DNA of 64,000 nt, taken from Xestospongia bergquistia. Its lineage: Eukaryota > Porifera > Demospongiae > Haplosclerida > Petrosiidae. The translations under genes were made by a program, and so were the position numbers. A model generated the notes under the pieces. It searched no databases and was not told where the DNA came from. It worked only from the letters and a program-made list of their open reading frames with translations. Location: NCBI GenBank assembly GCA_963965975.1, contig OZ014421.1, forward strand, positions 1,059,001 to 1,123,000. The letters are read 5' to 3'. Below are positions 1-64,000 of the stretch, in pieces (the first letter of the stretch is position 1; every line of letters begins with the position of its first letter).

Positions 1-2223
1 TAGTCCAGATCGATTGTGAAGACACTGTGGATGAGGAGATGTGATTTTAAAATGAACTGTTCCATCAATGCAGTAATCAAAGGGGCAGTGATGATAAATA
101 ATAAGACAATCTGAGTCATTTTGATAACCAATCCACTTATTACCATGTCTAGTTAACATTTGGGTATTAATATCACAAGTTATTGAAGACCTAATTAATT
201 CAGATCTGCAAACACATGTGTCATTGACTAATGGAAACCCAATTGGACAAGACTCAATGGTAACTTCAATGACTTTAGCCAAACGATTATATAAAGGATC
301 ACTGACTGTCCATTCAAGTGTAGCATAGATTCTTGTTGTATTCATTGAAGGGTTTGTTTTTAATGTGAAGGTTACGTTAGTACAAGTTGCATTTAGTCTA
401 TTGTTGTTAGTTTGAACTGTTGATGAATTATCTGATGATGTTAATTTTATAACACCCTCTGTTATGCCATCCTTTATACCAACTGTAGCTAGTGATACAT
501 TGACATCAATCCCAGGTATTACAGACTTATTCTTGTTCCTAACAGAGCAATTTGGTTGAAATGATTCACAAAAACACACTTGAACAGGGTCTGATGGCAC
601 TGCTGATGGACCAGATTGTTGAGGGTAGTAAAATAAATGATCAAAATTGAGTCTGTGTAAACAATCATTAATTTTACCTCCATACAATACATCACCAGAT
701 ATGTCAGCTGTATTGTTGACAAAATATAGCACTGTTTTAATATCATTAGAATAATGATAAGGAACAACTCTAAAGGAACAATCTGTAGCAATGTCTACAC
801 CAAGAACTTGTGATACAAAGATTCCTCCACCTGACACACTGGCATGATTATTTACAAATGATACGTTTGCATTTTGATTCAGTAATAACTGGGAGGATTC
901 GAATAAAGCAATACCTCCACCATAAATGCCTGAATTGCTTACAAATTTACTTCTTTTAGCAAATGTTAACCTGCTATTGACACCCATTAAACCAGTTGTA
1001 TTATGACTATTAATCTCAATTTGTTCAAAAAAAACATTATGAATGTTGATTAATAGCAAAGCAGTTTTGTATACATCAAACTTGTTGCTTACTTTATTGA
1101 AATGAAATAAAACGTTTGCAAAGAGAAAGCTACCTGTTGAAGCAACTCTAAAATCATAAAGAACCATTGCTGATGCAATATATGCGGTATTGTTGTATAT
1201 AGTGCAGTTATGAAATTCTGTACTACCACCTCCATTCGAAACAATGAACATTCCTCCACCATACAGAGGAGATATATTGTTGTATATAGTGGAATTACCA
1301 AACTCAATAGAACTATTTCCATATAATCTCATGAACAGTCCTCCTCCATAATGACCAGTATTGTTGTATATAGTACAGTTACCAATCTCTAACCTACCAT
1401 TTCCATGAGATATAATTTGCATCCCTCCTCCATACAAGACAGTATTGTGTGAAAAATGACAAGTTTTAATGGTTACATCAGCTCTGTTATTACTAAAATA
1501 CCAGAAATCCAAGCCATTTCCTAAGCCCAATGTAAAATTTGATTTCACAATGTTAACTCTGAAGAGTCCTTCATGCTTATTATCATAAACAATTAATGCA
1601 TTGCCTCCTGAAGACATAAGACCTCTATTATTAGCAAATGAGGAATTAATAATTAACACATCCAAAGTATTGACTAGACAGAGACCATAAACTGACCCAT
1701 TCTGGATTGATACCCATTCCAATGTGACTGTATCAGTGTCAAGAAAAAACAAACTAACATTGCTTTTGTAAGGGAATGCTTGGTTGCTGATAAATGTATA
1801 GAACTCACAGTTTGCTATTGTTAATGATTTCAATACAACATCATTGCTACTAGTAAATTGTATACCAGAAGGTCTGTTGTAATCACTACACCTTATTACT
1901 GAGGTAGATTGCATAACTGTTTCATGAAAGGCTTGTTCTATATGACCCAGTCCCTGTAGAGTTATATTACTTACACCACTGATCTCCAATGTACCTTGTA
2001 GAGTATGAGTTCCCTCTAGGAAATAGAAGATGGCATCATCAGTGAAGTAAGATGTATAATCAGCAGTATAGTATGAGAGGTTATGACAAGGTAGATCAGT
2101 ACTAGTAGAAGGACAGTCTTCTCCATTAGGAGCTGCAGAGACATAATACTCAGAAGCAGTAACATATCCACTGTAGATATACAGTATAACTGATGTTATA
2201 TAATAGATATGACACCTCCTCAT
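1..2223 (-). CDS. G1: beta-helix multi-pass membrane protein, 3' end outside window
   Basis: Reading codon by codon from the ATG at 2223 to the left edge gives 741 codons with no stop, so this is an open but incomplete gene. The product starts with the family signal peptide (MRRCHIYY..., hydrophobic to about residue 23), then an N-terminal cap with the paired CP/CH cysteines. Only about three full rungs of the NCTIYNNT..GGG type follow (residues about 264-348), the fewest in the array. After them come the conserved NNTADISGDVLYGG segment and the Cys-rich module. The frame leaves the window at LHNRSGL, just before the expected LCGQC motif and membrane helices. The start is fixed by alignment with the signal peptides of the paralogues. 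Function unknown; cell-surface location is inferred. Confidence 0.9.
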   Translation of the reverse strand, partial: MRRCHIYYITSVILYIYSGYVTASEYYVSAAPNGEDCPSTSTDLPCHNLSYYTADYTSYFTDDAIFYFLEGTHTLQGTLEISGVSNITLQGLGHIEQAFHETVMQSTSVIRCSDYNRPSGIQFTSSNDVVLKSLTIANCEFYTFISNQAFPYKSNVSLFFLDTDTVTLEWVSIQNGSVYGLCLVNTLDVLIINSSFANNRGLMSSGGNALIVYDNKHEGLFRVNIVKSNFTLGLGNGLDFWYFSNNRADVTIKTCHFSHNTVLYGGGMQIISHGNGRLEIGNCTIYNNTGHYGGGLFMRLYGNSSIEFGNSTIYNNISPLYGGGMFIVSNGGGSTEFHNCTIYNNTAYIASAMVLYDFRVASTGSFLFANVLFHFNKVSNKFDVYKTALLLINIHNVFFEQIEINSHNTTGLMGVNSRLTFAKRSKFVSNSGIYGGGIALFESSQLLLNQNANVSFVNNHASVSGGGIFVSQVLGVDIATDCSFRVVPYHYSNDIKTVLYFVNNTADISGDVLYGGKINDCLHRLNFDHLFYYPQQSGPSAVPSDPVQVCFCESFQPNCSVRNKNKSVIPGIDVNVSLATVGIKDGITEGVIKLTSSDNSSTVQTNNNRLNATCTNVTFTLKTNPSMNTTRIYATLEWTVSDPLYNRLAKVIEVTIESCPIGFPLVNDTCVCRSELIRSSITCDINTQMLTRHGNKWIGYQNDSDCLIIYHHCPFDYCIDGTVHFKITSPHPQCLHNRSGL
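1190..1435 (-). repeat. Rung-coding repeats of G1 (about 3 copies)
   Basis: Three in-frame units of roughly 84-90 bp encode GGG-rich rungs centred on NCTIYNN or NSTIYNN. The set is short compared with the other genes. A preceding TCHFSHN segment looks like a diverged rung. Confidence 0.8.
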
Positions 2224-2412
2224 GATATAGCAGGCTTTTCAACAGAATAATGAAAATAACGAAATACTATGGACTTTAGGACGATTTTCACTTTTTAGGA
2301 GATCTCGTAAATTCTATAGAATTTAACGAGAACCAAACAGACGTTGAGTAAAGTCGATGATGTCTTAAATAGGTTGTTACTGATATCGACTATCGTTTCA
2401 AAGCGCAAAATA

Positions 2413-2449
2413 GACGTCAATAATTAAGCAACGCCTCGAAAAACGTCAC
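2413..2449 (-). promoter_or_regulatory. Degenerate family promoter cassette of G1
   Basis: GACGTC at 2413-2418 and AACGTCAC at 2442-2449 lie about 190-225 bp upstream of the G1 ATG, where the paralogues carry GACGTC and CACGTG. No clear TATAAA and no CACGTG remain. Homology to the paralogue promoters is visible but weak, so regulation may differ. Confidence 0.4.
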
Positions 2450-3480
2450 ATTATAGTACATCATCAAAAAATTTGATGTGCATTCTTCTCAACAAAAATA
2501 ACTTAAAATTGCCTTCAAAGAAAGAGCCATATAATTAAGTTGATGTAACGTTAAATACATGTCTTTGTTTAGCAATAACTAACAGTGTGAACATAGCAAA
2601 CTTGCCAGGCCATGAGATACTAAGTTACTTCCTGCAGGGGAAAACTAACATCTTATTACTTCTACTAAAGCATCTAGCTCCATAATCTGACTGTGTGTTA
2701 TCCGATTTGAAAATGCTTAAATACAGTCCAGCACATGAGGCTGAACTTTCACCTATCAAAATTATATTGAGAAAGATATATATGACTTCATTCTAATAAT
2801 GATTACATTGCAGTTATAAGTGCTTACAACAATATATATTATAATTATATATGCATATATGTTCCTGATTAGTTGAATTAACTGATACTGATTGCTTGTT
2901 TTATTTGATGCAAACTGAAAGTAAACAACATAATGTTTTCGTTACTAATATGTCTTTGGATAAATAAACTGTCATAGTATTCCAGTAAAATGATATGTTT
3001 GGTTTGGACTGAAAATGTTTGCTTAAATCTAGCTTAAATCTAGACATATGTTGGTTAAATCAACCAATTCGTTTTTACAGTGAATTGGACTTATTTACTG
3101 ATAATTTAAAACAATACTACCGTCTGTGCATTAAAATATTTGATCAGTTATGAAACCAAATAATTTAACAGTGAATTCAAAAAGAGACGCTCAAGAAATA
3201 TACATACTTACATATATTAGCAATTATACATTAAAAACTCATTTATTTTTTATATAGTATCTATCTGTATGTGCATGCTCAGATGATAGTTTAATGTTGT
3301 AACTAAATGATTTTAGCAGTGAGCTCACTGAACAGAGTATACACAAATGGATTAACAATTGGAGGTTAATATCACAAGAAAAATATTATACAACTGCTAT
3401 TATTTTCAGTGTAAATTTTTTGTAAATGTTATTATTACAATACTGTGATGAGCTAAATTATTATATACAACAAATGAACA
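2450..3480. other. AT-rich spacer upstream of G1
   Basis: No credible coding sequence was seen. The part near 2500-2580 still resembles the upstream flank of other genes (a run like ATAATTAAGTTGATGTAACG). The rest is AT-rich sequence containing fragments of the spacer modules found elsewhere. Confidence 0.5.
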
Positions 3481-3960
3481 CTATGAACTGTATGGTGGCA
3501 GCAACACATGCACTTTGATAGAGGTCCTTCAGGTAATGAATGGTATAGTAAGAAGGTAGAAAGTGTATGGTACAATACATAGAGTATGGTCCAACTTGTC
3601 AGAAGTCAAACAGTTATGGTACTAGCTACAATATCTTTCTCTCTTATACAAAACATGATATGAATTGTTTTCAAAACTTTTTATTTGACTAATAGTAGAT
3701 GCAGTATGAATAATGTCACATTTAAGTTATGGTACGTTGACGTTATTGTACAATATCTAAGAGGTTATTATATAAAATTGTTCCTGTTCTCACTGGCTCC
3801 ACTTACTGGAATATTCTGATAATATTGATCATGATGACTATTAAAAGGATTTACATTTGAATACTTTACAGTTTCAAATTGTTCATTAGTTACAATTTTT
3901 AGGCAATTTCTGTCTTATGTTTTTGACTACAAATTCTATTTATTCAAAAAAATGAATGTA
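3481..3960 (-). pseudogene. Decayed membrane-domain remnant 3' of G2
   Basis: About 3490-3575 matches the coding sequence around LTIPLFEGPLSKYMC of the intact genes (GGCAGCAACACATG, then GAGGTCCTTC and TATAGTAAGAAGGT), but it is interrupted and lacks an open frame. A short segment near 3778-3810 matches the next part of the same domain in the opposite orientation, so the remnant is rearranged. The distal part (3860-3990) matches sequence beside the remnants at 29.5 and 56.9 kb. Nothing here can be translated usefully. Confidence 0.6.
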
Positions 3961-4859
3961 ACTACATACATAAGAGATTTACATCATTATATATAATAAT
4001 ACGTTCTCAAACATGTACATATAATAAAAATAATGAAGCTATAGAGATAAAAACACAAAGGGCTCTATTTTTTCTTTAGGTGAATATTCTCCTAGCTCAG
4101 TCATATGTATTACTAAGAGGAGATATTGGGCCTAGTTAGGTATCATGGATAGCTGAAGATATATATGATATATGAGATATGAATATATATTTATGTGCAT
4201 TTACTACAAATAAACATCATATTAGTGGATGTTTATGATGTGAGTTTGTTGGTTAATTTTCTCTTCAACCATTTTAATGTATAGACTGTAATATTGTTTT
4301 ACTGTAAAAACAACAAACAAGCCTCTTTCAATGCTCATATTCGTTTACTTTCTTCTGTCCTTTGGTCAAGTGAGTACATTAACATAGCTATACTTTAATT
4401 CAAATAATAGACACTAACTTATAAAAATGTAATATCCAGCCACTCCTGTATTAACTAGTAAAGAATACTTTATAACTATTTTATTAGTTTGTACACCCAC
4501 TCCTAATAGATTACCATATTGTTATTGACTGCGATCACCTTAAATTGTTATGTTGTTATACAACATGTGTTTGTTGTGATAAGCAGTCACATAGAGAGTA
4601 GGATAGGAAATGACTCGTCTACTACTTGTAAATGTCAAGTGATCTGTCACTAGATGTACATAAACATTCATTGTTTGTTATAATAGAAAAGTGACTTTAT
4701 AATTAATACACATCAGCTAAGAATAACACAATGAAACTAGCATTGTTTTACTTAAAAGTCAATTCTTAAAATAATATATTTTTATTATTCTTACTATTCT
4801 TGTTACATAACTACAATGCATGACAACAATACATGTAATCAGCAAAACTTTCAGCAGCA
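3961..4859 (-). other. 3' flank of G2 with poly(A) signal
   Basis: This stretch matches the 3' flanks of G4, G5 and G7 over several hundred bases, including the CCAGCCACTCCTGTATTAAC block near 4437. On the gene strand an AATAAA lies at 4781-4786, about 75 bp past the stop codon, and is a plausible polyadenylation signal. No gene seen. Confidence 0.6.
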
Positions 4860-5465
4860 CTAGTCATCTTGATCAAACAATATTGATTCTCGTTTCATAT
4901 CCATTGATACCACTGATGTTGATATTGATCTCCTTTCATCATTAGGTGATCCAGGATGTATTAAAGGAAGTTCCATATCATTAGAACTAGAAGATGGTGG
5001 AGGTTTCTTCAGTATCTCTTTGACCTTTGTAATTGGTTGTTGGCAATGAGACTTGAAGATACGATCCCAGACATTATAGAATATCAGACGATCCCAGACA
5101 TGATATAATATAATGCCACAAAAAACGATAAATGATAATAATACTAAAAAAAAACTTGACCAGTGTCCTTTTGAACTATTAATGTCATTTGAAGTTTCTG
5201 CATTCATATAAGCCATAAACGTGAGGTTAAGAATGAAAAATGTTTCCAAATAATCCAAAGGAATATGTCGATATATTCCCTTCAAAATGAGATACATGAA
5301 GACAATGATGATTAAAATAGATGTTAACAAATCTAAGCTTACAGTAGATTTAGTATCTAGAGACACTGTCAGTGCTAAAACAACACGAACTAGCAGTAAA
5401 CATCCAGTCCAAAAACGACGCTTGTCCTTATATGGACCTCCGTATGCATCAAAGAAAGGTTTCAT
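4860..5465 (-). CDS. G2 C-terminal part, out of frame with its N-terminal part
   Basis: These 201 codons encode the last membrane helices and the cytoplasmic tail of the family: FDAYGGPYKDK..FWTG, three or four hydrophobic segments, a proline/serine linker, and a tail ending ESILFDQDD. It continues the preceding reading frame after a frameshift. The upstream stop TGA and this ATG overlap as ATGA at 5462-5465. The segment is as well conserved as in intact paralogues, so the break looks recent. It probably is not translated on its own; stop-start reinitiation is conceivable but untested. Confidence 0.75.
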   Translation of the reverse strand: MKPFFDAYGGPYKDKRRFWTGCLLLVRVVLALTVSLDTKSTVSLDLLTSILIIIVFMYLILKGIYRHIPLDYLETFFILNLTFMAYMNAETSNDINSSKGHWSSFFLVLLSFIVFCGIILYHVWDRLIFYNVWDRIFKSHCQQPITKVKEILKKPPPSSSSNDMELPLIHPGSPNDERRSISTSVVSMDMKRESILFDQDD

Positions 5466-8400
5466 ATATGGCAGGAGTCCAAGTATTTTGATAGAGGTCC
5501 TTCAAATAATGGTATAGTAAGAAGATAGAAGGTGTATGGAATAATAAGTAAAATGAGTACAGCCAGTGAGAAAAGGAACAATGGTATGTGACAACCTTTT
5601 AGGTAGTGGACATTAGCATCAAAATACCACCTCAGCAATGTTTCATTTTTCTTTTCATCAGTACAAGGAATTTCAATGGAATAAAGGGCCTGGACAACAG
5701 TACGTATTAGTTTTGTATAAGAAAGAAGGATCATAGTTGCTATGACTGGAATTATTTGTCTTCCTACAAGTCTAACCATTCTGCTAGAATATCGTAACAA
5801 TATTATGATAAGTATTAGGAGAAGCCAAATATAGGCTGGAAAGACAAACTGTAGCCATGCTTTACTGCAAGAATTCATACCATGGAAGAAACATGTGTTA
5901 ATACCTAGGTCAAGATTGACCCAGGAAATGAACCAACTAAGAAATGGTATAGGACCTTTAGGAAAGAAGATGTGTTCATATATTTTGATAACATTAGCAT
6001 AGAATATAAGTCCATTGATTGTGCCAACAGACACTGTTAAATTTAAAGCAATGACGAAAGCTACCAGTGCTATACCAGCTAAAGCAAATAGAATGATAAG
6101 AGCTACGTTGTCATTAGTACATTGTCCACATTCATTGGAACCTAACATGAGACTGAGTCCTTCACTACATTGTCCACAGAGTATTCCATATCGATTATGA
6201 AGACATTGTTTGTTATGATAGCTAAGTGTGAAACTAACATTATTCTTATTACAGTAATCAAAGGGGCAGTTACGATAAATAATAAGACAGTTTGAATCAT
6301 TTTCATAACCAATCCACATATTACCATCTCTAGTTATAAGTAGACTTTTACTATCACAAGTTATTGGAGTTAAATGTAATTCAGATCTACAAATACAAGT
6401 ATCACTTACTAATGGATATCCATTAGGACAGGGCTCAATAGTAACTTCAATGACTTTGACATAAGGGTCATCATATAAATGTTCAAAGATTGAACTATTA
6501 AGTGTAGCATAGACTTGTGTTGTGCTCAATGAAGGGTTAGTTCTTAATGTGAAGGTTACATTAGTACAAATTGCATTTAGTCTATTATTGTCATATTGCA
6601 CAATGGATGAGTTATCTGATAAATTCAATTTTATCACACCCTCTGTTAAGGTTTCTTTTAGACCTACTGTAGCTAGTGATATGATGACATTAATTCCAGG
6701 TATTGCAAATATACTGATGTCTTTAACAGAGCAATTTGGTTTATGTGATTCACAAAAACAGACTTGAATAGGATCTGATGTCACTACTGATAGACCTGTC
6801 TGTTGAGGATAGTGAAATAGGTGATCAAAGTAAAGTGTGCTTGTACAATCATCAATTTTACCACCATATAGGACATCACCAGATATGTCAGCTGTATTGT
6901 TAACAAAATATAACACTGTTTTAGTATCATTAGGATAATGATGAGGAATAACTTTAAAGGTGCAATTAGAGACAGTATCTACATCAAGAATCTGTGATAC
7001 AAAGATTCCTCCACCTGACTTGCTGGCATGATTATTGAAAAATGATACATTTGCATTTTCTTTTATTAATAGTTGTGAAGATTCATATAAAGCAATACCT
7101 CCACCATAAGTACCTGAATTGTTTACAAACATGTTATGTCTATCAATTGTTATTAGACTATTTTCAGCAACTAAACCAGTTGTGTTGTGATTGCTAACAT
7201 CAATTTGTTCAAATGTAACATTAACGTTGATTAATACCACAGCAGACTTATATCTTTTTGGATATATTATTATTATATCAAGGTTATTAATTATTTCATT
7301 GGAAACTATTACAACATTTGTGAAATGAAAGTTACTTTGGGAAATTGATCGAACTGAATTGAGAACCAAACCTGATCCAAAGCGTGCAATATTGTTGTAT
7401 ATAGTGCAGTTGCTGAACTCATTGCTGCCGCCCTTTGCGTACAAATAAGTGGACAATCCTCCTCCATAATACTGAGCACTATTACGATATATAGTGCAGT
7501 TAATGAACGTAATATTACCATTGTCTGAGTATAAACTAACATACACTCCTCCACCACTATACTGAGCAGTATTGTTGTATATAGTACTGTTAAAAAAGTC
7601 AATACTAAGACTTCCTCTGAACGAACGAATTTGCACTCCTCCACCATTATCATATTGAGCAGTGTTGTTGTATATTTTGCAGTTACTAAACTCAATGCTG
7701 CCATTTCCATACGAACCAATGTCCACTCCTCCTCCATCATACCGTGCAGAATTGTTGAATATAGTGCAGTTACTAAACTCAATGCTGCCATTCCCATATG
7801 AATAATAGTCCACTCCCCCCCCTTCATACCATGCATTATTACTGTATATAGTGCAGTTACTAAACTTAATACTACCATTCCTATTTGAATAAATGTGCAC
7901 TCCTCCCGCACCGAATGCAATATTTTTATATAGAGTGCAACTAGTAAGCTCAATACTGCCATTCCCATATGAATAAATACCTAGTCCTCCTCCTCCATAC
8001 CGTGCAGTGTTGTTGAATACAGTACAGTTACTAAGCTCAATAATGCCATTCCCAGACGAAGAAATATCCATTCCTCCTCCATATCGTGCAGTATTGTTGA
8101 ATACAGTGCAGTTACTAAGCACAATACTGCCATTCCCATACGAATAAATGTCTAGTCCTCCTCCTCCATACCGTGCAGTGTTGTTGAATACAGTGCAGTT
8201 ACTAAGCACAATACTGCTATTCCCATACGAATAATAGTCCACACCTCCTCCATACCGTGCAGTGTTGTTGCATATAGTGCAGTTACTAAGCACAATACTG
8301 CCATTCCCATATGAATAATAGTCCACACCTCCTCCATACCATGCAGTATTGTTGCATATAATGCAGTTATTAAACTCAATATTACCACCTCCACGAAAAA

Positions 8401-9232
8401 CAATATCCACTCCTCCACCATATCGACCGCTATTGTTTAAGAACATACTATTTTCAACAATTACATTAGCTTCATTATCATAATCATACCACAAATACAT
8501 ACCATATCCTAAGCCCAGTGTGAAGTTTGATTTCAAAATTATAACGCTAGAGATTCTTTTAACCAGCTCATCATCATAGACAACTAATACATTGCCTGAA
8601 AACCTCTCACTACCTCCATTATTAGCAAATGAGGAATTATCAATTAGCACATCATAAACATTAACTAAAACGAGTCCATTACCTGAACTATTTTGGACTG
8701 ATACACATTCTAATGTGACACTATTAATGCCCACAAAAAACAAGCTAACTCTATGACGTAGATACCAGTAATACCCACAAGGATTGTGAGGGACTTCTTG
8801 TTGACTGATTTGATTATCGAACCGACAGTTTGCTATTGTTAATAACTTCAATACAACATCACTACTATTACTAAATCGCATACCAGTTCTGTTCTTATCA
8901 CTACAACTTATTACTGAAGTATATTGTATAACTGTCTCATGAAAGCCTTGTTCTATATGACCCAGACCCTGTAAAGTTATATTACTTACATTGCTGATAT
9001 TTAATATACCTTGTAGAGTATGAGTTCCCTCTAGGAAGTAGAAAATGGCATCATCAGTGAAGTAAGACAAATAATCATCAATATAGTAGGAGAGGTTGTG
9101 ACAAGGTAGGTCATTTGAAGGGCAAGATTCTTCATTAGTAGTTGCAGAGACATAATACTCAGAAGCAGTAACATATCCACTGTAGATATACAGTATAACT
9201 GATGTTATATAATAGATATGACAGCAGCTCAT
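5462..9232 (-). CDS. G2: beta-helix membrane protein, truncated by frameshift
   Basis: 1256 residues: signal peptide (about 1-23), cap, about 12 rungs (277-626), post-helix region with NNTADISGDVLYGG, a Cys-rich module (CPNGYPL..CICRSEL, then LCGQCSEGLSLMLGS), and membrane helices from about residue 1042. The frame ends abnormally after LTIPLFEGPLSKY in DSCHI plus stop, whereas paralogues continue with another four helices and the tail. Aligning the DNA with G4 shows about 13 bp missing near 5470-5485. Either the product is a shorter membrane protein with about five helices or the locus is a young pseudogene. The start follows from the family signal peptide. Confidence 0.85.
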   Translation of the reverse strand: MSCCHIYYITSVILYIYSGYVTASEYYVSATTNEESCPSNDLPCHNLSYYIDDYLSYFTDDAIFYFLEGTHTLQGILNISNVSNITLQGLGHIEQGFHETVIQYTSVISCSDKNRTGMRFSNSSDVVLKLLTIANCRFDNQISQQEVPHNPCGYYWYLRHRVSLFFVGINSVTLECVSVQNSSGNGLVLVNVYDVLIDNSSFANNGGSERFSGNVLVVYDDELVKRISSVIILKSNFTLGLGYGMYLWYDYDNEANVIVENSMFLNNSGRYGGGVDIVFRGGGNIEFNNCIICNNTAWYGGGVDYYSYGNGSIVLSNCTICNNTARYGGGVDYYSYGNSSIVLSNCTVFNNTARYGGGGLDIYSYGNGSIVLSNCTVFNNTARYGGGMDISSSGNGIIELSNCTVFNNTARYGGGGLGIYSYGNGSIELTSCTLYKNIAFGAGGVHIYSNRNGSIKFSNCTIYSNNAWYEGGGVDYYSYGNGSIEFSNCTIFNNSARYDGGGVDIGSYGNGSIEFSNCKIYNNTAQYDNGGGVQIRSFRGSLSIDFFNSTIYNNTAQYSGGGVYVSLYSDNGNITFINCTIYRNSAQYYGGGLSTYLYAKGGSNEFSNCTIYNNIARFGSGLVLNSVRSISQSNFHFTNVVIVSNEIINNLDIIIIYPKRYKSAVVLINVNVTFEQIDVSNHNTTGLVAENSLITIDRHNMFVNNSGTYGGGIALYESSQLLIKENANVSFFNNHASKSGGGIFVSQILDVDTVSNCTFKVIPHHYPNDTKTVLYFVNNTADISGDVLYGGKIDDCTSTLYFDHLFHYPQQTGLSVVTSDPIQVCFCESHKPNCSVKDISIFAIPGINVIISLATVGLKETLTEGVIKLNLSDNSSIVQYDNNRLNAICTNVTFTLRTNPSLSTTQVYATLNSSIFEHLYDDPYVKVIEVTIEPCPNGYPLVSDTCICRSELHLTPITCDSKSLLITRDGNMWIGYENDSNCLIIYRNCPFDYCNKNNVSFTLSYHNKQCLHNRYGILCGQCSEGLSLMLGSNECGQCTNDNVALIILFALAGIALVAFVIALNLTVSVGTINGLIFYANVIKIYEHIFFPKGPIPFLSWFISWVNLDLGINTCFFHGMNSCSKAWLQFVFPAYIWLLLILIIILLRYSSRMVRLVGRQIIPVIATMILLSYTKLIRTVVQALYSIEIPCTDEKKNETLLRWYFDANVHYLKGCHIPLFLFSLAVLILLIIPYTFYLLTIPLFEGPLSKYLDSCHI
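7355..8400 (-). repeat. Rung-coding tandem repeats of G2 (about 12)
   Basis: Units of about 84-90 bp encode rungs of the form NGSI.LSNCTVFNNTARYGGG. Several adjacent copies between about 7960 and 8350 are nearly identical, which suggests recent local duplication or conversion inside the gene. Confidence 0.85.
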
Positions 9233-9397
9233 GATGGTAATGTGTTCAACAGTAGATGAATGAAATACTAAGGGTTTGCCGTTTGTGTCAAAATTTAAAT
9301 TCTTGGAGATCGAGATTTCGTTTTTTTATAGTTCTTTATGAGGATGCGTCAGATTAAAACTAAAACACGATTGGTGTCCGAAATAGAACGCTATGAA

Positions 9398-9450
9398 CTT
9401 TTATACAAAACACAAGACGTCGATATTTATTTCGTCTACAATGGCACGTG
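9398..9450 (-). promoter_or_regulatory. G2 core promoter: TATA, GACGTC, E-box
   Basis: On the gene strand GTATAAAAG (9398-9406) lies about 166 bp above the ATG, preceded by GACGTC (9416-9421), a forkhead-like AAATA stretch (9425-9433) and CACGTG (9445-9450). The order and spacing recur before G3-G6. The element names are by motif only. Confidence 0.6.
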
Positions 9451-10690
9451 ACGGTACGTAATTAATGTTTTTCTTATCAAAAGATAACTTAACAATCTTC
9501 TCAGAAGTAAGAGCAACATAATTATATTGATAGAACATTAATACATGTCACTACTGTATGTTTTATTGTATATATGAGTATGACGCTGGAAAGAATTTTG
9601 TGTGTATATACCTGACGACGAAAGACTAAGCTTCCGCTTCTTTTACGTATGACTAATAAATAACACTATATGATATTATATAGTAATAATATATTTTGAA
9701 TCTAAAATTTTATAATAGGAAAGTTGTAATGCTTTGACTGTAGTATTCTTTAACTGTATTTAAATATTGTTAACCAAATAATAGATGCTGGAAACTATTT
9801 GTAATATATATATACTTAAAAAATCTATCACTAGATCTAGTATTGTCAGAATTAAGGTGACCAATATACCAGGAGCACTCCCAAATAACTCTGTTAAGAA
9901 ACTTTACAAAAACGTATCTAATATATCAATTGTTAAATTAAATCTTTAAAAAAATTTTGGTTGCATCAATCAATATACGAAGTACACTGAAATGCGTTCA
10001 CAGATTCAAAATACAGTGAAGTGTATGGAGGACTCCATAGTAACAGCTTTGGCCTAGATTGGTTACAAATGATCTACATGAACAATCAATTCTAAAAAAT
10101 ATTAGTAATCAAAACATTATGTTGTATATTTTTGCATGAAATAACTTTACTAAGTTTGTTAAATACAACCATCATAACCATATATTGATTAAATCAACCA
10201 ATTAATTTTTATAATGCGACCATTAAACTAGACTATACATAGCAGTGATATCATATTGATATTAATTTTGATAGTTAAACATTAAAGGCATACTTTGTAG
10301 TATTCTTAATTGTGATTTGATATCTAATGTATACCAGCCACTTTTGTATTTACTATTGGAGAAAACTTATGTAGCTACTTTCTAAATGAAGAATTTATTA
10401 ATCATGTAGTCTTTACACCCACCACTAATTGTACTGTGATCACATTAACACAAGCAGTCTCCCGTCATAACTATATCTACTATTGGAGAAAACTTTATAA
10501 CTAAATCTCACGAACTAGTTATTAAAGAAATTATTGAACAGAAATTATTGTACTGTAATATTACTGTTGCCTGTTAGTTTGTTTTGTGCTTTTTGTGTCA
10601 GGTGTCTGTTGTGATAATAAGTCATATGGCAAATAGAGAAGAGGTGACTGGGACATTACTTGTAGTTGTTAAATCTGTCACTAGATGTAT
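9451..10690. other. Upstream flank of G2 and AT-rich spacer
   Basis: The proximal part matches the distal upstream flank of G3, including an AGACTAAGCTTCCGC block near 9626. Beyond about 9700 it consists of AT-rich spacer modules repeated elsewhere in the window, such as AACATTAACAGTTT-type blocks. No coding sequence seen. Confidence 0.5.
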
Positions 10691-11101
10691 GTAAATATTA
10701 ACTGTTTATTATAATAGAAATGATAACTTTATAATTAATATACTTACTAGCTAGCAATAACATAGTAAATGGAACATTGTATAAAATAAATGTCAAGACA
10801 ACACAGTTATCTTGTTAATGTTACTACACCACTATTATATATAAGATATAACAATTATATGAATAAAATGTAATCAATAAAATTAAGGTTGTCTGAATTA
10901 ACACTAGACTGTTTTGTCATATCAATCTGTATCAATAATCTACACCTCAACAATTAATGCAGATATCAATAAGAGGACATCAATAAGTCTCCTTGACACA
11001 CCCACACATTGTAATTAAAAATAACATCGCATAAAATAATTGTTAAGACAACACAGTTATCTTGTTAATGTTACTACACCACTATTATATATAAGATATA
11101 A

Positions 11102-11221
11102 TTTAATGTGATCATAATATGATTCATAAACATGTATGATTAATAGGGAGTGTTCAGAATATATGATTAACAATCTTTCCGTTTTGTTTTAAAAGAATAA
11201 TTAAATGTTAAACTTAAAAAA

Positions 11222-11259
<38 letters not shown>

Positions 11260-11336
11260 TATAATATACATATCAAATGTTCCATCAACATATATATGGC
11301 CCTTGCTTTTGAGAGGAATATTATGATCACATTAAA
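11102..11336. repeat. Inverted TA-bearing segment with 17-bp inverted ends
   Basis: TTTAATGTGATCATAAT at 11102-11118 is the exact reverse complement of 11320-11336. The enclosed segment, including its TA tract, is the reverse complement of about 12026-12232. It therefore is a flipped copy of the segment that lies in direct orientation in the two neighbouring repeat units. Confidence 0.8.
11225..11253. repeat. (TA)n microsatellite
   Basis: About 14 TA units inside the inverted segment. Confidence 0.9.
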
Positions 11337-12079
11337 AGATTGTTTTTGGTGAGTAGGATAAGGGGTGACCTGTACATGTTTGTAATTGTCAAGTGATCTA
11401 TCACTAGATCTACTTAAACATTAATTGTTTATTATAATAGAAATGATAACTTTATAATTAATATACTTACTATCTAACAATAACACAGTAAATGGAACAT
11501 TGCATAAAATAATTGTTAAGACAACACAGTTATCTTGTTAATGTTACTACACCACTATTATATATAAGATATAACAATTATATGAATAAAATGTAATCAA
11601 TAAAATTAAGGTTGTCTGAATTAACACTAGACTGTTTTGTCATATCAATCTATATCAATAATCTACACCTCAACAATTAATGCAGACATCAATAAGAGGA
11701 CATCAATAAGTCTCCTTGACACACCCACACATTGTAATTAAAAATAACATACACTATGATAATGAACTTAGTTTATAAATTAATAAAAATAAATAATGTT
11801 TCAAATGACAGTGATTGCTTTTGTTAAAATGAATCTTTAGATGTTTAGTAAAATAGAATTATTTTGAATAGACTTGAGACAATCTGATAAGGTGTTCTAA
11901 TTTTTTGAATCACTACACTATACCTGAACAATTTATTATAAATCTTTGTCCTATGAACCAATCTCTAGTGGTAACATCATCTTGCTACCTGTTTATGGTT
12001 ATTTTTCAGAACCTAAAATATTTCTCTCAAAAGCAAGGGCCATATATATGTTGATGGAACATTTGATATATATATTATA

Positions 12080-12084
<5 letters not shown>

Positions 12085-12126
<42 letters not shown>
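12085..12126. repeat. (TA)n microsatellite
   Basis: About 20 TA units in repeat unit 1, with one interruption. Confidence 0.9.
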
Positions 12127-12129
<3 letters not shown>

Positions 12130-13193
12130 TTTTTTAAGTTTAACATTTAATTATTCTTTTAAACCAAAATGGAAAGATTGTTAATCATATATTCTGAACA
12201 CTCCCTATTAATCATACATGTTTATGAATCATATTATGATCACATTAAAAGATTGTTTTTGTCATGTGTCTGTTGTTATAAGCTGTCACATAGTGAATGG
12301 AGTAAGAGGTGATCTGTACACTAATTGTAATTGTCAAGTAATGTATGTAAACATTAACAGTTTTTTATAATAGAAATGATAACTTTATAATTAATATACT
12401 TACTAGCTAACAATAACACTGTAAATAGAACATTGTATAAAATAATTGTTGAGACATGGTGAGTAGGATAAGAGGTGACCTGTACATGTTTGTAATTGTC
12501 AAGTGATCTATCACTAGATGTACTTAAACATTAACTGTTTATTATAATAGAAATGATAACTTTATAATTAATATACTTACCACCTAAAAATAACACAGTA
12601 AATGGAACATTGCATAAAATAATTGTTAAGACAACACAGTTATCTTGTTAATGTTACTACACTACTATTATATATAAGATATAACAATTATATGAATAAA
12701 ATGTAATCAATTAAATTAAGGTTGTCTGAATTAACACTAGACTGCTTTGTCATATCAATCTGTATCAATAATCTACACCTCAACAATTAATGCAGACATC
12801 AATAAGAGGACATCAATAAGTCTCCTTGACACACCCACACATTGTAATTAAAAATAACATACACTATGATAATGAACTTGATTTATAAATTAATAAAAAT
12901 AAATAATATTTCAAATGACAGTGATTGCTTTTGTTAAAATGAATCTTTAGATGTTTAGTAAAATAGAATTATTTTGAATAGACTTGAAACAATCTGATAA
13001 GGTGTTGTAAATTTTTGAATCACTACACTATACCTGAACAATTTATTATAAATCTTTGTCCTATGAACCAATCTCTAGTGGTAACATCATCTTGCTACCT
13101 GTTTATGGTTATTTTTCAGAACCTAAAATATTCCTCTCAAAAGCAAGGGCCATATATATGTTGATGGAACATTTGATATATATATTATATATA

Positions 13194-13197
<4 letters not shown>

Positions 13198-13274
<77 letters not shown>
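13198..13274. repeat. (TA)n microsatellite
   Basis: About 38 TA units in repeat unit 2. It is the expanded counterpart of the tract at 12085-12126. Confidence 0.95.
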
Positions 13275-13277
<3 letters not shown>

Positions 13278-13948
13278 TTTTTTAAGTTTAACATTCAATT
13301 ATACTTTTAAACCAAAATGGAAAGATTGTTAATCATATATTCTGAACACTCCCTATTAATCATACATGTTTATGAATCATATTATTGATTATGATCACAT
13401 TAAAAGATTGTTTTGTCATGTGTCTGTATTATAAGCTGTCACATAGTGAGTGGAGTAAGAGGTGATCTGTACACTAATTGTAATTGTCAAGTAATGAATG
13501 TAAACATTAACAGTTTTTTATAATAGAAATGATAACTTTATAATTAATATACTTACTAGCTAACAATAACACTGTAAATTGAACATTGTATAAAATAATT
13601 GTTGAGACATGGTGAGTAGGATAAGAGGTGACCTGTACATGTTTGTAATTGTCAAGTGATCTATCACTAGATGTACTTAAACATTAAATGTTTATTATAG
13701 TAGAAATGATAACTTTATAATTAATATACTTACTATCTAACAATAACACAGTAAATGGAACATTGTATAAAATACTTGTTAAGACAACACAGTTATCTTG
13801 TTAATGTTACTACACTACTATTATATATAAGATATAACAATTATATGAATAAAATGTAATCAATAAAATTAAGGTTGTCTGAATTAACACTAGACTGTTT
13901 TGTCATATCAATCTATATCAATAATCTACACCTCAACAATTAATGCAT

Positions 13949-16270
13949 GCTAATATACCTAATGAACACTCCTATATATCTCTGTTAAGAAAATTTACAA
14001 ATATTTATCTAAAAACAAATAAATAGATGTTAATTATATTTATAGTATATCATATTTAGTTTATTAAAAAGATTAATGATTGTTTTGGCTTTACCAATCC
14101 ATATACAAACTACACTGAAGTATATGCATATACTCCATTACAATGAAGTGTATGTAAAAACTATATAGTAACAGTCCTGGCCCAGTATATACAATGTTCA
14201 TTAGTTCAATCAATAATAAACTATATGAACAATCAAATCCAAAATACATTAATAATCAAAACATTTATTGTTTATTTTTTGCATCTAATAAGTTTACTAT
14301 ATGCAACCAGTAAAACTATATATTGATTTAATCAATCAATCAATGTTTACAATGTGATTATAAAAGCAATATCATATTAATGTAAATTTTGCAAACATAA
14401 TCATTCACTGTTTGTTGTAATAGAAAAGAAAATTAATCTACTTACTAACCAACAATAACACAATAAATAGAAAATTGTATAAAATAATTGTTAAGACAAT
14501 ATAATTATATTATTATTTTTACTACACTACTATTATATATAAGATATAACAATGATATGAATGATATGTAATCAGCAAATGTTAATCTAGTGCTATTGTC
14601 CTACCTGTAATTTAAGAAGACGAGATGATAATGACAAAGAATGTATTTAATTTTTCTTGATGATATGATGATATGATCATAACGACAAATATTACTGAGA
14701 TTACTCAAGACAAATAAGTCATCAAGTGCCTATTAAAGACATGTGATAATTGTGACATCTACCAAAAATCAGGTAAATATGATAGAATGTATGTAATGTA
14801 GAATAACAAAAATCAATTAATAATGTATATTAAGGAGCACTCTATATATATCAGTAAAATGAAACTTTAAATCTACATTTAATCTAAAAGCTGTTAAAAG
14901 AAATAAGCTGGTTTTACTGATAAATAGAATTTTTGTTGAATAAATCCCCACAATATATAAATTCATTAAAGTATTTGTTTAAATGTATTACTCAGCCATT
15001 ATCTGTTTAACTCTGCATGGCCATGCCCATTTTATGATATTAACATTAAATGTAACAAAAACAGGAAATAACTATATCTTACATCAAAGTATTACCCCTG
15101 GAACTTAGCAGACACATATTTATCTTTCTTCTTGACATTGGAGGTCTATATGATAATACATTAGTATTACTAACTTAATTACCACTGGATCATCACTTAC
15201 CAGTATAATTCAACTCACTTAAGCTTCTTACTTGTAATGAGTTCCATATAAAAACAGCTCTGGCCTAAAACACTAATGGGTTAACTATCAAAACAATATG
15301 ATGTTTACTTTTTACATGAAATAAGTTTGTTAAATGCAAACATAATAATGATTAAATCAACCAATCAATGTTTAAAGTTATGTATATATATATATATATA
15401 TATAATGTTTACATTTAAGTAACTTATTATATATAAAATATAACAATTATATGAATGACATATAATCAAACAGTGTTAATTTAGTGCTATTGTGATACCT
15501 GAATGATAGTGGTAGTTATGTTATTGAGGTTGCTTTATGATGATATGATTGATGAAAACAAGTGCAATTAAGGTTGCTCAAGATAATTATGTCATCAAAT
15601 GCTATTGAGATACCTCAAAGGCACAAGATAATGTGACATCTACAGAAACTTGGGTAAAAATCATAAAATGTACGGTATTACATAGACCAATTAATAATGC
15701 TATATTTCAGACCAAAATCAAACTTTACATCTACACATTAACTGAAAGCTGTAAACTAAACAAGCTGTTTATCTGATACATGGACATTTTGGTTGAATGA
15801 ATCTCTACAAAATATAATTAAATTGAAACATTGTTTGAACATGTTATCTAATAATTATCTGTTTAACTCTGACCACACCCATTTCATTGTATCATCATGA
15901 AAATATTACAAAAAAGGGTGTAACTCTAAGTTATATTAATTTATTAAGACTGGAACTTAGTAGATACATGACTTCCTTCCTTCTTAGCATTGTAGACCTG
16001 TGTGATAAGAATACATTAGTATTACTACCTTCAATACATTATCAATAAACAGTGTTACTGCCTCAGATTATTTTACTACTAACTTACATTTAATAAACTC
16101 CATAGTAATAGCTCTGGCCCAAATTAAACAGAGAATAAGTAATGAAGACAATATGTTGTATATTTTTGCAGTAATAAGTTTGTTAAATATAACCAGTATA
16201 ACCATATATTGATTAAATCAACCAATCAATTATTATTGTGTTATATAATATATATATATATATATATTAT
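13949..16270. repeat. Spacer modules shared with two other spacers
   Basis: By eye, about 14100-15380 closely matches about 35590-36890, and about 15420-16240 closely matches about 27580-28350. Shared marks are TTCCTTCCTTCTTAGCATTG and ATATTGATTAAATCAACCAA. All copies are in the same orientation. No coding sequence, tRNA or other gene seen. Confidence 0.7.
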
Positions 16271-16776
16271 ATATATACTTTTATACTCTTCTGTCTTTTC
16301 TTCAATGAGTACACTAACATTTTAATCATACTTTAATTGAAGTAACAATCAAAATGTAATATCCAGCCACTCCTATATTAACTAGCAGAAACAACTTTAT
16401 AAATATATTATTAATCCATACACCCACTATTAATCATTTACCATATTATTGACTGTGAATACCTTAAATTGTTATTCAATATGTCTTTATTGTGACAGGT
16501 AGTCACATGAAGAGTATGGAAGGAAATAACTTGTCTACTATTTGTAAATGTCAATTGATCTGTCACTAGATGTACATTAATATTAACTGTTTGTTATAAC
16601 AGAAAAGGTGACTTTATAATTAGTAATCATTAGCAAACAATAACACAATGAATGTAGCATTGCTGTACTTAAAAGTCAATTGTTAAAATAATACAATTTC
16701 TTATTATTCTTACTACATTGCTACTACCTATAAAATATGACAGCAATACATGTAATCAGCAAAAGTTTCTGCAGCA
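16271..16776 (-). other. 3' flank of G3
   Basis: Matches the 3' flanks of the other family genes (CCAGCCACTCC block near 16364, ACAATAACACAATGAATGTAG near 16638) and begins directly after a TA tract. Unlike the flanks of G2 and G4-G7, no membrane-domain remnant precedes it. Only a variant AATAAG-type poly(A) signal is seen near 16700. Confidence 0.6.
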
Positions 16777-19700
16777 CTAATCATCTTGATCAAACAGTAT
16801 TGATTCTCGTTTCATTCCTACTGACACCACTGACATTGAAATAGATCTTTTTTCACCATCGGGGGATTTTGGATGCATTAAAGGAAGTTCCATATCATTA
16901 GAAGTAGGTGGTGGAGGTTTCTTGAATATTTTTTTGACTTTTATGATTTGTTGCTGCCAATTAGACTTGAAGACACGATCCCAGACATTATAGAACATCA
17001 GACGATCCCAGACATGATATAATATAATACCACAGAAAATGATAAATGATAATAATACTGAAACAAAACTTGACCATTGTCTCTTGGAATCATTATTGTT
17101 GGTAGAAGTTTCTTCATTCATATAAGCCATAAACATGAGGTTAAGAATGAAAAATTTTTCGAGAAAATCCAAAGGAAAATGTCGATATATTTCCTTCAAA
17201 AGGAAATACATGAAGACAATGATGATCAGAATAGATGCTAAGACATCATAGCTTGCAGTAGAGTTAGTATTTAGTGACACAACCAGTGCTAAGATAACAC
17301 GAAGTAGCAGTAAAAAGCCAGTCCAAAAACGACATTTGTCCTTATATGGACCTCCATATGCATCAAAGATTGGTCTCACATTTGTTAACAACTTTTGGAA
17401 GTAGCACATGTATTTTGATAAAGGTCCTTCAAATAATGGTATAGTAAGAAGGTAGAAGGTGTATGGAATAATAAGTAAAATGAGTACAGTCAGTGAGAAC
17501 AGGAACAATAAAAGATGACAACCTTCTAGATAGTTGACATTAGCGTCAAAATACCACCTCAATAATGAGTCAGTATTATTCTTATCATCACTACATGGAA
17601 TTTCAACCCAATAAAGGGCCTGGACAACAGTGTGTATTAGTTTTGTATAAGAGAGAAGGATCATAGTTGCTATGACTGGAATTATTTGTCTTCCAACAAG
17701 TCGAACCATTTTGGTAGAATATCGTAATGATATTATGATAAGTATTAGGAGAAACCAAATGTAGGCTGGAAAGACAAACTGAAGCCATGCTTTGATACAA
17801 GAATCCATACCATGATAGAAACATGTGTTTATACCTAAGTCAAGATTGACCCAGGAAATGAACTGACTAAGAAATGGTATGGTACCTTTAGGAAAAAAGA
17901 CATGTTCGTATAGTTTGACAACATTAGCATAGAATATAAGTCCATTGATTGTACCCACAGACACAGTTAAGTTCAAAACAATGATAAAAGCTATCACTGC
18001 TATACCAGCTAAAGTAAATGGAATGATAAGAGCTATGTAGTTATTAGTACATTGTCCACATTGATTGGAACCTAACGTAAGACTGAATCCTTTAGAACAT
18101 TGTCCACAGAGTACTCCATCTCGATTATGAAGACATTGTTTGTTATGATAGTTAAGTATAAAACTAACATTATTCTTATTACAATAATCAAAGGGGCAGT
18201 TAGGATAAACAATAAGACAGTTTGAATCATTTTCATAACCAATCCACATATCACCAATTCTTGTTATAACTAGAGTGTCATTATCACAAGTTATTGAATC
18301 TGAATTTAATTCAGATCTACAAACACAAGTATCATTTTCTAATGGATACCCATTAGGACAGGGCTCAATAGTAACATCAATGACTTTAGCATAAGGGTCA
18401 TATAAAGGTTCATGGATTGAACTATTAAGTGTAGCATAGACTTGAGTTTTGTTCAATGAAGGGTTTGTTATTAACTTGAAAATTATATTAGTACAATTTG
18501 CATTTAGTCTATTGTTGGCATATTGCAGAGTGGATGAGTTCTCCGATAAATTCAATTTTATCACACCCTCTTTTAAGCTATCTTTTAGACCAACTATAGC
18601 TAGTGAGATGTTGACATTAACCCCAGGTATTGCGAATATACTGATGTCTTCAATAGAGCAATTTAGTTCATGTGATTCACAAAAACAGACTTGAATAGGA
18701 TCTGATGTCACTACTGATAAACCTGTCTGCTGAGGATAGTAAAATAGGTGATCAAAGTAAAGTGTGCTTGTACAATCATCAATTTTACCACCATATAGGA
18801 CATCACCAGATATGTCAGCTGTATTGTTGACAAAATATAACACTGTTTTTTTATCATTAGGATCATGATGAGGAATAACTTTAAAGGTGCAATCGGTTGT
18901 ATTTTCTATATCAAGAACTTTTGATACAAAGATTCCTCCACCTGACACACTGGCATGATTATTGACAAATGATATATTGGTATGTTCTTTTATTATTAGT
19001 TGGGAAGATTCATATAAAGCAATACCTCCACCATAAATGCCTGAATTGTTTAGAAACATGTCATGTCTATCAAATGTTATTAGACTATTGACACCAACTA
19101 AACCAGTTGTGTTATGATTACTAACTTCAATTTGGTCAAATGTAACATTATTAATGTTTTTTAATGTCACAGCAGATTGATATATTTTTTGATATACATA
19201 ACAGTTATTGATTACTTCGTTGGAAAGGATTAAAACATTTGTGAAATGAAAGCTACTTGTTGAAGTTGAAATTGCTCGATAAGAGAGATACAAACCTGAT
19301 GCATAGCATGCAGAATTGTTGGATATAATGCAGTTGCTAAACTTATTGCTACTACTTCTTGTGTACAAATAAATGAACACTCCTCCTCCATAAGACTGAG
19401 CACTATTACAATATATGTTGCAGTTAATAAGCGCAATATTACCATTGTCTGAGAATAGTGTAATGTACAGTCCTGCTCCATTATACTGAGCAGTATTCTT
19501 GTATAAAGTGCAGTTAAAAAACTCAATACTAACACTTCCTCTGATTGAATAAATAGCCACTCCTCCACCATCAGAGTATTGAGCAGTATTGTTGGATATT
19601 CTGCAGTTACTAAACTCAATACTGCCATTCCCATACGAATAAATGTCCACTCCTCCTCCATCATAACGTGCAGAATTGTTGTATATAGTGCAGCTACTAA

Positions 19701-21939
19701 ACTCAATACTGCCATTCCCATACAAATATAAGTCCACTCCTCCTCCTCCTCTATAACGTGCAGCATTGTTGTATATAGTGCAATTACTAAACTCAATACT
19801 GCCATTCCCATACGAATATAACTCCACTCCTCCTCCACTATAACGTGCAGTATTGTTGTATATAGTGCAGCTACTAAACTCAATACTGCCATTCCCATAC
19901 GAATATAAGTCCACTCCTCCTCCTTCTCCATAACGTGCAGCATTGTTGTATATAGTGCAGTTACTAAACTCAGTACTGCCATCCCCATATGAATTAATGT
20001 CCACTCCTCCTCCTCCATAACGTGCAGCATTGTTGTATATAGTGCAGGTACTAAACTCGATATTGCCTTTCCCATATGTAGAAATGTCCACTCCTCCTAT
20101 ATCATAACGTGCAGTATTGTTGTATATAGTGCAGTTACTAAACTCAATACTGCCATTCCCATACAAATATAAGTCCACTCCTCCTCCTCCTCTATAACGT
20201 GCAGCATTGTTGTATATAGTGCAGTTACTAAACTCAATACTGCCATTCCCATACGAATAAATGTCCACTCCTCCTCCATCATAACGTGCAGAATTGTTGT
20301 ATATAGTGCAGCTACTAAACTCAATACTGCCATTCCCATACAAATATAAGTCCACTCCTCCTCCTCCTCTATAACGTGCAGTATTGTTGTATATAGTGCA
20401 GTTACTAAACTCAATACTGCCATTCCCATACGAATTTAAGTCCACTCCTCCTCCTCCTCTATAACGTGCAGTATTGTTGTATATAGTGCAGTTGCTAAAC
20501 TCAATACTGCCATTCCAATACGAATTTAAGTCCACTCCTCCTCCTCCATAATGTGCAGTATTGCTGCGTATAGTGCAGTCACTAAACTCGATATTGCCAT
20601 TCCCATATATATAAATGTCCATTCCTCCTCCATACAATGCAGTATTGTTGTATATAGTGCAGTTACTAAGCTCAATACTGCCATTCCCATATGTAGAAAT
20701 GTCCACTCCTCCTCCATCATACCATGCAGTATTGTTGTATATAGTGCAGTTACTAAGTTCAATACTGCCATTCCCATATGTATATATGTCCATTCCTCCT
20801 CCATACCATGCAGTATTGTTGTATATAGTGCAGTTACTAAGCTCAATACTGCCATTCCCATATGTAGAAATGTCCACTCCTCCTCCATCATACCACGAAG
20901 TATTGTTGTATATAGTGCAGTTACTAAGCTCAATACTGCCATTCCCATATGTATAAATGTCCATTCCTCCTCCAAACTGTGCAGTATTGTTGTATATAGT
21001 GCAGTTACTAAACTTAATACTGCCATTCCTATATGTAGAAATGTCCATTCCTCCTCCATAACGTGCGGTATTGTTGTATATAGTGCAGTTACTAAACTCA
21101 ACACTACCACCTCCATGCAAGCTAATATTCACTCCTCCTCCAGACAAAGCAATATTGTTTGAAAATATACTATTTTTAATGATTAGATCAGCTTCACTAT
21201 TATTACCATACCAAAAATACATACCATATCCTAAGCCCAGTGAAAAATGTGATTTCAAAATAGTAACTCTAGAGAGTCTTTTAAGCTGGTCATCATTGAC
21301 AATTAATGTATTGCCTGAGATTCCATTATTCACAAATGAGGAATTATCAATTAACACATCAAAGGCATTAACTATAACAAGTCCATGACCTGAACTATTC
21401 TGGACTGAAATACACTCTAATGTGACACTATTGATGTCAACAAAGAAGAAGCTAACTCTATGATATAGATACCAGTAAAACCCACCAGGATTGTGGGGGA
21501 TTTCTTGGAGACTGATATAATTATCGAACCCACAGGTTGCTACTGTTAATGATTTAATTGTAATATTACCACTACTACTAAATCGTATACCAGTTCTGTT
21601 GCTATCACTACACATTATTACTGAGGTAGATTGCATAACTGTCTCATGAAAGCCTTGTTCTATATGACCCATTCCCTGTAGAGTTATATTACTTACGTTG
21701 CTGATATTTAATATACCTTGTAGAGTATGAGTTCCCTGTAGAAAGTAGAAGATGGCATCATCAGTGAAGTAAGATGCACTATAAGCAGTATAGTAGGAGA
21801 GGTCATGACAAGGTAGATCAGTAGAAGGACAAGATTCTCCATTTGGAGCTGCAGAGACATAATACTCAGAAGCAGTAACATATCCACTGTAGATATACAG
21901 TATAACTGATGTTATATAATAGATATGACACCAGCTCAT
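16777..21939 (-). CDS. G3: longest intact beta-helix multi-pass membrane protein
   Basis: 1720 residues in one uninterrupted exon. Order: signal peptide 1-23 (MSWCHIYYITSV..VTAS); cap with CPS..PCH; degenerate helix region; about 21 rungs (270-885) of type NGSIEFSNCTIYNNTARYGGGGVDIYSYG; a post-helix region with NNTADISGDVLYGGK and the VCFCES..NCS segment (about 990-1110); a Cys-rich module (1190-1300) with CPFDYC, QCLHNR and LCGQC; about nine membrane helices (1301-1656); and a basic, proline/serine-rich tail ending ESILFDQDD. Similar beta-helix/Cys-rich/polytopic proteins are, to my recollection, common and uncharacterised in sponge and cnidarian genomes. The likely role is a heavily glycosylated surface receptor or adhesin; ligand and signalling are unknown. 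The start is set by the signal peptide and upstream promoter. Confidence 0.93.
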   Translation of the reverse strand: MSWCHIYYITSVILYIYSGYVTASEYYVSAAPNGESCPSTDLPCHDLSYYTAYSASYFTDDAIFYFLQGTHTLQGILNISNVSNITLQGMGHIEQGFHETVMQSTSVIMCSDSNRTGIRFSSSGNITIKSLTVATCGFDNYISLQEIPHNPGGFYWYLYHRVSFFFVDINSVTLECISVQNSSGHGLVIVNAFDVLIDNSSFVNNGISGNTLIVNDDQLKRLSRVTILKSHFSLGLGYGMYFWYGNNSEADLIIKNSIFSNNIALSGGGVNISLHGGGSVEFSNCTIYNNTARYGGGMDISTYRNGSIKFSNCTIYNNTAQFGGGMDIYTYGNGSIELSNCTIYNNTSWYDGGGVDISTYGNGSIELSNCTIYNNTAWYGGGMDIYTYGNGSIELSNCTIYNNTAWYDGGGVDISTYGNGSIELSNCTIYNNTALYGGGMDIYIYGNGNIEFSDCTIRSNTAHYGGGGVDLNSYWNGSIEFSNCTIYNNTARYRGGGGVDLNSYGNGSIEFSNCTIYNNTARYRGGGGVDLYLYGNGSIEFSSCTIYNNSARYDGGGVDIYSYGNGSIEFSNCTIYNNAARYRGGGGVDLYLYGNGSIEFSNCTIYNNTARYDIGGVDISTYGKGNIEFSTCTIYNNAARYGGGGVDINSYGDGSTEFSNCTIYNNAARYGEGGGVDLYSYGNGSIEFSSCTIYNNTARYSGGGVELYSYGNGSIEFSNCTIYNNAARYRGGGGVDLYLYGNGSIEFSSCTIYNNSARYDGGGVDIYSYGNGSIEFSNCRISNNTAQYSDGGGVAIYSIRGSVSIEFFNCTLYKNTAQYNGAGLYITLFSDNGNIALINCNIYCNSAQSYGGGVFIYLYTRSSSNKFSNCIISNNSACYASGLYLSYRAISTSTSSFHFTNVLILSNEVINNCYVYQKIYQSAVTLKNINNVTFDQIEVSNHNTTGLVGVNSLITFDRHDMFLNNSGIYGGGIALYESSQLIIKEHTNISFVNNHASVSGGGIFVSKVLDIENTTDCTFKVIPHHDPNDKKTVLYFVNNTADISGDVLYGGKIDDCTSTLYFDHLFYYPQQTGLSVVTSDPIQVCFCESHELNCSIEDISIFAIPGVNVNISLAIVGLKDSLKEGVIKLNLSENSSTLQYANNRLNANCTNIIFKLITNPSLNKTQVYATLNSSIHEPLYDPYAKVIDVTIEPCPNGYPLENDTCVCRSELNSDSITCDNDTLVITRIGDMWIGYENDSNCLIVYPNCPFDYCNKNNVSFILNYHNKQCLHNRDGVLCGQCSKGFSLTLGSNQCGQCTNNYIALIIPFTLAGIAVIAFIIVLNLTVSVGTINGLIFYANVVKLYEHVFFPKGTIPFLSQFISWVNLDLGINTCFYHGMDSCIKAWLQFVFPAYIWFLLILIIISLRYSTKMVRLVGRQIIPVIATMILLSYTKLIHTVVQALYWVEIPCSDDKNNTDSLLRWYFDANVNYLEGCHLLLFLFSLTVLILLIIPYTFYLLTIPLFEGPLSKYMCYFQKLLTNVRPIFDAYGGPYKDKCRFWTGFLLLLRVILALVVSLNTNSTASYDVLASILIIIVFMYFLLKEIYRHFPLDFLEKFFILNLMFMAYMNEETSTNNNDSKRQWSSFVSVLLSFIIFCGIILYHVWDRLMFYNVWDRVFKSNWQQQIIKVKKIFKKPPPPTSNDMELPLMHPKSPDGEKRSISMSVVSVGMKRESILFDQDD
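19285..21115 (-). repeat. Rung-coding tandem repeats of G3 (about 21)
   Basis: About 21 units of 84-90 bp. Near-identical rung groups recur: the pair ending RGGGGVDLYLYG and DGGGVDIYSYG appears twice, and alternating GGGMDIYTYG / GGGVDISTYG rungs appear in the N-terminal half. An approximately 150-bp block starting at 19621 recurs essentially unchanged at 20239 (offset 618 bp, seven rungs). Confidence 0.9.
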
Positions 21940-22113
21940 GATGTGGTAGCGTGTTCAACAGTAGATAAATGAAATACTACGAGATTTGTCGATTGTCTCA
22001 AAATTCAAATTCTAGTAGATCTAGATTTTGTTACTTTTATTGTTCTTTATGAGGATCAACCAGATAAAAGTCGATTGATGTCTGAAATTGATGGTTATGG
22101 ACTAACTTTAATG

Positions 22114-22192
22114 CTTTTATATAAAACACAAGACGTCAATGTTTATTCATTAAACAATTTCGTTTACTCTGAAGTTTGAAGGATGGCACGTG
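22114..22192 (-). promoter_or_regulatory. G3 core promoter: TATA, GACGTC, forkhead-like, E-box
   Basis: TTTTATATAAAAG on the gene strand (22114-22126) is about 175 bp above the ATG. Beyond it come GACGTC (22132-22137), a TGTTTATT forkhead-like site read on the plus strand (22139-22147) and CACGTG (22187-22192). Same order and spacing as before G2 and G4-G6. Confidence 0.65.
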
Positions 22193-25100
22193 TTGGTAAC
22201 ATCATCTAAAAATAATATGTTTTTCTCATCAAAAGATAACTTAACAATCCTTTTAGAAATAAGAACCATATAATTATATTGATAGAACATTAATACATGT
22301 CACTGAATGTTTTAACAAGTAGTTGTTGTATATACAAATATGTCACTGGAAAGTATTTTGTTTGTATACCTGACGATAAGAGACTAAGCTTCCGCTACTT
22401 TTAAAAATTTACAAATGACCAGTAAATAACACTATATAAATTTATAGAGTAATAATATCACATAATTTTGAATCTAAAATTTTGTAATAGAAATCTGTAA
22501 TGCTTTGATTGTAGTATTCTTTCGCTGTATTGAGAATATTGTAAACAAAACAATAAACAATGATTTAAGATCTAATATATACCAGCCACTCCTGTATTTA
22601 CTAGTAGAGAAAACTATACAACAAAATTTGTAAACTAAATGAACAATTTATTAATCACATAGTTTGTATACCCATTACTACTCATACATGCTGTTGTACC
22701 ATATTATTAACTGTGATCACATTAAAAGAATATGCTTTGTGTCACATGTCTATTATGATAAGTAGTCACATGTACAGTGAAATAAGAAGTGATCTGTACA
22801 CTATTTGCAATTGTAAAATGATCGTTACTAGATGTATGCAAACTTTAACAGTTTGTTATAATAGAAATGATAACTTTATAATTAATATACTTTACTAGCT
22901 ACAATAACACAGTAAATAGAACATTGTATAAAATAATTGTTAAGACAATACAATTATCTTATTATTCTTACTACACTACTAGTATATATAAAATATAACA
23001 ATTATATGAATGACATGTAATCAGTACATGATGTCAGAATTAACATTAGACTGTTTTGTCATATCAATCAAGATAATATACTTTAACAATACACACTAAT
23101 ATACCAGGATCACTTGTATATGTATGTCTGTGAAAAAACTTTACAAATACTTATTTAAAATTGAAATGTTGTTAATTACATTAATAGCATATTCACTGTT
23201 TAAATTAAGTTTTGGCAAAATAATTGATGAAGGTTTTGGTTGCATCAATCTATATACAAAATACACTGAAGACTTATGTAAAAATCCACAGTAACAGCTC
23301 TACTCAGTATAATTTAAAACATTACTAGTTCAATCAATAATAAGCTACACAAACAGTCAATTGACTTTTTTGCCTGAATGTTAAGTAGTAGGAATAATAA
23401 AGTACAATATATAATTGATATATTGTAGTTTAAAGTGAGAGTTAGAAACTAGTTATAGTTATAGTTATATACCAGGAAAAAAAAACTTTACAAATAAAAA
23501 GATGTTAATTGTATTTATGATATATCATATTTAATTTACTTAAATGATTAATGAGTGTTTTGGTTGCATCAATCCATATACAATATATACTGTATTGTAT
23601 GAATATACTCATAATACATTGAAGTGTATGTAAAAAACTCCATAATAACAGTACTTTACAATGTTCATTAGTTCAATAATAAACTATATGAACAGTCAAT
23701 TCCAAAATACATTAGTAACCAAAACATTTATTGTTTATTTTTTGCATCTAATAACTTTACTAAATACAACCAGTATAAACATATATTGATTAAATCAACT
23801 AATTAATTTTTACTGTGTGATTGATAAACAAGACAATATATAGTATCAATATTATATTAATATGAATTTACCAAACGCAAACATAATTGTTGTTGTAATA
23901 GAAAAGAAAACCTTTTAATTAATGTACTATCTAAGAAACAATAACACAGTAAATAGAACATTGTATAAAATAATTGTTGATACAATACAATTATGTTATT
24001 ATTCTTACTATATTGCTATTATATGAATTGCATGTAAGCAGACAATGTTAATCTAGTGCTATTGTAATACTTGTAGTTTAAGAAGATGAGATGATGATGA
24101 CATCAAGTTTTATTGCTTAAGAAGATAAGATTATAGTGATAGATGTGTTATTGAGGTTCCTTTAATTAAGATGATATGATAATAACAAGGAAGTGCTATT
24201 AAGGTTGCTCAAAATGATTATGTCATCAAGTGCTATTGAGATACCTCAAAGGTACAAGATAATATCACATTTACAGAAACTTAGGTAAATGTCAAAGAAT
24301 GTATGTAGAGCAGTATAACATGAACAATTAATAATGCATATTAAGGACCACTCCCATATTTCTTACCAAATGCAAAATTTACATCTTCATATTATCTGAA
24401 AGCTGTTAAGTCAAAAAGTTTATCCAATAAATAACGAAGTTTGTTTGTATACCTGACAACGAGAGACTAAGCTTCCGCTACTTCTACATAGTACATATGA
24501 CCAATTAATAAATCTGTATAATAATTATATCACATAATTTTGAATCATTTAATATTCTTTCACTGTATTGAGAATATGGTAAGATCTAATATATACCAGC
24601 CACTCCTGTATTTATTAGTGAAGAAAACGTTATAGCTATGCACATTTGTAAATCAAATGAAGAAATCAAATGAAGAATTCATTAAACATGTAGTCTATAT
24701 ATGCACCCACTACTAATTATACTGTTGTTGTAAATTATTATTGACTATGATCATATTAAAAGATTGGTTGTGTCACATGTCTATGATAAATATTCACATG
24801 TACAGTGAAATAAGAAGTGATCTGTACAGTATTTGTAATTGTAAAGTGATTGTTACTAGATGTATGTAAACATTAACAATTTGTTATAATAGAAATAATA
24901 AGTTTATACTTACTAGCTACAATAACAAAGTAAATAGAACATTTTATGAAATAATTTTTGAGACAATACAATTATGTTATAATTCTTACTACACTACTAT
25001 TATATATAAGATAATATAACAATTATATGAATGACATGTAAACAGTAAATCTTGTCAGAATTAAGACTAGATTGTCTTGATGTATCAAGCTGAATAATGT

Positions 25101-25724
25101 ACTTTAACAATACACACTAATATACCAGGATCACTTGTATATATATGTCTGTGAAGAAATACTTATTTTAAATTGAAAAGGTGTTAATTACATTAATAGT
25201 ATATTCACTGTTTAAATTAATTTTTGGCAAATAAGGTTTTGTCTGCATCAATCTATATAAAAAATACACTGGTGGCATATGTAAAAATCCACAGTAACAG
25301 CATAATTTAGAACATTACTAGTTCAAACAATAGTCATGAACAATCAACTCCAAAATACATTAGTAATCAAAACATTATGGTGTTTACTTTTTGCATCTAA
25401 TGTTTAATAAATCCAACCAGTATAACCACATATTGATTAAATCAACCAATTAATTATTACAGTGATATATATATATATATATACAAGATTGTATTTAAAT
25501 AGTAGTAATATCATATTAATGTGAGTTTTGAATTTTAAATTTTGTTTGTCAAAACTTTAATGCACAGATAGTAGTTGAGAAACAATCACATTTCTAAACC
25601 AAATGAAACTTTATTTAACATGTAGTCAGTACACCCACCACTAATCATGTTCATGTTTTATAGAATATTAAAAGATTGTTTTTGTCGTATGTCTGCTATG
25701 ATAAGCAGTCACATGTACAGTGAA
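22193..25724. repeat. Upstream flank of G3 and repeated spacer modules
   Basis: The first 300 bp match the distal upstream flank of G2 (AGACTAAGCTTCCGC at about 22380). After that come several copies of the spacer modules: AACAATAACACAGTAAATAGAACATTG-type blocks near 22905, 23938 and 24920, and GGTTGCATCAATC-type blocks near 23240 and 23563. No gene seen. A short open frame at 22713-22898 has no family resemblance. Confidence 0.6.
24440..24600 (-). repeat. Solo upstream flank without its gene
   Basis: This stretch repeats the distal upstream flank seen beside G2 and G3 (GTTTGTATACCTGAC, AGACTAAGCTTCCGC, then CACATAATTTTGAATC), yet no coding region lies next to it. It is joined on its left to an unrelated spacer module, as expected after deletion of a family gene by unequal exchange. 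Confidence 0.6.
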
Positions 25725-26474
25725 GCATTCCATCATATCAGCTCTATCTCTACCGAAAGGACTCTTTACATCTCTCTTATTAGACCACAGATTCTCTATG
25801 GCTCTCAAATCTGGCGTCCCCATCTGATAAAGGACATTATCAAAATTGAGAATATTCAAAGGCGTGCTTCTAAATTTATCTTAAATGACTTCCTCTCCAA
25901 CTACAAGTCTCGCCTCACTTCTCTTCACATACTGCCTCTCATGCTCTCCATGGAACTAAATGACATAATCTTTAGGGTTAGTTGTCTCCAGTCTTCTCAT
26001 TGCTGTATTGATATTCATAGTCTTATTTCTTTTAGCTCTTCTGACACTAGATCTGCTAGTTCCCATAAAATGATTCATTCCATTTCCTCTACTAATTACT
26101 TTCGCCATTTCTTCTTTAATCGAATTCCAAGACTGTGGAATGCCCTTCCCCCAATTGATCTAGACTTATCTATTAACACTATTAAGAAACAGCTAACAAA
26201 ATTCTTTTGGGTCTGTTTTACCAACAAGTTTGACCCCTCCAACCCCTGCTCATTCCATTTTGTTTGCCCATGCAGCAAATGTTCTCTTTGTTCCCTTCCC
26301 TCACAATTCACTAAATCACTTTAATCAACTTCATCACTTAGGCTATTAGTAGGACTTACTAATAGGCCCTCAGTTCAATACCCCTCTTATTTCTATCACT
26401 TACCATTTGTCTCATTTTTATAACTCTATTATTGTTCTGTAAAATGATAATAATAATAATAATAATAATAATAA
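25725..26474 (+). mobile_element. 5'-truncated LINE: C-terminal part of reverse transcriptase and (TAA)n tail
   Basis: The frame from 25725 to the stop at 26324 encodes the region after the polymerase catalytic centre of a non-LTR retrotransposon: the thumb-type motif SLIRPQILYGSQIW, then IENIQRRASKFIL and, near the end, FFNRIPRLWNALP. The catalytic palm (Y.DD) is absent, so the copy is dead. About 120 bp of 3' UTR follow, ending in roughly nine ATA/TAA units (26446-26474), a tail type typical of CR1/L2-like or jockey-like LINEs. The insertion splits a spacer module that is uninterrupted at 22767, 24795 and 55071. The open frame upstream of 25725 is host sequence. No target-site duplication is obvious. 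Confidence 0.85.
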
Positions 26475-29129
26475 AGAGGTGACTTGTAAACTATTTATAA
26501 TACTCAATTAATCTATCATTTGGTCTAGTGTCGTCAGAATTAAGACAAGATTGATTTTCCATATCAAGGTGAATATGTACTTGTGTCTTTTGTGTCAGGG
26601 TTCTGTTGTGATAAGGAGTCACCTGGTAAGTAGAGAAGAGGTGACTAGTACAATACTTGTAGTTGTCAAGTGATCTGTTACAAGATGTATGTAAACATTA
26701 ACAGTTTGTATAAAATAAAAAATATATATAATTAATGTATTCACTAGCTAACAATAACACAGTAAATGGAACATTGTATAATCTATTATTGTTAAGACAA
26801 TACAATTATCTTATTATTCTTACTACACTACTAGTATATATAAGATATAACAATGACATGAATGATATGTAATCAACAATTGTCAGAATTAACACTAGAC
26901 TGTTTTGTCATATCAATTTGAATAATGTACCTTAACACTAATAACCAGGATCACTTATTAATTAATCAATACATTAAAATACTCCCAAATATCTCTGAGA
27001 AGAACCTATACAAATACTTATCTAAAAACAAACAAAAAGATGTTAATTGTATTTATGGTATATCCCATTTAATTAATTTAATGAGTGTTTGGTTGTATTA
27101 ATCAATATACAAAATACACTGAAGTGTATGAATATACTCATATTACATTGAACTGTATGTAAAAACTCCACAGTAACAGTCCTGGCCCAGTATTTTATAA
27201 TCTTCATTAGTTCAATCAATAATTAAGCTACATGAACAAACAATTCCAATTAAAATACATCAGTAATCAAAATATTATATTGTTTATTTTTTGTGTCTAA
27301 TAAGTTTGTCAAATACAACCAGTATAAACATATATTGATTAAATCAACTAATTAATTTTTACCGTGCCATTGATAAACAAGACTATACATAATATCAGTA
27401 TTATATTAACATGAGTTTACCAAATGTAAACACTAACTGTTATTGTACTAGAAAAGAAAACTTTATAATTAATGTATTCACTAACTAACAATAACACAGT
27501 AAATGGAAAATTTAATAATTGTTAAGACAATACAATTATTATTACTACATTACTATTATATATAAAATATAACAATTATATGAATGACATATAATCAGAT
27601 AATGTTAATTTAGTGTTATTGTGATAACTGATAGATAGTGGTAGTTATGTTATTGAGGTTGCTTTATGATGATATGATTCATGACAACAAGTGCTATTAA
27701 GGTTGCTCAAGATAATTATGTCATCAAATGCTATTGAGATACCTCAAAGGCACAAGATAATGTGACATCTACAGAAACTTGGGTAAATGTCATAAAATGT
27801 AGTATGGTATTACATAAACCAATTAATAACGAAATATTTCAGACTAAAAGCAAACTTTACATCTACATATAAACTGAAAGCTGTAAACTAAACAAGCTCT
27901 TTATCTGATACATGGACATTTTGGTTGAATGAATCTCTACAAAATATATTGAAACATATGTTTGAACATATTATCTAATAATTATCTGTTTAACTCTGAC
28001 TACACCCATTTCATTGTATCATCATGAAAATATTACAAAAAAGGGTGTAACTCTAAGTTATATTAATTTATTACCACTGGAACTTAGTAGATACATGACT
28101 TCCTTCCTTCTTAGCATTGTAGACCTGTGTGATAAGAATACATTAGTAATACTACCTTCAATACATCATCAATAAACAGTATTACTGCCTCAGATTCTTT
28201 TACTACTAACTTACTTTTAATAAACTCCATAGTAATAGCTCTAGCCCAAATTAAACAGAGAATAAGTAATGAAGACGATATGTTGTTTATTTTTTGCAGT
28301 AATAAGTTTGTTAAATATAACCTGTATGACCATATATTGATTAAATATATTAATATATATATATAATATATTTATAACACAGTATTAATTGATTGGTTTA
28401 CACCCACTACTAATAATACATGGTTTATGTATCAGGTTATAATCACATTAAACTAATGCTCTCATCATATGTATTGTCTGTAATGATATATAATAGAGTA
28501 TAGTTAAAGTATATTATGTATAGTGTGTTCTTTAATAGTAACCTAATTAGGAAATCAAAAGCTTTTGTGTTATTTTCTAGTCAATAAACCACATTTGTTA
28601 CATTAGTTATCAAAAAATCAATGAAAGAAGAAACAGCTATTTAATTAACATAGTGTGAACTTCAAAAGTAATCTAATTATGTTAGTGTGTAATCAACTGG
28701 TCAGAACTTAACAAGATAAAGTTTCTGTGTAGTAAAATGGGAGGCAGTTTGTTTCAAAACGTTTTTTCTAGAAAAGTCAACACTCTTTTACAAGATTATA
28801 ATCACATCCATTTATCAATCAAGCAAACAATTCATAAATAGATGTGTTCTTATAAGAATAGAAAATAATAATAATAATGATAATAATAATAGAGAATTAC
28901 TTTTTCAAGGGATTGAACAAATTGGGCACCATAATTAAGAAGTCAAAAGTTGGTCTGATGCTTCTCTAGTCATAAAGCACAATGGCAGATGGGCAGGCAA
29001 TTAGTCAGAAAACCAATAAAGAGTACTTTATAGAGTGTACGACAAATGTCATTGAAAAACTAATTTTAAGAAGACAAACATTATTCATTATACATCTTAA
29101 TATGTTGTGATTGAATAAACAATAGTAGA
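26475..29129. repeat. Repeated spacer modules
   Basis: Modules as in the other spacers: about 27580-28350 closely matches 15420-16240. The GAGTATAGTTAAAGTATATTATG block near 28497 recurs at about 37028, 45840, 47107, 54715 and 55690. An AAT/GAT triplet microsatellite lies at about 28866-28892. No gene seen. Confidence 0.6.
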
Positions 29130-29620
29130 CTTTTGTCCTTATATAGACCTCCATATGCATGAAAGAATGACTTCATATTATGTCTTAACAATGTTTGGCA
29201 GCTAAGCATGTATTTTTATGAAGGTCCTTCAAATAATGGTATAGTAAGAAGGTAAAAAGTATATGGATCATTAGTAAAATGAGTACAGCCAGTGAGAACA
29301 GGAAAAAGGATATATGACAACCTCTTACATATAGGATATTAGCATCAATGTACCACCTCAATAATATGACAATATTCTTACATCTACATTTTATATTAGT
29401 GTAATGAAGGACCTGGAAGACAATGTGTATCAATTTGGCTGAAAATATCATGTTATTATTAGGAGGACTTATCCCCTCATTTGAATATTTTACATCATCG
29501 AATTGTTCAGTGACTATAAAAGACAAATTTATATGCAATTTCTATCTAATATTTTTAACTACAGATTCTAATGTAGTCAAGAAAATGACTTTAACTGCAT
29601 ACGGTAAGAAATTATATCAT
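29130..29620 (-). pseudogene. Decayed membrane-domain remnant 3' of G4
   Basis: A 117-codon open stretch (29185-29538) and flanking pieces translate to damaged family sequence: LIHIVFQVL.YTNI, LLRWYIDANILYVRGCH, FFLFSLAVLILLMI and LYHYLKDLHK. Nearby 29133-29175 gives a broken FFHAYGGLYKDK. The frame changes within the region and the rest of the gene is missing. It is a relic of the segment covering roughly the fourth to sixth membrane helices. Confidence 0.75.
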
Positions 29621-30477
29621 TAATATATAATACTTTTTCATGCTTGTACATAGCATATGACCATGATGAAGCTAGACAGATAAAAAAGAATGAGCTTTAT
29701 TTTGTTTAGGTGACATGTTTCTCCTGGTCAATCATATATGTTACTAAGAGGAGAGATAGTAAGTGCAGTGGGGGAATTGTCAATGACTGAAGATACATAT
29801 GTACATTTACTGCCAATGACAAATCTTACTAATGGAATGAATTATGATTTTTTTGATTGTGAGTTTTGTTAGTTCATTTTCTTTCAACCTTTTAAATGCA
29901 TAGACTGCATGTAGCATTTATTTACTCTATCAAAAATAATGTAAACAAAAATACAATTCTTCCAATGCTCATATACATTTATACTCTTCTGTCTTTTGGT
30001 CAAGTAAGTAAATTAACATTTTATTTATTCTTTAATTGAAATAATAGACACTAACTTATAAAAATCTAATATCCAGCCACTCCTGTATTAACTAGTAGAG
30101 AAAACTTTATAACTATTGTATTAGTTTGTACACCCACTACTAATAGATTACCATATTAATGACTGATAACCTTAAATTGTTATGTTGTGATACAACATGT
30201 GGTTGTTGTGATAAACAGTCACATAGAGAGTAGGATAGAAAATAATTCATCTACTACTATTAAATGTCATGTTATATGTCACTAGATGTATATAAATATT
30301 GATTGAGTTATAATAGAAAAGTGATTTAATAATTAATACACATTAGCTAAGAATAACACAGTGAAAGTAGCATTGTTTTACTTAAAAGTCTATTCTTAAA
30401 ACAGGATATTTTTCTACACTACTAATATGTATATGACATGAAAACAATACAAGTAATCAGCATGAGTTTCAGCAACA
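29621..30477 (-). other. 3' flank of G4
   Basis: Colinear with the 3' flanks of G2 and G7, including the TTACTAAGAGGAGA block near 29740 and the CCAGCCACTCCTGTATTAAC block near 30075. No standard AATAAA was found within 100 bp of the stop. No gene seen. Confidence 0.55.
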
Positions 30478-31320
30478 CTAGTCATTTTGATCAAACAATA
30501 TTGATTCTCGTTTCATTTCCACTGACACCACTGACATTGAAATTGATCTCCTTTCAACATCAGGTGATCCTGGATGTATTAAAGGAAGTTCCATATCATT
30601 AGAACTAGAAGGTAGTGAAGGTTTCTTCAATATCTCTTTGACCTTTGTAAGTGGTTGTTGGCAATGAGACTTGAAGATACGATCCCAGACATTATAGAAC
30701 ATCAGACGATCCCAGACATGATATAATATAATGCCACAAAAAACGATAAATGATAATAATACTAAAACAAAACTTGAACATTGTCCTTTTGAACTATTAC
30801 TTGAACATTGTTCTTCGAAACTATTATTTGAGGATTGTCCTTTTGAATCATCATTTACATTTGAAGTTTCTGCATTCACATAAACCATAAATATAAGGTT
30901 AAGAATGAAAAATGTTTCCAAATAATCCAAAGGAATATGTCGATATATTCCCTTTAAAATGAGATACATGAAGACAATGATGATTAAAATAGATGTTAAC
31001 AAATCTAAGCTTACAGTAGACTTAGCATCTAGAGACACAACAAGGGCTAAAATAACACGAACTAGCAGTAAAAGTCCTGTCCAAAAACGACATTTGTCCT
31101 TATATGGGCCTCCATATGCATCAAAGAAAGGCTTCATATATGTTGACAACTTTTGGAAGTAGCACATATACTTTGATAAAGGTCCTTCAAATAATGGTAT
31201 AGTAAGAAGGTAAAAGGTGTATGGAATAATAAGTAAAGTGAGTACAACCAGTGAGAACAGGAATAATGTTAGATGACAACCTTTTAGATAGTCGACGTTA
31301 GCATCAAAATACCACCTCAA
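30478..31320 (-). CDS. G4 C-terminal part, out of frame with its N-terminal part
   Basis: 280 codons beginning at MRWYFDANVDYLKGCH carry the family's last five or so membrane helices, FDAYGGPYKDKCRFWTG and the tail ending ESILFDQND. The segment is well conserved but lies in a different frame from the upstream part because of an A10 run (31319-31328). A loop before the last helix contains a local duplication (SSNNSFEEQC / SSNSSKGQC) not present in the paralogues. It is probably not expressed independently. Confidence 0.75.
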   Translation of the reverse strand: MRWYFDANVDYLKGCHLTLFLFSLVVLTLLIIPYTFYLLTIPLFEGPLSKYMCYFQKLSTYMKPFFDAYGGPYKDKCRFWTGLLLLVRVILALVVSLDAKSTVSLDLLTSILIIIVFMYLILKGIYRHIPLDYLETFFILNLIFMVYVNAETSNVNDDSKGQSSNNSFEEQCSSNSSKGQCSSFVLVLLSFIVFCGIILYHVWDRLMFYNVWDRIFKSHCQQPLTKVKEILKKPSLPSSSNDMELPLIHPGSPDVERRSISMSVVSVEMKRESILFDQND

Positions 31321-34300
31321 AAAAAAAATGTTTCATTTTTCTTTTCATTAGTACAACAAATGTCAACAAAATAAAGGGCCTGGACAACAGTACGTATTAG
31401 TTTTGCATAAGAAAGAAGGATCATAGTTGCTATGACTGGAATTATCTGTCTTCCAACAAGTCGAACCATTCTGCTAGAATATCGTAACAATATTATGATG
31501 ACTAATAGAATCAACCAAATGTAGACTGGAAAGACAAACTGAAGCCATGCTTTACTACAAGAATCCATACTATGATAGAAACATGTGTTTATACCTAGAT
31601 CAAGATTGACCCAAGAAATGAACTGACTAAGAAATGGTATGGGACCATTAGGAAAGAAGATATGTTCATATATCTTAACAATATTAGCATAGAATATAAG
31701 TCCATTGATTGTACCCACAGAAACTGTTAGGTTCAAAATAATAATGAAAGCTACTAGTGCTATACCAGCTAAAGCAAATGGAATGATAAGAGCTATGTGG
31801 TCATTAGTACAATTATCACATTGATTGGAACCTAACATGAGACTGAGATTTTTAGAACATTGTCCACAGAGTATGCCTGATCGACCATGTAGACATTGTT
31901 TATTATGATTGTTAATTTTAAAACTAACAGAATTCTTATTACAATAATTGAAGGGACATTTAAGATGAACAATTAGACATTTGGAATCATTTTCAGAACC
32001 AATCCACATATTACCAACTCTAGTTATAATTAAGGTTTTGTTATCACATTTTATTGAAGAGGAATTCAATTTAGATCCACAAACGCAACTGCCACTTATT
32101 AATGGAAACCCAATTGGACATGACTTAATGGTAATTTCAATTACTTTAGCATATGGGTCATCAAAAGGTTCACTGATTGACCTATTAAGTGTAAAATAGA
32201 CTTGTGTTTTGTTCAATAAAGGATCTGTTATTATTTTGAAATTTATATTACTGCAATTTGCATTTAGTCTTTTGTTGTCATATAGCACAGTGGATGAGCT
32301 ATCCGATATATTCAATTTTATTACACCCTGTGTTAAACCATTTTTTAGACCAATTGTAACTAGTGACACATTGACATCAATTCCAGGTGTTGCATTTCTA
32401 CTGATATTTGAAATAGAGCAATTAGGCATTTTTGATTCGCAAAAACATACTTCAATAGGATCTGATGATACTACTGATAGACCTGTCTGTTGAGGATAAT
32501 GAAATAGGTGATCAAAGTAAAGTGTACTCATACAATTATCAATTTTACCACCATATAGGACATCACCAGATATGTCAGCTGTATTGTTAACAAAATATAA
32601 CACTGTTTTAGTATCATTAGGATCATGATAAGGAATAACTTTAAAAGAGCAATCAGTGATATTGTCTAAATCAAGAGCTTGAGATACAAAGATTCCTCCA
32701 CCTGATTCAATGGCATTATTATTAATAAATGATATATTTGTGTTATGATTTAGTAATAATTGTGCAGAATCATATAAAGCAATACCTCCACCATAAATGC
32801 CTGAATTGTTTACAAACATGTTATTTTTATCAAATGTTATTAGACTATTGTCACCAACTAAACCAGTTGTGTTGTGATTGATAACTTCAATTTTGTCAAA
32901 TGTAATATTATTAACGTTGATTAATACCACAGCAGATTGATATCTATTATGATATACATCGTGGTTATTGATTATTTCATTGGAATGAATTAAAAAATTT
33001 GTGAAATGAAAGCTAGCTGTTGATTTTGTTTGAGCTGAACGAAGAACCAAACCTGATGCAAGGTATGCAGTATTTTTGGATATAGTGCAGTTACTGAACT
33101 CATTGCTACCTCTTTCTGCATAAAAATAAGTGCATAATCCTCCTCCATAATACTGAGCACTATTGTAATTTATAGTGCAGTTAATAAATATAATATTACC
33201 ACTTTCTGAGAACAGATTAATGTATACTCCTCCTCCATTATATTGAGCAGTATTATTGTATATAATGCAATTTAAAAACTCAGTAGTAAGACTTCCACTA
33301 GTACTGTACAAACTAATATACACTCCTCCGCCGCCACCAGACTGAGCAGTATTATTATATATAATGCAGTTACTAAACTCAATACTACCACTCCCATATG
33401 AATAAAAGTCTACTCCTCCTCCACTATATTGTGCAGTATTGTTGTATATAGTACAGTTACTAAATCCAATACTACCATCCTCCCAAAAATAAATATCCAC
33501 TCCTCCTCCACTATATTGTGCAGTATTGTCGAATATATTACAGTTACTAAATTCAATACTGCCATCTCCATGCAAGTTAATATACACTCCTCCTCCTCCA
33601 ATATTATTTGAAAACACACTATTTTCAATGATTATCTTAGCTTTATTATCATTAAGATACAGCAAAAATATACCATACCCTAAGCCTAATGTAAAATTTG
33701 ATTTTAAAATTCTAACACTTGAGAGTCTTTTAAGCTGGTCATCATAGACAATTAATACATTGCCTACAAACGTTTCCAGATCTCCATTATTAGTAACTGA
33801 AGAATTATCAATTAACACATCATAAACATTAACTAGAACGAGTCCGTTACCTGAACTATTTTGGACTGATACACGTTCTAATGTGACACTATTAATGTCA
33901 ACAAAGAACAAGCCAACCCTATGATGTCGGTACCAGTAATACCCACAGGGATTGAGAGGGATTTCGTGTTCATGGATATAATTATCGAACACACAGTTTG
34001 CTACTGTTAATAATTTAATCGTAATATCTCCGCTGCGGCTAAATCGTATACCGCTATCACTACACCTTATTACTGAGGTTGATTGCATAACTGTTTCATG
34101 AAAGCCATGTTCTATATGACCCAGTCCCTGTAGAGTTATATTACTTACATTGCTGATATGTAATATACCTTGTAAAGTATGAGTTCCATTTAGGAAGTAG
34201 AAGATGGTATCATCAGTGAAGTAAGATGCATTATCATCAGTATAATAGGAGAGGTTGTGACATGAAATATCAACAGATGGACAATCTTCTCCATTAGGAG

Positions 34301-34391
34301 CTGCAGAGACATAATACTCAGAAGCAGTAACATATCCACTGTAGATATACAGTATAACTGATGTTATATAATAGATATGACACCAGCTCAT
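31317..34391 (-). CDS. G4: beta-helix membrane protein, broken at an A10 run
   Basis: About 1024 residues from the family signal peptide MSWCHIYY: cap, only about six rungs (270-450), post-helix segment, Cys-rich module (LCGQCSKNLSLMLGS) and the first membrane helices from about residue 864. The frame closes at NETFFF plus stop, where paralogues read NETLLRWYFDAN. The DNA there shows ten A (plus strand) instead of the five-base AGCAA of G2. A homopolymer slip in the genome or in the assembly is the simplest cause. An in-frame ATG exists 22 codons further upstream, but it would place a hydrophilic leader before the signal peptide, so 34391 is preferred. Confidence 0.85.
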   Translation of the reverse strand: MSWCHIYYITSVILYIYSGYVTASEYYVSAAPNGEDCPSVDISCHNLSYYTDDNASYFTDDTIFYFLNGTHTLQGILHISNVSNITLQGLGHIEHGFHETVMQSTSVIRCSDSGIRFSRSGDITIKLLTVANCVFDNYIHEHEIPLNPCGYYWYRHHRVGLFFVDINSVTLERVSVQNSSGNGLVLVNVYDVLIDNSSVTNNGDLETFVGNVLIVYDDQLKRLSSVRILKSNFTLGLGYGIFLLYLNDNKAKIIIENSVFSNNIGGGGVYINLHGDGSIEFSNCNIFDNTAQYSGGGVDIYFWEDGSIGFSNCTIYNNTAQYSGGGVDFYSYGSGSIEFSNCIIYNNTAQSGGGGGVYISLYSTSGSLTTEFLNCIIYNNTAQYNGGGVYINLFSESGNIIFINCTINYNSAQYYGGGLCTYFYAERGSNEFSNCTISKNTAYLASGLVLRSAQTKSTASFHFTNFLIHSNEIINNHDVYHNRYQSAVVLINVNNITFDKIEVINHNTTGLVGDNSLITFDKNNMFVNNSGIYGGGIALYDSAQLLLNHNTNISFINNNAIESGGGIFVSQALDLDNITDCSFKVIPYHDPNDTKTVLYFVNNTADISGDVLYGGKIDNCMSTLYFDHLFHYPQQTGLSVVSSDPIEVCFCESKMPNCSISNISRNATPGIDVNVSLVTIGLKNGLTQGVIKLNISDSSSTVLYDNKRLNANCSNINFKIITDPLLNKTQVYFTLNRSISEPFDDPYAKVIEITIKSCPIGFPLISGSCVCGSKLNSSSIKCDNKTLIITRVGNMWIGSENDSKCLIVHLKCPFNYCNKNSVSFKINNHNKQCLHGRSGILCGQCSKNLSLMLGSNQCDNCTNDHIALIIPFALAGIALVAFIIILNLTVSVGTINGLIFYANIVKIYEHIFFPNGPIPFLSQFISWVNLDLGINTCFYHSMDSCSKAWLQFVFPVYIWLILLVIIILLRYSSRMVRLVGRQIIPVIATMILLSYAKLIRTVVQALYFVDICCTNEKKNETFFF
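33040..33580 (-). repeat. Rung-coding repeats of G4 (about 6)
   Basis: Six units of about 90 bp, with rungs such as GSIGFSNCTIYNNTAQYSGGG. The neighbouring G3 has about 21. Confidence 0.85.
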
Positions 34392-34563
34392 GACGGCAGC
34401 GTGTTTAACAGCAGGCGAACAAAATACTATGGACTTGTCGCTTGTGTGAAAATGCACCTTTTAGAAGACCTGAAATTTGTAACTTTTATTGATGTTTCCA
34501 AAGATATAAAGAGAACTTAACTGAAAGTCTATTGATCTCCGAAATTGATCGTTAATAGACTAC

Positions 34564-34638
34564 CTTTATATACAACACATGTCGGCAATGTTTATTTAAA
34601 CTATATTGACTACTTCGAAGTTTGAAGAACGGCACGTG
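34564..34638 (-). promoter_or_regulatory. G4 core promoter: TATA, forkhead-like, E-box
   Basis: TATATAAAGG-type box on the gene strand at 34564-34573 (173 bp above the ATG), TGTTTATTTA at 34588-34598 and CACGTG at 34633-34638. The GACGTC of the paralogues is replaced by ATGTCGG (34579-34585), so one element is lost. Confidence 0.6.
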
Positions 34639-37400
34639 ACGGTCATCTAAAATGATTTGTCATTCTCATCAAAATTTAACTCAAAATCTTCACAGAAGTA
34701 AGAACAAAGCACATAGTTATAAAGAACATTAATACATATCACAGCTGTTCGTTTTATCAAGTAATAATTGTAAACGTGAATAAGACACTGGAAAATATTT
34801 TTGTTACAATAAAATTAAAGAATGCTACAGTCTGTACATTAAAACTTAAAATCACAAGATTTAGGATTCAAAACTATATTAACGTCATATTGTTACTATA
34901 AAATATGATATAGTGTTGTTCATTGATCATATGTAGTAATATAGTGGAAGCTTATTCTCTCTTATTTAATTTACTAGTAGATAAAACTATACAACTACAT
35001 TTCTAAACTCAATGAATTTATTAATCACCTAGTCAGTACACATGCTACTAATCATACCTATTGTCTACCATATCATTGATTGTGATCACATTAAAATTTT
35101 TTTGTATGTCATGTGTCTGTTATGATAAGCAGTCATATGATGAATATAGAGTAAGAGGTGACCTTTGCAGTATTTGTAATTGTCAAGTGATCTGTCACTA
35201 GATATATGTAAACATTAACAGTTTGTTATAATAGAAAATGTAAATTTATATAAATGATAAAATCACTAGCTATAATAACACAATAAATGGAACAATGTAT
35301 AATCTAATTGTTAAGACAATACAATTATCTTGTCTTATTATTTTTACTACACTACTATTATATATAAGATACAATGATTATATGAGTGACATGTAATCAG
35401 TAAAGGATGTTAGAATTAACATTATACTGTTTTGTCATATCAATCTGAATAATGTACCTTAACAATACATATTAATATACCAGGATAATTCCCATTTATC
35501 TCTTTGAAGAAACTTTACAAATACTTATCTAAAAACAAATAAAAAGATGCTGTCATATTTATGGTATATCATATTTAAATGATTAATGAGTGTTTTGGTT
35601 GCACCAATCCATATACAAAATAATGGAGGCATATGAATATACTCATAATACATTGAAGTGTATGTAAAAGCTACATAGTAACAGTCCTTTACAATGTTCA
35701 TTAGTTCAATCAATAATAATTATGAACAGTCAATTCCAAAAACATTAGTAATCAAGACATTATATTATTTACTTTTTGCGTCTAATAAGTTTGCTAAATG
35801 CAATTTGTATAAACATATATCGATTTAGTCAAGCAAATCAATGTTTACATTGTGATTGATAAACAAGACTATATAATTATCGAACACACAGTATCATATT
35901 AACATAAATTTTTCAAACACAAACATTAACTGTTTGTTGTAATAGAAAAGATAACTTTTAAATTAATCTACTCACTAGCTAACAATAACACAGCAAATAA
36001 AACATTGTATAAATAATTGTTGAGACAGTACAATTATCTTATTACTCTTACTATACTGCTATTATATATAAGATATAACAATACTTATATGAATGACATG
36101 TAATCACCAAATGTTAATCTAGTGCTATTGTGATACCTGTAATTTACGAAGACGAGATGATAATGACAAAGAATGTATTTGAGGTTTCTTAAGATGATAT
36201 GATGATAATGGCAAATATTATTGAGGTTACTCAAGACAAATAAGAAATTGAGATAATTATGACATCTACAGAAAATCAGGTAAATATCATAAAATGTATG
36301 TAGTGTAGAATAACATAAATCAATTAATAATGTATATTAAGGAGCACTCCTATATATGTCAGTAAAATGAAACTTTAAATCTACATTTAATCTAAAAGCT
36401 GTTAAAGAAATAAGCTGGTTTTACTGATACATAGAATTTTTGTCGAATGAATCCCCACAATATAAAATACATTAAAGTATTTGTTCAAATGTATTACTCA
36501 ACCAATTATCTGTTTAACTGTGGCAAAATGTAACAAAAACAGGAAGTACTCTATCTTACATGAAAGTATTACCCCTGGAACTTAGCAGATACATATTTAT
36601 CTTTCTTCTTGACATTGAAGGTCTGTATGATAATAGAATAGCATTACTACCTTAATTACCACTGCATCATCACTTACTTTATAATATTACTGCCTCAACT
36701 CACTTAAACTACTAACTTACTTGTATAATGAGCTCCATATAGAAACAGCTCTGGCCTAAAACAATAATGCCTTAGGTATCAAAACAATATGATGTTTACT
36801 TTATACATGAAATAATTTTGTTAAATGTAACCTGTATAACCATATATTGATTAAATAAACCAATTAATGTTTAAACTTATATAATTATATAAATATATAT
36901 ATATATAGTGTTGACACCTACTGCCAATAATTACTGTTCTATGCAGGCTATAATCACATTAAACTAATGCTCTCATTGTATGTATTGTCTGTAATGATAA
37001 TCAATATATCAGTCACATATACAATAGAGTATAGCTAAAACATATTATGTATAGTGTGTAATTTAATAGTAACCAAACTATTTATTTTTTAATAATTAAT
37101 TAATAATTAGTACTAGTTTGTACTAATGTGTGTGAATATATTAAGTAGTTATCACTAGTCATATTTGACTGGGCAAATTAAATTCTTTTTCTGTACTCAA
37201 CTTGAATTCAGCACTTAAAACAAAGACTAATGTTTTTTATTGTAATCAAAATGAGCAGCCATATTGAAGGCTTTAATGCAACATATTCTTATTGGGTGGG
37301 TTAAAATAGGTTACAGTACTCAGTCTATGGGTGTGATTTTCCATGTCTATTTATGTAGAACCACATACCACTTGTCCACTTTGAAATGTAACTTCGTTAT
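34639..37400. repeat. Upstream flank of G4 and repeated spacer modules
   Basis: About 35200-36900 consists of the same modules as 13.7-15.4 kb, nearly base for base between 36110 and 36890. A short TA tract lies at about 36894-36906. No gene seen; small open frames here have no recognisable product. Confidence 0.6.
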
Positions 37401-37466
37401 ACAGTTCCAGTGTTCTATCTAGGATTTTTTTTGGGGGAGAAGTTGACTTCCAATGCACTTTTAGCT

Positions 37467-37678
37467 TTAGTGAATAACTAAAGAGAATAAATAATAATTA
37501 TTAACTACAATGCTATTTTTCTTTTCTTGACTTTTTTTGTAATTTTCAATAATTTCTTCCGTTGTTTCATCTGTTAAAGAGTCAGGTCCTTCAATACGTA
37601 TTCTCATTGCATGCTCTAATGTTTCTTCTCCTAACCTGCTTCTCAATCTTGTTTTTATTAATTTCATGCTACTAAATC
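37467..37678 (-). mobile_element. hAT transposase C-terminal fragment
   Basis: The minus strand encodes FSSMKLIKTRLRSRLGEETL followed by EHAMRIRIEGPDSLTDETTE and a basic tail. This is the pattern of the C-terminal dimerisation region of hAT-family transposases and their domesticated zinc-finger relatives. A stop codon lies just before FSS and the rest of the enzyme is absent. T10 followed by G14 (37686-37709) borders it. It is a dead fragment unlike anything else in the array. Confidence 0.75.
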
Positions 37679-37709
37679 ACTGTAATTTTTTTTTTGGGGG
37701 GGGGGGGGG

Positions 37710-38117
37710 AGACGTTACTGAGTTTGGGAGGGAAGCTTCCCTCGACCCCCCAGTAGATAAAACCCAGAGTTCAGTTAGTACTTGTTTCATGATTACTGCC
37801 TACAGTTTTGATAAATTGTCATATTGTTTCACACCTTATGATACTTCTGTAATAAATTAATAATGAATTAGACAATCAATGAAATGCATAAATATTTGTA
37901 TGAACAACACTAGCTTTACAAACAATAGAAGTGCCAAAACTTGATGAAACAGCACTGGAACTATTATTACCAATAAGGGAAGTACCATATCAGGTATCAC
38001 TTTGGTACTCAAACTTTAAAATGATTGTTAATTTTATATACGCATTTAGCAAAGGACTTCTGCCCAAAGAGCATATATTGATTGAAGGGAAAGTAGATTG
38101 CAATGGGTTACTTTAGG
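37710..38117. other. Spacer block shared by three units
   Basis: About 37780-38000 (CTTTACAAACAATAGAAGTG..., CACTGGAACTATTA...) recurs at about 47450-47640 and 55840-55980. It marks the left end of the G5, G6 and G7 duplication units. No gene seen. Confidence 0.6.
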
Positions 38118-38530
38118 TTACGATAATTCACACGATTCCATGTTGTCTTGGCAATCATTATGTAGAAATTTCCATGTCATCAAAATTAGAAAGTTTTGGA
38201 GAACTTCTTGAATATCTCCTTGACTTTTGTGATTAGTTATTGTGAATGAAACTTCAACAAATGATCCCAGAGATGATAGAGTATAATACAACGCAGCAAA
38301 TACTATTGATGCTAATGCAACACTTGATAATTGTCTTTTTGAAGTTTTTGTGGTCATTAACATGAATGAAGTTGATAAAGAAGGACGACTCCAGGTTAAA
38401 TATCGTCTCAAGAATATGAACTACTACTTGAAAGACTTAATTGTCAAAAATGGCACTTGTCCATACATGGACCTTCATATGCATCAAAGAAATTCTTATA
38501 CGTTGACCTTTCAAGTTCATTGGTTTTTCA
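38118..38530 (-). pseudogene. Decayed membrane-domain remnant 3' of G5
   Basis: The minus strand gives KTSKRQLSSVALASIVFAALYY, recognisable as the SKRQWSSF..LLSFIVFCGIILYH helix of the intact genes. At 38440-38505 it gives a damaged version of the FDAYGGPYKDK region (CTTGTCCATACATGGACCTTC). Frames are broken and the tail is lost. Confidence 0.7.
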
Positions 38531-39356
38531 GATGACATGGTATATGAAGTGGGTGTGGTCACAACACTAGTTGTAGCTTCTGTATTGCAATCAGCTGATA
38601 CCACGTGAGGTGTAATTAATAGGGGGTACTTCTTGATGATGTCCTATAGTATCTTTGAAATGATCATGAAGATTCTACAGAAATTATATAATGGTTAGGT
38701 TATTAGCCAAGAGATGTCTTACTAATGGATGAATTGTGATTTCTATAATATGAGTTTTGTTGGTTAATTTTAATTCCAACCTTTTTAAATGCATAGATTG
38801 TAGTATTCTTTTACTTTATCAAGAACACTGAAAGAAACAAGCCTCCTTCAATGCTTATATTCTTTTACATTCTTCTGTCTTTTGGTCAGTGAGTACATTA
38901 ACATAATATTTATACTTTAATTGAAATAATAGACAATAAGTTATGAAAATGTAATATCCAGCCATTCCTATATTAACTAGTAGAGAAAACTTTATAACTA
39001 TTTTATTAGTCTGTATAACCACTACTAATCATTCTCAGTATTATTATTTGTGATTACCTTAAATTGCAACAAGTGTTTGTTGTGATAAGCAGTCACATGG
39101 AGAGTAGGGTAGGAAATGACTTGTCCTCTAGTTGTAAATATTAAGTGATCTGTCGCTAGATGTACATAATATTAACGTACAGTTTGCTAAGATAGAAATG
39201 GTGACTTTATAAATAATACTCATTAATAAACAATAACATTATGGCATTGTATTACTTAATAAGTTAATAACAATTTATTAAAACAGTACAATTTCTAATC
39301 ATTCTTTCTATGAGACATGACAACAATACATGTAATCAGCATAAGTTGCAGCAGCA
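38531..39356 (-). other. 3' flank of G5 with poly(A) signal
   Basis: Colinear with other 3' flanks from about 38720 on. AATAAA on the gene strand lies at 39274-39279, about 80 bp past the stop. No gene seen. Confidence 0.6.
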
Positions 39357-42300
39357 CTAGTCATCTTGATCAAGCAGTATTGATTCTCGTTTCATTTGTA
39401 CTGACACCATAGACATCGAAATTGATCTCCTTTCACCATTAGGTGACTCTGGATGTATGAAAGGAAGTTGCATATCATTAGCAGTAGAAGATGGTGGAGG
39501 TTTCTTGAATATCTTTTTGATTTTTGTAATTGTTTGATGCCAATGAGACTTGAAGACATGATCCCAGACATTATAGAACATCAGACAATCGCAGACATGA
39601 TAAAGTATAATACCACAGAATACGATAAATGATAATAATACTAAAACAAAACTTGACCATTGTCTTTTTGAATCATTATTGTTGGTAGAATTTTCTGCAT
39701 TCATATAAGTCATAAACATAAGATTAAGAATGAAAAATTTTTCTAGATAATCCAAAGGAATATGTCGATATACTCTATTCAAAATGAAATACATGAGGAT
39801 AATGATGATCAAAATAGATGCTAACACATCATAGCTTGCAATAGAGTTAATATTTAGTGAAACAACCAGTGCTAAGATAACACGAAGTAGCAGTAAAAAT
39901 CCAGTCCAAAAACGACACTTGTCCTTATATGGACCTCCATATGCATCAAAGAAAGGTTTCACATTTGTTAACAACTTTTGGCAGCAACACATGTATTTTA
40001 GTAGAGGTCCCTCAAATAATGGTATAGTAAGAAGGTAAAAGGTGTATGGAATAATAAGTAATATAAGTATAGCCAGTGAGAACAGGAACAATGAAAGATG
40101 ACAACCTTTTAGGTAGGGTACATTAGCATCAAAATACCATCTCAATAACGAGTCAGTATTCTTATTATCAATACATGGAATTTCAACAAAATAAAGGGCC
40201 TGGACAACAGTACGTATTAGTTTAGTATAAGAAAGAAGGATCATAGTTGCTATGACTGGAATTATTTGTCTTCCAACAAGTCGAACTATTTTGCTAGAAT
40301 ATCGTAACAATATTATGATGACTAATAGAATCAACCAAATGTAGGCTGGAAAGACAAACTGAAGCCATGCTTTACTACAAGAATCCATACTATGATAGAA
40401 ACATGTGCTTATACCTAGATCAAGATTGACCCAAGAAATGAACCAGCTAAGAAATGGTATTGGACCATTAGGAAAGAAGATGTGTTCATATATTTTGACA
40501 ACATTAGCATAGAATATAAGTCCATTGATTGTACCCACAGAAACTGTTAAGTTCAAAATAATAATAAAAGCTACCAGTGCTATACCAGCTAAAGCAAATG
40601 GAATGATAAGAGCTATATGGTCATTAGTACAATTCCCACATTGATTGGAACCTAACATGAGACTGAGATTTTTAGAACATTGTCCACAGAGTATGCCTGA
40701 TCGACCATGTAGACATTGTTTATTATGATAGTTAAGTGTAAAACTAATATTACTGTTATTACAATAATCAAAGGGGCAGTTAGGATAAACAATAAGACAG
40801 TTTGAATCATTTTCATAACCAATCCACATATCACCAGTTCTTGTTATAATTAGAGTGTTATTATCACAAGTTATTGAATCTGAATTTAATTCAAACCGAC
40901 ATACACAAATATCGTTTTCTAATGGATACCCATTAGGACATGGCTCAATAGTAACTTCAATATCTTTAGCATAAGGGTCAGAAAAAGGCTTTCTGATTGA
41001 ACGTTCAAGTGTAGCATAGACTTGAGTTGTGTTCAGTGAAGGATTTGTTATTATCTTAAAAGTTATGTTAGTACAGTTTGCATTTAATCTATTGTTTTTA
41101 TACTGCACAATGGATGAGTTATCTGATGAAGTTAATTTTATTGCACCTTTTGTTAAAGTATCTTTTAGACCAACTGTAGAGAGTGATATGTTGACATTAA
41201 TTCCAGGTTTTGCAAATACACTGATGTCTTTGATAGAGCAAATTGGTTCATGTGATTCACAAAAGCAGACTTGAATAGGATCTGATGTCACTACTGATAG
41301 ACCTGTTTGTTGAGGATAGTGAAATAGGTGATCAAAGTAAAGTGTGCTTGTACAATCATCAATTTTACCACCATATAGGACATCACCAGATATGTCAGCT
41401 GTATTGTTAACAAAATATAACACTGTTTTATTATCACTAGGATCATGATAAGGAATAACTTTAAAGGAGCAATCGGTGTTATTGTTTACATCAAGAACTA
41501 GTGATACAAAGATTCCTCCACCTGATTTATTGGCATGATTGTTGATAAATGATATGTTTGTATTTTGATTTACTAATAATTGTGACGATTTGTATAAAGC
41601 AATACCTCCACCATAAATGCCTGAATTGTTTACAAACATGTTATGTCTATCAAATGTTATTAGACTATTGACACCAACTAAACCAGTTGTGTTATGATTA
41701 CTAACTTCAATTTGATCAAATGTGACATTAGCAACATCGATTAATACCGTAGCAGATTGATATCCTTTCTGATATACATCAATGTCATTGATTACATTAT
41801 TGAAAAGAATTGCAACATTTGTGAAAAAAAAGCTACTTGTAGAAGTTGATTGAAAAGAAAAAAGAGCCAAACCTGATCCAGCATATGCATTATTGTTGGA
41901 TATAGTGCAGTCACTGAACTCATTGCTACCTCTTTCTGCATACCAATGAGTGGAAACTCCTCCTCCATAATACTGAGCACTATTGTAATTTATAGTGCAG
42001 TTAATAAAAATAAGATTACTATTTTCTAAGTACAAAATAATATTCACTCCTCCTCCATTATGCTGAGCAGAATTGTTGTATATAGCACAGTTAAAAAACT
42101 TAGTACTAACAGTTCTTGTAAACGAACGAATATGCACTCCTCCACCATCATGATATTGAGCAGTATTGTTGGATATGTTACAGTTACTAAACTCTATACT
42201 GCCATTCCCATTTGAATAAAACTCCACTCCTCCTCCATTATACCGTGCAGTATTGTTATATATAGTGCAGTTAAAAACCTCAATACTAACAATTCCTGTA

Positions 42301-44453
42301 AACAAACGAATATACATTCCTCCACCACTATCATATTGAGCAGTATTGTTGTAAATTTTGCAGTTACTAAAGTCAATAATGCCATTCCCATTTGTATAAA
42401 ATATATCCACTCCTCCACCATCATCATTTAGAGCAGCGTTGTTGTATATTTTGCAACTACTAAAGTTAATATTGACATACCCATTCGTATAAAAGCGAAC
42501 TCCTCCTCCATCATACCATGCAATATTGTTGCATATGGTGCAGTTATTAAACTCAAAATTTCCATCCCTTTTTGTATAAATGGCCACTCCTCCTCCATCA
42601 TTCAATGCAGTATTATCGTATATAATACAGTTACTAAACTGAATACTGCCATTCCCATATAAAGTAAAGTACACTCCTCCTCCCCAATACTGTGCAGTAT
42701 TGTTGTATATAGTGCAGTTAAAAAACTCAATACTAGTATTTTCTGCAAACAAACGAATATACACTCCTCCACCATTATCATATTGAGCAGTATTGTTGTA
42801 AATTTTGCAGTTACTAAAGTCAATACTGCCATTCCCATACATATAAATGTCCATTCCTCCACCATCATCATATTGAGCAGTATTGTTGTATATGTTGCAG
42901 TTACTAATATCAATACTGCCATACCCATTTGACTTAATGTCCGCTCCTCCTCCATCATACCATGCTGTATTGTTGCATATAGTGCAGTTTCTAAAGTCAA
43001 TACTGTTATACCCATTGGTGTAAACGTCTATTCCTCCTCCATCATACCACGCAAAATTGTTGCATATAGTGCAGTTACTAAAGTCAATACTGACATGTCT
43101 TTTTGTATAAACGCCCACTCCTCCTCCATCATTCCGTGCAGTATTGCCGTATATAATACAATTGCTAAACTGAATACTGCCATTCCTGTACGAACTAAAG
43201 TACAATCCACCTCCCCAATACCAAGCAGTATTGTTGTATATATTGGAGTTGCTAAACTCAACACTTCCATTCCCATTTGTATTAATGCCCACTCCTCCTC
43301 CATCATACTGTGCAGTATTGCTGTCTATAATACAGCTAACAAACTTAATACTTCCATTTCCATTCGTATAAAAGTATATTCCTCCTCCATCATACTGTGA
43401 CGTATTGTTGTATATAGTGCAGTTACTAAACTCGATGCTAATACTTTCTGTAAACGAATGAATACACACTCCTCCACCATTATCATAGTTAGCAGTATTG
43501 CTGTATATTTTGCAGTTATTTAAGTCAATACTGCTATTCCCATACGTACGAATATCCATACCTCCTCCATCATATTGAGCAGTATTGTTGAATATAGTGC
43601 AATTTCTAAACTCAATACTACCACCTCCATGCAAGCTAATATTCACTCCTCCTCCAGACCAAGCATTGTTGTGTAAAAACATACTATTTTCAATGATTAC
43701 ATTAGCTTCATTATCATTACTATACCACAAATACATACCATATCCTAGCCCCAGTGTAAAATTTGATTTCAAAATAATAACTCTAGAGAGTTTTTTAAGC
43801 TGGTCATCATAGACTATTAATACATTGCCTGAAGCTCCATTATTAGCAAATGAGGAATTATCAACTAACACATCATAAGCATTAACCAGAACGAGTCCAT
43901 AACCTGAACTATTCTGGATTGATACACATTCTAATTTGACACTATTAATACCAACAAAGAACAAACTCACTCTATGATGTAGATGCCAGTGAGATTTATA
44001 GGGATTATTAGGGATTTCTTCGTAACTGATATAATTATCAAAGCCACAGTTTGCTATTGTTAATGATTTAATTGTAATATTTCTGCTACGACTAAATCGT
44101 ATTCCAGTTCTATTGCTATCACTACACATTATTACTGAGGTTGATTGCATAACAGTCTCATGAAATCCTTGTTCTATATGACCCAGTCCCTGTAGAGTTA
44201 TATTACTTACATTGCTGATATTTAATATACCTTGTAGAGTATGAGTTCCATTTAGGAAGTAGAAGATGGTATCATCAGTGAAGTAAAACGAATAATCAGC
44301 AACATAGTATGAGAGGTTGTAACAAGAAGTGTTAACAGAAGGACAATCTTCTCCATTAGGAGCTGCAGAGACATAATACTCAGAAGCAGTAACATATCCA
44401 CTGTAGATATACAGTATAACTGATGTTATATAATAGATATGACACCAGCTCAT
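39357..44453 (-). CDS. G5: intact beta-helix multi-pass membrane protein
   Basis: 1698 residues from MSWCHIYY. Signal peptide 1-23, cap with CPS..SCYNLSYY, about 20 rungs (274-864), post-helix region, Cys-rich module with LCGQCSKNLSLMLGSNQC, about nine membrane helices from about residue 1281 and the tail ending ESILLDQDD. Its rungs are more varied than those of G3 (YDGGG, YDNGGGV.IRSF, YWGGG types), and several pairs recur within the gene. A longer frame reaches an ATG 20 codons upstream, but that hydrophilic extension precedes the signal peptide, so the inner Met is preferred. Closest relatives in the window are G6 and G7. Function unknown. Confidence 0.93.
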   Translation of the reverse strand: MSWCHIYYITSVILYIYSGYVTASEYYVSAAPNGEDCPSVNTSCYNLSYYVADYSFYFTDDTIFYFLNGTHTLQGILNISNVSNITLQGLGHIEQGFHETVMQSTSVIMCSDSNRTGIRFSRSRNITIKSLTIANCGFDNYISYEEIPNNPYKSHWHLHHRVSLFFVGINSVKLECVSIQNSSGYGLVLVNAYDVLVDNSSFANNGASGNVLIVYDDQLKKLSRVIILKSNFTLGLGYGMYLWYSNDNEANVIIENSMFLHNNAWSGGGVNISLHGGGSIEFRNCTIFNNTAQYDGGGMDIRTYGNSSIDLNNCKIYSNTANYDNGGGVCIHSFTESISIEFSNCTIYNNTSQYDGGGIYFYTNGNGSIKFVSCIIDSNTAQYDGGGVGINTNGNGSVEFSNSNIYNNTAWYWGGGLYFSSYRNGSIQFSNCIIYGNTARNDGGGVGVYTKRHVSIDFSNCTICNNFAWYDGGGIDVYTNGYNSIDFRNCTICNNTAWYDGGGADIKSNGYGSIDISNCNIYNNTAQYDDGGGMDIYMYGNGSIDFSNCKIYNNTAQYDNGGGVYIRLFAENTSIEFFNCTIYNNTAQYWGGGVYFTLYGNGSIQFSNCIIYDNTALNDGGGVAIYTKRDGNFEFNNCTICNNIAWYDGGGVRFYTNGYVNINFSSCKIYNNAALNDDGGGVDIFYTNGNGIIDFSNCKIYNNTAQYDSGGGMYIRLFTGIVSIEVFNCTIYNNTARYNGGGVEFYSNGNGSIEFSNCNISNNTAQYHDGGGVHIRSFTRTVSTKFFNCAIYNNSAQHNGGGVNIILYLENSNLIFINCTINYNSAQYYGGGVSTHWYAERGSNEFSDCTISNNNAYAGSGLALFSFQSTSTSSFFFTNVAILFNNVINDIDVYQKGYQSATVLIDVANVTFDQIEVSNHNTTGLVGVNSLITFDRHNMFVNNSGIYGGGIALYKSSQLLVNQNTNISFINNHANKSGGGIFVSLVLDVNNNTDCSFKVIPYHDPSDNKTVLYFVNNTADISGDVLYGGKIDDCTSTLYFDHLFHYPQQTGLSVVTSDPIQVCFCESHEPICSIKDISVFAKPGINVNISLSTVGLKDTLTKGAIKLTSSDNSSIVQYKNNRLNANCTNITFKIITNPSLNTTQVYATLERSIRKPFSDPYAKDIEVTIEPCPNGYPLENDICVCRFELNSDSITCDNNTLIITRTGDMWIGYENDSNCLIVYPNCPFDYCNNSNISFTLNYHNKQCLHGRSGILCGQCSKNLSLMLGSNQCGNCTNDHIALIIPFALAGIALVAFIIILNLTVSVGTINGLIFYANVVKIYEHIFFPNGPIPFLSWFISWVNLDLGISTCFYHSMDSCSKAWLQFVFPAYIWLILLVIIILLRYSSKIVRLVGRQIIPVIATMILLSYTKLIRTVVQALYFVEIPCIDNKNTDSLLRWYFDANVPYLKGCHLSLFLFSLAILILLIIPYTFYLLTIPLFEGPLLKYMCCCQKLLTNVKPFFDAYGGPYKDKCRFWTGFLLLLRVILALVVSLNINSIASYDVLASILIIIILMYFILNRVYRHIPLDYLEKFFILNLMFMTYMNAENSTNNNDSKRQWSSFVLVLLSFIVFCGIILYHVCDCLMFYNVWDHVFKSHWHQTITKIKKIFKKPPPSSTANDMQLPFIHPESPNGERRSISMSMVSVQMKRESILLDQDD
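41860..43630 (-). repeat. Rung-coding tandem repeats of G5 (about 20)
   Basis: About 20 units averaging 88 bp. A composite group (FSNCKIYNNTAQYDNGGGVYIR then FFNCTIYNN) occurs several times, suggesting duplication of multi-rung blocks. Confidence 0.85.
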
Positions 44454-44621
44454 GACGGCAGTATCTTCAATAGGATATGAAGGAAATACTTTGGAACTTC
44501 CCGTTTGTCTCAAAATTCAAATTCTAGTAGATCTATTTGTTACTTTTGTTGTTCGTTATGGTGATCAACCAGATGTTACTTAAAAGTTTATTGATGTCCG
44601 AAATAGATCGTTACTGACTGC

Positions 44622-44703
44622 CTTTTACATAAAACAACAGACGTCGATGTTTATTTAAATAACATTGTCTACTTCGAAGAACATCACGTGGCGAAAACGT
44701 CAT
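44622..44703 (-). promoter_or_regulatory. G5 core promoter cassette
   Basis: TATGTAAAAGG (TATA-like, gene strand, 44622-44634), GACGTC (44640-44645), TGTTTATTTA (44647-44657), CACGTG (44685-44690) and ATGACGTT (44696-44703), beginning 169 bp above the chosen ATG. Nearly identical to the G6 cassette. Confidence 0.65.
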
Positions 44704-45363
44704 TTAAAATCATTTGTTTTTCTCATCAAAGATAACTTAACAATCCTCTCAAAGTAAGAGCAATATAATTATATTTATAGAACATTACTATATGCTACTG
44801 TTTATTTAACATGTTGTAATTTAATATACAAATATGTCAGATGTCTGTTGTGATCACATTAACAAGCAGTTTCCAGCCATACCTGTATTTATTAGTGGAG
44901 AAAACTTTATAACTAAACTATTTATTAACATGTAGTCTATACACTCACTACTAATAACAGATATTATTGTAACATTATCATTGCCAGTAAGATACATTAG
45001 TAATGAAAACATTGCATTGTTTATTTTTTGTAAATTTATGTTATATGAATGTATTACCGCTTGAACTTAGTAGATACATGTCTTCCTTCCTTGTTTTCAT
45101 TGTAGACCTGTGAGATAAGAATACATTAGTAATGAATCATCAATGACCAATATTATTGCCTCAGTTTTTTGACTGTAAGTTACTTTTCATAAACTCCATT
45201 GTCACAGCTCTGGTCCAAATTAACAGTGAATAAGTAATAATAACATTATTCTGTTTTTTTTGTTAAAATAAGTTTATTAAATGCAACCTGTATAAACATA
45301 TATTGATTAAATCAACCAATATATGTTTAAAGTTATATATAATATTATATATATATATATCTA

Positions 45364-45365
<2 letters not shown>
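44704..45365. repeat. Upstream flank of G5 and a spacer module
   Basis: 44700-44980 is almost identical to 53150-53440 above G6. 45050-45310 is the module with TTCCTTCCTTG and AACTCCATTGTCACAGCTCTGG, also found near 16.0, 28.1 and 36.6 kb. No gene seen. Confidence 0.6.

Positions 45366-45412
<47 letters not shown>
45366..45412. repeat. (CA)n microsatellite
   Basis: About 23 AC units abutting the palindrome at its left end. Confidence 0.95.
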
Positions 45413-45415
<3 letters not shown>

Positions 45416-45581
45416 CAGAATTAAAGGACAAAAGAACAGGGTTCTCGCTGTGTTGCTGTTACTCCGAGTTTCACGCGTTATGCGATCATCAGATGGCTGT
45501 CTGATGATCGCATAACGCGTGAAACTCGGAGTAACAGCAACACAGCGAGAGCCCTGTTCTTTTGTCCTTTAATTCTGTTCT
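45412..45581. mobile_element. 170-bp near-perfect palindrome, probable retroelement-derived
   Basis: The left arm from AGAACAGAATTAAAGGAC pairs with the right arm ending GTCCTTTAATTCTGTTCT. The centre is at 45496/45497, with one mismatch in the arms (GTT versus GCT) and a tiny imperfect loop. Base composition is much more GC-rich than the surroundings, and no other copy exists in the window. It is flanked by CA and AT microsatellites. Each arm carries a hammerhead core (CTGATGA and GAAAC), a motif known from Penelope-like retroelements and retrozymes. No protein-coding part is present, so the element class is inference. Confidence 0.7.
45496..45538 (+). ncRNA. Candidate hammerhead self-cleaving ribozyme
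   Basis: All conserved core bases are in place: CTGATGA (45501-45507) and GAAA (45521-45524). Stem I pairs GCTGT (45496-45500) with ACAGC (45534-45538), five perfect pairs. Stem II pairs CGC (45509-45511) with GCG (45517-45519) around a five-base loop. Stem III pairs ACT (45524-45526) with AGT (45530-45532) around CGG. The predicted cleavage is after A45533, which satisfies the UH rule. A weak point is a U-U opposition (45508/45520) at the base of stem II. The very short stem III matches hammerheads known from Penelope-like elements. The minus-strand core (45492 downward) lacks a matching stem I. Confidence 0.6.
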
Positions 45582-45642
45582 ATCCCTCTCTGTCTAAACG
45601 ACATCGAGCACTCTTTAACAGACTTAGATACTCCAGTATAAT

Positions 45643-45644
<2 letters not shown>

Positions 45645-45704
<60 letters not shown>
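45645..45704. repeat. (AT)n microsatellite
   Basis: About 30 AT units, to the right of the palindrome. Confidence 0.95.
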
Positions 45705-45711
<7 letters not shown>

Positions 45712-47819
45712 ATCTTCACACTCACTATTTACAATAGATGTTGTATGTATTAATATGATGTTATAATCACATTAAACTAATGTTCTCATTATATGTACTG
45801 TCTGTAGTGATAAGCAGAATATCAGTCACATATACAATAGAGTATAGTTAAAGCATATTATGTATAGTGTGTACTTTAATAGTAACCTAATTAGAAAATC
45901 AAAAGTTTGTGTGTTATGTTTCTAGTGATCAGTAAACCACAATAGTTACAATACAGGACGAGCTAAATTCTCTAATCCTAATACTGAGAGAACATTTTAT
46001 TAAACATGTATACTACTACTAGTAGTAATAATAGATATTATTGTACCGTAATATTTCTGTTGCTTTTAAGTTAGTTTTGTGTCTTTGTGTAAGGTGACTG
46101 TTGACATAAGGAGTCACATGGTGAGTAGAGAAGAAGTGGCTAGCACATTATTTACAGTTATATCAAGTGATCTGTCACTAGATGTATGTAAACATTAACT
46201 GTTTATTATAATAGATATGATAACTATATAATTAATATACTTATTCTAGCTATCAATAACACAACATGATATAAAATAACTGTTAAGACAATACAATTAC
46301 TATTATATATAAGATGTAACAATTATATGAATGACATGTAATCAGTAAATGTTAATCTAGTGTTGTTATGATACTTGTAGTTTAAGAAGATAACATGATA
46401 GTGACATCAAATTTTATTGGAATTATTTAAGAAGATAAGTTGATGATGACAACAATTACTATTAAGGTTGCTGATGTGCTATTAATGTACTTCAAAGATA
46501 CAAGATAATTGTGACATCTACGAGAATCAGGCAAACATCATAGAATATATATAGTGCAGAATAATATAAACCAATTAATAATGCACATTAAGGAGCAATC
46601 CCATATATCTTAATAAAAGAAACTTAAATCTACTGGTTATCTAAAAGCTGTAAATAAATAAGATGTTTTATCTAATAGATGGACATTTTGGATGCTGAAT
46701 CCCTATAAAATATGATATTGAGCACATGTTAGAATGTATTGCCTAATCAATTATCAGTATTATCAGTATTATTGCCTCAGATTCTTGGACTGATAACTTA
46801 CTTGTAATGAACTCCATAGTAACAGCTCTGGCCTAAACGATTATGCATTTAGTGTGAAAACATTATTTTGTTTATTTTTGTTGAAATAAGTTTATTAAAT
46901 GCAACTTGTATAACCATAGTTAAATTATATATATATGCATACTACATACATACATACATACCCAAATTTATGTATAATAGTCTTTACACCCACTATTTAT
47001 GGTACAAGTTGCTTGTATTAATATCATTTTTATAATCACATTAAAATAATATTCTCATTATATGTACTGTCTATAGTGATAAGCAGTATATTAGTCACAT
47101 ATACAATAGAGTATAGTTAAAGGATATTATATATAGTGTGTACTTTAATAGTAACCTAATTAGAAAATCAAAAGCTTGTGTGTTATTTTTCTAGTCAATT
47201 GTATCCTACTTTTCTAACAAAGCTACAACATTTATGACACGAGAGCATTATATATACTTGATGACAAGCTATTATGATTATAATAGTAATAGAATGCATA
47301 AATGCATTGATCTTAAGCTTAATCCTGAAGATATATCTTGAACTGGAGCAATTGTTGAAAGCGGTTTGTACTATTTGGCAGAGACTGTTTGAAATGAAAT
47401 TTTCATCATATAGTTCAGTGAGTATTTGCTTCTTCCACTTATCATGATTACTGTCTATGGTTTTGGCAAATCGTCATTTGTTTCAGACCTTTTAATACAG
47501 CTGTATTAAATGATAAGTAGACAATTGCTGAGATAAATAAGTATTTGTATAAACAACTTTAGCTTTACAAACAACAGAAGTACCAAACACTCGCTGAGAG
47601 AGCACTGGAACTGTTACCAATTAGGGAAGTACCATATCAGTTTTGACATTAATACTCAAACTTTGTAATGATTATTAATTTTATATACACATTTATCAAG
47701 AGACTCCTGCCCAAGTAGCAAATATTGACTGAAGGGAAAGCAGATTACAATGGGTTACTGTAGGTTACATTAAGTGACACAATTTTATGTTACCATGGCA
47801 ATCATTATATAGGAATTTC
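45705..47819. repeat. Repeated spacer modules
   Basis: Includes the GAGTATAGTTAAAGCATATTATG block (about 45840 and 47107), the AACATTAACTGTTTATTATAATAG block near 46190, and from about 47450 the block shared with 37.8 and 55.8 kb. No gene seen. Confidence 0.6.
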
Positions 47820-48255
47820 CTTATTATCAAAATTAGAAGGTTGTGGAGACTTTTCGAATATCTCCTTGACCTTTGTGATTAGTTAGTTGTTGTGAATGAA
47901 AATCACCAGATGATCCCTGAGATGATAAAATATAATACTACAGAATGCAAGAAATGCTACTGATACTAATGCGATACTTCATAATTGTCTTTTTGATGTT
48001 TTTGTGATTATTAATGTGAAGTTGATAGAGAAGGACAACTCCAGGTGAAATAGCGTCTTAAGAATAATTACATAAAGCTAATAAAAATTAAGATACTTAT
48101 CAACATATCCAAGCTTATTGTAGTCTCAGTTTATAGAAATACAACCAGTGCTGTAAAATATGAACTACTACCAAAAGTCTTATCAAAAATTGCACTTGTC
48201 CATATATGGACCATCAAAAAAATTCTTCATATTTGTTGACTTTTGTCAATAGCAG
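47820..48255 (-). pseudogene. Decayed membrane-domain remnant 3' of G6
   Basis: Sequence parallel to the remnant at 38118-38530: GAATATCTCCTTGACCTTTG, TTGTCTTTTTGATGTTTTTG, then CACTTGTCCATATATGGACC near 48195. It corresponds to the last membrane helices and the FDAYGGPYKDK region of intact genes, with many frame breaks. Its right end joins directly to the middle of the 3' flank at about 48256. Confidence 0.7.
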
Positions 48256-48614
48256 TAACATGGAGAGTAGTGTAGGGAATGACTTGTCCTCTCGTTGTAA
48301 GTGATTGTCACTAGATGTACATAATATTAACAGTTTGTTATAATAGAAAAGGTGACTTCATAACTTAATACTCATTAGCAAATAATAACACAGTGAATGC
48401 AGTATAGGAAATAGAAAAGAATATTAATTCTTTGTTATGATAGAAAAAGTGACTTTATAAATAATACTCGTTACCAAATAATAACGTTCTAACTATGGCA
48501 TTATATTACTTAATAAGTCAATTTGTTAAACAATATAATTTCTAATTATTCTTATAACATTAATTATTAAAGACATGAGAACAATACATGTAATAAGCAT
48601 TAGTTTCAGCAGTA
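48256..48614 (-). other. 3' flank of G6
   Basis: Short version of the family 3' flank (AGTAACATGGAGAGTAGTG onward) with an internal partial duplication: the GTGACTT.ATAA.TAATACTC segment appears at about 48350 and 48450. No standard AATAAA was seen close to the stop. Confidence 0.5.
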
Positions 48615-51600
48615 CTAGTCATCTTGATCAAGCAGTATTGATTCTCGTTTCATTTGTACTGACACCACTGACATCGAAATTGATCTCTTTTCACTATAAG
48701 GCGATTCTGGATGTATGAAAGGAAGTTCCATATTATTAGAAGTAGAAGATGGTGGAGGTTTTTTGAATATCATTTTCATTTTTGTAATTGTTTGTTCCCA
48801 ATGAGACTTGAAGACACGATCCCAGACATTATAGAACATCAGACGATCCCACACATGATAAAATATAATACCACAGAATACAATAAATGATAATAATACT
48901 AAAACAAAACTTGACCATTGTCTTTTTTGATAATTATTGTTGGTAGAATTTTCTGCATTCATATAAACCATAAACATAAGATTAAGAATGAAAAATTTTT
49001 CTAGATAATCCAAAAGAATATGTCGATATACTCTCTTCAAAATAAAATACATGAAGATAATGATGATCAAACTAGATGTTAACACATCATAGCTTGCAGT
49101 AGAGTTAGTATTTAGTGAAACAACCAGCGCTAAGATAACACGAAGTAGCAGTAAAAAGCCAGTCCAAAAACGACAATTGTCCTTATATGGACCTCCATAT
49201 GCATCAAAGAAACGTTTCACATTTGTTAACAACTTTTGGAAGTAGCACATATATTTTGATAAAGGTCCTTCAAATAATGGTATAGTAAGAAGGTAGAAGG
49301 TGTATGGAATAATAAGTAAAACAAGCACAGCCAGTGAGAATAGAAACAATGACAGATGACAACCTTTTAGATAGTGGACATTAGCATCAAAATACCACCT
49401 CCACGATGAGACAGTATTCTTATTATCAATACATGGAATTTTGATAAAATAAAGGGCCTGGACAACAGTGCGTATTAGTTTTGTATAAGAGAGAAGGATC
49501 AAAGTTGCTATGACTGGAATTATTTGTCTTCCAACAAGTCGAACAACTTTGCTTGAACGTTGTAACAATATTATGATAAGAATTAGGAGAAACCAAATAT
49601 AGGCTGGAAAGACAAACTGAAGCCATGCCTTTATGCAAGAATCCATACCATGGTAGAAACAAGTGTTGATACCTAGATCAAGATTGACCCAGGAAATAAA
49701 CCAGCTAAGAAATGGTATTGGAGCATCAGGAAAGAAGACATGTTCGTATAGTTTGACAACATTAGCATAGAATATAAGTCCATTGATTGTACCCACAGAC
49801 ACAGTTAAGTTCAAAATAATAATAAAAGCTATGAGTGCTATACCAGCTAAAGCAAATGGAATGATAAGAGCTATGTAGTTATTAGTACATTGTTCACATT
49901 GATTGGAACCTAACGTAAGACTGAATCCTTTAGAACATTGTCCACAGAGTACTCCATCTCGATTATGAAGACATTGTTTGCTATGATATTTAAGTGTAAA
50001 ACTAATATTACTGTTATTACAATAATCAAAGGGGCAGTTAGGATAAACAATAAGACAGTTTGAATCATTTTCATAACCAATCCACATATCACCAATTCTT
50101 GTTATAATAAGAGTGTTATTATCACAAGTTATTGAATCTGAATTTAATTCAAACCTACATACACAAGTATCATTTACTAATGGATATCCATTAGGACAGG
50201 GCTCAATAGTAACTTCAATGATATTAGCATAAGGGTCAGAAAAAGGCTTTCTGATTGAACTTTCAAGTGTAGCATAGACTTGAGTTGTGTTTAATGACGG
50301 ATTTATTATTACCTTAAAAGTTATGTCAGTACATCTTACATTTATTTTATTGTTGTTATACTCCACAATGGATGAGTTATCTGATGAAGTTAATTTTATT
50401 GCACCCTTTGTTAAGCTATTTTTTAGACCAACTGTAGCTAGTGATATGTTGACATCAATTCCAGGTATTGCAATTTTACTGATGTCTTTGATAGAACAAT
50501 TTGGTTTATGTGATTCACAAAAACAGACTTGAATAGGATCTGATGTCACTACTGATAAACCTGTCTGTTTAGGATAGTAAAATAGGTGATCAAAGTAAAG
50601 TGTGCTTGTACAATCATCAATTTTACCACCATATAGGACATCACCAGATATGTCAGCTGTATTGTTAGCAAAATATAACACTGTTTTATTATCATTAGGA
50701 TCATGAAAAGGAATAACTTTAAAGGAACAATTAGAGGCAGTATCTACACCAAGAACTTGTGATACAAAGATTCCTCCACCTGACACACTGGCATGATTAT
50801 TAATAAATGATATGTTTGCATTCTGATTTATTATTAGTTGGGAAGATTCATATAAAGCAATACCTCCACCATAATTGCCTGAATTTTTTAAAAATTTGTT
50901 ACATCTATTAAATGTTATTAGACTATTGACACCAACTAAACCAGTTGTGTCATGACTAATAACATGAATTTCATCAAATGTGACATTAGCAAGATTAATT
51001 AATAATACAGCAGATGTATAACTTTTCTGATTTGCATCAACATTATTGATTAATTTATTGAAACGTATTACAACGTTTGTGAAGTGAAAGCTACTTGTGG
51101 AAGTTGATTGAAAAGAACGGAGACACAAGCCTGATCCAAACCCTGCAGAATTGTTTGATATAGTGCAGTTACTAAACTCAAACTCATTACCACTTTCTGA
51201 GTGAATGTCCACTCCTCCTCCAATATACCGAGCATTATTGTTGTATATAGTGCAGTTAAAAAACTTCATACTAACACTTCCTGTATACAAATGACTATGC
51301 ACTCCTCCACCACCACTAAATTGAGAAGTGTTGTTGTATATTTTGCAGTTACTAAAGTCTATACTGCCATTTCCATACAAATAAAAGCTCATTCCTCCTC
51401 CATAATATCGTGCAGTATTGTTGTATATAGTGCAGTTAAAAATCTCAGTACTAACATGTCCTGACAAGGAACGAATATACACTCCTCCGCTATGATCATA
51501 TTGAGCAGTATTGTTGTGTATTCTACAATTATTGAACTCAATACTACCATTCCCATATGTATAAGTAATCCCTACTCCTCCTCCATCATCACGTGCAGTA

Positions 51601-52907
51601 TTGTGGGATATAATGCAATCTCTAAACTCAATACTGCCATTCCTTATTGTATAAATAATCCATACTCCTCCTCCATCGTCCCGTGCAGTATTGTGGGATA
51701 TATTGCAATTACTAAACTCAATACTACAATTCCCATTAGACTTAAAGTACACTCCACCTCCATCATATATTGCAGTATTGTTATATATGATGCAGTTACT
51801 AAACTCAATAATTCCATTCCCATTTGTATAAATGCCCACTCCTCCTCCATCATACCATGCAGTATTGTCATATATAGTGCAGTTACTAAACTCAATACTG
51901 CAATTCCCATTAGACTTAAAGTACACTCCTCCTCCGACATTAATTGCAGTATTATTATATATGGTGCAATTGCTAAACTTGATACTTCCATTCCCATTTG
52001 TATAAATGTCTACTCCTCCTCCATCATCCCTTGCAGTATTGTCATATATAGTGCAGTTACTAAACTCAATACTACCACCTCCATGTAAGCTAATATTCAT
52101 TCCTCCTCCAGACCAAGCATTATTGTATAAATATATACTATTTTCAATGATTACATCAGCTTCATTATCATTACTATACCACAAATACATACCATATCCT
52201 AACCCCAGCGAAAAATTTGATTTCAAAATATTAACTCTAGAGAGCTTTTTAAGCTGGTCATCATAGACAATTAATGTATTGCCTGAAGCTCCATTATTAG
52301 TAAATGAAGAATTATCAATTAACACATTAAAGGCGTTAACTAGAACGAGTCCATGACCTGAACTATTTTGGACTGATATATATTCTAATATGACACTATT
52401 AATGTCAACAAAGAACAAGCTAACTCTATGATATTGATACCAGTAAGGCCGACAGTGATTGCGAGGGATTTCTTTATAACTGATATAATTATCAAAGCCA
52501 CAGTTTGCTATTGTTAATGATTTAATTGTAATATTTCCACTACTACTAAATCGTATTCCAGTTCCGTCACTATCACTACACATTATTACTGAGGTGGATT
52601 GCATAACAGTCTCATGGAAGCCTTGTTCTATATCACCCAGTCCCTGTAGAGTTATATTACTTACATTATTGATATTTAATATACCTTGTAGAGTATGAGT
52701 TCCATTTAGGAAGTAGAAGATGGTATCATCAGTGAAGTAAAACGAGTAATCAGCAAGATAGTAGGAGAGGTTGTAACAAGAAGTATTAGCAGAAGGACAA
52801 TCTTCACCATTAGAAGCTGCAGAGACATAATACTCAGAAGCAGTAACACACGTACTGTAGATATACAGTATAACTGATGTTATATAATAGATATGACACC
52901 AGTTCAT
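48615..52907 (-). CDS. G6: intact beta-helix multi-pass membrane protein
   Basis: 1430 residues from MNWCHIYY. Signal peptide, cap, about 11 rungs (272-599), post-helix region with NNTADISGDVLYGG, Cys-rich module (LCGQCSKGFSLTLGSNQC), about nine membrane helices from about residue 1009, and the tail ending ESILLDQDD. It is the closest paralogue of G5 in the N-terminal and tail regions and in flanking DNA, but has roughly half the rungs. Its Cys-rich and first-helix segment reads closer to G3 (NRDGVLCGQCSKGFSLTLGS), which suggests conversion between units. An upstream in-frame ATG 20 codons before was rejected as start for the same reason as in G5. Confidence 0.93.
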   Translation of the reverse strand: MNWCHIYYITSVILYIYSTCVTASEYYVSAASNGEDCPSANTSCYNLSYYLADYSFYFTDDTIFYFLNGTHTLQGILNINNVSNITLQGLGDIEQGFHETVMQSTSVIMCSDSDGTGIRFSSSGNITIKSLTIANCGFDNYISYKEIPRNHCRPYWYQYHRVSLFFVDINSVILEYISVQNSSGHGLVLVNAFNVLIDNSSFTNNGASGNTLIVYDDQLKKLSRVNILKSNFSLGLGYGMYLWYSNDNEADVIIENSIYLYNNAWSGGGMNISLHGGGSIEFSNCTIYDNTARDDGGGVDIYTNGNGSIKFSNCTIYNNTAINVGGGVYFKSNGNCSIEFSNCTIYDNTAWYDGGGVGIYTNGNGIIEFSNCIIYNNTAIYDGGGVYFKSNGNCSIEFSNCNISHNTARDDGGGVWIIYTIRNGSIEFRDCIISHNTARDDGGGVGITYTYGNGSIEFNNCRIHNNTAQYDHSGGVYIRSLSGHVSTEIFNCTIYNNTARYYGGGMSFYLYGNGSIDFSNCKIYNNTSQFSGGGGVHSHLYTGSVSMKFFNCTIYNNNARYIGGGVDIHSESGNEFEFSNCTISNNSAGFGSGLCLRSFQSTSTSSFHFTNVVIRFNKLINNVDANQKSYTSAVLLINLANVTFDEIHVISHDTTGLVGVNSLITFNRCNKFLKNSGNYGGGIALYESSQLIINQNANISFINNHASVSGGGIFVSQVLGVDTASNCSFKVIPFHDPNDNKTVLYFANNTADISGDVLYGGKIDDCTSTLYFDHLFYYPKQTGLSVVTSDPIQVCFCESHKPNCSIKDISKIAIPGIDVNISLATVGLKNSLTKGAIKLTSSDNSSIVEYNNNKINVRCTDITFKVIINPSLNTTQVYATLESSIRKPFSDPYANIIEVTIEPCPNGYPLVNDTCVCRFELNSDSITCDNNTLIITRIGDMWIGYENDSNCLIVYPNCPFDYCNNSNISFTLKYHSKQCLHNRDGVLCGQCSKGFSLTLGSNQCEQCTNNYIALIIPFALAGIALIAFIIILNLTVSVGTINGLIFYANVVKLYEHVFFPDAPIPFLSWFISWVNLDLGINTCFYHGMDSCIKAWLQFVFPAYIWFLLILIIILLQRSSKVVRLVGRQIIPVIATLILLSYTKLIRTVVQALYFIKIPCIDNKNTVSSWRWYFDANVHYLKGCHLSLFLFSLAVLVLLIIPYTFYLLTIPLFEGPLSKYMCYFQKLLTNVKRFFDAYGGPYKDNCRFWTGFLLLLRVILALVVSLNTNSTASYDVLTSSLIIIIFMYFILKRVYRHILLDYLEKFFILNLMFMVYMNAENSTNNNYQKRQWSSFVLVLLSFIVFCGIIFYHVWDRLMFYNVWDRVFKSHWEQTITKMKMIFKKPPPSSTSNNMELPFIHPESPYSEKRSISMSVVSVQMKRESILLDQDD
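51110..52090 (-). repeat. Rung-coding tandem repeats of G6 (about 11)
   Basis: About 11 units averaging 89 bp. A two-rung block (DNTA..DGGGV.IYTNG then GGGVYFKSNGNCSIEFSNC) is duplicated between about 51700 and 51960. Confidence 0.85.
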
Positions 52908-53078
52908 GACGGCAGTATGTTCAATAGGATATGAAGGAAATACTTTGGGACTTCCCTTTTGTCTCAAAATTCAAATTCTAGTAGATCTAGATTTTGTTAC
53001 TTTTATTGTTCGTTATGAGGATCAACCAGATGTTAAGTAAAAGTTTATTGATGTCCGAAATAGATCGTTACCGACTGC

Positions 53079-53150
53079 CTTTTACATAAAACAACAGACG
53101 TCGATGTTTATTTAAATAACATCGAACAACGGCACGTGACGAAAACGTCA
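53079..53150 (-). promoter_or_regulatory. G6 core promoter cassette
   Basis: TATGTAAAAGG (53079-53090), GACGTC (53097-53102), TGTTTATTTA (53104-53114), CACGTG (53133-53138) and TGACGTT (53144-53150) on or across the gene strand, about 172-243 bp above the chosen ATG. Compared with G5, about 12 bp are missing between the forkhead-like site and the E-box. Confidence 0.65.
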
Positions 53151-56139
53151 TTTAAAATCATTTGTTTTTCTCATTAAAAGATAACTTAACAATCCTCTCA
53201 AAGTAAGAGCAATATAATTATATTGATAGAACATTACTATATGTACTGTTTATTTAACATGTTGTAATTTAATATACAAATATGGCAGATGTCTGTTGTG
53301 ATCACATTAACAAGCAGTTTCCAGCCATACCTGTATTTATTAGTGGATAAAACTTTATAACTTCATTTCTAAACCAAATAAACTATTTATTAACATGTAG
53401 TCTATACACCCACTACTAATAACAGATATTATTGTACTATAACATTATCATTGCGAGTAAGTTTGTTTTGTGTCTTTTGTGTAAGGTGTCTGTTATGATA
53501 AGGAGTCATATGGTGAGTAGAGAAGAGGTGACTAATACAGATATTTACAGTTATCAAGTGATCTGTCACTAGATGTATGTAAACATTAACTGCTTATATA
53601 ACAGTTATGATAACTACATAATTAATATACTTACTAGCTAACAATAACACAATAAATAGAACATTGTATAAAATAATAATTAAGACAATACAATAATCAT
53701 ACTATTCTTACACACTACTATTATATATAAGATATAACAAATGATATGTAATCAGTAAATATTAATCTAGTGCTATTGTGATACCTGTAGCTTAAGAAGA
53801 TGACATGATAATGACATCAAATTTTATTGCAATTGCTTAAGAAGATAAGTTGATGATGTCAACAATTACTATTAATGTTAAACATATGCTATTAATGTAC
53901 TTCAAAGATACAAGATAATTGTGACATCTACAAAAAATCAGGCAAACATCATAGAATATATATAGCGCAGAATAATATAAGCCAATTAATAACGCACATT
54001 AAGGAGCAATCCCATATATCTTAATAAAGGAAACTTAAATCTACTGGTTATCTCAAAACTGTTAAATAAATAAGTTGTTTCATCTAATAAATGGCATTTT
54101 GGATGCTGAATCCCTATAAATTATGAAGATATTGAAGCATATATTAGAATATACTGCCTAATCAATTAGCTTTTTAACTCTGGCCACGCCCATGTCATGA
54201 TATTGATATGAAAATGTAACATAAACATGATATAACTCTGTTATATGAATGTATTATCACTGGAACTTAGCAGATATATATCTTCCTTCTATCTTAACAT
54301 TGTAGACCTGTATGATAAGAATATATTTGTATTACAAACTTAAATGCATCATCAATTACCAGTATTACTGCCTCAGATACTTGAACTACTAACTTACTTG
54401 TAATGAACTCCATAGTAACAGCTCTGGTCTATATTAATGGGCTAATAATCAAATATTACTTATATTGATATTTACTTTTTACATAAAATAAGTTTGCTAA
54501 ATACAACTTGTATCATCATATATTGATTAAACCAACTAATTAATTAATAATGTGATATATATATATATATATATATATATAGTGTCTTTCCACCCACTAC
54601 TAATAATACATGGTTTATGTATTAATATCAGGTTATAATCACATTAAACTAATGTCCTCATCATATGTATTATATATAGTGATAAGCAATATATCAGTCA
54701 CATATACAATAGAGTATAGTTAAAGTATATTACATATAGTGTGTACTTTAATAGTAACCTAATTTGGAAGTCAAAAGCTTGTGTATTATCACTGGAACTT
54801 AGCAGATACATCTTATCCTTTTATCCTAACATTGTAGACCTGTGTTCTATGAATATATTAGTATTGCAAAATTATCAGTATTATTACTGCCTCAGATTCT
54901 TGGATCACTAATTTACTTGTAATGAACTCTAAAGTAATAGCTCTGGCCAGAATCAATAATGGATTAATATATGATTAGTATTATTACTAATCATGTATGT
55001 TATTGACTGTAATCACATTAAAAGATTGTTTTATGTCATGTGTCTGTTGTGATAAGCAGTCACATGTACAATGAAGTAAGAGGTGACTTGTACATTATTT
55101 TAATTGTAAAGTCCCTAGATTGGTCACTAGATGTACGAAAACATTAACAGTTTGTTATAAAAGAAAATGTAAATTTATATATTTAATATACTCACTAGCT
55201 AACAATAACACAATAAATAGAACATTGTATAAAATAATTGTCAAGACAATTATCTTATTATTCTTACTAAACTACTATTATATATAAGATATAACAATTA
55301 TATGAATGACATGTAATCAGACAAATATTGTCTGAATTAACACCCGACTGTTTTGTCATATCAATCTGACTAATGTACCTTAACACTTAACTTATACCAG
55401 GATCACTCCCATTTATCTCTGTGAAGAAACTTTACAAATACTTATCTATAAACAAACAAAATATGTTAATTATAAATATTGTATATTCGTATTCAATTTA
55501 TTAAAATGAATAATAATTGTTTAGGTTGTACCAATTCATATACAAAATACAATGAAGTATTTTATTACATTGAAGTGTACTCCTGTAACTGTCCTGACAT
55601 AGCATACATGAACAGTCAATTCCAAAATACATTAGTAATGAAAACATTACATTGTTTATTTTTAAGCAGTATATCAGTCACATATACAATAGAGTATAGT
55701 TAAAGCATATTATGTATAGTGTGTACTTCAATAGTAACCTAATTAGGAAATCAATAGTTTGTGTGTTATTTTTCTAGTCAATAAACCAGAATAGTTACAA
55801 TGCAGTCCATTAGTCAGTAAACTAACTAACAAGTAATAAATGATGAATTAGACAATTCCTGAGATCCATAAATATTTGTATAAACAATCCTAGCTTAGAA
55901 ACAATTAATAGAATTAACAATTAAGCCTAATGAAACAGCACTGGAACTATTACCAATAAGGAAAGTACCATATCAGGTATGACATATCATGATTATAAAT
56001 TTTTATGTACATATTTATCAAGAGAGTTCTGTCCAAAGAGCATATATTGACTGAAGTGAAAGCAGATTACAAAAGTTATTGTAGATTATGATAAGTCACG
56101 TTACCATAACAATCATTTTGTAGAAATGTTTCTATCATC
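53151..56139. repeat. Upstream flank of G6 and repeated spacer modules
   Basis: Contains the modules described for the other spacers: TTCCTTCT.TCTTAACATTG near 54290, a TA tract at about 54556-54582, GAGTATAGTTAAAG at about 54712 and 55690, and the block shared with 37.8 and 47.5 kb at about 55840-55980. No gene seen. Confidence 0.6.
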
Positions 56140-56900
56140 AAAAATAGAAGCTTTGGAGACTTTTGAAACATCTCCTTGATTTTGTGATTATTTGTTGTGA
56201 AAGAAACCTGATCCCAAAAATGATAGAATATAATCTACAAAATGCAACAAATGCTACAGATATGATAATACAATACTTGATAATATTCTTTTTTTGAAGT
56301 TTTTGTAGTCATTAAAATGAGGTTGAGGACAACTCCTGCTGAAATGTTTTTTTTCAAAAAAATTAAGTGAAGATACATATTAACACTCCAAGTTTTTTGT
56401 AATCTTAGTTTATAGAAGCACAAACATTGCTATGATAATATGAACTACCAGTAAAAGTCTTGTCAAAAATGGTTTTTATCCTAACATGGATCTCCACATG
56501 CATCAAAGAAATCCTTCATATTCTTTCAGTTGTGGTAGTAGTACAAGTATTAGCAGTAGTGCAAAACGTTTTATCAATTAATGGTACAATTAATAAAACA
56601 AGTACAGATAGTGGGAACAAGAATAATGATAAATGACAATGACAGTTTGTATAAATCAGTTTTGTATATGAGAAAAGATCATAGTGGCTATAATTATAAT
56701 TGTTTGTCTTCAACAAATTGAGCCATTTTAGTGAATTATTCTGAAATGTAATGATGATAATTAGGGTGATCCAAAAATTACCTGGAAGAATAATTGAAGT
56801 ATTTTTAAAGACATGCTATTTATTTTTCTAGATTCATACATTGTTCAGTGGCTACAACAGAAATATTATTAAACAATTTCTGTCTTACATTTTTAGCTTC
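56140..56900 (-). pseudogene. Longest decayed membrane-domain remnant, 3' of G7
   Basis: Parallel to the remnants at 38.1 and 47.8 kb but longer. Besides the last-helix region (56140-56330) and FDAYGGPYKDK region (56470-56520), it keeps a stretch matching the third to fifth membrane helices (56570-56830, for example AAAAGATCATAGTGGCTATA beside the intact AAGGATCATAGTTGCTATGA). Multiple frame breaks make it non-coding. Confidence 0.75.
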
Positions 56901-57791
56901 AGATTTTAATGTAAAGAGCAAACATCTTTAAGTAAATACAGTATGAGAATTACATCATTATACATAATACATTCATTCATGTTTGTACATGAGATAGGGA
57001 AATGACAAAGCCACAAAGATGAGAACATAAAGAGGCTCTATATTCTTTTGATAATATGTTTACCTTGGCTCAACCATAAGTGTTATTAACAGGACATATT
57101 TGGCTCAGTGGAGTATTGTGATTCGTTGAAGATATATGTCATTTATTAGCAAAGCAGCATCTTACTAATGGATGAATTGTGATAATATGTGTTTTGTTGG
57201 CTAACTTTCATTTCACCCATTTGAATGCATAGACTGTAGTATTCTTATACTGTATCAACAATACTGTAACAAAGAAGCCTCCTTCAAGATTATGTACTTG
57301 TATATTCTTACCTCTTTTTGTCAAATGAGTACATTATCATTGTAATCCACTAATTGAAATAATAGACACTAAATTATCAAAATGTAGATCAAACTCCTCC
57401 TATATTAACTAGTAGAGAAAACTTTATGTCTATATTATTAATCTGTACACCCACTACTAATCATTTGCCATGCTATTGACCTTACATTGTTATTCAACAT
57501 GTCTTTGTTGTGATAAGCAATTATATGGAGGGTGTGGCAGGAATTCAGTTGTCCACTATTTGTAAATGTCAAGTGATCTGTCACTAGATATACATATAAA
57601 TATTAAACAGTTTGATAAAATAGAAAAAGTGATTTTATAATCATTAGCTAAGAATAACACAATAAATGTAGCAACAACTTTACTTTAGAAATCAATGGCC
57701 AAAACAGTACAATTTCATATTATTCTTACTACATTATAATACATTAAAGATATGACAACAATACATGTAATCAGCAAACTTTTCAATAGTG
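56901..57791 (-). other. 3' flank of G7
   Basis: Colinear with the 3' flanks of G2 and G4 (TTACTAATGGATGAATTGTG at about 57170, TTGAATGCATAGACTGTAGT at about 57221). No standard AATAAA close to the stop. No gene seen. Confidence 0.55.
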
Positions 57792-60700
57792 CTAGTCATC
57801 TTGATCAAACAGTATTGCTTCTCGTTCCATTTCTACTGACAGCACAGACATTGAAATAGATCTTCTTTCATCATCAGATGATTCTGGATGTATTAATGGA
57901 AGTTCCATATCATTACAAGTAGAAGGTGGTGGAGGTTTCTTGAACATTCTTTTGACTTTTGCGATTTGTTGCTGCCAATGAGACCTGAAGACACGATCAC
58001 ACACTTTAAAGAACATCAGACGATCCCAGACATGATATAATATAATACCACAGAATACAATAAATGTTAATAATACTGAAACAAAACTTGACCATTGTCT
58101 TTTTGAATCATTATTCTTGTTGGAAGTTTCTGAATTCATATAAGTCATAAACATGAGGTTAAGAATAAAAAATTTTTCTAGATATTCCAAAAGAATATGT
58201 CGATATATTCCCTTCAAAATGAAATACATTAGGATAATGATGATTAAAATAGATGCTAACACATCATAGCTTGCAATAGAGTTAATATTTAGTGAAACAA
58301 CCAGTGCTAAGATAACACGAAGTAGCAGTAAAAATCCAGTCCAAAAACGACACTTGTCCTTATATGGACCTCCATATGCATCAAAGAAAGGTTTCACATT
58401 TGTTGACAACTTTTGGCAAAAGCACATGTATTTTGATAAAGGTCCTTCAAATAATGGTATAGTAAGAAGGTAGAAGGAGTATGGAATAATAAGTAAAATG
58501 AGTACAGCAGATGAGAACAAAAACAATGGTAGATGACAACCTTCTAGATAGTGGACGTTAGCATCGAAATACCACCTCAATAATGATATGGTATTATTCT
58601 TATCATCATCAATGCATGGAATTTCAACCCAATAAAGGGCCTGGACAACAGTGCGTATTAGTTTAGTATAGGAGAAAAGGATCATAGTTGCTATGACTGG
58701 AATTATTTGTCTTCCAACAAGTCGAACCACTTTGGTAGAATATCGTAACAATATTATGATGACTAATAGAATCAACCAAATGTAGACTGGAAAGACAAAC
58801 TGAAGCCATGCTTTACTACAAGAATCCATAGTATGATAGAAACATGTGTTGATACCTAGATCAAGATTGACCCAAGAAATGAACCAGCTAAGAAATGGTA
58901 TTGGACCATTAGGAAAGAAGACGTGTTCGTACATTTTGACAACATTAGCATAGAATATAAGTCCATTGATTGTACCCACAGACACTGTTAAGTTTAAAAC
59001 CATGACAAAAGCAACTAGTGCTATACCAGCGAAAGCAAATGGAATGATAAGAGCTATGTGGTCATTAGTACAATTCCCACATTGATTGGAACCTAACATG
59101 AGACTGAGATTTTTAGAACATTGTCCACAGAGTATGCCTGATCGACCATGTAGACATTGTTTATTATGATAGTTAAGTGTAAAACTAATATTACTGTTAT
59201 TACAATAATCAAAGGGGCAATTAGGATAAACAATAAGACAGTTTGAATCATTTTCATAACCAATCCACATATCACCAATTCTTGTTATAATAAGAGTGTT
59301 ATTATCACAAGTTATTGAATCTGAATTTAATTCAAACCTACATACACAAGTATCATTTACTAATGGATATCCATTAGGACAGGGCTCAATAGTAACTTCA
59401 AAGATATTAGCATAAGGGTCAGATAAAGGTTTTCTGATTGAAGTTTCAAGTGTAGCATAGACTTGAGTTGTGTTCAGTGAAGGATTTGTTATTATCTTAA
59501 AAGTTATGTTAGTACAGTTTGCATTTAATCTATTGTTGTTATACTGCACAATGGATGTGTTATCTGATGAAGTTAATTTTATCGCACCCTTTGTTAAGCT
59601 ATCTTTTAGACCAACTGTAGCTAGTGGGATATTGACATCGATTCCAGGTATTGCAAATATACTGATGTTTGTAATAGAGCAATTAGGCTTATTTAATTCA
59701 CAAAAACATGCTTGAATAGGATCTGATGTCACTACTGATAGACCTGTCTGTTGAGGATAGTAAAATAGGTGATCAAAGTAAAGTGTCCTTGTACAATCAT
59801 CAATTTTACCACCATATAAGACATCACCAGATATGTCAGCTGTATTGTTTACAAAATATAATAGTGTTTTAATATCATTAGGATCATGATAAGGAATAAC
59901 TTTAAAAGAACATTCATTAGTAATATCTAAACCAAGAACTTGTGATACAAAGATTCCTCCACCTGACTCACTGGCATGATTATTAATAAATGATATGTTT
60001 GCATTCTGATTTATTATTAGTTGGGAAGATTCATATAAAGCAATACCACCACCATTAATGCCTGAATTGTTTACAAACATGTTATCACCATTAAATTTTA
60101 TTAGACTATTTTCAGCAACTAAACCAGTTGAATTATGACTAATAACTTGAATTTCGTCTAATGTGACATTAGTAACATTGATTAATACTACAGCAGATTT
60201 ATATCTATTCTGATATGCATCGATGTTATTCATTACTTTATTGAAAAGAATTGCAACATTTGTGAAGTGAAAGCTACTTGTGGAAGTTGATTGAAAAGAA
60301 TGCAGAACCAAACCTGATCCAAGGTATGCACTATTGTTGGATATATTGCAATTACTGAACACATTGCTGTTACTTTTTACATTCAAATAAGTGGACACTC
60401 CTCCTCCATAATACTTAGCATTATTACAATTTATGGCACAGTTAATAAATGTAATATTGCTACTTTCTGAGTACAAATGAATATCAACTCCTCCTCCATT
60501 ATACTGAGCAGTGTTGTTGTATATAGTGCACTTAAAAAACTCAATACTAACACTTTCTCTATACGAACGAATATATATTCCTCCACCACTACTATCTTGA
60601 GAAGTGTTGTTGTATACTTTGCAATTACTAAAATCTATACTGCCATTCCCATTTGAAGTAATGTACACTCCTCCTCCATTATACCATGCAGTATTGTTGT

Positions 60701-62447
60701 ATAAAGCACAGTCATTAAACTCAATGCTGCCATTCCCATACGAATAAAAGTAAACTCCTCCTCCCCAATACTGTGCAGTATTGTCGTATATATTGCAATT
60801 AAAAAACTCAATTGTAACACTTCTTGTAAAGGAATGGATAAATATTCCTCCACCATCATCATATTGAGCAGTATTGTTGTATATTTTACAGTTACTAAAG
60901 TCAATATTGCCATTCCCATACCCATATGTATAAACACCTACTCCTCCTCCATCATCTCGTGCAGTATTGTCACATATGACGCAATTACTAAATTCAATAC
61001 TGTAATCCCCATACCAAAAAAAGTCCACTCCACCTCCATCATACCATGCAATGTTGCTATATATAGTACAGTTACTAAAATCAATACTTCCATTCCCATT
61101 CATATAAATACCCACTCCTCCACCATCATACTGTGCAGTATTGTCATATATAATACATTTACTAAACTCAATACTGCAATTTCCAAACATAATAAAATTC
61201 ACTCCTCCTCCCCAATACCTTGCAGTATTGTTGTATATAGTGCAGTTATTAAACTCAATACTTCCATTCCCATTCCTATAAATACTCACTCCTCCTCCAC
61301 GATTCTGTGCAGTATTGTCATATATAATACATTTACTAAACTTAATACTGCAATTCCCATACATATTAAAATACACTCCTCCTCCATTGTCCTGTGCAGT
61401 ATTGTTGTATATAGTGCAGCTGAAAAACTCAATATTAGTACTTTCAGTAAATGAACGAGTATATACTCCTCCACCATCATCATTTAGAGCAGTATTGTTG
61501 TATATATTGCAGTTATTAAAGTAAATACTGGCATTCCCATATGTATAAATGTCCACTCCGCCTCCATCATTCTGTGCAGTATTGTTGCATATGATGCAAT
61601 CATCAAACTCAATACTACCACCTCCATGCAAGCTAATATTCACTCCTCCTCCAGACCAAGCATTATTGTATGAATATATGCTATTTTCAATGATTACATC
61701 AGCTTCATTATCATCACCATACCACAAAGACATACCATATCCTAACCCCAGTGTAAAATTTGATTTCAAAATAATAACTCTAGAGAGTCTTTTAGGCTGG
61801 GCATCATAGACTATCAATGCAATGCCTGAAGCTCCATTATTAGCAAATGAGGAATTATCAATTAACACATCATAAGTATTAACCAGAACAAGTCCATGAC
61901 CTGAACTATTTTGGACTGATACATGTTCTAATGTGACATTGCTGATGTTAACAAAAAACAAGCTAACTCTATGATGTTGATACCTGTAAGGCCCACAGTG
62001 ATTGCTAGGGATTTCTTCGTAACTGATATAATTATCAAAGCCACAGTTTGCTATTGTTAATGATTTAATTGTAATATTTCTGCTACTACTAAATCGTATA
62101 CCAGTTCTGTTGCTATCACTACACATTATGACTGAGGTGGATTGCATAACAGTCTCATGGAAGCCTTGTTCTATATGATCCTGTCCCTGTAGAGTTATAT
62201 TACTAACATTGCTGATATTTAATATACCTTGTAAACTATGAGTTTCATTTAGGAAGTAGAAAATGGTATCATCAGTGAAGTAAAACGAATAATCAGCAAC
62301 ATAGTAGGAGAGGTTGTAACAAGAAGTGTTATCAGAAGGACAATCTTCTCCATTAGGAGCTGCAGAGACATAATACTCAGAAGCAGTAACATATCCACTG
62401 TAGATATACAGTATAACTGATGTTATATAATAGATATGACACCTCAT
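57792..62447 (-). CDS. G7: intact beta-helix multi-pass membrane protein
   Basis: 1551 residues from MRCHIYYITSV. Signal peptide, cap with CPS..SCYNLSYY, about 15 rungs (274-716), post-helix segment, Cys-rich module (LCGQCSKNLSLMLGSNQC), about nine membrane helices from about residue 1129 and the tail ending AILFDQDD. An ATG five codons upstream is in frame but is not conserved, so 62447 is preferred. The coding sequence is intact, yet its upstream DNA does not match that of its paralogues from about 10 bp above the ATG. Its expression may therefore differ or be lost. Confidence 0.92.
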   Translation of the reverse strand: MRCHIYYITSVILYIYSGYVTASEYYVSAAPNGEDCPSDNTSCYNLSYYVADYSFYFTDDTIFYFLNETHSLQGILNISNVSNITLQGQDHIEQGFHETVMQSTSVIMCSDSNRTGIRFSSSRNITIKSLTIANCGFDNYISYEEIPSNHCGPYRYQHHRVSLFFVNISNVTLEHVSVQNSSGHGLVLVNTYDVLIDNSSFANNGASGIALIVYDAQPKRLSRVIILKSNFTLGLGYGMSLWYGDDNEADVIIENSIYSYNNAWSGGGVNISLHGGGSIEFDDCIICNNTAQNDGGGVDIYTYGNASIYFNNCNIYNNTALNDDGGGVYTRSFTESTNIEFFSCTIYNNTAQDNGGGVYFNMYGNCSIKFSKCIIYDNTAQNRGGGVSIYRNGNGSIEFNNCTIYNNTARYWGGGVNFIMFGNCSIEFSKCIIYDNTAQYDGGGVGIYMNGNGSIDFSNCTIYSNIAWYDGGGVDFFWYGDYSIEFSNCVICDNTARDDGGGVGVYTYGYGNGNIDFSNCKIYNNTAQYDDGGGIFIHSFTRSVTIEFFNCNIYDNTAQYWGGGVYFYSYGNGSIEFNDCALYNNTAWYNGGGVYITSNGNGSIDFSNCKVYNNTSQDSSGGGIYIRSYRESVSIEFFKCTIYNNTAQYNGGGVDIHLYSESSNITFINCAINCNNAKYYGGGVSTYLNVKSNSNVFSNCNISNNSAYLGSGLVLHSFQSTSTSSFHFTNVAILFNKVMNNIDAYQNRYKSAVVLINVTNVTLDEIQVISHNSTGLVAENSLIKFNGDNMFVNNSGINGGGIALYESSQLIINQNANISFINNHASESGGGIFVSQVLGLDITNECSFKVIPYHDPNDIKTLLYFVNNTADISGDVLYGGKIDDCTRTLYFDHLFYYPQQTGLSVVTSDPIQACFCELNKPNCSITNISIFAIPGIDVNIPLATVGLKDSLTKGAIKLTSSDNTSIVQYNNNRLNANCTNITFKIITNPSLNTTQVYATLETSIRKPLSDPYANIFEVTIEPCPNGYPLVNDTCVCRFELNSDSITCDNNTLIITRIGDMWIGYENDSNCLIVYPNCPFDYCNNSNISFTLNYHNKQCLHGRSGILCGQCSKNLSLMLGSNQCGNCTNDHIALIIPFAFAGIALVAFVMVLNLTVSVGTINGLIFYANVVKMYEHVFFPNGPIPFLSWFISWVNLDLGINTCFYHTMDSCSKAWLQFVFPVYIWLILLVIIILLRYSTKVVRLVGRQIIPVIATMILFSYTKLIRTVVQALYWVEIPCIDDDKNNTISLLRWYFDANVHYLEGCHLPLFLFSSAVLILLIIPYSFYLLTIPLFEGPLSKYMCFCQKLSTNVKPFFDAYGGPYKDKCRFWTGFLLLLRVILALVVSLNINSIASYDVLASILIIIILMYFILKGIYRHILLEYLEKFFILNLMFMTYMNSETSNKNNDSKRQWSSFVSVLLTFIVFCGIILYHVWDRLMFFKVCDRVFRSHWQQQIAKVKRMFKKPPPPSTCNDMELPLIHPESSDDERRSISMSVLSVEMEREAILFDQDD
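60300..61625 (-). repeat. Rung-coding tandem repeats of G7 (about 15)
   Basis: About 15 units averaging 88 bp. The SKCIIYDNTAQ rung appears twice with its neighbour (SKCIIYDN then NNCTIYNN or SNCTIYSN), pointing to an internal two-rung duplication. Confidence 0.85.
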
Positions 62448-63265
62448 AATATAATGTGTCAATATTAATTGATTCTAAAGAAAAAATAATAACCTAAACA
62501 AATATGTGTATTAATAAGAAATTATTCATAATATCAATGCAGTATTGCTTACTTGTTAAAAGAGGTACACTAGCAGCACAATACCAGTGAACAAATATCA
62601 CAATAAGTATAACCTGCAGGCTACAAGTATGTGCAATAGTTTTGATAGTAACATCACATGGCAGCAGTCCATATATTCAATTGAACAGATACACGACTTA
62701 AAATCTTTTTTTTAGGAAAAAAACAATCAAAACAATGCTGTTATCAATTAACCACTGACCTACTCCCTATAGTTTGTAATAACATCTGTGGTTGTATCAA
62801 AAGACACCCAATCTGATAAAGCAGCTTTGATCATGACAAAGACTGTCATTACTAATGATGTTATTGTAATAACTGTCACACAATATAATACCTTCTTTTG
62901 TCTATTGCTTGCAGAACTACTTTTGTGAGGTCAATTTTTGAAGTATATGAACTGTTCATTCAAAATAAGTAATATTTAAAACACTTTGTATTATTAATAT
63001 TGTAGTATATACTCAACCTAAGTGACCACAAATTGATTAAAACTATCAATTTATTTTTATTGTAACAGGACAGTTACTATTAAAACAGCTTTTCTTGATA
63101 AAAATACAAATAGTAATTACCAATTAATTTCTAAAAAACTGATAATCATTCATTGTTAGTATACACTCAGTAAAGTACATGTATAAACATCATATTATCA
63201 AAAATCACATTCTATTAAATATTTTCTAAAGTGTATACATTAACAAAGCGAATATTATTTCAACA
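62448..63265. other. Unmatched DNA upstream of G7
   Basis: No CACGTG, GACGTC or TATA cassette, and no visible homology to the upstream flanks of G1-G6. It holds no recognisable gene and none of the spacer modules seen elsewhere. Confidence 0.55.
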
Positions 63266-63650
63266 TTTTACTAATGAAGGAGTTGTGATTTGTATAGAGT
63301 GAGTTTATTGATTAATTTGCATTCTAACATTGAATCCACAGACTTGTACTGTAGTATTCTGTTACTGTTCAAGAATGACGTATAGAAATAGCCATTTTTA
63401 TTTACTTTTACGTTTTTCTGAGATTTGTGAAGTGAGTACATTAAACGTTGTATACCTACTTCTATAAGGTAGATGAAATATAGACTTAAAATTAAATCTT
63501 TATCCGCTTCTCTTTTAATTAGTAGAGAAAACTTCACAACAAATTATATAGTCTGTATATACACCCACTAATTATACCATAATATTGACTGTGATCACCT
63601 TAAATTGTTAATACCACACATGTGTAGTGATAAGCATTCATATGGATGTA
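63266..63650 (-). repeat. Partial 3'-flank copy at the right end
   Basis: Weak but colinear match to the family 3' flank: GGAGTTGTGATTTGTATAGAG at about 63277, TAGTATTCTGTTACTG at about 63351, ATTAGTAGAGAAAACTTCAC near 63520 and CTGTGATCACCTTAAATTGTT near 63590. The final part leading to a stop codon is missing inside the window. Confidence 0.55.
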
Positions 63651-64000
63651 CAATTATACTGCCTCATAACAATTTTTTTGTTTGAGCCAAAAAACCTAGT
63701 ACAAAATTAGGACTGAATCAAAAGATAACACATGGTTTGTTCCCTTGAGCATGCTCAGTAATCATGTACTAAATATAGAATATAGATGATTAAATTTAGA
63801 ACACAAGTTAAACATAGATCATAACCAAGTCTTACAATAAATTGATAGTTATTTGACCTTGTGGTGTGCGGAAATGTCCAGAATGAGAACGAGTAACTAT
63901 AGTGTTCGAAGTACATTATAAATTGTCACCTGTGTATGGAATGTTGATATTCTCAAATCTGAAAGTGGGATTGCTAGTTTCTTAAAAATGACCAGATGAT
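63651..64000. other. Right-end sequence, no feature recognised
   Basis: AT-rich, without family homology, repeat or coding signal that I can see. Confidence 0.4.

Follow-up and report, generated by a model that had tools for sequence, protein, structure and literature searches.

Right-handed beta-helix proteins of the pectin-lyase-like kind (among them alginate epimerases, polysaccharide lyases, phage tailspikes and the adhesin PfbA) and the polymorphic membrane proteins (Pmp) of Chlamydia are the described systems closest in architecture to the gene family reported here. This family is represented by seven minus-strand loci in an AT-rich stretch of 64,000 nucleotides (hereafter the window: bases 1,059,001-1,123,000 of contig C11, in a single assembly of 146 Mb and 21 contigs). 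It differs from the pectin-lyase-like proteins in that its rungs, close copies of one another in variable number, adjoin a polytopic membrane domain in the same protein, and in that no lyase or hydrolase profile exceeded its cut-off. A repeat logic of the NNxAxxGGG type is common to the family and the Chlamydia proteins; here, however, the genes are animal genes whose products carry a signal peptide together with a polytopic membrane domain. The profile POMP_repeat (TIGR01376) scored 17.6, 15.2 and 14.8 bits against a cut-off of 15 in three ectodomains, exceeding it in two of the three with one stretch each, in the C-cap, and Chlam_PMP was above cut-off in two of the five genes scanned. No autotransporter beta-barrel profile occurred among the Pfam matches, the C-terminal part being instead hydrophobic and polytopic.

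The seven loci encode proteins of a common plan. A signal peptide leads into an N-cap (about 255-270 residues); the block of rungs follows, bounded on its far side by a C-cap, and after a Cys-rich collar come the polytopic membrane part and a tail that is kept across members and ends in about MKRESILFDQDD. The first-pass annotation had described seven alike, single-exon genes on the minus strand; the seven same-strand loci and their shared plan stand, whereas genes 2 and 4 are frame-split in the membrane part, leaving five of the seven intact. Gene 1 (1..2223) enters the window as an ectodomain only (signal peptide, N-cap, three rungs at 1183..1431, corresponding to residues 265-347, and C-cap). 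Its membrane domain and tail, which had been counted among the likenesses, fall outside the window but were found intact just beyond it (C11:1057699-1059225), and the full gene (L055) is a single open frame. Gene 2 (4860..9232; frames 5462-9232 and 4860-5465) carries 12 rungs at 7382..8419, and gene 4 (30478..34391; frames 31317-34457 and 30478-31320) carries six at 33066..33596. Gene 3 (16777..21939; 1720 aa, intact) has 21 rungs at 19309..21141, the most homogeneous block in the window, followed by a Cys-rich module, polytopic membrane domain and cytoplasmic tail totaling 519 aa (16780..18336). The remaining intact genes, with lengths counted from the ATG, are gene 5 (39357..44453; 1698 aa), gene 6 (48615..52907; 1430 aa) and gene 7 (57792..62447; 1551 aa), bearing 20 rungs at 41886..43655, 11 at 51144..52109 and 15 at 60327..61652, respectively, with their Cys-rich modules, membrane domains and tails at 39360..40916, 48618..50174 and 57795..59357. 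Rung blocks were delimited by the rung profile in all seven genes, together with Tandem Repeats Finder in genes 2, 3, 4, 5 and 7 and a structure model in gene 6. Intact copies of the family occupy one open frame each, in contrast to the cysteine proteases of this genome, many (not all) of whose matches are split into several exon-like pieces. Wnt genes are animal-specific; three loci were matched in the genome, in nine exon-like pieces, and the Wnt profile gave zero matches in 14 prokaryote control genomes. The genome is accordingly that of an animal, probably an early-branching one such as a demosponge, given that its size, the AT-richness of the window and the crowded kinase matches are reminiscent of Amphimedon.

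Relics of the membrane domain lie on the minus strand in the spacers between genes 3 and 4 (29132..29439) and genes 5 and 6 (47811..48236), and a weak one lies on the plus strand, opposite to the genes (3586..3798). Between genes 3 and 4 a 225-aa frame with no Pfam match (25647-26324, plus strand) yielded 107 matches, many of them weak, across many contigs; it probably represents an inserted piece of a dispersed mobile element, since the matches are scattered and the best others (97% identical) lie within 964-aa frames. The spacer between genes 2 and 3 contains repeated units of about 1.1 kb that are 92-98% identical (10636-13947), a 0.8-kb element occurs in two spacers with 94% identity, above the usual spacer similarity (15425-16218 and 27554-28346), and a near-perfect inverted repeat of 170 nt, 96% self-complementary and perhaps a small transposon, occupies 45412-45581.

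The rung counts originally read from the seven genes (3, 12, 21, 6, 20, 11 and 15) were reproduced exactly by an iterated rung profile. The 88 rungs of the window genes, each of about 29 residues, score 25-59 bits, whereas 180 reversed or shuffled proteins gave only six matches above 3 bits, with a maximum of 4.9 and zero above 10, so that a chance origin of the rungs is ruled out. Tandem Repeats Finder independently reported units of 84-90 bp and multiples thereof. N-glycosylation sequons are dense in the beta-helix. Long antisense frames face the rung blocks on the plus strand at 20551-21162, 51492-52088 and 60834-61454, and are probably a by-product of the repeating unit.

That these rungs would form a beta-helix solenoid had been proposed from the sequence, and structure prediction bears this out. 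The gene 6 rung block was modeled as a parallel beta-helix with pLDDT of 82-97 per block of ten, mostly at least 88, and the model has three strands per coil in right-handed stacked coils, as expected of the right-handed parallel fold. The Pfam family Beta_helix (PF13229) was above cut-off in all five genes scanned (63-158 bits against 25.9); in the same five genes only Beta_helix and Chlam_PMP matched at E <= 0.001, with no lyase, epimerase or hydrolase family. The N-terminal 613 aa of gene 3 similarly matched no lyase, epimerase or glycoside hydrolase family of Pfam at E <= 10, and the NCBIfam polygalacturonase PglB matched gene 1 weakly (E 0.058; 12.1 bits against a cut-off of 600). Foldseek alone, given the 1016-residue ectodomain model with its low-confidence ends included, returned zero PDB matches below 0.001, and an ectodomain profile found none among PDB sequences at E <= 1; a second look at the ectodomain model with VIA gave a high Z. 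Among predicted viral structures there were four matches below 0.001, the best being a right-handed beta-helix protein of Tupanvirus, a likeness that we read as one of shared fold only.

The membrane part is polytopic by its hydropathy peaks, and appears from sequence comparison to have no convincing match to a known family. Searched against PDB sequences it gave two matches, the best at chance level (E 1.2); neither 7tm nor GAIN/GPS profiles matched the membrane parts of genes 3 and 7 at E <= 10 (HMMER filters dropping most matches above 0.1) or those of 21 members at E <= 1, although very distant GPCR kinship could escape such profiles. Single pattern-based scans for membrane-domain relatives produced 38 candidate stretches in bacterial and archaeal genomes and 19 in viral contigs, none confirmed. 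Two weakly matching families are not claimed: DUF7630, seen in 15 of 21 members (best E 0.0011; 17.2 bits in gene 3 against a cut-off of 27), and RAMP4, in seven of 21 (best E 0.0085). A structure model of the domain, built from eight window sequences only, was discarded (pLDDT 36).

The first-pass annotation took the array to have seven members, but pairing of N-cap and membrane matches by strand and distance places 39 loci (37 N-caps) in 1.04-1.39 Mb of the contig, 38 of them on the minus strand; the number becomes 37 if two unpaired membrane matches belong to neighbors. Across the genome, 145 N-cap matches, less one tiny second fragment, give 144, and membrane matches number 111 distinct (83, plus 28 from a further search). 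Pairing resolves these into 159 loci: 96 with both ends, 48 with the N-cap only and 15 with the membrane part only. As some of these 15 may belong to N-cap loci with long gaps, at least 144 loci is the safe bound. All locus counts, for array and genome alike, are lower bounds because the searches score best candidates only. The contig of the window carries 104 of the 159 loci. Rung number estimated from spacer length in the loci with both ends found, an estimate partly too low owing to a subclass with a shorter C-cap, has a median of five and reaches at least ten in 20 of 96. By that measure the window is an unusually length-diverse stretch, and length variation is not universal, since most members have about five rungs. 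Elsewhere in the genome, closely packed protein-kinase matches on C5 (1.16-1.48 Mb) and C14 (0.26-0.29 Mb) mark another expanded family.

Comparison of individual rungs reveals how length changes, a matter beyond the original reading: end rungs are mostly common to the genes, and middle rungs expand. In the window, the nearest relative of the first rung is the first rung of another gene in all seven cases, and the nearest relative of the last three rungs lies in another gene in 19 of 20 cases, and in 13 of the 20 it holds the equivalent place counted from the end; genes 1 and 6, which are without the usual last rungs, are the main exceptions. Middle rungs find their nearest relative in the same gene in 38 of 61 cases and elsewhere in 23, and we conclude from these opposed patterns that the ends are mostly inherited while the middle expands. 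Recent homogenization is clear in gene 3 only, because its middle rungs are 90% identical in DNA among themselves compared with 79-84% to other genes, whereas those of genes 5 and 7 (74% and 73% within the gene) are no more alike than between genes; the expansions in genes 5 and 7 look older. A gene of 29 rungs elsewhere in the family (L051) shows a four-rung period.

Closely related pairs capture such changes. We newly observe near-identical copies three rungs apart: the mosaic neighbors L059 (C11:129900-135400) and L060 (C11:149500-154700) have identical membrane DNA and differ by 267 nt, or three rungs, and all 47 mismatches between their coding sequences fall in the first 1948 nt, with zero in the remaining ~2.4 kb. 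The 36 replacement and 11 silent differences of that 5' part (pN/pS 0.87) are by themselves no sign of selection. Another pair, L045 (four rungs, one of them weak) and L051, are mutual nearest neighbors by N-cap among 21 intact genes, and their membrane parts are 90.5% identical. A weak correlation between rung-number difference and membrane identity (Spearman -0.17), drawn from non-independent pairs, was not used. Exchange of modules between genes is modestly supported, since nearest neighbors by N-cap and by membrane part agree in ten of 21 intact genes, but of five N-cap splits with good support only two conflict with the membrane tree.

The membrane part has the lowest median dN/dS of the three regions compared: 0.41 among six window sequences (15 pairs) and 0.44 among 23 sequences (253 pairs, a set that includes both broken window genes), with 0.46 and 0.64 for the N-cap and 0.61 and 0.54 for the C-cap in the window and larger sets, respectively. 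The annotated contrast between a constant membrane part and a variable ectodomain is upheld by sequence comparison. For whole rungs, 77 disjoint nearest pairs taken inside genes gave a pN/pS of 0.62, and 109 pairs taken from different genes gave 0.65. The excess of substitutions in rungs that the earlier reading had set as a check came out in its favor, but narrowly: the rungs exceed the membrane part, but the caps, at 0.46-0.64, are about as high.

Resolved by position, pN/pS is 0.04-0.05 for the GGG residues, 0.23-0.35 for the rung core, 0.75-0.77 for the fairly free inward residues of strand A (4, 6 and 8), and 0.66-0.80, in the first count, for outward residues of strands B and C, where outward facing was assigned by alternation and hydrophobicity and not from coordinates. 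The outward pair of strand A (residues 5 and 7, counted together) gave 1.31 (1.06-1.65) and 1.53 (1.31-1.79), by nearest-pair counting that is crude and not a likelihood test. Under four AT-biased mutation models, with or without the broken genes, the pair ranged over 1.36-2.14 with lower bounds of at least 1.10, and the outward residues of strands B and C, at 0.75-1.19, were about neutral. Among position groups only the strand A outward pair clearly exceeds 1, positions 5 and 7 having been grouped after the per-position table was inspected and the interval of either one singly spanning 1 under some settings. These two outward first-strand residues thus accept replacements at a rate about 1.3-2.1 times the silent one, while the core changes at 0.2-0.6 across both position-class analyses, a feature newly reported here. 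The evidence is strong that they represent a special face, and moderate that this face is under positive selection.

With moderate confidence, we regard these genes as a large, diversifying, birth-and-death family of surface-recognition proteins, a reading that draws on the computed rungs, predicted fold, array, length events, pattern of constraint and replacement excess in strand A. Diversifying recognition is suggested because mostly fixed ends occur together with a helix rich in sequons, variable in length and fast-changing on one face, with conservation of the membrane part, and with a large tandem family in which copies both decay and are renewed. From this we infer surface location, binding and signaling, and the candidate roles in recognition of microbes, self-nonself or partners. 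In such a system a right-handed beta-helix would stand outside the cell on a Cys-rich collar, above a polytopic membrane domain and conserved tail, with a conserved rung capping it at the start and, in most cases, conserved rungs at the end. Its length would shift by in-frame duplication or deletion of rung blocks, while entire genes would multiply by tandem duplication and probably trade segments. On strand A the outward residues would make up one face of the solenoid, changing under positive selection and binding a variable ligand, which could be of microbial origin (glycans or proteins) or a partner molecule carried by other cells; the constant membrane domain and tail might then relay the binding event. 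A more specific form of this proposal, in which the family is a germline-diversifying system of a sponge for self/nonself or microbe discrimination, with the beta-helix as an extendable recognition ladder that wins or sheds rungs by the block and has diversifying selection acting on one face of every rung, and with the orphan polytopic domain signaling, we consider quite doubtful.

Much of the same evidence could be produced by adhesion or glycocalyx spacers, in which the helix holds a terminal site off the membrane or anchors to matrix and rung number drifts, any length being workable. This somewhat unlikely alternative would account for most features, namely mostly conserved ends around a freely varying middle, dense sequons, a conserved core, strand B and C outward residues that evolve at rates close to neutral or lower, and a median of five rungs with a long tail; it predicts neither a replacement excess on one face, the strand A feature that free length drift leaves over, nor a family as large as 144 loci or more. 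Decay and turnover are evident in the seven broken loci among 28 read whole or nearly whole, in the membrane-domain relics of the spacers, and in three near-identical copies, one scoring slightly lower, at an exact 6096 bp spacing, all as expected if birth and death in the family were mostly neutral, with tandem duplication, unequal exchange and decay swelling its numbers although each copy has little function. We nonetheless hold this to be very unlikely, given the strong conservation of the core and GGG residues, the low dN/dS of the membrane part, and the frames of at least 1000 aa kept in 72 of 83 scored loci. Least probable of all, in our judgment, is a tethered channel or receptor of sensory or mechanical kind, in which the polytopic domain would do the work and the beta-helix would serve as a ruler or spring of varied length. 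Such proteins would fit a membrane part that is polytopic by hydropathy and has the lowest dN/dS of the regions compared, but no Pfam channel or receptor family is found among its weak matches, the ion-transport/TRP profile gave zero matches in the membrane parts, the structure model is too poor for fold comparison, and selection on strand A is left unexplained.

In the open-access journal literature covered, we recognized no published account of this beta-helix family. The portions consulted of the SECOM paper (PMC3386278) describe an 18-segment cluster of a sponge proteome, two segments of which have a pectin-lyase-like domain, making a link to the present family possible; in the portions consulted of PMC5041008 and PMC4302439 the word "pectin" is absent. 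If the genome is that of a sponge, the genes are concrete candidates for telling self, symbiont and food apart. In any case they offer a natural series for solenoid growth by block duplication between fixed caps. In its genomic organization the array resembles the SpTransformer (Sp185/333) genes of the sea urchin, which are reported as a clustered family with coding-exon repeats and putative local genomic instability, and for which a role in the immune response is reported, a role that would only by inference extend to the present family. To our knowledge the SpTransformer proteins have neither a beta-helix nor a polytopic domain. The Hydractinia Alr allorecognition loci likewise form clusters of diversifying surface proteins, but with Ig-like ectodomains, single-pass membrane anchors and known polymorphism, the present array being known from one assembly. 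Ig, LRR and NACHT-LRR scaffolds carry known large families of diversifying receptors; the present family has in this place a predicted beta-helix whose number of turns itself varies.
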